Under the pieces are notes generated by a model. It was not told the origin of the DNA. It worked only from the letters and a program-made list of their open reading frames with translations, and made no database searches. The position numbers and the translations under genes were made by a program. From positions 1 through 29,868 of IMG/VR virus record IMGVR_UViG_3300028840_002098: DNA of 29,868 bases; one strand, written 5' to 3'. This document shows, one piece after another, positions 1 to 29,868 of this stretch. Position 1 is the stretch's first letter; every line of letters starts with the position of its first letter. Source of the stretch: a virus.

Positions 1-1
1 G

Positions 2-172
2 GGCGACCCTACGCAAAAGCATATCGTTCCTACAAGGGAAATATGCCCAGGAGAATATACGTGTGATACTCCGGATATTCCATCCGGGCGTTACTGTGTG
101 GTTTGGTATGACGCAGAACATCGCGTATGCGGTACAACAGCGGACAAGTGTATATTCAATGAGACGGCGTGA
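2..172 (+). CDS. C-terminal end of a Cys-rich protein (partial)
   Basis: An open frame enters from the left edge and runs 56 codons to TGA at 170-172. The visible protein is polar and contains five cysteines (motifs such as REICPGEYTC, GRYCVVWY and RVCGTT), with a composition typical of a real small protein rather than a shadow frame. The other two forward frames close sooner or have no start. The spacing of the cysteines suggests a metal-binding or disulfide-rich fold, but I do not recognise the family. It ends 21 bases before the portal start, and its last codons (GAGACGGCG) resemble the ends of two small genes further down. The start lies outside the window. Confidence 0.65.
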   Translation, partial: GDPTQKHIVPTREICPGEYTCDTPDIPSGRYCVVWYDAEHRVCGTTADKCIFNETA

Positions 173-193
173 TTTCTTAAAAGCGATGGCAGT

Positions 194-2173
194 ATGGAAA
201 AGTTGACAGACGAAACAATCGTAGAGACGTGTAAGGACTTCCGCGACGATTGCGAGATGGGCAACGCCGATTTGTTCGCGCGCATGATAGTCGCCGAGGA
301 ATACAAAATAGGCAAGCAATGGCCTCGCGACGTTAAGGCGTATCGCGAGAGCAATAAGAAGTTTTGCCTGACCATTCCCTTGGTCAAGCCTACGATTAAG
401 CAGGTTGTTGGCTCACAGATACAGAATCCCAAAGACGTTACCATCCTTCCCGAGTGCGGCAGCGGCAGTGATACTGGCGCGAGGGTGCGGACGCGGCAGG
501 TCAAACATGCTATGGACTCGGAACACGCGGTTTTCGAGACTACACAATGGTTTGAGGCCGGGCTGACGTCGGGCGTGGGCTTTATTGGTGCGTTTATAGA
601 CAGGCACGAAGACCCGTTGCACGGGAACTTGGTTATAGAGCGGCTCAACGAATTCGAGTGCGGTCTGGACCCGAATTGCAGCGCTTACGACATCAACAGC
701 TATACTCATGGGGCGAAGTATTTCATTTGGGAGCCGTGGGTTGATAAGAATTTGGTCGAGGAGCAATATCCCAAGCACAGGCAAGAGTTGGTTTCCGCAG
801 GCGGAGGCATGTCGATTACCTATAAGAGCGGGTTTCTGTCGTGGCTAATCGGTTCGCTCCGGGACGCCGCCGCGTCTATTACGGGCCATCAGTCGTCGGC
901 GGCGGACAGCACGTCGAAGTACAAATACAAGGTTACGCATACGTGGTGGCGCCGGCCGAAAACATGCGTGGTGTTATACGTAGAGGGCGAACCCGAATAC
1001 GATGCTCTGACGTTGGTTAAGGATAAGGACATCCGGGACGCCAAAAAGATGGCGAAACAGCATCCCGATAAGCTGACGGTTAAGGATGTTGTTGTAAACG
1101 TGATGTGCCATACAATCAGGGTCGGTGATTTGCTTCTGGACCACATCGAGGATGAGCTTAACGGGGTTATGAAGTACCCGATAGGTGTTTACAGCCCGTA
1201 TTTCGATAACGGTTATCGCGCCGGCATGGTCGAGGACATGATCGGCACGCAGGACGAAATCAATTGGGGGCATTCGCAGAACCTTCAAATTATCAAGCAT
1301 TTGTCAACGTATCACTGGTTGATTGGCAAGGACACCGACGGCACATTCATGGAGTGGCTGGAGGCCAACGCCGATCAGGACAATCTTATAATCGACGAGA
1401 GCAGGGGCGACGGTAAGGTTGAAAAAGAGCAGTCCAAGCCGTACCTATCCGGTTTGGACAGGTTCGTTGAAATAGCTAAAGAGAACCTGAAGCTCATTAC
1501 GAACGTTCGCACCGAGGACCCGGCGTTTGACAGCAAGAACATGAGCGGCAAGGCCATTGCGCTCAAGCAGATTAACTCACAGACCGGCCAGGCCGCCATA
1601 TTCCAGAATTTCGATTATTCGCTTAATATCTTCGGTCAGCTCATTGACGAAATCATCGTCGCCAACGAAATCTATAGTCCGGACGAGATCAGGGCTATCG
1701 TGGAGGACGACGATTTGATAGACGCCACGCTGATGTCGGAGGCAAGGACTCAGGTAATGAGCATTTTAGAGCAGGGCGGTATCGAGATGCCGCAACTTCA
1801 GATGATGCAGCCCGCCGTCGAGGGCCAATCGTCCCCGGAGGCAGGTTTCTTTGACAGGCTTAATGCCGCCATAGACCAGATCGCAAGACCTTTCGCCGAG
1901 GAAATGCTGCTCGAAGAGATACACAATTTGCGTAAGGGCCGGTACACAACCAAAGTTGCCTTGAGTCCTTATGCTACGACGATGCGCATGGCCGAATACG
2001 GAGAGGGCATGGAATTGAATAAGGCGCTGATTGAGTCCGGACACCCGCCGCTTTCGCGTAAGCGTTTGATTTCCCTGTCGGACATCAAGGACAAGGAAGA
2101 AATCCTGCAAGAAGACGAGGCCATGCAGCATCAGATGATGCAGATGGCCGCACAAGAGAAGGGGGCGGCATGA
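194..2173 (+). CDS. Portal protein, P22-like
   Basis: This 659-residue protein is the likely portal, the dodecameric ring at the capsid vertex through which DNA is packaged and ejected. Support comes from its order and style: an acidic helical N-terminus, an IPLVKPTIKQVVGSQIQNP-type segment (about residues 60-78) that matches the region where P22-type portals carry a conserved Asn-Pro or Asn-Arg stretch, a Gly-rich GVGFIGAFIDR segment followed by a hydrophobic 'NLVIERLNEFECGLDPN' strand pair, the 'MVEDMIGTQDEINWGHSQNLQII' wing/stem helix (about residues 342-364), and a Gln/Met-rich helical C-terminus such as P22-type portals use for the barrel. Length is close to the P22 portal (about 725). 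ATG 194 is the only start after the in-frame stop at 170-172; its ribosome site is weak. The next gene overlaps its stop by four bases. The family assignment is by pattern recognition. Confidence 0.88.
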   Translation: MEKLTDETIVETCKDFRDDCEMGNADLFARMIVAEEYKIGKQWPRDVKAYRESNKKFCLTIPLVKPTIKQVVGSQIQNPKDVTILPECGSGSDTGARVRTRQVKHAMDSEHAVFETTQWFEAGLTSGVGFIGAFIDRHEDPLHGNLVIERLNEFECGLDPNCSAYDINSYTHGAKYFIWEPWVDKNLVEEQYPKHRQELVSAGGGMSITYKSGFLSWLIGSLRDAAASITGHQSSAADSTSKYKYKVTHTWWRRPKTCVVLYVEGEPEYDALTLVKDKDIRDAKKMAKQHPDKLTVKDVVVNVMCHTIRVGDLLLDHIEDELNGVMKYPIGVYSPYFDNGYRAGMVEDMIGTQDEINWGHSQNLQIIKHLSTYHWLIGKDTDGTFMEWLEANADQDNLIIDESRGDGKVEKEQSKPYLSGLDRFVEIAKENLKLITNVRTEDPAFDSKNMSGKAIALKQINSQTGQAAIFQNFDYSLNIFGQLIDEIIVANEIYSPDEIRAIVEDDDLIDATLMSEARTQVMSILEQGGIEMPQLQMMQPAVEGQSSPEAGFFDRLNAAIDQIARPFAEEMLLEEIHNLRKGRYTTKVALSPYATTMRMAEYGEGMELNKALIESGHPPLSRKRLISLSDIKDKEEILQEDEAMQHQMMQMAAQEKGAA

Positions 2174-2376
2174 GCAATACGCCAACAGACGCAGACTGCG
2201 AGGCAATGTCGCTTTCTATTGCCCGGCAACTATTGCTTCTATCCAGGCAAAATGATTCGTCGCGGCTTCTCGGATTCTTATTGGGGCCAAGCAGGCTCAC
2301 GCGACGCTTAAAGGCCGATTGTGCTCGTTATGAACAGAACTACTATCGAACAGTATTGAAGGGGGCGGTGGTATGA
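2170..2376 (+). CDS. Small helical protein, unknown
   Basis: 68 residues, starting inside the portal stop codon (ATGA overlap), so probably translated by coupling. A strong ribosome site, AAGGGGGCGG at 2159-2168, sits just upstream inside the portal gene. The middle is a Leu-rich segment (SIARQLLLLSRQNDSS) followed by a basic helix (RLTRRLKADC). No family is recognised. It is the first of a run of very small genes between the portal and scaffold genes, an arrangement not seen in P22 itself. Confidence 0.7.
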   Translation: MSNTPTDADCEAMSLSIARQLLLLSRQNDSSRLLGFLLGPSRLTRRLKADCARYEQNYYRTVLKGAVV

Positions 2377-2573
2377 GTAGTGCTGGAAAGATAACGATCA
2401 GCGTAGCGAAACAGGGCTATCCTGTGTGGTGTGACTTGTATTATAACGATGAGAGGATTGCAAACTTACATCATTGCGAATTATCCGACCTCGCTTATGC
2501 TGCACGCAAGGCAATGCGCGAAGCGGAAATTGCATTAGGTGATAAAGATAAACATGAGGTATCTACAGCATGA
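2373..2573 (+). CDS. Small protein, unknown (beta strands then helix)
   Basis: 66 residues, overlapping the previous stop by ATGA and using a copy of the same ribosome-site sequence AAGGGGGCGG (2359-2368) exactly 200 bases after the first copy. The N-terminal half alternates hydrophobic and polar residues (KITISVAKQGYPVWCDLYYN), as expected for strands; the C-terminal half is a charged Ala-rich helix (LAYAARKAMREAEIAL). The family is not recognised. Confidence 0.7.
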   Translation: MSSAGKITISVAKQGYPVWCDLYYNDERIANLHHCELSDLAYAARKAMREAEIALGDKDKHEVSTA

Positions 2574-2588
2574 ATACATGGTGGCATA

Positions 2589-2855
2589 ATGGGTAGAATC
2601 TATACAGTTGGTTGCCGAGATTGCAAAGTTACCCGCGACCTCGACAAGTTTCGCACACTAAGGACTGTAAAGGACCGTAAAGATGCTTTGGATTTGGCCG
2701 ATGAGATTCAACAGTCTGGCTCTTTCCGGGCCGCGCTCTTGTGTTCTTTTCTATGGGAGCACAGAGGGCATAACTGCACAGTGTTTGCGGAAGACGATGC
2801 AGCCGAAGCGGAATTTGACTGCGATAACAACGACAGTAGCTTCTGGGATTCCTGA
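2589..2855 (+). CDS. Small acidic protein with Cys/His residues, unknown
   Basis: 88 residues. It begins with VGCRDCK, a CxxC pair, and later carries HRGHNC, so a small zinc-binding fold is possible. A helix (KDALDLADEIQQ) lies in the middle and the C-terminus is strongly acidic (EDDAAEAEFDCDNNDSS). The start lacks a good ribosome site; an eight-codon mini reading frame (2570-2596) begins in the previous stop and ends just past this start, which might carry ribosomes across. The function is unknown. Confidence 0.65.
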   Translation: MGRIYTVGCRDCKVTRDLDKFRTLRTVKDRKDALDLADEIQQSGSFRAALLCSFLWEHRGHNCTVFAEDDAAEAEFDCDNNDSSFWDS

Positions 2856-3061
2856 TGAGTAAACGAAAGAACTTCAATATCAAGATTAACCCGCCTCATC
2901 GCAGTCGCGGTGACACCATACGCGGGTGCAACGTGGGTTTTGAGCCGAAGTACCGGCAGAGAACCGAGGGTATCGGCCAGTCGCTGCAAGACCGCAAGGA
3001 TTCTATACGGAAGTACAGCGATGCCTGGGACCGGATATTCGGGAAAAAAGAGACGGCATGA
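2855..3061 (+). CDS. Small basic protein, unknown
   Basis: 68 residues, starting at the last base of the previous stop (TGATG). It is rich in Lys and Arg (MSKRKNFNIKINPPHRSRG at the N-terminus) and has a helical C-terminal half (LQDRKDSIRKYSDAWDRIF). The charge suggests nucleic-acid contact, but no motif proves it. Its C-terminal codons contain the GAGACGGC sequence that serves as the ribosome-site region for the next gene. Confidence 0.65.
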   Translation: MSKRKNFNIKINPPHRSRGDTIRGCNVGFEPKYRQRTEGIGQSLQDRKDSIRKYSDAWDRIFGKKETA

Positions 3062-3246
3062 AACATCATCGACCAATGAACAGGATGTATAGAAGATTCC
3101 TGATGCAGGCAGCGGCCTCCGATGCCGCCGAACGCTGGTTGCATTACGCCATTGCTCGCCACCTATGTGACAACTTGCCGCGACTGACGGACCTTATGGA
3201 CTGCGGTAGTATTATCCGTATAGAAACGACGGAGACGGCAGTATGA
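3058..3246 (+). CDS. Small helical protein, unknown
   Basis: 62 residues with ATGA overlaps at both ends, which supports translation as part of one coupled chain. The sequence is helical, with paired aromatic and Ala residues (RRFLMQAAASDAAERWLHYA). No family is recognised. The end of the gene again contains GAGACGGC (3232-3239), just before the next start. Confidence 0.65.
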   Translation: MKHHRPMNRMYRRFLMQAAASDAAERWLHYAIARHLCDNLPRLTDLMDCGSIIRIETTETAV

Positions 3247-3515
3247 GTAAAATGAGCGAAGAACAACATAAAGTCCCGGAATTCAAGCCGGAATATTTCT
3301 GGGCATTTGTATCTCTAATGCTCTACAAGACGGGCGGTGTCGAGATAGTTACAGCCGAGCAGCTTGAAAAGTTCAATCCCGACGAAGGCCCGGAAGTCCT
3401 TTACGACCACGAAAAGGACGCATGGATAATACAGTTGCAGGAAAAGCACCGGCCTACGGTCGTTACCGTGCCGAAGAAAATCCTGAGAAAGACGCCGAAG
3501 ATAATCAAGTCGTAA
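3243..3515 (+). CDS. Small protein, unknown
   Basis: 90 residues, coupled to the previous gene by ATGA, with GGAG about ten bases upstream. A helical, aromatic N-terminal part (PEYFWAFVSLMLYKTGG) is followed by an acidic section and a beta-rich end (DAWIIQLQEKHRPTVVTV) with a basic tail. It looks like a compact globular protein. The family is not recognised. Confidence 0.7.
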   Translation: MSKMSEEQHKVPEFKPEYFWAFVSLMLYKTGGVEIVTAEQLEKFNPDEGPEVLYDHEKDAWIIQLQEKHRPTVVTVPKKILRKTPKIIKS

Positions 3516-3517
3516 AA

Positions 3518-3844
3518 ATGAAATACCTACTGGAACGTGAATGGTCAATGGGATGTGGAGGCGATAAGAATCAGGGTCAGTGTCCTGATTGCTGCGGACT
3601 ATCGCCTGCGTGGGTTGCTCAAGAAATACACAGAAACCGTGGCGTAGCGGAGCACAATCCTGACGGGTTGCTTAGTCCGTGCGGTCCGGCTGGACACCAC
3701 GATGATTGTCCGTTGGCAGCCGCGCTGATATCTGTTGGAGGTAAAGTTGTATTTAAGTCTCAACAAGATACACAATTGCCTAATGAATTATACGTTGAAC
3801 TCATGGCGCGCCAAATAAACGAATGCTCGTATTGCAGAAGATAG
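3518..3844 (+). CDS. Cys/His-rich zinc-ribbon-like protein, probably truncated by a frameshift
   Basis: 108 residues from ATG 3518, two bases after the previous stop. The frame is open further upstream to 3422, but that start would overlap the previous gene by about 90 bases. Cys and His cluster in two places: CGGDKNQGQCPDCCG near residues 13-27 and CGPAGHHDDCPLAAAL near residues 60-75. The second resembles a short motif common in small phage proteins. The frame ends at TAG 3842 directly after NECSYCRR, so a CxxC pair lies at the very end with no partner. An adjacent frame then continues with clearly coding sequence to 3926, including a further Cys (ELCKKD). I infer a frameshift that removed about 29 residues and half of a zinc finger. 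Confidence 0.7.
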   Translation: MKYLLEREWSMGCGGDKNQGQCPDCCGLSPAWVAQEIHRNRGVAEHNPDGLLSPCGPAGHHDDCPLAAALISVGGKVVFKSQQDTQLPNELYVELMARQINECSYCRR

Positions 3845-3926
3845 TGATTGGATTATCAGGACGCCAAACGGCTTTGAACTATGCAAGAAAGACGATTTTG
3901 AAGACATTTACGAGGAAATCCAATGA
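3837..3926 (+). pseudogene. Detached C-terminal segment of the preceding zinc-finger gene
   Basis: From GAA 3837 a frame shifted by one base from the preceding gene encodes EDSDWIIRTPNGFELCKKDD and nine more residues, ending in TGA 3924-3926, which overlaps the next ATG (3923). The composition is that of a real protein end. The frame has a stop at 3816-3818 and no ATG, GTG or TTG before this segment, so it cannot be a normal separate gene. Joined to the preceding protein it would give CxxC followed by a later Cys, fitting a treble-clef or ribbon finger. It could be a real mutation, an assembly error, or a +1 programmed frameshift at AGA AGA TAG. Confidence 0.6.
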
Positions 3927-4114
3927 CCGGCACAGAATTAGACCAGTTGGAGGCCGAACTTTTGGAGGAAGAGGATAGGCAAGTAATGGGTTGCGGTGTG
4001 GCGCTAAGTGGGTCTCGAAGATGTGGTGACGGCTATTTATGTTACAAATGCAATTACGGAGACGGTATCGACCCGCGATTGCCTAAGCATTTACTTATTG
4101 ATACAAGGAGTTGA
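3923..4114 (+). CDS. Small Cys-rich protein, unknown
   Basis: 63 residues with a GAGGA ribosome site seven bases upstream. The N-terminus is an acidic Leu/Glu helix (LDQLEAELLEEEDRQ); the rest has four cysteines spaced as GCG, RRCG and LCYKC, suggesting a small zinc ribbon. The start overlaps the stop of the shifted segment before it. The family is not recognised. Confidence 0.65.
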   Translation: MTGTELDQLEAELLEEEDRQVMGCGVALSGSRRCGDGYLCYKCNYGDGIDPRLPKHLLIDTRS

Positions 4115-4120
4115 AATCAA

Positions 4121-4384
4121 ATGACAGACGAAGAAACACGGGAACTCGACGATTTGAAGGCCAGATGCCTCAAGAAGAACGGCGAACCCCGCAAGGACGC
4201 TGAGACCGCCGACCTCGAAAGGCTCAAGGAATTGTGCGAGAAAGAGGGCATGACTGAGCCTTTATCGCCGGATGAAAAGGAAGAACTTGATGCGCTCGAA
4301 AAACGGGCCAGGTCGGGCCGGCGCGTTCATCAGCCGTCGCCGGTGGAGATGGTAAGGCTCGGCAAGTTGAGGAAAAGGGAGTGA
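4121..4384 (+). CDS. Small charged helical protein, unknown
   Basis: 87 residues, very rich in Glu, Lys, Asp and Leu, with heptad-like stretches (ETRELDDLKARCLKKNG and SPDEKEELDALEKRA) that suggest a coiled coil. A good ribosome site, AAGGAG, lies inside the end of the previous gene. The next gene starts after a one-base gap. No function can be assigned. Confidence 0.7.
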   Translation: MTDEETRELDDLKARCLKKNGEPRKDAETADLERLKELCEKEGMTEPLSPDEKEELDALEKRARSGRRVHQPSPVEMVRLGKLRKRE

Positions 4385-4385
4385 T

Positions 4386-4676
4386 ATGGGATTTTACTCT
4401 CGCAAATCACTGCGAAAGAGGATATTAAACCTCCAACGCGATCTGTCCGAGGCAAAAGAGAAGAGCCTTGGTTACGGGCGGTCAATTGCACATTTACTCG
4501 ATTTGCAGGACAGAGATGCTGCTAAATACGCTGCGTTGGTGAAAAAATACGACGAATTAAAACGCCAATATGTTACGGATAGGCTACTCGCCAAGGTGGC
4601 GGAAGGGTTAAGCAAAAGAAGTGTCAATGACGCCGGAACAGGAAAAAACTCTGTCTCGCGCCTGTGCGATGATTAA
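4386..4676 (+). CDS. Small coiled-coil protein, unknown
   Basis: 96 residues with a clear ribosome site (GGGAG) seven bases upstream. It has a basic N-terminus (YSRKSLRKRILNLQRDLSEA) and a long amphipathic helix to about residue 65, consistent with a coiled coil. Its last 50 bases overlap another small gene in a different frame. The family is not recognised. Confidence 0.65.
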   Translation: MGFYSRKSLRKRILNLQRDLSEAKEKSLGYGRSIAHLLDLQDRDAAKYAALVKKYDELKRQYVTDRLLAKVAEGLSKRSVNDAGTGKNSVSRLCDD

Positions 4677-4788
4677 GCGCAGTCTCGCGGGGATCAAGCG
4701 GGTGGTTATCCACCTTGCGCCAGACGGCCAGAAGGATACCGTAGACTACGAGATTCACGGCAAGGTCAAAGTGAAGGAGAACCAATGA
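4627..4788 (+). CDS. 53-residue basic protein, unknown (nested small gene)
   Basis: Between the end of the coiled-coil gene and the membrane-anchored gene, a frame starting at ATG 4627 encodes 53 residues beginning MTPEQEKTLSRACAMIKRSL and ending in EIHGKVKVKENQ. The composition is protein-like (helix, then VVIHLAPDG and VDYEIHGKV strands). Its stop overlaps the next start by ATGA, and without it 4677-4784 would be an unusual empty gap in this tightly packed stretch. It overlaps the previous gene by 50 bases. The ribosome site is weak (AAGAAG). The function is unknown. Confidence 0.7.
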   Translation: MTPEQEKTLSRACAMIKRSLAGIKRVVIHLAPDGQKDTVDYEIHGKVKVKENQ

Positions 4789-5336
4789 AAGCGACAATTG
4801 CAGTAGCAATAACGTTGGTGGTTGTGTGTTATATTGGCTTCTGGCTCGATGCGAGATGGATCACGCACGTTGTTGATAGCGACGCTTCCGGCTTGATGGA
4901 TGACAACAGTATCGAGGACACAATTGATCCTATGCCTATACCCGATTTAAGCTGGCAAGAGGAGGACGACCAGCTCGATGTTTATATAACGGACGGGAAC
5001 GACATTCGTTGCGAGGGGGCCACAAGTGCGGAGCACGCCCTGCGGATCATATTGGATTGTATGAGCACTATTCACGGATTTGGTCCAGACATAGACTATG
5101 GGTGTGCGAAGATCATTTACGACGATCCGAATGAATATATACGGCGCGATGTCAACACTACCGAGGCGGACATTAAGGGTTTGCAGGTCGAAGTTGAGGC
5201 CTTAACCGCCCGCATCGAACAATTGGAGCAAACAGCGGTAAAATGGGACGATTTCGGCAGTGGCATCGACACAAATGATTACATTTTTACGGTTCCGACG
5301 AATGTTGTAATTACTACTGATGAGTGCTTGAAATGA
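4785..5336 (+). CDS. Membrane-anchored acidic protein with coiled coil
   Basis: 183 residues. Residues about 4-21 (TIAVAITLVVVCYIGFWL) form a single transmembrane or uncleaved signal-anchor helix with no obvious cleavage site. The body is acidic, includes an ILDCMSTIHGFGPD segment, and has a classic coiled coil (ADIKGLQVEVEALTARIEQL, about residues 128-150). An N-terminal anchor plus coiled coil recalls inner-membrane spanins, but the gene is far from any lysis cassette and lacks other evidence, so I leave it unassigned. GGAG lies a few bases before the start and the start overlaps the previous stop. Confidence 0.75.
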   Translation: MKATIAVAITLVVVCYIGFWLDARWITHVVDSDASGLMDDNSIEDTIDPMPIPDLSWQEEDDQLDVYITDGNDIRCEGATSAEHALRIILDCMSTIHGFGPDIDYGCAKIIYDDPNEYIRRDVNTTEADIKGLQVEVEALTARIEQLEQTAVKWDDFGSGIDTNDYIFTVPTNVVITTDECLK

Positions 5337-5605
5337 ACCAAATAATCGCAAATGAAAACCCGTTAGACGTTAAGCAGAAGGTCGAAACTTTAGTTGTTGA
5401 CAGCTTTAATGGTAACGTGCGGGTATTCATTAAGGAAACTGAAGAAGTACTTTTGCAGGATATGAGTTTGGCGTTTTTTTGCACGCCAGAGGGCAGGCAG
5501 AAAGCAATAAGACAGATCAATGAGAAAGGGTATAGCGTGCCGGATTATTGGCACACAGAGCAAAACTTAATCAGTTCCTTAGCAACTTCTGTCGAGTGCG
5601 ACTGA
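5333..5605 (+). CDS. Small protein, unknown (last gene before terminator)
   Basis: 90 residues from ATG 5333, which overlaps the previous stop as ATGA; a GTG three codons upstream is possible but less likely. It has mixed strands and helices (KQKVETLVVDSF, VRVFIKETEEVLLQD), ending in SLATSVECD. The family is not recognised. It is followed 47 bases later by a strong intrinsic terminator, marking the end of the small-gene block. Confidence 0.7.
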   Translation: MNQIIANENPLDVKQKVETLVVDSFNGNVRVFIKETEEVLLQDMSLAFFCTPEGRQKAIRQINEKGYSVPDYWHTEQNLISSLATSVECD

Positions 5606-5830
5606 TATAAGCAAACACAACTGATTTGATTACGGGAGTATCTGGAAACAGGCTCCGGCAAGCTCAAGCGAGCGGCCGGAGCTTTTTTTATTGGACAATC
5701 GGGCCCCACAACGCCGGGGCGGCTATGGCGGTACACGCACGTCGACGGGCGGTAAATCGTCGGCCCTGACAACGGACAGGATATTCCGGTACGAGGCAGT
5801 CTCAGCCAGAAAGAACGGAGTAAAAAGGAA
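5606..5830 (+). other. Intergenic region before scaffold gene
   Basis: This is the longest gap in the window. Its first part holds the terminator described separately. The rest (5693-5830) is GC-rich with small inverted repeats (for example GCCCC/GGGGC around 5702-5720) and only a 14-codon open frame. I found no convincing sigma70-type promoter, although one would be expected for the capsid genes downstream of a terminator; a phage-encoded or unusual promoter could be present. Confidence 0.5.
5652..5692 (+). terminator. Rho-independent terminator
   Basis: GCTCCGGC (5652-5659) pairs perfectly with GCCGGAGC (5675-5682), and an inner GCTC/GAGC stem (5662-5665 with 5670-5673) closes on AAGC. Seven T residues follow directly (5683-5689). 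The position after the small-gene block suggests it limits transcription from the portal side into the scaffold and capsid genes. Confidence 0.93.
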
Positions 5831-6643
5831 ATGGAACCAGAGAAGCAAGAAGAAACCGTAGTGGAAGCGACTGAACAGGTCAAAACAGAGCAAGAGTCGG
5901 CCCCGGCAAATGAGCCGGGGCAGGATAAAGGGGCCTTGGCGCCGGACGATACAAGCGCCGAGGCCCAGCTTGCCGCCGAGGCGCTTGAAGCCGCCGATAC
6001 TGTCCCCGTAGGCGTAGTGGCTGGCCTTCGCGCCAGGAGTCGCGGCAAGGACGAGGTAATCCGCGCCAAAGACGAGTTAATCAACAGGCTACAGGCCGAG
6101 ATCGAGCAGCGTAAAACCGTTGCGCCTACCTTGAGTCCGGCACAGCAATTCATTCGGGATAATGAACTTTTCGACCCTGAATCCCAAGCCTTGCCGGCAG
6201 CGATACAGATTGCCCAGGACCAATGGAAAGAGAAACAGGCAGAGGAAAAGGCCCAGGCCGAAGCTGTGGCCAGGCGCAAGGAGATGGGCAATAGGTCTTA
6301 TCGAGAGGCCAAAGCGGCCTATTCGGATTACGACGATATCGTCGCGTTGGGCCAGCAATATCTTACGCCGGGAGACAAACTCGATATTGCCAGCGCCGAT
6401 GACCCGGCGACGGAGCTTTACAGGCGTTCCATATCCAGGACTCTTGAGTCTAAGACAGAGGACTCCGAAGTCCTGCGCAATCACCTGAAGTCGAAGCTGC
6501 CCACAAAGAAAACTGTTCAGCCGCCTCCTGTAAAAGAAAACACACAGGAGCGGGAAGCACCGGCCTCACCGCCAAATGAAGAGCCTGAGTACGAGAATAT
6601 GAATCCTCGTCTCGCTCATATTTGCAACGCATTTGGTGTGTGA
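5831..6643 (+). CDS. Probable capsid scaffolding protein
   Basis: 270 residues located directly before the major capsid gene, the usual place for a scaffold. The N-terminal 60 residues are acidic and low-complexity (Glu, Ala, Pro), followed by VGVVAGLRARSRGKDEVIRA and a coiled coil (KDELINRLQAEIEQRK, about residues 80-95), an Ala/Gln/Lys-rich helical middle, a conserved-looking YSDYDDIVALGQQYL segment (about residues 165-180) and a Pro-rich tail. This mix of disordered acidic start and long helices is typical of scaffolds, which guide shell assembly inside the procapsid and then leave. No protease motif is seen. A poorly spaced AAGGA precedes the ATG. Identity rests mainly on context and composition. 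Confidence 0.75.
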   Translation: MEPEKQEETVVEATEQVKTEQESAPANEPGQDKGALAPDDTSAEAQLAAEALEAADTVPVGVVAGLRARSRGKDEVIRAKDELINRLQAEIEQRKTVAPTLSPAQQFIRDNELFDPESQALPAAIQIAQDQWKEKQAEEKAQAEAVARRKEMGNRSYREAKAAYSDYDDIVALGQQYLTPGDKLDIASADDPATELYRRSISRTLESKTEDSEVLRNHLKSKLPTKKTVQPPPVKENTQEREAPASPPNEEPEYENMNPRLAHICNAFGV

Positions 6644-6685
6644 GGATTGTTGTTCGTGTTCCCGCTGTAAAGAAAGGAACACAAA

Positions 6686-7906
6686 ATGGAAACGAGTTAT
6701 GCTTTTACAGACCCTCGTGCGCAGACGGTATGGGCGAAGAAGCTCTTTGAGTACGCCATGCCGAACGTTTTGCTCGCCGCATTGATGGGTAAAAATGCCA
6801 ACGCCTTTATTCATGTGAGTAAGGAGTTGGTGGAAAAGGTCGGAGCCACCATAATCTTTAAGGCCCGGCAGAGACTGGACAACGCGGGTGTCGGCGACGA
6901 CGGCGATACCAGGAATAGTGAAGGCCAGATCAAGCGAAGGAATATGACGCTTGTTGTGCATGAGCGTGCAAATTCCACGGTATCGGCCGGCAGGATGAGC
7001 GAAAAGCTCACCGATTCCAATTTCCGCGAAGATTCCAAGTTGGAACTTGGCGATTGGGTGACCGAGTGCATCGAGGACGATACTGCCACGGCGATATTTG
7101 GCCTCTATAACGAGAATTCATCCAGTGGCGATATTGAGACCGTCAACGAAAATTACCCCAGCGACAACCGTATTTACTACGGTGGCCAGAACGCCGACGG
7201 AACCCTTGCCAACAGCGGGGCCAGCTTCACAACCGACGCGCTTTTGACTGCGGACACAACTGCAAACAATTTGATGGGCACGAACCTCCTGAGCGCGATT
7301 CGCAGGCGGGCCGTTAACGCGCAGCCGCGATTCAGGGCCGGTAAGATAACCGACCTGTCGAAACAGACTCCCCACGACGTCCGTCACGGCATTCCGGGGC
7401 CTCTTGTCGGGGAGTTCTTCATCGTTTTGCTGCATCCCTACCATATCAAGGCGATTCGGGCCGAGAGCGGCACAACGGGCTGGGCAGCGATGGTGGCGGC
7501 CGCCCAGAATCGCGGCAATCAGAACCAGATATTCACCGGGGCCGCATTCATCTGGGACGGTATGGTCTGCTGGGAATACGACAGGTGTCCGACACGCACC
7601 GGAGCCGGCGGAACCACGCTTGCCGAGGGCTTCAAGCTCAACGCCGGCAGGACGGCGACGTCCGACGCCTGTGCAAACGGGAGGACCGTAGCACGCGCAG
7701 CGCTTCTCGGTTCGCAGGGTTGCTGCTTCGGATGGGGTATGTTCCCGCAGTGGAGCGAAGACTTCGTAGACAACAACAAGGGCAAAATCAAAGTTGACAT
7801 GATCTACGGCGCCGAGCGCACGGGCTTCAATGCCCACGGGACCAGTACTCGCGGCGAGGACGAGGCTATTTACATCATTGATACCGAAGTCCAGGTGGAT
7901 GCCTAA
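6686..7906 (+). CDS. Major capsid protein, N4-gp56 family
   Basis: This 406-residue protein should form the icosahedral shell. The family is recognised from the N-terminal pattern: DPRAQTVWAKKLFEYAM, then MGKNANAFIHV, KVGATIIFKARQRL with the following GVGDDG glycine loop, and AGRMSEKLTDSNFREDSKLE with LGDWVTECIEDD. This is the order seen in N4-gp56-type coats (HK97-like fold, with the SEK/R..fdlREeak..l..W segment). The length of about 400 is typical. The ribosome site is AAAGGAAC. No N-terminal delta domain is obvious, which fits a separate scaffold gene just upstream. The C-terminus ends in EAIYIIDTEVQVDA. Confidence 0.9.
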   Translation: METSYAFTDPRAQTVWAKKLFEYAMPNVLLAALMGKNANAFIHVSKELVEKVGATIIFKARQRLDNAGVGDDGDTRNSEGQIKRRNMTLVVHERANSTVSAGRMSEKLTDSNFREDSKLELGDWVTECIEDDTATAIFGLYNENSSSGDIETVNENYPSDNRIYYGGQNADGTLANSGASFTTDALLTADTTANNLMGTNLLSAIRRRAVNAQPRFRAGKITDLSKQTPHDVRHGIPGPLVGEFFIVLLHPYHIKAIRAESGTTGWAAMVAAAQNRGNQNQIFTGAAFIWDGMVCWEYDRCPTRTGAGGTTLAEGFKLNAGRTATSDACANGRTVARAALLGSQGCCFGWGMFPQWSEDFVDNNKGKIKVDMIYGAERTGFNAHGTSTRGEDEAIYIIDTEVQVDA

Positions 7907-7942
7907 CAGTAAATGACAATCTCAATTTAGGAGATAGCAAAG

Positions 7943-10120
7943 ATGTTTAGAACAAAGCTTTTCAATCTGGCGGCTTTGGTCGTGTTTCTCACGGCCGGAT
8001 CCGCCGCAATGGCCCAGAGGGGCGGTATTGTTTACCATGAAGTTCAGGTGCAAGACGAGCTGGGCCGAGACGTTACTTCGATTAGCACCGTAACGGTTTA
8101 CGCGCCCAGTACAACCAGCGCCGCGACGATATACATGGACGCGGCCCGGACGAAAGAAATCACGCAGCCGTTAACTTCGTCCTCAGACAATACGACACTA
8201 AGTAACGGCAGTTTCTACTGGTATGGCCCGGACGGATGGGATTATACCATCGGCGACGGGACGAATACCCATACCAACGGAGGCCACGCCTCGCTGAACG
8301 CCAGTAACAACGTGCTGATTTTCCCCTCGTATTTGCAGTCGATTTCCTCGACTACTTATACCGATGCGCAGACGGCGACGTTCGGCAGCGGCTCGGACTG
8401 GGTTATTCAGGGCGGGGCCACGGCGGACCTTTTGAGCTTTACCCCGGCCTCGGATAACGCCGAATTTAGAATCGGTGCTTCGGGTACATCGACGAACTCC
8501 GACTTCAATGTATATGTTGGTGCGTCCCTGGGACTGAAGCTGGATGCAGGCACTCCGTCTCTCACATGGGACGGCGGGGCTGCAACGCTCAACCACAATT
8601 CCAACTTCAACGTCGGAATCTGTAGCGGCACATCGACGGGCGCTGTAACGATTGGTAGCAGCACTTCCGGTGCATGGGCGATTGACGGCACTGCCGGCGG
8701 TACTATAAACGCCGACGATTCCATCGGAATCACCTGCACAGCGGGTACTATCGACATCGACGCGACGGGCGGGGATCTGGGTATCGACGCTACTACCAAG
8801 TCGATTCTCATAGACGCCGGCGAAGCCGCCGATGATGCTATCACGATTACAGCCACAGGTACAGCCGGTGGTATTGACATCACCTCGCTTGGTGATATTG
8901 ATATTACCACCACAGGCGCGGCAGGTGAGGATATTACCATCACCAACACCGGCGGCTCGATTGCCATTACGGCTACTGAGAACGTCCAGAATGGCGTCCA
9001 TATCGAGGCTAACGGCGGTACGAGCGAGTCGATTAACCTCTACGCCAATCAGGGGACCGGGGCTTCGGCGGCTACCGAGCACGACGCCTCTATTCAGCTT
9101 CAATCGGATGTTGGCGGTATAGGTCTATATACCGGCCTTAACGCGGCCAATGCTATCCGTTTGGAAACGAACGGCGGTACGAGTGAAGGGATCATCTTGC
9201 ACTCGAATCAAGGCACGTCCGTTACCGAAGGTTCGGCGTCTGTTCAACTGTTGTCCGACGCTGGTGGAATATGTCTTGAGTCCAATGCGAATCTCGCACA
9301 GGCTATCAAGCTGCTGGCCGATGGCGGAACGACTGAGACCATTACGATTCAGGCCGATCAGGGAACTTCAACTACCGAGGGCGCTTCGGCAATTGAGATA
9401 CTTGCCGACGTCGGCAGTATCGAGTTGAAGTCAGGTCTTGACGGCGCAGATGCTATTAACATCATGGTCGATAGCGGTACTTCCAGCGGTATCACAATTT
9501 TCAACGATACCGGAACCGGCGATGAGTCAATTTTGCTGTCTTCGGACGTCGGCGGCATTACAGTCAATGCAGCCGCAGGTTCGGTTGATATCGAGGCCGT
9601 TGGCGCAACCGCCGGCGATCTCGGCCTTACCGCAGGTGATGATATGACAGTTACCGTCACCGGCGACCTGGCAACGACCGTAACCGGCTCGGGCGCAGTG
9701 ACCGCAGCGGGGTATACCATCACCTCGACCGGCGCTATCAATACCAACGGGGCTTTCTATGAAACCAGTCGGGTCACTGAGAGCCATAGCGCAAGTCACA
9801 CCATTACGGACCCGACGGACATCGGGACGCTAATGCTTGTCGATACGGCGGCGGTAGTTATCACCTTGCCCGCCGTAAGTGCCAATGCAACGTATTCGGT
9901 TATGAACGTAGGCGCAGACGGCACTGAAATCCACGTTAATCCGAATGACAACGACAAGATTTGTGGTGGTTGCGGATTTGCAGCCGCCCTTGACGACGGC
10001 GATTGCCTTACCAATACCGGGGCGACTGCCGACTATGGCGACATGGTCGAATTGACGTACTTCGACGGCACCGGATGGCTCATTACCAAGATGGTTGGTA
10101 CGTGGGCGGACGGCAGTTAG
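7943..10120 (+). CDS. Exported beta-repeat fibre or decoration protein
   Basis: 725 residues. Residues 1-24 are a textbook Sec signal peptide (basic start, hydrophobic core, cleavage after SAAMA before Gln25). The rest is Gly/Thr/Ala/Asp-rich and built of short strands with TGxxxI and DVGGI patterns, as in beta-helical or triple-stranded fibres. From about residue 346 to 545 there are four tandem units of 50-53 residues. The last 80 residues (ITLPAVSANATYSVMNVGAD onward, with two Cys-containing loops) form a compact end domain seen in phage fibre proteins. Its place directly after the capsid gene suggests a head fibre or decoration protein, but the signal peptide raises the possibility of display on the host. 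A good AGGAG ribosome site precedes it. Not a known family by name. Confidence 0.72.
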   Translation: MFRTKLFNLAALVVFLTAGSAAMAQRGGIVYHEVQVQDELGRDVTSISTVTVYAPSTTSAATIYMDAARTKEITQPLTSSSDNTTLSNGSFYWYGPDGWDYTIGDGTNTHTNGGHASLNASNNVLIFPSYLQSISSTTYTDAQTATFGSGSDWVIQGGATADLLSFTPASDNAEFRIGASGTSTNSDFNVYVGASLGLKLDAGTPSLTWDGGAATLNHNSNFNVGICSGTSTGAVTIGSSTSGAWAIDGTAGGTINADDSIGITCTAGTIDIDATGGDLGIDATTKSILIDAGEAADDAITITATGTAGGIDITSLGDIDITTTGAAGEDITITNTGGSIAITATENVQNGVHIEANGGTSESINLYANQGTGASAATEHDASIQLQSDVGGIGLYTGLNAANAIRLETNGGTSEGIILHSNQGTSVTEGSASVQLLSDAGGICLESNANLAQAIKLLADGGTTETITIQADQGTSTTEGASAIEILADVGSIELKSGLDGADAINIMVDSGTSSGITIFNDTGTGDESILLSSDVGGITVNAAAGSVDIEAVGATAGDLGLTAGDDMTVTVTGDLATTVTGSGAVTAAGYTITSTGAINTNGAFYETSRVTESHSASHTITDPTDIGTLMLVDTAAVVITLPAVSANATYSVMNVGADGTEIHVNPNDNDKICGGCGFAAALDDGDCLTNTGATADYGDMVELTYFDGTGWLITKMVGTWADGS
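8982..9590 (+). repeat. Four tandem ~150-bp coding repeats
   Basis: Within the fibre gene the landmark GGCGGTACGAG-like sequence recurs at about 9012, 9171, 9321 and 9471 (spacing 159, 150, 150 bases). The first two copies share AACGGCGGTACGAG exactly. Each unit encodes a pattern of AIxLxxxGGTSExIxxxxxQGT then SIxLxSDVGGIxL. The units have diverged at other positions, so the duplication is old. Confidence 0.85.
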
Positions 10121-10137
10121 ATAAGTGTTTAACGGGC

Positions 10138-10172
10138 GTGGGGTTCTCGATTCCTCCTTCCGGGAACCCCAC
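10138..10172 (+). terminator. Stable hairpin, possible terminator
   Basis: GTGGGGTTC (10138-10146) pairs with GAACCCCAC (10164-10172) over nine bases with a 17-base loop. It is followed by AGCCCCTTTTCC, a poor T tract, so it may be a weak terminator, an RNA-stability element or a transcription-attenuating hairpin after the highly expressed capsid genes. Confidence 0.6.
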
Positions 10173-10220
10173 AGCCCCTTTTCCAATGATATTGAAGGAG
10201 GACTCGGAAGGAAAAACAAA

Positions 10221-10493
10221 ATGAGACTTAGAGCTATTGTAATGCCGGCGGTATTCACTGTTTCACTGGCTATGAATGTATGGCTGGTCAACGGACATTT
10301 ACAGGATAGATATTACGCCAAAGGCGTTAAGGACGGCAGGGTAAACCTGGCAAACGCGGTGGTGTCGGAAGTCGAAAAAACCGGGCGGCTGACCGTAACG
10401 GGCAAAACCGGCAGGAAGTATCCCATGCAGGTTGTCGTATTGGAAGCTCCGCCGCTGCCGCCAAAGCTCCCGGTTGACCCCAACGGGAAGTAA
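10221..10493 (+). CDS. Small membrane-anchored protein with Pro-rich tail
   Basis: 90 residues from ATG 10221, chosen because AAGGA lies at good distance; the frame is open upstream to 10125, but that would read through the hairpin region and add a poorly protein-like start. Residues about 5-24 (AIVMPAVFTVSLAMNVWLVN) form one membrane helix. The remainder is basic and ends in VVVLEAPPLPPKLP. The layout resembles small phage accessory membrane proteins; a spanin-like role is conceivable but unproven. Confidence 0.7.
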   Translation: MRLRAIVMPAVFTVSLAMNVWLVNGHLQDRYYAKGVKDGRVNLANAVVSEVEKTGRLTVTGKTGRKYPMQVVVLEAPPLPPKLPVDPNGK

Positions 10494-10498
10494 CTATT

Positions 10499-11431
10499 AT
10501 GGCAAATGAAGTCTATACAGACTGGCCGTCAGGCGAAAACGTGTACTACATCGTCAGGCTAAAGGGCGGAACCGTATGGTATCCGGCAGGGCAGGCTTTT
10601 GAGGGCTGGGGCGACTCTTCGCATACCCGCGACGATTACGATATACCCCTAACGGATCGTGGCGGCGATTTTTACGAGGCCGATTTCGATACGAATATTC
10701 CCGCCGGCAGGTATACTGTTCAGGTGTTTGTCAGGCACGGCGCAGCTCCTGCATCCACCGATACGCTTCGTTCGTCCGCCGATTTCCGATGGTCCGGGGC
10801 GGGAAGAGTGGGCGGTGGTACGGTTATTGGTTCAGGTGTGGGAATATCGGCGGGCGGCGTTTTGACGTTCGTCAATAGGCGCTTGCGCCGCAGCGAGACC
10901 AATATCGACACTGAATTACAGTCCGTACTCGACGATCTTTCCCAGGGCCCGTACATAGCAGGTGTAGACGAGAGCCAGAGCATTTCAGACGACGAAGAAT
11001 ACCTCGCCAAGCCCGATGAGTATTTTTCGATGATTTCGATAGTGCTCAACGACGGCACGAGCGACAGACCGCCGTTAAAGCCGTTTCCCGGAGGGTACAA
11101 GGCATACAAAAAAGAGCGGGGCAACGTTTCGTCGGTTTACACCAGCCATCCTATTTACTATGTGGTATGGGGCGATTATATCTGGCTTTACCCCATACCC
11201 GGCCAGACGTATACGGCGAGAATCGACTACCACAAAGTCCACGCGCAGGACGTCGATACCATTGAGTTCAGCGACGAATGGCGGCGGGCAATCAACTTCG
11301 GCACAACCTTCGAGGTCGCCGCTACATACAAGCTTCCAGACCAGATAGCCATGTGGAGTCAGCGATACGAAGCGGAAAAAGAACGGCAACGGCTGGCGCA
11401 TCCGGGCGTTCCGAGAATAGTGGGAACCTAA
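10499..11431 (+). CDS. Head-tail adaptor fused to an N-terminal beta domain
   Basis: 310 residues in two parts. Residues 1-105 look like a beta-sandwich (VYYIVRLKGGTVWYPAG, NIPAGRYTVQVFVRHG, ending at SADFRWSGAG); similar modules occur in other phage proteins. From about residue 130, ETNIDTELQSVLDDL, EYLAKPDEYFSMISIVLNDG, the short strands PIYYVVWGDYIWLYPIPGQTY and the helix DEWRRAINFGTTFEVAATY match the style of P22 gp4/T7-like adaptor proteins that sit below the portal. The strand pattern IYYVVWGDYIWLYPIP is especially typical of this group. A fusion of the two parts is unusual. The ribosome site is weak. It would act between portal and nozzle. Confidence 0.7.
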   Translation: MANEVYTDWPSGENVYYIVRLKGGTVWYPAGQAFEGWGDSSHTRDDYDIPLTDRGGDFYEADFDTNIPAGRYTVQVFVRHGAAPASTDTLRSSADFRWSGAGRVGGGTVIGSGVGISAGGVLTFVNRRLRRSETNIDTELQSVLDDLSQGPYIAGVDESQSISDDEEYLAKPDEYFSMISIVLNDGTSDRPPLKPFPGGYKAYKKERGNVSSVYTSHPIYYVVWGDYIWLYPIPGQTYTARIDYHKVHAQDVDTIEFSDEWRRAINFGTTFEVAATYKLPDQIAMWSQRYEAEKERQRLAHPGVPRIVGT

Positions 11432-11434
11432 ATC

Positions 11435-11695
11435 ATGAAAGAGCTATTGCAACTCATACGCAAATCGAAGACCGCCAAGAGCGGTCTCGGAACCATATTG
11501 GTGGGTATCCTTATCCTTTTCGGGATTACCGATGCTGCGCCGCCGCAAACCATAGACGACATCGGCAGCGAGCAGACCAATTCCACCGAAACGGTAATCG
11601 GGCTTGGAGCATTGCTTTCCGGGGCGCTGGCCGTCAAGGGCAGAAACGATGTCGAAAAACGCATGAAGGAGGGTGATAAAGATGAAACGGCTTAA
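11435..11695 (+). CDS. Holin-like membrane protein
   Basis: 86 residues with two hydrophobic segments (about 18-33, LGTILVGILILFGITD, and 50-66, TVIGLGALLSGALAVKG) joined by a polar loop, a charged N-terminus (MKELLQLIRKSKTAKSG) and a charged tail (GRNDVEKRMKEGDKDE). This two-helix plan and the ALLSGALAVKGR end match small class II holin-like proteins often found in phages. A holin would time host lysis by opening the inner membrane. No endolysin is adjacent, so the role is tentative; it could be another small membrane protein. The next gene starts 14 bases before its stop. Confidence 0.6.
   Translation: MKELLQLIRKSKTAKSGLGTILVGILILFGITDAAPPQTIDDIGSEQTNSTETVIGLGALLSGALAVKGRNDVEKRMKEGDKDETA
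11666..11677 (+). promoter_or_regulatory. Near-perfect Shine-Dalgarno
   Basis: AAGGAGGGTGAT inside the end of the holin-like gene is close to the full anti-SD complement and lies just before ATG 11682. It decides the start of the next gene at 11682 rather than the in-frame GTG at 11673, which lies within the SD itself. Confidence 0.85.
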
Positions 11696-12599
11696 AATAT
11701 TTCTCGTCTTGCAGTTTCTTTTGCTTGCAGTCGTTACCATTACCGTCTCGGCTCAGCACAGCCTCAAAATCCGTTCGCTATTGGGCAGCGTTCTTCCGGC
11801 GACTACGTTTTCGTATACACTTGACTGCGCGAGTCCGTTAGGCACCGATGCGCCCTCGACGCTGGACAACAAGATCAGAGAGACGCGATACGGGTTCCAG
11901 GAAAGGCTTAACGTCGATCACATATTCGGCCTGACCGGCACGCAGATTTCCGATGAGGACACGGGCTACCACAGGGATATTCACTTCTACTCTACTACGG
12001 CCACCGACCCGATTTTAGGCGTTACCGCCGTTAGCGGTGTTGATGAATTGAGGTACACAAATTCCGACGGCAGTAGCTTCTATCTGACTTCCGGCGGCAC
12101 GCTGAATATCGGCAGTTCCGACCTTCTCGGCACTCTCGCCAATAACACGTACTTTACGGCCGTAGACTCGGCGGGCACGGGCACGGTCGAATTGATAAAG
12201 GCCAACGGTTCGGACGTGGCGGTAATTCCCGACGGTTCGGAACTCGCCTCGAGCGCAGCGCCCACCGCAGACGCCGATATTGCCAATAAGAAGTACGTGG
12301 ACGACAACACAACGATGGTCCCGGCGGTGTCCGGTGCGGGGGCCGGGTATGCAGGAGAGGAAAGCGTAACGTTTCCCAACGGCGTTATTCTCAAAATGGG
12401 CGCGACGACTTACGCATCGAATCCGCAGACGATAACCTTCGGTACGGCATTTCCCACTGCAATTGTATCGGTAGTAGTGACCCCGCACGACAATACGAAC
12501 AGCGAGGAATATGTAACGGCCTATTCCACTACGAGCTTTACGGCCCAGGCGGCTTCGTCGGCCCCGACAACGTGGTTGTGGATGGCTATGGGGTACTAA
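11682..12599 (+). CDS. Exported tail-fibre protein with gp53-like C-terminus
   Basis: 305 residues from ATG 11682. Residues 1-24 are a Sec signal peptide (KRLKIF, Leu-rich core, VSA before Gln25). The middle has fibre-type sequence, including the common PTADADIANKKYVDD element (about residue 195-210). The last ~80 residues (VTFPNGVILKMGATT to the terminal TWLWMAMGY) match the gp53-like tail-fibre C-terminal domain, whose members end in W-x-A-x-GY and carry an FPNG/NGxxxxWG strand; this end usually forms the receptor-contacting tip or a trimerising knob. So it is a likely receptor-binding fibre, but with an export signal. It overlaps the holin-like gene by 14 bases. Confidence 0.75.
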   Translation: MKRLKIFLVLQFLLLAVVTITVSAQHSLKIRSLLGSVLPATTFSYTLDCASPLGTDAPSTLDNKIRETRYGFQERLNVDHIFGLTGTQISDEDTGYHRDIHFYSTTATDPILGVTAVSGVDELRYTNSDGSSFYLTSGGTLNIGSSDLLGTLANNTYFTAVDSAGTGTVELIKANGSDVAVIPDGSELASSAAPTADADIANKKYVDDNTTMVPAVSGAGAGYAGEESVTFPNGVILKMGATTYASNPQTITFGTAFPTAIVSVVVTPHDNTNSEEYVTAYSTTSFTAQAASSAPTTWLWMAMGY

Positions 12600-12602
12600 G
12601 TA

Positions 12603-14216
12603 ATGGCGGTAATGACCGAGCGAAAATTTGGTATTATCTCGGACCTCATGGGTGTGGCTGAGGACTTTCCTACGGTCAAGATGCCTTCGGTGTATTCACC
12701 GTCTTCGTCGAATACGTTTCTTCAGTACGGCATGGTTAGGGCTATGCCCGGTGCGGCGGCGACGTTCCTCGATGGCGACGGCGATAAGGTTCAGACCCCG
12801 GACGCCAACCCGATAATTCACTTCTGGCGACACGTTGCAGCCGATGGTACGGAATATGTTTTTGTCTTCACTAAGGCACACGTCTATATCTGGAACGATA
12901 CCACCAAAGCCTATACGACGATGCACACCTGCGATTCCGACTGTACGATGTGGGACACGGTTAGTATCAACGGGCACGTCATTTCAACCAACAATGTCGA
13001 TAAGATCCAGGACTGGTCGGAAGATACGCCGGCGACGGTCTTTGCCCCCCTGGACACGGCGTCCGGCCTGAGCCTCGGAGACGGCACCTACGTTACGGCA
13101 GCGAAGTATCTCGCTACGTGCGAAGGCTATCTGTGGGTTCTCGGCACAACCGAGGGCGGTTCGAGCTATCCCCGTAGAGGCAGGTGGAGTACTTACAACG
13201 ATTACACCGACTTTGATGCTACCGGCAGTGGTGATACCGGAGCCAAAGACTTCCTTGAAGGCTCAGACATAATCAAGGGCACGGGCAAGTACACATACGG
13301 CGGAGTCGATATACTGGTAATCTTTAAGGGCGAAAAGAACATCTACATGGCATGGCTGGTGGAAAGCGACGACGTGTGGAATATCACCCGCGCCGAGGGC
13401 AACGTCGGCCTTCTTGCCACGCACTCGGTTTGCAACGACAAGGACGGCAATTTGTATTACATTGCCAGTGATTATACCGTGCGCAAGCTTCACCACGGAG
13501 TAATCAGCGAGAGGATCGACAAGATAATTAAGAACATTTCCGTGACGTATCAGGACTATATCGAGGCCACTTACATCGACCAATACAATCAAATTTGGTG
13601 GTCTATTCCGTCGGCGGCAGGTTCTACCGGCAACGATAAGGTCGTTGCCTATAACCTCAATTACAGGATTTGGCATCCTTATTCGTTTAGTATCAGGGCG
13701 TTCGGCGAATGGTCGCAACAAACGAGCTATACCATCGACGGACTCGATGCGATAGGCGACACCATTGACGGTCTTGACGCGGAAATCAGCCAAATAGACT
13801 GGGTCTCTTCGCTGGCGGGCTTTCCTCTGGAACTCGGCAGTGATTACTCCGGATATGCCTACAATCTGCACCAGTCCGAGCAGGATATGGGCAATGATAT
13901 TACCAGGGATTTTGTTATCGCCACGCATCTGACCGACGGGATATCACTGCCGCACTTCAAAAGAGTGAACCGCATACAGAGCTTTTTCATGTCGAGAGCG
14001 GCGGACGAAAGTCTCGCGTTAAGCGTAAAAGAAGACAATGAAAATGAATATACCAGTCTCGGCAATGTGAGTATTCAGGGCACTACAGCGGCCATTATTA
14101 GCGACGAAATGACTCCGGACCTCAGGGCTATGCACTTTTTATTCAAATATTCGGGGACGTCGCTGTTCGATTTCATAGGTGTATATTTCGATTTTTCTTT
14201 CGATGGGACACTTTAA
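12603..14216 (+). CDS. Tail nozzle / DNA-stabilisation protein (P22 gp10-like)
   Basis: 537 residues, three bases after the previous stop. The body is a run of beta strands with propeller-like spacing: IIHFWRHVAADGTEYVFVFT, HVYIWNDTTKAYTTM, DTVSINGHVISTNN, YLWVLGTTEGG, NIYMAWLVESDD, NLYYIASDYTVRKLHHG. The closing half has the TIDGLDAIGDTIDGLDAEIS element (about residues 377-400); the T-I-D-x-L pair is a hallmark I associate with phage tail nozzle proteins of this group, followed by the DISLPHFKRVNRI-like strand set. Such proteins form the hexameric tail tube that closes the channel below the adaptor. The assignment is from fold-style and position. Confidence 0.75.
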   Translation: MAVMTERKFGIISDLMGVAEDFPTVKMPSVYSPSSSNTFLQYGMVRAMPGAAATFLDGDGDKVQTPDANPIIHFWRHVAADGTEYVFVFTKAHVYIWNDTTKAYTTMHTCDSDCTMWDTVSINGHVISTNNVDKIQDWSEDTPATVFAPLDTASGLSLGDGTYVTAAKYLATCEGYLWVLGTTEGGSSYPRRGRWSTYNDYTDFDATGSGDTGAKDFLEGSDIIKGTGKYTYGGVDILVIFKGEKNIYMAWLVESDDVWNITRAEGNVGLLATHSVCNDKDGNLYYIASDYTVRKLHHGVISERIDKIIKNISVTYQDYIEATYIDQYNQIWWSIPSAAGSTGNDKVVAYNLNYRIWHPYSFSIRAFGEWSQQTSYTIDGLDAIGDTIDGLDAEISQIDWVSSLAGFPLELGSDYSGYAYNLHQSEQDMGNDITRDFVIATHLTDGISLPHFKRVNRIQSFFMSRAADESLALSVKEDNENEYTSLGNVSIQGTTAAIISDEMTPDLRAMHFLFKYSGTSLFDFIGVYFDFSFDGTL

Positions 14217-14219
14217 GCA

Positions 14220-14510
14220 ATGGCGAAGATGGCAAAAACAATAAATTTGCAAAGGATAATCAATCTTGAGGATGTCCGGCGCAACAACGTTGCTATTGAG
14301 GCGGCGTATCGCAATATCCACAATGACGTTATCTGGGCTTCGGAGGTTCGCAGACGGGCAGAGCAGGAAGCGCCGGGCTACGTGAAACTGCTGTCGCTCG
14401 ACGGTACGGCATATTACCTATTCGCTGAAAACGACGGGACATTAAGAGTCCATACTTCGGCGCCGACGGCTAATGACGACGGCGACGTAGTCGGCGATCA
14501 GACAGATTAA
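14220..14510 (+). CDS. Small virion-region protein, unknown
   Basis: 96 residues, starting four bases after the nozzle stop. A helical N-terminal half (RNNVAIEAAYRNIHNDVIWA) leads to a short beta part (GYVKLLSLDGTAYYLFAEND) with an acidic tail. The location between the nozzle and ejection-type genes suggests a tail or virion accessory role. The family is not recognised. Confidence 0.65.
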   Translation: MAKMAKTINLQRIINLEDVRRNNVAIEAAYRNIHNDVIWASEVRRRAEQEAPGYVKLLSLDGTAYYLFAENDGTLRVHTSAPTANDDGDVVGDQTD

Positions 14511-14527
14511 AGAAAGAAGGTGAAGCA

Positions 14528-15346
14528 ATGAGTTGGACAAGCCACGCATTTCCCTTAAAAGATGCTATTAGTAAGCTTTTCGAGGTTCCGGACCCGGATA
14601 CTTTTATTACCGACCCATTGGCGCGGAATAAATTCAAGGCATCGGACTACCTGACGGCCCTGCTGGATAAGAAAGTGCCAAAGCAGGGTGTAGCTGGAAT
14701 GTCGGATATCGAGAGTTACGGGCAGGACTATCTCCGCAACTATGTCACCGGCGATATGCCGGGCGGCGTGTCCGGCAGTTACGACTATTACCGGCAAATA
14801 CTCGACCAGCCCGCCGATATTACTCAATTACCGGGATACAAGGGTGTAGTTAATAGCGTTGGTGCTATGACCGATGAAGCCGTGAACAGGGCCAACAGGC
14901 GTACCCAGATGTCCGGCATGGGCGCGTCCACGCCCCAGGGCAAGGCCGTCGGCAAAGAAATTGCGCTCGGCGGCCAGAGGATGCTGTCACAATTAGCTCC
15001 TTACGCCGAAGCGGAGCGCGGGCGGCAGTTCAATGCGGCCCAGATGCTCGCCGAAATTGCACAGCTTCAGGAAATGCTGCAACAGGGCAGGCTCGGCGCC
15101 ATACAGCAATTCGGCGGCTTGCCGAGGGAACTGAATCAGGCTGAACTCAATGCCATATACAATCAGTTAATGGCCCCGTATACGACAAAGGCTCCGGTTG
15201 CGCAGGGCATAGTGGGTAACGGTGTTGAATATACGGTCCAGCAGGAACCGAGCCTTTTCCAGCAGATAGCGCCTTTGTTGATTAAAGCGGGTGAAGCGGC
15301 GGCGTCCGCAATAGCAGCAAAATCTGGAAATAAAGGAAAAAAATAG
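14528..15346 (+). CDS. Probable DNA-ejection (internal virion) protein
   Basis: 272 residues with a good ribosome site (AAGGTGAAGC). After a Pro/Asp-rich start come a Gly-rich hinge (MPGGVSGSYDYYRQILDQ) and a long Ala/Gln/Leu-rich helical region typical of ejection proteins: EAVNRANRRTQMSGMGASTP, then a GGQRMLSQLAPYAEAERGRQ helix and QLQEMLQQGRLGA. The end is an amphipathic Ala-rich helix with a Lys tail. This N-R-R-x-x-x-S-G-M-G-x-S pattern is recurrent in small proteins placed before the giant ejection protein in podoviruses (comparable to P22 gp7 or T7 gp14). It would sit in the capsid and enter the host envelope. Assignment is by context plus composition. Confidence 0.65.
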   Translation: MSWTSHAFPLKDAISKLFEVPDPDTFITDPLARNKFKASDYLTALLDKKVPKQGVAGMSDIESYGQDYLRNYVTGDMPGGVSGSYDYYRQILDQPADITQLPGYKGVVNSVGAMTDEAVNRANRRTQMSGMGASTPQGKAVGKEIALGGQRMLSQLAPYAEAERGRQFNAAQMLAEIAQLQEMLQQGRLGAIQQFGGLPRELNQAELNAIYNQLMAPYTTKAPVAQGIVGNGVEYTVQQEPSLFQQIAPLLIKAGEAAASAIAAKSGNKGKK

Positions 15347-15359
15347 ATAGGTGGTATAA

Positions 15360-16229
15360 ATGCCGGTTGTAAGAGCTGCAAAAAAAACGACAGGTCTTGA
15401 GTCCATGTCGAAGGCTTTGTCCGAGGTATTGGACACGATTACCCAGATAAAGCAATACCGGGGCCAGCAGGCGATGAATCAGGCGGCGCTGCAGGCAATG
15501 GCTGGTGCGGGGACTCGCGAAGACAAAATAGCCGCAGGACATCAGGCGGTAACTGATACGCGCGAGCAGAGTCAAACGTCACAAGGCTTGCTCCAGGACA
15601 TAATGTCTGCTTTCGATCCTCGCGTACCCTCGTATGTCGGCAATGCGCCCATTGAGGCGCTTCTTACCGGAGAAGCCGTCAGGGGAATGCTCAGACCCAC
15701 TGCAACCGTAGACCCCGAATCCGAGAGGCGCAAGAACATAGAATACTGGTCCGGGATGTATAACGACGCCGCAAAAACGCTGATGGGGTTTAAAGCCTTA
15801 TACGAAGACGACGAAAAGTATGCCGACCAGATAAAGCAGGCAGAGACGCTGATGAAGCACGCCCAACAACAGTTGCGTCAATTAGGGATAGGTGTTCCGC
15901 AATCAGCGGGCAATGTCAATCCTGGCGATGTTGATGCTGTAAGTATGGCGGACCCAAAGGTGACGACCGGCGGCAATGCGCCTGTGCTTAACGATTCGAC
16001 TCCGGTAGTGAAAGAGGAAGGTCCGCCTGTACCGGCTGATTTAGGATCGCGTTCTGTGCCGCCCCTGGCGATTCCTCTTAACGATTTGTTATTTTATCGC
16101 AATAAGATGGACCCCGCGTCGATTGAGGAATTAAAGACGATATTGGCAACGGGAGATGATGCTCTGATTGCGCGCGCATACGAGAGAATGAAACAGGTTT
16201 ATGGCGAAAACACTACAAAAACCAAATAA
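15360..16229 (+). CDS. Probable second ejection-type protein
   Basis: 289 residues with AGGTGG before the ATG. It has a Lys-rich start, a coiled-coil helix (SKALSEVLDTITQIKQYRGQ), an Ala/Gln helix (AMNQAALQAMAGAGTREDK), a Pro-rich disordered middle after about residue 200 and a helical end. The plan of flexible helices and disordered linkers fits proteins stored in the capsid and threaded through the portal. It overlaps the next gene by 29 bases. The family is not recognised; the role is inferred from position between the first candidate ejection protein and the giant one. Confidence 0.6.
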   Translation: MPVVRAAKKTTGLESMSKALSEVLDTITQIKQYRGQQAMNQAALQAMAGAGTREDKIAAGHQAVTDTREQSQTSQGLLQDIMSAFDPRVPSYVGNAPIEALLTGEAVRGMLRPTATVDPESERRKNIEYWSGMYNDAAKTLMGFKALYEDDEKYADQIKQAETLMKHAQQQLRQLGIGVPQSAGNVNPGDVDAVSMADPKVTTGGNAPVLNDSTPVVKEEGPPVPADLGSRSVPPLAIPLNDLLFYRNKMDPASIEELKTILATGDDALIARAYERMKQVYGENTTKTK

Positions 16230-19200
16230 GTCCGGCGGCATATTCGCAGATTTAATGCCGCAACAGCCGACTACCAGGCCCGGTGGTATATTTGCGGACT
16301 TATTGCAAGGCGGGGTAAACATCCTGTCACCCGGCGTGATAGAGTCCCCGGACACGGACGCGCCGATAGTGGCTTCACCTACGGTAGATCCTCAAATGCT
16401 GTCGAGAGTAAGCTCGGCGCTTGCGGAGCCGCAGGCGCAGGAACCCGGGCGCGATGTTCGGATGGGAGCGACTAAGGCAGGTCAGTACACGCCGGGCGGA
16501 TTGGCGATAGTGCCGCCCAAAGGAAAGCAACGGCCGCCGCTCGTAGAACGTACAGCCAAGCAATACGCCAACGAAGCAGCGTTGAATATGGCCGAACAAT
16601 CGCGGCCAGACGCCGGTACGGTCGAAGCGGTGACGTGGATGACATCCTCAAAAATGGAGAAAATCTTTGAGGAGATGGACGCCAATCCTGGATTATGGAA
16701 CAGGATAAAGCAAGCCCCGAAATTGTGGTGGGCTATGACGTCGAGTTATTACGGCCCTAAAGACAAGGCGCGGCAACAGGTTGCAAAAGCGGAGCTTGAA
16801 ACGAAAAGGCCGTCAGTGGCTTTTGACGTGCCACAAGCAGAAACATCAGCAGAAAAGGCTGTCGATATTGGGGCGGGCCTCGGTGCATTTATTTCTCAGA
16901 TACTCGTAGCGAGAAAGATTGTCCCTGCTGGCACTGTGCTTCCGGACGCCGTTGCATGGGAAATGGTAAATCGTGCTAACGGGGGAGTGCCTGGACAGGG
17001 CGCAATGACGAGAGGTGCATTGGGAGGTATTGGAGCCATACCAACGGGCACTGCTGCCGGCAAGATTGCAAAGACCGGCGCAGAATCCGGACTGTTTGCG
17101 GGACTGACCGGCGTTATGGGCGGCGATGCCGAAGATATGATTGTATCTGCGTTAGTTCCGGTTGCGTTTAATACATATAACTTTGCTCGCATGAGGTCGA
17201 GTCTCATAAAACAAGAAAAAGGGCTTCGTAGCGCCGCGACTCAGAAATACCAAAAAAGTCGCCGCGAGGGCATGACGGAAGTAGTTGCTCGGAAACACCT
17301 TGAAATTGATATGCGGGCCATAGATAAGGCTGTCGCAAGGGCGAAACAGACTATTTACAATACAGATGCTTTTGCCCCAGCGGGAGACAGATGGAGGGCA
17401 GAACAACGGCGATTATTGAAAATCGTTGCCACTGGCAAGCCCGGCTCAGCTAAAGTCAAACGGGCACAAGGAATACTCGATTGGATGACTGAAGCTGTCC
17501 CGCCGGGGACCGAAGCTCCTGAAGGATTAAAATTGCCAACTACCAGAGCAGGCGAAATTGCGGCATCTGCTAAAGAGGTAGTGACCAAAAAAGGAACGAA
17601 GCCCACAAAGCCGTTGTCGGCAGAACAGTTAGGGATAGAAGCTGGGCAAAGACAAGCTAAAGGGCCAGATATTTTGGTAGCTAAAGGCGTGACGCCGATG
17701 GCCGGTGTTAGCAAGAAGGCCGATATTGCCCCAGAAAGTACGCAAGCCAAAGAAGCTACCGAAGTCACCCAAGAGTCTCTGACAAAAGGGTTATCGAGGG
17801 CGTTTGGAATAGAGACGGAAACGCCGAAGGCCGATGTTACGCCGGAGAAACGCGCCGAGGCCATAAATCGAGTCAAAGACATACTTTCTAAGGATCAGTT
17901 CAAGGAACTCGACGACGACGCAAAATACGATTCGGCCCGAAAGATGCTCGGCAAATACGGCATCGAAGCCACAAAAGAGGAGATTATCGGCTCTGAGGCC
18001 CAAACGACGGAAGAGGCGGCCGCAGGCCGGGTAGTAGAAGATAAAACGACTGGCGCGGTATCTGAGGCGTCTGAGACGGGGGTTGACGAGGCTGTAGGGG
18101 AGAAGGTAGATGTAAGACGCATTGGTGGTGAACGTACTGTTAGTGATGCTGTGCGAGAATTAGGTGAAGCGCAATTAGGAATAAGTAAAGCTATCGACGC
18201 ACATGGATATGGGGGAATAACAGAAAAGGAACAACACCCCGATGTAGTAAAAGCGAGGCGTGTAATTGAACAGAAGTCTAATGCACTCTATGACGCACTC
18301 GAACCAAAATATAAGATTGGTGATATCGTAACATATCAGAGCTTTGCGCCAGCAGGAAGTTACAACGTGGCGCGGCGACAACCCGATGGCACTTTTACGG
18401 AAACGCCCAGCGAAGAAAGTACAGGCAAGCCAAAACAGGGAAAGTTGGTACAGGCACGATTTGATACATCTCAGGCGGCAGACAATATTTTGAGGATAGG
18501 AATGCCGTCAACTTTTGCATTACAGAACGTGGAAATAGAAACGTCGTCAGGCGTAAGGGAACAAATATATCCCAGCGACTTGGTTAATGGAGAAACTTTT
18601 AGCGACACAATCAGGATAAATCCTACCGAGGTTTTGCGGGATATAGTAGCAGAAAGTAAAGGTGTTTCCCAAAAAGGCGTAGTAAGCACGACAAAGAAGG
18701 CTATCAAGTCCACGCCCGCAACAAAGCCTGCTGCCGAGAAGAAACCGGCGAAAGCGAGCGACAAGGGCAAGGCCCCCGCCGAGGCAAAGCCGGGGGAGAA
18801 GAAGGGAGAGGCCAAAGAGCCGACGGTAGCCGCGACCAAGGCGGAGAAGGGAAAGGTTCACCCTGACAGCATCCGCGAGGGCCTAATCAAAAAACACGGG
18901 CAAGAAGCCTGGGACGAGGCATTTTATCGCTTAGCGGAGGAAGGCAAAAATGAACGCTTTACCGAACTGGACGAAAAACTTATTGATTTAGACCAAGCAG
19001 GTAAATTCAATTCCCCCGAAGCATTGAATCTGCGCCGTGAATACGAAACACTGATAGGCGACGAAATTAAGCTGCTGCCTGCCACAAAAAAGGAGACCCC
19101 AAGTGAAGCCAAAGAACAAGCCCGTACTGAGTCTGAGCCAGGTGCAGAGGTACACGAGCGGGAAGCAGTTGACCTTACACCCACAGGAAAACTCGACCCG

Positions 19201-22200
19201 ACAAAAGAAGAAGACGCCCTCAAGATAGTCGAACTACATCGGCAAGAGATTAGGGGCCGTGAATCTGCACACGGCGGCGTAACTGAGGAAATACCGCGAG
19301 AAGGCGGTGGTACAGAAGAAGTAGTTATGTACTCTACCGAGGAGGTAGACCAAGCCTACCGCACCGTTCAAAAGCAAGTCGATTCGCCATTGCGTGACAC
19401 TAATCTCTTCGCAATGCCCGGCAAGGAATCACAGATGGAAGCTATTGGCAAGAAGATGGAGCGTCTTGCCAAGAAGCCTACGTTCCCGGCAAAGAGGCGT
19501 GGCGTAAGTATACCGAGACCGAAGAATCTGCCGAGGGTAGCCAAAGACAGAGCCGAGATAATTAAGGCTGTTGCGATAGCAAAGGCAAGCGAGCAAAGCC
19601 GATATGCAAGCAACGGTCTATATGTGGATGGTGATAATCTCGTTGCCACCGACGGCAGAAGGCTGTTTATCGCAAAAGGCAAGTGGGGCAAAGACGGGCT
19701 TTATATGTCGCCCAACCTAAAGACGGGCAAACTTGGCAAAGCGGATACCGAGGGCCTAAAATTCCCGCCCTACAAAAATGTTATTCCCACGGATTACAGC
19801 GATTCCGACGCCATTGAGATACGGGACTTGGATGTGGTGTGGCGCAGATTGCGCAAAGCCGATATCATATCGAGCGCCAAGGACATGCCCGGCGTTCTTA
19901 TTGTATTAAACTCCGATGGTACTCTGGGTTTTGCTGCGGACGCCAGCGAGGTAGGTCATGTCGAAATCAACGTCCGCGAAGGCGCGAAGATACTCGGCGG
20001 AATGGACCCGCAATTCCTTATGGACGTACTGGCCTTTCACGCAAGACGCGGCGACAAACAGATAGAGATGTGGTTCCCGGTCCCGGACAGGCCGATACTG
20101 ACAAGGTCACCTCACGACAAGACATTAACCGTGACAATGCCGGTGAATGCGGGCGATGCGAGCGAGTCGTTGGCCGAAACAATTGACCCGGCAAAGAAAA
20201 CACAGAGGCTAAAGGCCGAAGCAGAGGCAAAGGCTAAAAAGGAAAGCGAGGCCGCAAAATCGCCGGTAGAAGCGAAGAAACCGGCGACAAAGAAGCCTCG
20301 CGGTAAAGCCGCCGGAGCCACAACAATTATTCCCGACCTTGCCGCCGAAGTCCACGGCATTGTCAGTAAAACCTACAAGAATCCGGTAAAGATGAGTAAG
20401 TCTCTTTATGGGTTGTACCGCCGAAATCTCCGGCGCGCCACAAATTACATGCGCACCCTTGGCGGCGCAGGCGAAAAGCTTGCCGACGATATTGATCAGA
20501 TTACTTATCGAGTCACCAAGAACACGAACAACGACTTGCAGGATATACGCAATGTGTTTCGGGGATTGAGTAAGAACCATAGGGAGACTGTCTGCAAGCT
20601 TATCAATGATCGCATACCAAAGAACAAGGCCCCTAAGAATCTCGTCGAACGCGCCGACAAGATTCGCGCCATCCTCGACAGGGCGATGAACGACGCGGCA
20701 GACCTTGATATGAAGCGTACTGTCAGGGGAGAGAAGATCCCCGTTGGCGGTTCCGGCAAGGCATATCCGCAGGTTCCTAATGCTAAGGGGGTTGCGTTTC
20801 TCGAAGAGGCTGCGTCCGCAGGCAAGGGGTCGGCTACCGTATTCGCGTGGGCTAACGAACAAGTCCAGGGCGGCAAATTTGAGGATGTGGATGCGGCAAT
20901 AACGGCATTGCAGCGCTTCCGTGATAATCGGATGCGGGGCCTCAATACGTACCTTGAAAGCGAACGGGTCGAGTTGCCCGAAGATATGATCGAGTGGGAC
21001 GGCATACATACCTTGCCGCACTTGATTGAGAGAAACTGGATGACCGTCGAGGGCGTCAGGCAATGGGGCAATAACTTCGGCAGGGCGCACAGCCGAATAG
21101 AGACCATCAAGAATCAGCGCGGCACCGATGACGCCTACAGAGTTAAACTGTTCATTGAAACATCATTTGGTATTAAGTCTATCGCGAGCCAGTTTTCCAA
21201 AGAAGTATCCCGGCAGGTCCGGGGCTACCAGTTCATTACCAAAGTTGGACTAAGCCCTCTGACTATTATGCGAAACATGTTCGACCGTATCGCCAAGGGT
21301 TTTACGATTTCGCCATTAAGCACGATTAAGGCTTCTATAAAGTACCCGCCGTTCATCAACCAGTTTATCAGGTCGGCGCAGAAACACGAAGACTGGATGA
21401 TTCGCAGCGGTGCAGTGTTCGGGCATGGCTCTTTGTCAGAGGGTTATGAAGCAGGTAGTGTTATTACCGAGCTTGCATCGGCACCCTTCAGCTCGTCCGA
21501 GCGGGGCAACCAGGTTTTCATAGCGATGGTCCAGTACGACAAGTTTCTCCGCGATCTCTCAAGGCTCAAGGGCAGGGACAAGGTGCTGGCGAGGCTAATG
21601 AAGCCGGCTAGTTGGATTTGGGGCAGCAGCGAAAGAGCGCTCAAATACAGAATCAGCGAAGCTGCGGGAGAAAAGGCGCTTGAAAAAGCACTGGCTGGCG
21701 AGGAAATGACTCAGGAAGAGATTGAGTTCATGCTGCATAAGACCGTTAGGGACAAGGCGTTCCCGATGGTCCTGAGTACCAAACCGATATGGTACGACAA
21801 CCACCCGTTCGTCAAAATGCTTGCGCAGTTCAAAACGTGGCCGATGTCGCAATTGAATATGATCTGGCGGGATGTGGCTAAGTACACGGTCAAGGCGCAT
21901 GACCCATCGCGGCTCATAGGCTTCCTGATAGGCACACTGATAGCAGGCGAACTCTACAATATTCTGAGGGATTTCCTGTTTGATAAGAAAGAATCGCTCC
22001 TGAGCCAATACGTCAAAGACGAAAAGGAACGCGAAGTTGCTCTTGCAATCGTCAATGATCTGTTAGACGGCGGCGTTGTCGGGATGCTGGCTGATTTCAG
22101 TTACGGTATTTACGATTGGGTGACTGGCGTCTCGGCCCGGACGGCTAAGAATACGTGGGATACCGCACTGCACATCAAAAAGAGGCCCTCGCTGACATTT

Positions 22201-22731
22201 CACGCCCTCGAACGCCTTGCGGAGAAGGAATTAACGCCGTACCGGCAGGTTAAAAGACTCGCCGATAAGGTGGACCGCAAATGGTTCAATGAAAACAACA
22301 TCAGTAAGGCCCACTACAAATGGAGGGCTGAATCATGGAAGTACCGAGAAGGAAAGAAAAATCCGACGGCAATGGATAAGGTTGGAGCTTATGCCGACCG
22401 CGTAATGATGGGAACGCAAGACTACGGCGTAGGTGAAAACACGCTTGCTTACGAACTTGCCGCCAGGCAGGTGATAGTCGGCGATGTCCGCGACGCGGCT
22501 AAGTACCTTCGGATCATTCTCAGGGACGCCGACGATAGGGCCGCCGCAATCAGGTCTATTCGTTCGAGTAAAACGTCCAGGTCGCCGTTAGGCAAGGTGG
22601 CGCAGAAGGACAGGTCGAAATTCCTAAAAGACTATTCACTTGAAAGCAAGAGAGAGGCTATGGCTGTGCAAAACAAGTACCTGCGCAACTATGAAAGGGC
22701 GTTGCGTCTCGCAGCCGCCAAGAAGAAATAG
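16201..22731 (+). CDS. Giant multidomain ejection/polyvalent protein with a DnaN-like module
   Basis: 2176 residues. Visible parts: (1) two copies of GGIFADL at residues 12-18 and 28-34; (2) a Gly/Ala-rich hydrophobic region, about 219-330; (3) a helical region with low-complexity K/A/E/P linkers (about 843-885 and 1338-1375); (4) a possible SH3/KOW-like barrel at about 700-800 (YKIGDIVTYQSF, GKLVQARFDT); (5) a sliding-clamp-like segment at about 1105-1316; (6) a helical region, about 1380-1690; (7) a C-terminal membrane-associated part with YDNHPFVKMLAQFKTWPMSQ near 1863 and a probable transmembrane helix near 1905-1925. This recalls phage 'large polyvalent proteins', which package many small domains for delivery into the host. 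It overlaps the previous gene by 29 bases; the ATG at 16201 is favoured since the GGIFADL repeats follow directly, though its ribosome site is weak. Confidence 0.85.
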   Translation: MAKTLQKPNKSGGIFADLMPQQPTTRPGGIFADLLQGGVNILSPGVIESPDTDAPIVASPTVDPQMLSRVSSALAEPQAQEPGRDVRMGATKAGQYTPGGLAIVPPKGKQRPPLVERTAKQYANEAALNMAEQSRPDAGTVEAVTWMTSSKMEKIFEEMDANPGLWNRIKQAPKLWWAMTSSYYGPKDKARQQVAKAELETKRPSVAFDVPQAETSAEKAVDIGAGLGAFISQILVARKIVPAGTVLPDAVAWEMVNRANGGVPGQGAMTRGALGGIGAIPTGTAAGKIAKTGAESGLFAGLTGVMGGDAEDMIVSALVPVAFNTYNFARMRSSLIKQEKGLRSAATQKYQKSRREGMTEVVARKHLEIDMRAIDKAVARAKQTIYNTDAFAPAGDRWRAEQRRLLKIVATGKPGSAKVKRAQGILDWMTEAVPPGTEAPEGLKLPTTRAGEIAASAKEVVTKKGTKPTKPLSAEQLGIEAGQRQAKGPDILVAKGVTPMAGVSKKADIAPESTQAKEATEVTQESLTKGLSRAFGIETETPKADVTPEKRAEAINRVKDILSKDQFKELDDDAKYDSARKMLGKYGIEATKEEIIGSEAQTTEEAAAGRVVEDKTTGAVSEASETGVDEAVGEKVDVRRIGGERTVSDAVRELGEAQLGISKAIDAHGYGGITEKEQHPDVVKARRVIEQKSNALYDALEPKYKIGDIVTYQSFAPAGSYNVARRQPDGTFTETPSEESTGKPKQGKLVQARFDTSQAADNILRIGMPSTFALQNVEIETSSGVREQIYPSDLVNGETFSDTIRINPTEVLRDIVAESKGVSQKGVVSTTKKAIKSTPATKPAAEKKPAKASDKGKAPAEAKPGEKKGEAKEPTVAATKAEKGKVHPDSIREGLIKKHGQEAWDEAFYRLAEEGKNERFTELDEKLIDLDQAGKFNSPEALNLRREYETLIGDEIKLLPATKKETPSEAKEQARTESEPGAEVHEREAVDLTPTGKLDPTKEEDALKIVELHRQEIRGRESAHGGVTEEIPREGGGTEEVVMYSTEEVDQAYRTVQKQVDSPLRDTNLFAMPGKESQMEAIGKKMERLAKKPTFPAKRRGVSIPRPKNLPRVAKDRAEIIKAVAIAKASEQSRYASNGLYVDGDNLVATDGRRLFIAKGKWGKDGLYMSPNLKTGKLGKADTEGLKFPPYKNVIPTDYSDSDAIEIRDLDVVWRRLRKADIISSAKDMPGVLIVLNSDGTLGFAADASEVGHVEINVREGAKILGGMDPQFLMDVLAFHARRGDKQIEMWFPVPDRPILTRSPHDKTLTVTMPVNAGDASESLAETIDPAKKTQRLKAEAEAKAKKESEAAKSPVEAKKPATKKPRGKAAGATTIIPDLAAEVHGIVSKTYKNPVKMSKSLYGLYRRNLRRATNYMRTLGGAGEKLADDIDQITYRVTKNTNNDLQDIRNVFRGLSKNHRETVCKLINDRIPKNKAPKNLVERADKIRAILDRAMNDAADLDMKRTVRGEKIPVGGSGKAYPQVPNAKGVAFLEEAASAGKGSATVFAWANEQVQGGKFEDVDAAITALQRFRDNRMRGLNTYLESERVELPEDMIEWDGIHTLPHLIERNWMTVEGVRQWGNNFGRAHSRIETIKNQRGTDDAYRVKLFIETSFGIKSIASQFSKEVSRQVRGYQFITKVGLSPLTIMRNMFDRIAKGFTISPLSTIKASIKYPPFINQFIRSAQKHEDWMIRSGAVFGHGSLSEGYEAGSVITELASAPFSSSERGNQVFIAMVQYDKFLRDLSRLKGRDKVLARLMKPASWIWGSSERALKYRISEAAGEKALEKALAGEEMTQEEIEFMLHKTVRDKAFPMVLSTKPIWYDNHPFVKMLAQFKTWPMSQLNMIWRDVAKYTVKAHDPSRLIGFLIGTLIAGELYNILRDFLFDKKESLLSQYVKDEKEREVALAIVNDLLDGGVVGMLADFSYGIYDWVTGVSARTAKNTWDTALHIKKRPSLTFHALERLAEKELTPYRQVKRLADKVDRKWFNENNISKAHYKWRAESWKYREGKKNPTAMDKVGAYADRVMMGTQDYGVGENTLAYELAARQVIVGDVRDAAKYLRIILRDADDRAAAIRSIRSSKTSRSPLGKVAQKDRSKFLKDYSLESKREAMAVQNKYLRNYERALRLAAAKKK
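19513..20148 (+). other. DnaN-like (sliding clamp) domain within the giant protein
   Basis: Residues ~1105-1316 reproduce in order the landmarks of the second half of a bacterial beta clamp: helix AEIIKAVAIAKASEQSRYAS then GLYVDGDNLVATDGRRLFIA (E. coli has VATDGHRLAV at the equivalent strand turn, ATDGRRL at 1149-1155 here); FPPYKNVIP (1188-1196; E. coli FPDYRRVLP); MDPQFLMDVL (1268-1277; E. coli NVSYVLDVL); and LTVTMPVN near 1309-1316 (E. coli YVVMPMRL). This looks like part of domain II plus a complete domain III. I see no first domain, so it would not by itself make a normal three-domain ring. Confidence 0.85.
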
Positions 22732-22739
22732 GTGATTAC

Positions 22740-25700
22740 ATGAAACACATTGAGAAGATTGTAATAATAATGGCCGTGATTGCATTGTTGTTGGTTGCCG
22801 ATTACGTATCCGGCCAGCCGGTTACGGGGTCGTTTGTTGCTTTGGTAATACGGATACTCGAAAACGACAGCACCAACGAGAACAATGCGATTCCCTTCAT
22901 AGCCGACGGCGATACCGACGGCGGCACTGTTCGCCTGGAAATGGACAGCGATTTTACGTACAATCCCTCCACGGGGACGGCAACAGCCGGAGAGTTCAAG
23001 GGCGGCGGCAGCAACCTTACCGATATTCGCGGCACTGACGGAGCCTTCGGTACGAGTTGGGACGGCGATACGCACGCGCCGGAAAAAGACGACGTCTACG
23101 ATGTCATGCGAGAGCAGCGGTTTTCGGTTAAGGACCACGGCGCCACCGGCGACGGCACAACGGACGATAGTACGGCGATACAGGCGGCATGTACTGCTGC
23201 TGGGGGCGGAGATGGTACGTCACAGGGCATAGTCTTCATTCCCGAAGGCGTTTATCATTGTGATAGTTCCATTACCGTTCCCGGCAGGGTGAGCATGAAG
23301 GGCGTGGGTTATGGTTCAATCCTCAAACCCGACCTGGACGGTTCGACTGATTTTCTCATTCAAGGCGACCAATCGAGCTCTCAGGGGTGTGTTATATGGA
23401 AAGACTTTGCCATATTAGCAGACAAGCAAACCGATGACGGCGGGGCTGTGAATTCGTGCCGAAATGCAATGGTGATAACTATGATGCATGAAAGCCGTTA
23501 TGGTCCTATTACCATTTTGTGTGACGCCGAAGAATACGGCCTTTATGTGATTGGCTGTATTCAGACTTATTTCGATATTAACATAGGGACAATATCGACA
23601 TCCGCAAGCTATGCTCGTCCCGACAATGGCATCTACGTGCGCAACTGTGACAACGGCACGGCCGACCCGTTTACTGGGGTTGTTGACGCCGGAAGCGATA
23701 CCCAAAACAACCGCCTTGAATTTCACTTAGCACTGTCTGGGATTAACGATACGACCGCCGGGTATGCAATGAAGTGGGACGAAACATTCGGCGGCGGTAC
23801 TGCCGGCGGAATGAATTCTAAGGTGATAGGCCGGATAGAAGGCAATGCTAATGAGTATGGTTTTTACGGTGAAGGTCTTAACACGGTTGATTTCGAGAAC
23901 GTATATACCGAAGCTGGGGGAACCGATAACAACAAGTTTTATTTGAAAACCTGCGAGAATATCAATGCCATGAATTGCAGGTTTGGGCGGGGACTTTACA
24001 TTGAAGATTCTCAGGGCATTACCTTGGGGCCTGGAAATGAATACGCGGATATAGATATTGAATCGGACGTGTTCGACGTTCATTTTCTCGGTTCCAGTAA
24101 GATGTTGGCCAGTCATACTTATGTCCAAATAGGCGACAGCAACGAGATTGATATTGACGCCGCCGGTGTTCGGTCGAGCGGGATAATGTTCTTTGATTCG
24201 CTTAACAATCGGGGTGTATCTTTTGGCGGGGCGGATACAATCAACCTTTTCACCAATTCAACGTTTGAGGATTGGAATTCCGACAGACCGCAGGGGTGGG
24301 GCAAGGACGCATCGGCGACGTGGACTCAGTGCGGAACGGGACTTACGGACACAACTAACCATTGGGACACTTATTCCGTGAAATATAGTGCCCAAGGCCA
24401 AACAAGTTCCTATACCGTCCCATCAGGCGTCTTGTCAATGCTACAGGGCGACCTTGCGACATTCTCAATCTGGTGTAAATTTGCTTCCGGGCAAAGCCCT
24501 ACGGCGCGTTCCCAGATTCAGGTTTTTCGTACAATAACAAGCGGCAATGAATCAGACACGATGTTAATCTATTCCTCCGAAGACGATACATGGCATCGAA
24601 AAACCGTAACATTTCACGTACCTACGGATTGCACACAGATAGATATAAAAATCGAGACTCGCGGTGCTGCCGGCGTAGACGGAGATTTGTACTTAGCCGA
24701 ACCATATCTGGCTAAGGGTGTCGTTGCCCCCGCAGGCGTAGTGAATGAAATTGACAGTCAGACAAGAAAGTGGCTGGCGGAGAATGATGTCGGCATAGCC
24801 ACCACCGACCCCAACCACCCCTTAGATGTGGACGGCACGGTACAGGCCGAGAAGTATCTGCACAGAACTGTAGCCGTTACGGCCTCTGCCGATGATACGG
24901 ACGTTGACGACGCCGATATTGTCACAGTGGACACAAGCGGCGGGGCAGTTACATTGGGCGGGTTCGCCAACGGCGATGCGGGGCAATTGCTTTACGTCTG
25001 CGTGGTTGACTCCACGGCGGCTACTACGCTCGAACACGCCGAAGGTGCGGGCAGTCAGGATGTGTACCTGTCTTCGGGGGACGATGAAACTGTGGCTATT
25101 GGGGCATACGGAGGCTGGCTGTTACAGTACAACGGGTCCAATTGGTACGAGGTAACAGCCGGGGGAGCGGCGGGTGTCGAAGATGACGTATATGCCGCCG
25201 GTTGGAATGGAGACCAAACCAACGCGCCTTCTCAGAATGCGGTATACGACTATCTCGTCCAATTCGACGCCGACGCTGATGGCGATTTCACGGATGAGGG
25301 TTGGTTCCCCGCCGGTGGGGCGGTTGCATGGGACGATATTACAAATCCGGACGCCGACGACACAATCCAATACACGGGATATGAAATCACTCTGAGCAGC
25401 ACGCTCGACGAAGCTGCGCACACAGCACTTACCCTGGACCACACCGATGCCGACCTTGCCAATGCGACCACAATATTCGGCATTCAGGGCGTAGATAACG
25501 ATTCTGCCAACCTGACGTTCTTCCATATCGAAGATGATTCCGGGGGTACGCCAGATACTATTTTCAAAGTGGATACAGGTGTTCACGTCGGGGCCGACGA
25601 TGAAATCGCCCACCTAACCGTTCACGACGCCGGAACCATTGTCCTGTACGATGATTCCGACGATACCAGCGTGACACTGGGGCCGGTTGGCGACGGCGGG

Positions 25701-28700
25701 ACCGTTCTGGGAGTAACGGGGACAATAAACGCCACGGCCTTACAAGTGGGCGGCAGTGCGGTTTACTACGCTGGTGGTACGGATGTTGCCGATGCCGATA
25801 TGGTAGATGCCCACTCCCACGCAGCCGATTCCATTGACGCTATTACAGAGATAGCAGCGGCCCTGAAAAGCGGCTCGGATACAACGTTAATCACCGGCAC
25901 AAAAGCGGCGAACGGTCAACTGGCCATGTTCAATGCAGACGGAGATTTGGTCGATGCCTCTAAAGCTGCTTCGGCAGTAGGATCCACCGCCTATGACGAT
26001 ATTGGAGACCCGGATGCGGCGGGCAGTATAAGCTTTGATGCGGCAGAAGGCGGTACGTACACAAGCTCTGATGCCGAGTGGGTAGGCATAACCATTTCTA
26101 ACACTGTTGCCGACAATACCGGTGATTCAGAACTCTTAACCCTTGCCTTCACGGACGATGGCGACACGAATATGCACTATCTGATAATGTCCGACGCCGC
26201 CGGTACACAGCAACTTGAGTTCATTCAGAACACAGCCGACGTACAAGTAACAAGCGCCGGAGACCTGAAGTTTATTGCGGGCGGCGGCGATTTCGACTTT
26301 GCCGACGACAACATAAATACGACAGGAATTGCCACTTTTGGCAGGTATGCAACATTTTCATACCAGAATGACACTGCCAACGTTTCTCCGTTTATAAGGC
26401 TAAATAGAGCATTGGCCGGAGGTGCCGATGTTGAAAACGACGATGAACTTGGCGATATTCGTTTTTATGGTATGAGCAATGGCGGATACCAACTGGGTGC
26501 TAAAATTGTCGCAGTGACGGATGGTGCTGTCGGCGGTGCAACGGACATGCCGTCTGAATTACAATTTCTCACGTCAGCCGATGGTTCTGCAACACCTACA
26601 CTTGCGATGTCGATCAGTGCTGCTCAAGTAGTTACTTTTGCCAACGACTTGGCGGACTCAGAGATTGCTGACGACATTACCTGTACCAATTACCTCGATC
26701 TGGCAACGTATGATTCCGGTTCAGACGGCGGGGTAGACGACGTAGACGCCGAAGTGGTGGCCCTGAACGAGTTAAGCGATGTGACGATTGGCAGTGCCGA
26801 CGATTGTGATATTTTAGTTTATCAGGCCACTCCCGCAACGGCATGGATAGACGTTGCTATGAGCGGGGATGCCACGATTTCCAATACCGGGGTGGTTACG
26901 GTTGACTGGACGAATCTTACAGAAGGCGAGCTATCGACGGGCGTGGTGGTCAGCGACGATATTAAGGACGATACGATAGAGTCTGACGACTATGCTGCTG
27001 GCTCGATAGACGATGAACATATCGCCGACGATACGATCCAGGAACCCGCGCTGAATGTCACAAACGCAGGCGCTGAAGGCATAGACAATTACGTGCTATC
27101 CTACAATCATGCCGGGACTAACTTTACTTGGGTAGAAATGACAGGTGGGGCCAACTATGTTACCAACGACGCAGACGATACAATGGCGGGGGATTTGACT
27201 CTCGATGACGACGATGTTGGGACGGCCCTGACGGTTCGTGCCGACGCTGCGAATACAGGGGCCAGCATAGGGTTACTTATCACTACTGACGACGACGACA
27301 ATGCCAATTTCGACCCGTTCGAGATACGCGACGATTCAGGCTCAGGCAATGACCTGTTGTTTTTTATAGACCACACAGGAGCGGTGACTACTGGCGAGTG
27401 GAAAGGCACGGCTATAGCCGATACTTACGTTCCCGATGATATTACAATTGACCTTGCCTCCACGGCCACGGTTGCCACTACGGTAACGATTACCGACAAT
27501 GAGGACACTGCCGAGAATAACCCGTTGGTGTTCGTGGCCGGTGGTGATCTTGACGGCGGCGATTTGGGCCTCGAAACCGATGGAACGACGTATTACACCC
27601 CATCGACCGGAGTTATCACCGCCACGGGCTTTGCAGGAGCGTTGACGGGCAACGTGACGGGCGACTGTACTGGCAGCTCAGGCACTTGTACGGGTGCGGC
27701 TGACGTAGGAACTCACGTTACCGTCACTGACAACGAGGACCAGGACGAAGAGAATGAGGTTGCGTTTGTAGAGGACGCAAGTGGACCGGGCAATGTTGGA
27801 TTGGAGTCTGACAGCGGGTTTACGTATAATCCCTCGACTGGGACCTTGACGGCGGCTGCATTTGCAGGGGCTTTGACGGGTGCGGTTACAGGCAACGCAG
27901 ATACATGCACGACCGCCAGTGCTGGCGACGCGGCGGTAGACTTCTTCGGAGCCGGTGTTGACGCCGTTACCGACGCCACGACCTGTACCGACATCGAAGG
28001 TACAAAGCTTTCAATTACAGACGGCACGCTCAATTGCACCGAAACCGATTCAGTCGTTGGTGCGGTATCGGGTATCGTCAAGGCCGACGGCGGGGGCAAT
28101 ATTTCGGCGGCGGTAGCAAATACTGATTACGAGCCCGCATTGACGGACGAGGCCAGTCTGTACACGACACTTTCAGATGTAACTCAGTTTTACGAGGCCG
28201 GAGATGAAGACAGTATTGCGGCGGCGATAGCGGAAGGTGAATTGGCCGACTCCATAGTCATCACAGATGACATCAAGGACGGCACGGTAGCGGCCGCGGA
28301 TTTGAACGCTACGTTGGATTTGTCCAGTAAGACAATCACATTACCTGTAAGGCCGAAGACGCAGGAACATCACATGACCTTCAATCTGTGGAATCCTAAT
28401 GCTATGTATGACAACGATACCCAAGTTTGTGTATGGCCCACTACACCAGCGGCCCTAACCATCACGAAAATAACGGTAACATGTGACGCAGACCCGGACA
28501 CCGAGCTCGAGTTTGATTTGAAGTGGGCCGATGCGTTTATAGGCTTGGCGAACGCCGCCGTAATAGACGAGATAGACACCACCAGTGGTACAACGTCGAT
28601 TGCGGCTGGTTTTGACGACGCCGATGTTGCTTCTGGAAAGTGTATCTATATTGAGTTTCAAGCGGATCCCGACTCAGGGATAAAGCAAGTATGTGTTGAT

Positions 28701-28721
28701 GTGACATTTGATTGGGACTAA
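22740..28721 (+). CDS. Exported giant tailspike/fibre with pectate-lyase-3 domain
   Basis: 1993 residues. Residues 1-25 form a signal peptide (YVSG before Gln26). A DNE-type repeat (about 37-92) precedes the FSVKDHGATGDGTTDDSTAI motif near 123-142, which together with GIVFIPEGVYHCDSS is the recognisable start of a Pectate_lyase_3 right-handed beta-helix, as in phage tailspikes that cut surface polysaccharide (to about residue 480). Residues ~501-660 (NSTFEDWNSDRPQGWG onward) resemble a carbohydrate-binding jelly-roll (CBM4/9-like). Further fibre modules follow, two more DNE repeats (1582-1640, 1660-1720), and a two-Cys beta-rich end domain (~1875-1993). It is strikingly Asp-rich. The start overlaps nothing and lies eight bases after the previous stop. 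Catalytic residues cannot be assigned by eye. Confidence 0.85.
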   Translation: MKHIEKIVIIMAVIALLLVADYVSGQPVTGSFVALVIRILENDSTNENNAIPFIADGDTDGGTVRLEMDSDFTYNPSTGTATAGEFKGGGSNLTDIRGTDGAFGTSWDGDTHAPEKDDVYDVMREQRFSVKDHGATGDGTTDDSTAIQAACTAAGGGDGTSQGIVFIPEGVYHCDSSITVPGRVSMKGVGYGSILKPDLDGSTDFLIQGDQSSSQGCVIWKDFAILADKQTDDGGAVNSCRNAMVITMMHESRYGPITILCDAEEYGLYVIGCIQTYFDINIGTISTSASYARPDNGIYVRNCDNGTADPFTGVVDAGSDTQNNRLEFHLALSGINDTTAGYAMKWDETFGGGTAGGMNSKVIGRIEGNANEYGFYGEGLNTVDFENVYTEAGGTDNNKFYLKTCENINAMNCRFGRGLYIEDSQGITLGPGNEYADIDIESDVFDVHFLGSSKMLASHTYVQIGDSNEIDIDAAGVRSSGIMFFDSLNNRGVSFGGADTINLFTNSTFEDWNSDRPQGWGKDASATWTQCGTGLTDTTNHWDTYSVKYSAQGQTSSYTVPSGVLSMLQGDLATFSIWCKFASGQSPTARSQIQVFRTITSGNESDTMLIYSSEDDTWHRKTVTFHVPTDCTQIDIKIETRGAAGVDGDLYLAEPYLAKGVVAPAGVVNEIDSQTRKWLAENDVGIATTDPNHPLDVDGTVQAEKYLHRTVAVTASADDTDVDDADIVTVDTSGGAVTLGGFANGDAGQLLYVCVVDSTAATTLEHAEGAGSQDVYLSSGDDETVAIGAYGGWLLQYNGSNWYEVTAGGAAGVEDDVYAAGWNGDQTNAPSQNAVYDYLVQFDADADGDFTDEGWFPAGGAVAWDDITNPDADDTIQYTGYEITLSSTLDEAAHTALTLDHTDADLANATTIFGIQGVDNDSANLTFFHIEDDSGGTPDTIFKVDTGVHVGADDEIAHLTVHDAGTIVLYDDSDDTSVTLGPVGDGGTVLGVTGTINATALQVGGSAVYYAGGTDVADADMVDAHSHAADSIDAITEIAAALKSGSDTTLITGTKAANGQLAMFNADGDLVDASKAASAVGSTAYDDIGDPDAAGSISFDAAEGGTYTSSDAEWVGITISNTVADNTGDSELLTLAFTDDGDTNMHYLIMSDAAGTQQLEFIQNTADVQVTSAGDLKFIAGGGDFDFADDNINTTGIATFGRYATFSYQNDTANVSPFIRLNRALAGGADVENDDELGDIRFYGMSNGGYQLGAKIVAVTDGAVGGATDMPSELQFLTSADGSATPTLAMSISAAQVVTFANDLADSEIADDITCTNYLDLATYDSGSDGGVDDVDAEVVALNELSDVTIGSADDCDILVYQATPATAWIDVAMSGDATISNTGVVTVDWTNLTEGELSTGVVVSDDIKDDTIESDDYAAGSIDDEHIADDTIQEPALNVTNAGAEGIDNYVLSYNHAGTNFTWVEMTGGANYVTNDADDTMAGDLTLDDDDVGTALTVRADAANTGASIGLLITTDDDDNANFDPFEIRDDSGSGNDLLFFIDHTGAVTTGEWKGTAIADTYVPDDITIDLASTATVATTVTITDNEDTAENNPLVFVAGGDLDGGDLGLETDGTTYYTPSTGVITATGFAGALTGNVTGDCTGSSGTCTGAADVGTHVTVTDNEDQDEENEVAFVEDASGPGNVGLESDSGFTYNPSTGTLTAAAFAGALTGAVTGNADTCTTASAGDAAVDFFGAGVDAVTDATTCTDIEGTKLSITDGTLNCTETDSVVGAVSGIVKADGGGNISAAVANTDYEPALTDEASLYTTLSDVTQFYEAGDEDSIAAAIAEGELADSIVITDDIKDGTVAAADLNATLDLSSKTITLPVRPKTQEHHMTFNLWNPNAMYDNDTQVCVWPTTPAALTITKITVTCDADPDTELEFDLKWADAFIGLANAAVIDEIDTTSGTTSIAAGFDDADVASGKCIYIEFQADPDSGIKQVCVDVTFDWD
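22848..23015 (+). repeat. First copy of DNE/NPSTG fibre repeat
   Basis: Residues ~37-92 of the tailspike (ENDSTNENN, FIADGDTDGG, TYNPSTGTATAGEF) match two far downstream copies at 27483-27665 and 27717-27900, separated by about 1,500 residues that hold the beta-helix and binding modules. Confidence 0.8.
27483..27900 (+). repeat. Second and third copies of DNE/NPSTG fibre repeat
   Basis: Two adjacent ~60-residue units begin TITDNEDTAENN and TVTDNEDQDEEN, and each contains a GxxGLExD...STG.(I/L)TA.xFAGALTG core. Copy three shares FTYNPSTGT with the first copy near the N-terminus. Both end in Cys/Thr-rich stretches (VTGDCTGSSGTCTG, NADTCTTA). Confidence 0.85.
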
Positions 28722-28733
28722 AGGAGAATTAAC

Positions 28734-28853
28734 ATGGCAGACAGAAACGGAAAAGGACCGAGGGCGCGTAGCCCCAAACCGAGTCGTAGATTAGCCGGGG
28801 ACAGACGCGGCGGCTGTAAAACGACAAGGTCAACAGGTAGAGGCAGGAGATAA
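28734..28853 (+). CDS. 39-residue very basic Arg/Gly-rich peptide
   Basis: ATG 28734 follows an excellent ribosome site (AAGGAG at 28721-28726, eight bases upstream) and encodes 39 residues with about a dozen Arg, several Lys and Gly and one Cys (GDRRGGCKTTRSTGRGRR at the end). The composition suggests nucleic-acid binding, perhaps to packaged DNA, but no family is recognised; a vague likeness to small GRG-repeat proteins is not enough. It is followed four bases later by the next gene. Confidence 0.7.
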   Translation: MADRNGKGPRARSPKPSRRLAGDRRGGCKTTRSTGRGRR

Positions 28854-28857
28854 GAAA

Positions 28858-29163
28858 ATGGCATTAACAGTAGGCGTAACAAAGTTATGGCCGGTACTTG
28901 AGGGCGCAGGCCAGATACGTATTGGCGCAGAAGTAGTTCTAAACGATGACGACACCGAGCACCGAATGACCGATACCTTGGAGCAAAAACGGAAATCGTT
29001 CACTACTAATACCGAAAAAACGGCAGACCCGGAAGTTCAGGCAGGTCTGATAATAGCGGAAATGAATGCGTGGATTCAGGGCTATAAGGACGAAAAAGTG
29101 GCATTTAATCACGCCAAAATGGGTGCGTTTATAACAGCCATAAACGAAGGGGCTATACTATGA
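28858..29163 (+). CDS. Small protein, unknown
   Basis: 101 residues with AGGAGA about six bases before the ATG and an ATGA overlap with the next gene. It has a strand-rich N-terminus (ALTVGVTKLWPVLEGAGQIR), an acidic loop, and a helical C-terminal part (PEVQAGLIIAEMNAWIQGYK). The family is not recognised. It lies between two genes for probable virion-associated or exported proteins. Confidence 0.7.
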   Translation: MALTVGVTKLWPVLEGAGQIRIGAEVVLNDDDTEHRMTDTLEQKRKSFTTNTEKTADPEVQAGLIIAEMNAWIQGYKDEKVAFNHAKMGAFITAINEGAIL

Positions 29164-29855
29164 AGCGAAGATATTATGGAAAAATAATGCGGTTTACACT
29201 GGTCTCGCTCGCGGTTTTGTGCATGTTCGCAATATGCGTAATGCCGTTGAAACCGGCCAGCGCGGCATTGACGATGACGACCTCAATAGACGAAGTGGAT
29301 GCCTGGCAGGCAGTAACAGCGGGTACAATGGGTGAAGGTACGGCAGATAGCATATCAGACAGCTACAAGACTTTGCTCTATATTGAAGTGGCTATGATTG
29401 AGGCTGTAGCGCAAGACGGGGTTACTGTCATCGTAGAAATATCGTATGCCGATGACAACTGGATGAAGCTAACGGAATTCACAGGCACAGCAGAGACGCC
29501 AGCTACGACCCAGACGGCGGAAGACCCGACAAGCGCAGGCGATTCCACAGTTACGCTTGATGACTCTTCTACTGGCGACTTTGACGTTGTTGGCCGAAAG
29601 TGGTTCATCAAAGACAGCACAATTGGCAATTCGGAGTCGGTGAGGACAAAAAGTGACAACGCTAACGTGGTTACTCTATGCCAAGACACATTAAGGGAAC
29701 ATGCCGTTGATAGCAATGCTTACGACAGGGTAGACGAATGGGTAGTGAGTATTCCTTTTGGCGCAGCTTACGTAAGAACTTTAGTCAATAATACCGATGC
29801 AGATTCGGACGTTGCTTTTACAACTCGCGTTTCTAAGGTTACGGCAATCCAATGA
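29160..29855 (+). CDS. Exported protein of virion region, unknown
   Basis: 231 residues. Residues 1-35 are a signal peptide with a basic start, a long hydrophobic core and a KPASA cleavage site before Ala36; Met10 (29187) is an alternative start giving a shorter signal. The mature part is beta-rich (LLYIEVAMIEAVAQDGVTVI, VEISYADDNWMKLTEFTG, DSTVTLDDSSTGDFDVVGRK, EWVVSIPFGAAYVRTLVNNT), like a compact phage tail or decoration domain that recurs among uncultured phages. I cannot name it. It is coupled to the previous gene by ATGA and overlaps the next start the same way. Confidence 0.75.
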   Translation: MKRRYYGKIMRFTLVSLAVLCMFAICVMPLKPASAALTMTTSIDEVDAWQAVTAGTMGEGTADSISDSYKTLLYIEVAMIEAVAQDGVTVIVEISYADDNWMKLTEFTGTAETPATTQTAEDPTSAGDSTVTLDDSSTGDFDVVGRKWFIKDSTIGNSESVRTKSDNANVVTLCQDTLREHAVDSNAYDRVDEWVVSIPFGAAYVRTLVNNTDADSDVAFTTRVSKVTAIQ

Positions 29856-29868
29856 AAAAACTACTACT
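29852..29868 (+). CDS. Start of a further gene (partial)
   Basis: ATG 29852 overlaps the previous stop as ATGA and encodes MKKLL before the window ends. The basic-then-Leu start suggests another signal peptide or membrane anchor, in line with its neighbours. Confidence 0.5.

Follow-up and report, generated by a model that had tools for sequence, protein, structure and literature searches.

The DNA analysed here, referred to as the window, is the whole 29,868-nucleotide IMG/VR virus record IMGVR_UViG_3300028840_002098 (positions 1 to 29,868), from an uncultured tailed phage. Its P22-type virion module has genes for a portal, a capsid, an adaptor, a nozzle-like protein and probable internal proteins, together with several that are fibre-like. 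The portal belongs to PF16510 and the capsid to PF13252, which places the phage among the P22-like podoviruses; a filamentous phage was also considered and was ruled out by this P22-type portal and capsid. When the capsid was compared with cultured phages the top match was Paracoccus phage KLEP18-1, at 24% identity. The relevant features of the window are as follows (SP, signal peptide):

194..2173, + strand, P22-like portal protein without SP (PF16510, E 1e-48; phrog_156)
6686..7906, + strand, major capsid protein without SP (PF13252, E 4.5e-28; phrog_334)
7943..8014, + strand, F7943 predicted SP of 24 aa; SP in 21/23 contigs
8015..10120, + strand, F7943 mature part, fibre-like, with an N-terminal beta domain and then repeats; between capsid and adaptor
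10499..11431, + strand, adaptor-like virion protein without SP (phrog_2941, E 0.0016, and position; 23/23 of the family lack an SP)
11682..11753, + strand, F11682 predicted SP of 24 aa, with an AGGAGG-type site; SP in 11/19 of the family
11754..12599, + strand, F11682 mature tail fibre (PF21882 Gp53-like_C, E 5e-12; Foldseek matches)
12603..14216, + strand, nozzle-like virion protein, without SP in the window's clade (phrog_3287, E 6e-25; 16/16 lack an SP)
16201..22731, + strand, 2176-aa protein without SP, probable ejection protein judging from its position; related protein in contig G405
22740..22814, + strand, F22740 predicted SP of 25 aa
22815..28721, + strand, F22740 mature part, candidate giant fibre with a pectate-lyase fold and a carbohydrate-binding domain (PF12708, E 4e-12; PF02018, E 1e-6)
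29160..29264, + strand, F29160 predicted SP of 35 aa; SP in 8/8 further loci as well as in the window
29265..29855, + strand, F29160 mature part, encoded within a mobile fibre cassette; P22-, T7- and HK97-type contigs have homologues
29852..29868, + strand, fifth gene with a putative SP, first codons only as the contig ends; SP-bearing homologues in the same position

An earlier note on this DNA had claimed that the products starting at 7943, 11682, 22740 and 29160 begin with signal peptides. We called SPs with a rule that looks for a positive n-region, a hydrophobic core and small residues at -3 and -1, using a cut-off of 8.5. All four starts exist, all are ATG codons preceded by SD-like sites, and all four products have the n-region, core and -3/-1 residues of a Sec/SPase-I-type SP, in agreement with that claim. 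The predicted signals, each given with the first four residues after the predicted cleavage site, are MFRTKLFNLAALVVFLTAGSAAMA before QRGG (7943), MKRLKIFLVLQFLLLAVVTITVSA before QHSL (11682), MKHIEKIVIIMAVIALLLVADYVSG before QPVT (22740) and MKRRYYGKIMRFTLVSLAVLCMFAICVMPLKPASA before ALTM (29160), so that Gln would be the first mature residue in three of the four, again as the note had it. A 49-kb stretch of E. coli K-12 served to calibrate the rule, which recovered five of five secreted proteins there (MalE, LamB, MalM, AphA and NrfA); everything else that reached the cut-off was ActP or a membrane protein, and therefore the rule alone cannot tell whether an SP is cleaved or anchors the protein in the membrane. 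The window proteins encoded at 4785 and 10221 were also scored by the rule, and we read these two as membrane anchors.

For comparison we used 26 records, comprising viral contigs together with one contig of a Planctomycetota metagenome-assembled genome (MAG); a scan with the capsid as a single protein had not found relatives. Among the proteins compared, the signals are confined to the fibre families. Three such families carried an SP in 34/45 cases; in those contigs the core virion proteins, which comprise portal, scaffold, capsid, adaptor, nozzle-like and internal proteins, did so in 0/121 (Fisher p ~4e-26, which is only indicative because the compared sequences are related). In these counts the near-identical G403 and G404 are both included, and L013 and L014, which have the SP but are near-copies of L012, are left out. 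A second control was provided by seven cultured P22-like phages (KLEP18-1, SopranoGao, Itty13, phiA008, Parlo, phiR18 and AP1) that resemble the window in gene order and in the families of their portal and capsid but differ from it in that 0/91 of their virion-module proteins of at least 150 aa have an SP. It could be argued that the signals are an artefact of wrong start codons or of N-termini that are hydrophobic by chance, as the starts were picked by a simple rule. We regard this as highly improbable and have set it aside in view of the SD-like sites, the ATGA overlaps with the upstream gene, the conservation over many contigs, the in-frame stops described below and the two controls that gave no SP at all. 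We conclude that the presence of Sec export signals on the fibre-like proteins of the window is well supported, export itself being a prediction from sequence.

The F7943 protein had no match in a known-family search (PHROG and Pfam), and its N-terminal beta domain, which is modelled with high confidence (pLDDT ~90, residues 1-80), gave weak structural matches to the N-termini of phage fibres. We infer that it occupies the head-fibre position. Loss of the signal in close relatives, which the earlier note had named as evidence against its reading, was not what we found; SPs persist in relatives while the SP sequence diverges. In the F7943 family the alanine at -1 is invariant in 7/7 aligned sequences and the hydrophobic core drifts, with Gln at +1 frequent and not fixed. 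The distance from the predicted mature N-terminus to a conserved DE motif is 11-15 aa in 19 of the 20 SP-bearing members measured, and the corresponding distances in the two members that lack the SP are 13 and 16.

The second family, F11682, comprises forms with and without the signal. Its model found the R2 pyocin fibre (6ct8, E 6e-7) and AP22 gp53 (4mtm, E 2e-4) by Foldseek, so that fibre fold and tail-fibre domain are both present, at a modest model confidence (mean pLDDT 60). The R-type pyocin and AP22 gp53 fibres share this fold and the Gp53-like C-terminal domain; they are synthesised in the cytoplasm without a signal, and F11682 differs from them in having one. Members of the family that lack the SP start right at the conserved domain, and in-frame stops lie 2-7 codons upstream of the SP-less starts in both the F11682 and F7943 families. 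From the mature N-terminus to a conserved motif we counted 8-14 aa in 8/11 SP-bearing F11682 proteins as against 13 in 6/7 of the measured SP-less ones, and in the proteins of the window, G003 and G004 the signal is followed by ~17 additional residues. The SP state of F11682 changed at least six times on the capsid tree, two of these changes being forced by well-supported branches, and it often differs from that of F7943 in the same genome. A single genome-wide assembly programme was ruled out, since F7943 has the SP and F11682 lacks it in eight contigs and the reverse holds in G416 and G417. A disulphide rationale for export was rejected too, there being no difference in cysteine content between forms with and without the SP. 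As the SP-less proteins start, after an in-frame stop, at about the point where most SP-bearing forms would be cleaved, the SP looks like a gene-by-gene addition to tail proteins, and to judge from these alignments it behaves as a modular one.

These same data bear on whether the signals might remain uncleaved and serve as hydrophobic anchors, in the membrane or in the virion, during assembly. The signals vary in length, and the rule's inability to tell anchors from cleaved signals would leave room for this; however, neither the conservation of small residues at -1 nor the coincidence of the predicted cleavage point with the SP-less start is expected of an anchor, and we consider the idea very doubtful. 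Partial export, in which a cytoplasmic pool arising from a weak signal, late timing or an internal start would supply the virion and an exported pool would have another role, also seems distinctly unlikely. The F7943 gene of the window does have an in-frame ATG at codon 23 (MAQRGG), and the rule scores some signals as weak (for example L017:17011), but this internal Met is not conserved across the F7943 family and the downstream starts in SP-bearing F11682 genes mostly lack an SD-like site.

Neither F7943, F11682 nor F22740 had a tblastn match in a cultured-phage collection. A PHROG search with F22740 and PHROG and Pfam family searches with F29160 likewise gave no match, as did a Pfam search with the 2176-aa protein (16201..22731); in the relative G003 a large SP-bearing protein matches the tail-spike family phrog_4636. 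The F29160 member of G405, the third of that family in the 34/45 count, was scored as lacking an SP on account of its fusion to the gene upstream, and an SP-like stretch precedes the same domain. The earlier note had added that the product of 29852 perhaps also has a signal. The ORF is truncated after five codons (MKKLL) by the end of the contig, and support comes from the eight other F29160 loci, five of which (L089, L090, L092, L093 and L095) have an SP-bearing gene at the same position; the homologue in L095 is lectin-like (Laminin_G_3, PF13385, E 3e-21).

The F29160 cassette also occurs in HK97-type contigs (G425, with capsid PF05065 and protease PF04586, and G424, with portal PF04860) and in T7-type contigs (G419 and G423, both with PF12236), and contigs of both types carry SP-bearing fibre-type genes, ruling out that the pattern is confined to P22-like phages. 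In three SP-bearing proteins (L229, L221 and L103) known fibre profiles begin only at residues 22-28. The observation of the earlier note is thus part of a wider, conserved pattern.

In T7-type relatives the signal extends to the tail nozzle. These proteins fall into phrog_376 (L103, E 6.5e-177; L152, L108 and L161) with phrog_394/9239 upstream, the same family and the same gene order after tail tubular A as tail tubular protein B, the nozzle, of HTVC010P and Cobetia phage Carin1 (gp36); in G423 the SP immediately precedes the point where the profile match begins. All six cultured members checked lack an SP, the Carin1 member being annotated as structurally validated, as against 12 with an SP among 66 distinct environmental N-termini, a fraction that is not a prevalence because the 80 loci sampled are the best of at least 424 relatives of an SP-bearing query (13 repeats and one locus without a start were dropped to give 66). 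Among the matches listed, the SP-bearing nozzles cluster on the tree, with three changes of state against a shuffled mean of 12.1 and 0/500 shuffles as low, so that the signal has persisted across deep divergence. The distance from cleavage site to motif was 6-8 in five of the nine nozzles measured, and in the other four the rule preferred a site past the motif. Other large SP-bearing fibre-type genes are present in the nozzle records G423, G426, G430, G432 and G433. The SP-bearing nozzle is the only nozzle ORF in 9/9 records searched, some of which may be fragments.

This last result bears on whether the SP-bearing proteins are exported as lectins or depolymerases outside the virion, for example in receptor masking, in exopolysaccharide degradation or as decoys. 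The pectate-lyase, carbohydrate-binding, Laminin_G and sulfatase domains found on SP-bearing proteins would suit such roles, as would the gene-by-gene switching of the SP state. Against this, the signal lies on the sole nozzle ORF, and the SP-bearing forms retain the N-terminal domain that they have in common with SP-less tail proteins; on balance we think such a role unlikely, though individual fibres may be exported without having any part in the virion. The earlier note had reasoned that export would keep the proteins from the virion. Its view that the export signals are real is supported by our data; its premise that export excludes them from the particle is doubtful, because SP-less members of the same families share a start at the domain boundary and the only nozzle ORF found in the T7-type relatives has an SP.

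The reading that we prefer, and to which we would give an even chance, is that these are real Sec/SPase-I SPs on ordinary tail proteins, and that distal tail parts are exported, trimmed and joined to particles at or after lysis. Late in infection the fibres and the tailspike, and in the T7-type group also the nozzle, would cross the inner membrane via Sec, would be trimmed by signal peptidase near their usual N-terminus and would wait outside the inner membrane. DNA-filled heads would meanwhile form in the cytoplasm from SP-less proteins, and the exported parts would attach to them once the compartments mix at lysis. What we observed is that the signals exist and are conserved, where they are placed, that only distal tail parts have them, and to which families several of the carriers belong; the occurrence of export, and the entry of the mature proteins into virions and its timing, we infer. 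The presence of signals on the fibres, or on the nozzle and fibres, fits a tail that is completed at lysis from exported parts. Late docking of fibres is plausible, given that finished P22 heads accept tailspikes in vitro. Attachment of a nozzle after lysis is more awkward, as heads must keep their DNA and the nozzle normally contributes to retaining it there. The labile SP state of F11682, the lack of a cysteine difference between forms with and without the SP, the extra residues in its window, G003 and G004 forms and the SP-less cultured nozzles also count against export followed by docking. More generally, we propose, tentatively and with somewhat less than even confidence, that some tailed phages complete their tails outside the cytoplasm via Sec, the SPs switching a second assembly compartment gene by gene.

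Tailed-phage assembly is taught as cytoplasmic. The coat proteins pIII and pVIII of filamentous phages do reach the virion by way of host Sec and a cleaved signal, in particles that are put together at the membrane and then extruded; unlike these, the phages described here are tailed, with a portal and terminase. Phage lysis proteins (Sec endolysin, Rz1 lipoprotein) use host Sec as well (PMC8951688, PMC9144972). Those proteins work in the envelope and form no part of the tail. In the open-licence PMC literature searched, as far as its text was available, we found no description of a tail fibre or nozzle with a Sec signal. Orthologues of a tail protein whose main difference is an extra signal amount to a natural experiment, one that opens compartmentalised tail assembly to direct testing. 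If the proposal is true, annotators would no longer take a signal peptide to exclude a phage protein from the virion, and when and where tails are completed would have to be asked afresh.

One capsid relative lies in the Planctomycetota MAG contig. The nozzle genes read in seven Planctomycetota genomes all lack an SP (9/9; the nozzle places in G104, G208:C60 and G271 are outside this count), and a Planctomycetota host is therefore only a lead. A distant P22-like contig from a Planctomycetota genome (L040) has four consecutive SP-bearing genes, one of them with a sulfatase domain.

The distantly related P22-like contig L040, which comes from a Planctomycetota genome, encodes, at the fibre position, a protein (2405-5173, minus strand) that combines a predicted signal peptide with a sulfatase domain (PF00884, E 3e-11), and its gene is one of four signal-peptide-bearing genes in a row. 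In another relative, G405, an in-frame fusion (L072:1721-2704, minus strand) joins the homologues of the window's 28858 and 29160 genes, and a signal-peptide-like stretch is retained inside it.

Within the window itself, the product of 16201-22731 is 2176 aa long, its gene covering over a fifth of the record, and a Pfam search with this protein gave zero matches. Two small membrane proteins are encoded between the fibre genes and are, purely by their position, candidates for a lysis function:
10221-10493, small membrane protein
11435-11695, small membrane protein

It can also be seen that the portal gene is adjoined in several relatives by small lipobox-type proteins (for example, LSGC or LTSGC), and that several relatives have, close to portal or capsid genes, short genes whose products begin with a twin-arginine-like sequence (MKRRSFLK, MNRRSFIQ, MKRRTFIQ, MKRRDFLK):
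L004:10086-10724, lipobox-type
L017:4496-4753 and 3915-4499, lipobox-type
L023:3088-3399, lipobox-type
L003:1424-1606, twin-arginine-like
L011:2065-2394, twin-arginine-like
L099:9312-9671, twin-arginine-like
L105:2015-2963, twin-arginine-like

Alongside these twin-arginine-like genes of relatives, we noted in the window a short remnant-like MRRRDFLKAMAVWKS upstream of the portal gene, at about 160-206.

Follow-up and report, generated by a model that had tools for sequence, protein, structure and literature searches.

A bacterial sliding-clamp-like cassette carried by giant polyvalent-type phage proteins

In a giant protein encoded among the virion genes of a P22-like podovirus we found a module, residues 1114-1316, that is homologous to domains II and III of the bacterial sliding clamp DnaN; at the sequence level its clamp-derived origin is settled. 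The window, i.e. the whole stretch of DNA analysed (29,868 nucleotides, IMG/VR record IMGVR_UViG_3300028840_002098), encodes the virion half of the phage, and the features discussed here are collected in Table 1. The module forms the C-terminal part of a conserved cassette of about 320 residues (994-1316), which opens with PTGxLDPT (994) and closes with MPVN (1316). Four giant proteins, each from a separate IMG/VR record (the window, L017, L040 and L042), contain this cassette, in at least three different backbones. As the best explanation, to which we give close to but less than an even chance, we propose that the cassette would enter the cell with the phage DNA and offer a docking site of clamp origin to those host proteins that normally bind the clamp; that it is packaged and injected, that it binds peptides and which way it acts are all putative parts of this proposal.

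Table 1. Positions of the giant ORF, its neighbouring genes and the parts of the clamp cassette in the window
Feature	Position	Strand	Remarks
Upstream gene of the three-gene block	14528..15346	+	Homologous genes occupy this place in L040 and L042
Second gene of the three-gene block	15360..16229	+	Weak homologue in L040
Giant ORF with clamp cassette, 2176 aa	16201..22731	+	Closes the three-gene block that separates the hub/nozzle-type genes from the tailspike
Pre-clamp segment, residues 994-1113 (120 residues)	19180..19539	+	No known family
LFAMPGKE motif	19405..19428	+	Invariant in 4/4 cassettes; in or beside low-confidence stretch
Sliding-clamp-like module, residues 1114-1316	19540..20148	+	DnaN domain II (first half), reduced IIb and complete domain III
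ATDGRRL, peptide-pocket loop	19645..19665	+	E. coli T172-L177
GKWGKDG	19678..19698	+	Cassette-specific, invariant in four members
FPPYKNVIP, junction into domain III	19762..19788	+	E. coli P242, V247
LTVTMPVN, C-terminal strand	20125..20148	+	Pocket residues V360, M362, P363
C-terminal part of giant, residues 1377-2176	20329..22728	+	70% identical to L040 giant

The first-pass annotation of this DNA had pointed to five DnaN landmarks in a row, and all of them (SRYASNGLYV, ATDGRRL, FPPYKNVIP, MDPQFLMDVL and LTVTMPVN) indeed lie in frame and in this order within ORF 16201-22731, whose reading frame is uninterrupted over 2176 residues. The segment alone, when compared with Pfam, matched DNA_pol3_beta_3 (profile positions 2-119 of 121, E 1.5e-4), preceded in the correct order by DNA_pol3_beta_2 (8-57 of 116, E 0.018). 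Since these scores were below the curated cut-offs, relatives were needed. The segment also matched PHROG 947, ‘DNA polymerase processivity factor’ (E 5e-10), and the best six matches of a single-sequence PDB search were all DnaN (top E 0.008). When a profile of the four modules was used instead, the best 38 PDB matches were all beta clamps (top E 6e-7), and comparison with a DnaN profile by hhalign gave E 4e-18 over 191 columns. The four-module query contained no DnaN sequence, so the PDB profile and hhalign evidence is not circular. The PHROG 947, DnaN profile and PDB profile results rule out a chance match of motifs and, together with the Pfam matches, bear out the sliding-clamp-like domain proposed earlier. 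Identity of the modules to DnaN is low, with about 75-80% of positions differing. In the codon comparison of the clamp part, third-position differences (0.62-0.64) exceeded second-position differences (0.18-0.26), indicating that selection keeps the protein sequence.

The AlphaFold2 model of the module (pLDDT 80.4, pTM 0.67) had the strand-helix order expected for a clamp; its input alignment consisted of the modules and 15 DnaN rows, the latter a possible source of bias. The model made from the single sequence was of low quality (pLDDT 42.5) and we treated it as a weak hint only. Foldseek comparison of the model with the PDB gave 202 matches at E<=0.001, and the 50 listed were all DnaN clamps (best 4.3e-10). 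Among the best profile matches and the listed structural matches, no fold other than that of DnaN came up. Among predicted viral structures the best match (E 2e-9) was a 1394-residue ‘Large polyvalent protein-associated domain-containing protein’, BFVD A0A6J7W9M3, listed in UniProt as a polyvalent protein from an uncultured Caudovirales phage; this model-based match suggests that more distant cassette members exist. The next matches were phage clamps, some of them of 211-235 residues, without room for three domains.

With DnaN (PF00712/PF02767/PF02768) the module shares a homologous fold, the order of motifs and a hydrophobic peptide pocket, including the ATDG[H/R]RL loop, the FP..xxVxP junction and the MP[VM] C-terminal strand. 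The alignment begins at domain II, which confirms the earlier remark that domain I is missing. The extent of the unit had been given less exactly: apart from domain I, the second half of domain II (IIb) is largely gone, being cut to about 30 residues with most of its secondary structure lost, and the conserved unit starts not at 19513 but at 19180, about 110 residues upstream. The module differs from DnaN further in the loss of R365 (N/K in the modules) and in being embedded in a 2176-aa protein of the virion block with its own conserved pre-segment.

The residues of the hydrophobic client-peptide pocket (subsite I) were kept in the modules. T172, G174, R176, P242, M362 and P363 (E. coli numbering) were identical in all four, and L177, V247, V360 and Y323 showed conservative replacements only (L/M177, V/I247, V/I360). 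Subsite II was changed: Y154 to A/G, R246 to N/D and V344 to D/E. Several of the listed residues have been described as pocket residues (PMC7261172). Identity to E. coli was higher in the pocket (10/20) than at the other aligned positions (32/178; Fisher p 0.002). The other residues on the list were included as presumed members of the pocket. Among the four modules themselves, invariance in the pocket (9/20) showed no significant excess over the rest (62/178, p 0.25), and folding may be the reason why some pocket residues persist.

The pre-clamp segment is 46-49% identical to its counterparts in L040, L017 and L042 and gave no significant match in the PDB, to clamps or otherwise. AlphaFold2 predicted a helix-strand-strand-helix arrangement followed by a low-confidence stretch, and judging from the model this stretch, in or beside which the LFAMPGKE motif lies, is probably flexible. 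LFAMPGKE may serve for docking or mark a site of cleavage. It was rejected as a regular clamp-binding motif, as the glutamine that opens such motifs is absent in 4/4 cassettes (D or G instead).

The genes of the window run from portal through capsid, tail/nozzle-type proteins, two genes of about 270-290 aa and the giant to the tailspike. The portal (PF16510, E 1e-48) and the capsid (PF13252) are of P22 type, and the place of the giant is equivalent to the locus which we take to be that of the ejection proteins in P22. The annotated setting of the clamp holds in that the giant protein is encoded in a virion gene block rather than being a replication gene product. Comparison of the whole giant with Pfam gave zero matches; the clamp was its only recognisable known domain, and a second one was looked for and not found. 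The tailspike (22740-28721, 1993 aa) carries a pectate-lyase-like domain and a CBM_4_9 carbohydrate-binding domain.

The relatives were obtained by scanning IMG/VR with an alignment of the segment and four DnaN proteins, followed by two further rounds. The first round gave L017, with 51% identity over the whole module, listed beside ordinary DnaN proteins, and the second and third gave L040 and L042. The presence of the segment in these giants (2776, 2276 and 2344 aa in L017, L040 and L042, respectively) refutes its absence in all homologues. The part common to the window giant and those of L017 and L042 is the cassette only, at about 44-51% identity, and profile comparison detected no homology between the C-terminal part of the window giant and the L017 and L042 giants. 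In L002, which has a related portal (36%), the same locus encodes a 1696-residue giant without the module. Residues 122-540 of the L040 giant are homologous to residues 97-488 of the L002 giant (28%, E 4e-30), and no similarity was found between their C-terminal parts, which, on the sequences compared, is another sign of mosaicism. In the bootstraps the window and L040 were the closest cassette pair in just 1.6%, whereas the four-point test favoured this pair in 65%; as the two conflict, we do not claim a history of the cassette different from that of the C-terminal backbone, and the mosaic reading is drawn from the non-homologous flanks and not from distances. The four independent records with intact frames, together with selection at the protein level, rule out an assembly chimera.

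Several searches gave no relative: viral and genome contigs queried with the window segment by itself, viral contigs queried with the C-terminal part alone, the phage collection queried with the whole giant, and genome contigs queried with a two-sequence alignment. A scan for the GKWGKDG pattern in DNA returned only L040 and L042 among the true members and nothing new. Genome contigs and the phage and plasmid collections yielded no cassette member: the weak phage matches were unannotated contigs, at least two of which encode a full-length DnaN homologue, and tblastn against plasmids gave dnaN genes only (about 26%, E 0.04-0.5). Within the collections searched, the cassette is therefore rare. 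When the related records were searched with PHROG 947 and PF02768, this missed modules that were found later, so that their negative results exclude ordinary clamps only.

The companions of the cassette point to the class of proteins to which the giants may belong. In L017, a PBECR3 nuclease domain lies directly behind the cassette (L017:8697-9500, E 6e-19) and the giant contains a HEIGH zincin motif. In L042, a single chain (L042:7421-14452) comprises a class I methyltransferase (E 8e-23), the clamp cassette, a HEIGH zincin motif and LPD38 (E 6e-37). PBECR, zincin and LPD38 domains are marks of polyvalent proteins, which are predicted to be injected with the phage DNA (Iyer et al. 2017, PMC5512222). 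The cassette giants resemble these proteins in their very large size, mosaic makeup and encoding among virion genes. The large multidomain makeup with disparate domains was seen in L017 and L042, whereas the window giant shows the clamp only, and its suggested polyvalent nature rests on these relatives. The words clamp, DnaN and processivity are absent from the text of the 2017 survey (PMC5512222), and in our literature search no paper combined ‘polyvalent proteins’ with ‘DnaN’. The clamp-derived domain, a clamp without domain I, appears to be an addition to the list of polyvalent domains.

The first-pass annotation had considered that the module might bind incoming DNA or dock host clamp partners. 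We favour docking because the hydrophobic peptide pocket is kept, and regard DNA binding as the weaker branch because the parts lining the DNA, domain I and most of IIb, are gone; this combination of losses and retention argues for peptide docking rather than a DNA ring. According to this proposal, residues 994-1316 stem from the bacterial beta sliding clamp and were inserted as a cassette in giant polyvalent-type proteins. The cassette has lost what makes the DNA-encircling dimer and keeps the groove between domains II and III, where in clamps polymerases, the clamp loader and repair proteins dock via clamp-binding peptides. The giants are probably packaged in the virion and enter the cell along with the phage genome. 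Carried in on them, the cassette would most likely mimic a clamp and capture host clamp clients, so that replication or repair enzymes would either be brought to the entering phage DNA or be taken away from the host clamp. The fuller version, in which a docking cassette without the DNA-encircling part moves as a unit among injected polyvalent proteins and serves as a decoy or a recruiting platform for host clamp clients, is tentative, and we judge the balance to lie somewhat against it.

A rather unlikely alternative is that the clamp fold was exapted and is retained only for a structural role in an ejection protein, either as a scaffold of compact shape or for oligomerisation, and binds no host clamp partner. 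The location in the virion gene block, the changes in subsite II and R365, and a pocket no more invariant than the rest of the four modules all fit such a role. However, the hydrophobic residues of subsite I persisted despite the large divergence from DnaN, and a purely structural part would be less expected to move between unrelated backbones with its own pre-segment. That copies of the module, perhaps with the pre-segment as a substitute for the missing half domain, form a ring or arc on the phage DNA, as a processivity or anti-degradation factor, we consider improbable. In its favour, the model is matched well (target TM 0.62-0.72) by separate phage-encoded clamps of 211-235 aa that lack domain I, one of which bears the name PolIII beta-like processivity factor; a search for domain I (PF00712) in L017, L040, L042 and L002 found no domain-I clamp in these four related records. 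On the other hand, the module lacks domain I, which supplies half of the dimer interface, as well as most of IIb, which faces the DNA, and the 2176-aa carrier would be an awkward ring subunit unless cut. A still slimmer chance can be given to an intramolecular switch, in which LFAMPGKE would dock in the module's own pocket, and the protein would thereby stay inactive, or compact, inside the virion up to its processing or entry. The invariance of this motif and its position just before the clamp, in or beside the low-confidence stretch, would agree with it, as would the resemblance of its NLF/SLF part to the end of the Pol V clamp-binding motif QLNLF; yet the opening glutamine is lacking, the motif could equally be a cleavage site, and docking cannot be judged from a stretch modelled at low confidence. 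Finally, the chance capture of a dnaN fragment that is now drifting is suggested by the absence of domain I and half of domain II and by the scores under the Pfam cut-offs, but its likelihood is negligible in view of intact frames in four independent records and the codon evidence for selection.

Injected phage proteins are a poorly known first strike on host defence and replication. If the docking proposal is true, a clamp mimic would provide a direct handle on the central docking hub of the host at entry, and otherwise anonymous giant proteins would gain a concrete, testable putative activity, the capture of clamp-binding peptides. The list of polyvalent-protein domains would be extended by a clamp-derived one, and the cassette suggests that the peptide-docking half of a clamp can be kept without the DNA ring.

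Among known systems, Gp168 (PDB 7evp, the complex of Gp168 with the beta clamp) also represents a phage interaction with the host clamp system, but Gp168 binds DnaN whereas the module is itself clamp-derived. Another parallel is offered by the mini-clamps of PHROG 3007 (Burkholderia phage BcepC6B gp31, Serratia phage Eta_0010, Salmonella phage seszw), which are likewise phage-encoded and lack domain I. These proteins of about 170-190 aa have a TDGH motif and, in most, an MPM end. In these proteins domain II is whole and the first half of domain III is missing, whereas the cassette loses IIb and keeps all of III; moreover, they are small separate proteins, several adjoining replication or recombination genes, while the cassette sits in giants.

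In many phage records PHROG 3007 bears the label ‘RusA-like Holliday junction resolvase’, although its members are domain-I-less mini sliding clamps (examples at L008:1183-1722, L009:1579-2094, L011:1483-2019 and L012:1441-2019). We did not count this name as evidence for a resolvase, and from the sequences the label looks wrong. In the case of BcepC6B gp31, the in-frame DNA upstream of the gene (L009:1495-1578) encodes the first clamp half (QDIRYYLNG), and gp31 looks to have been annotated from a late start.
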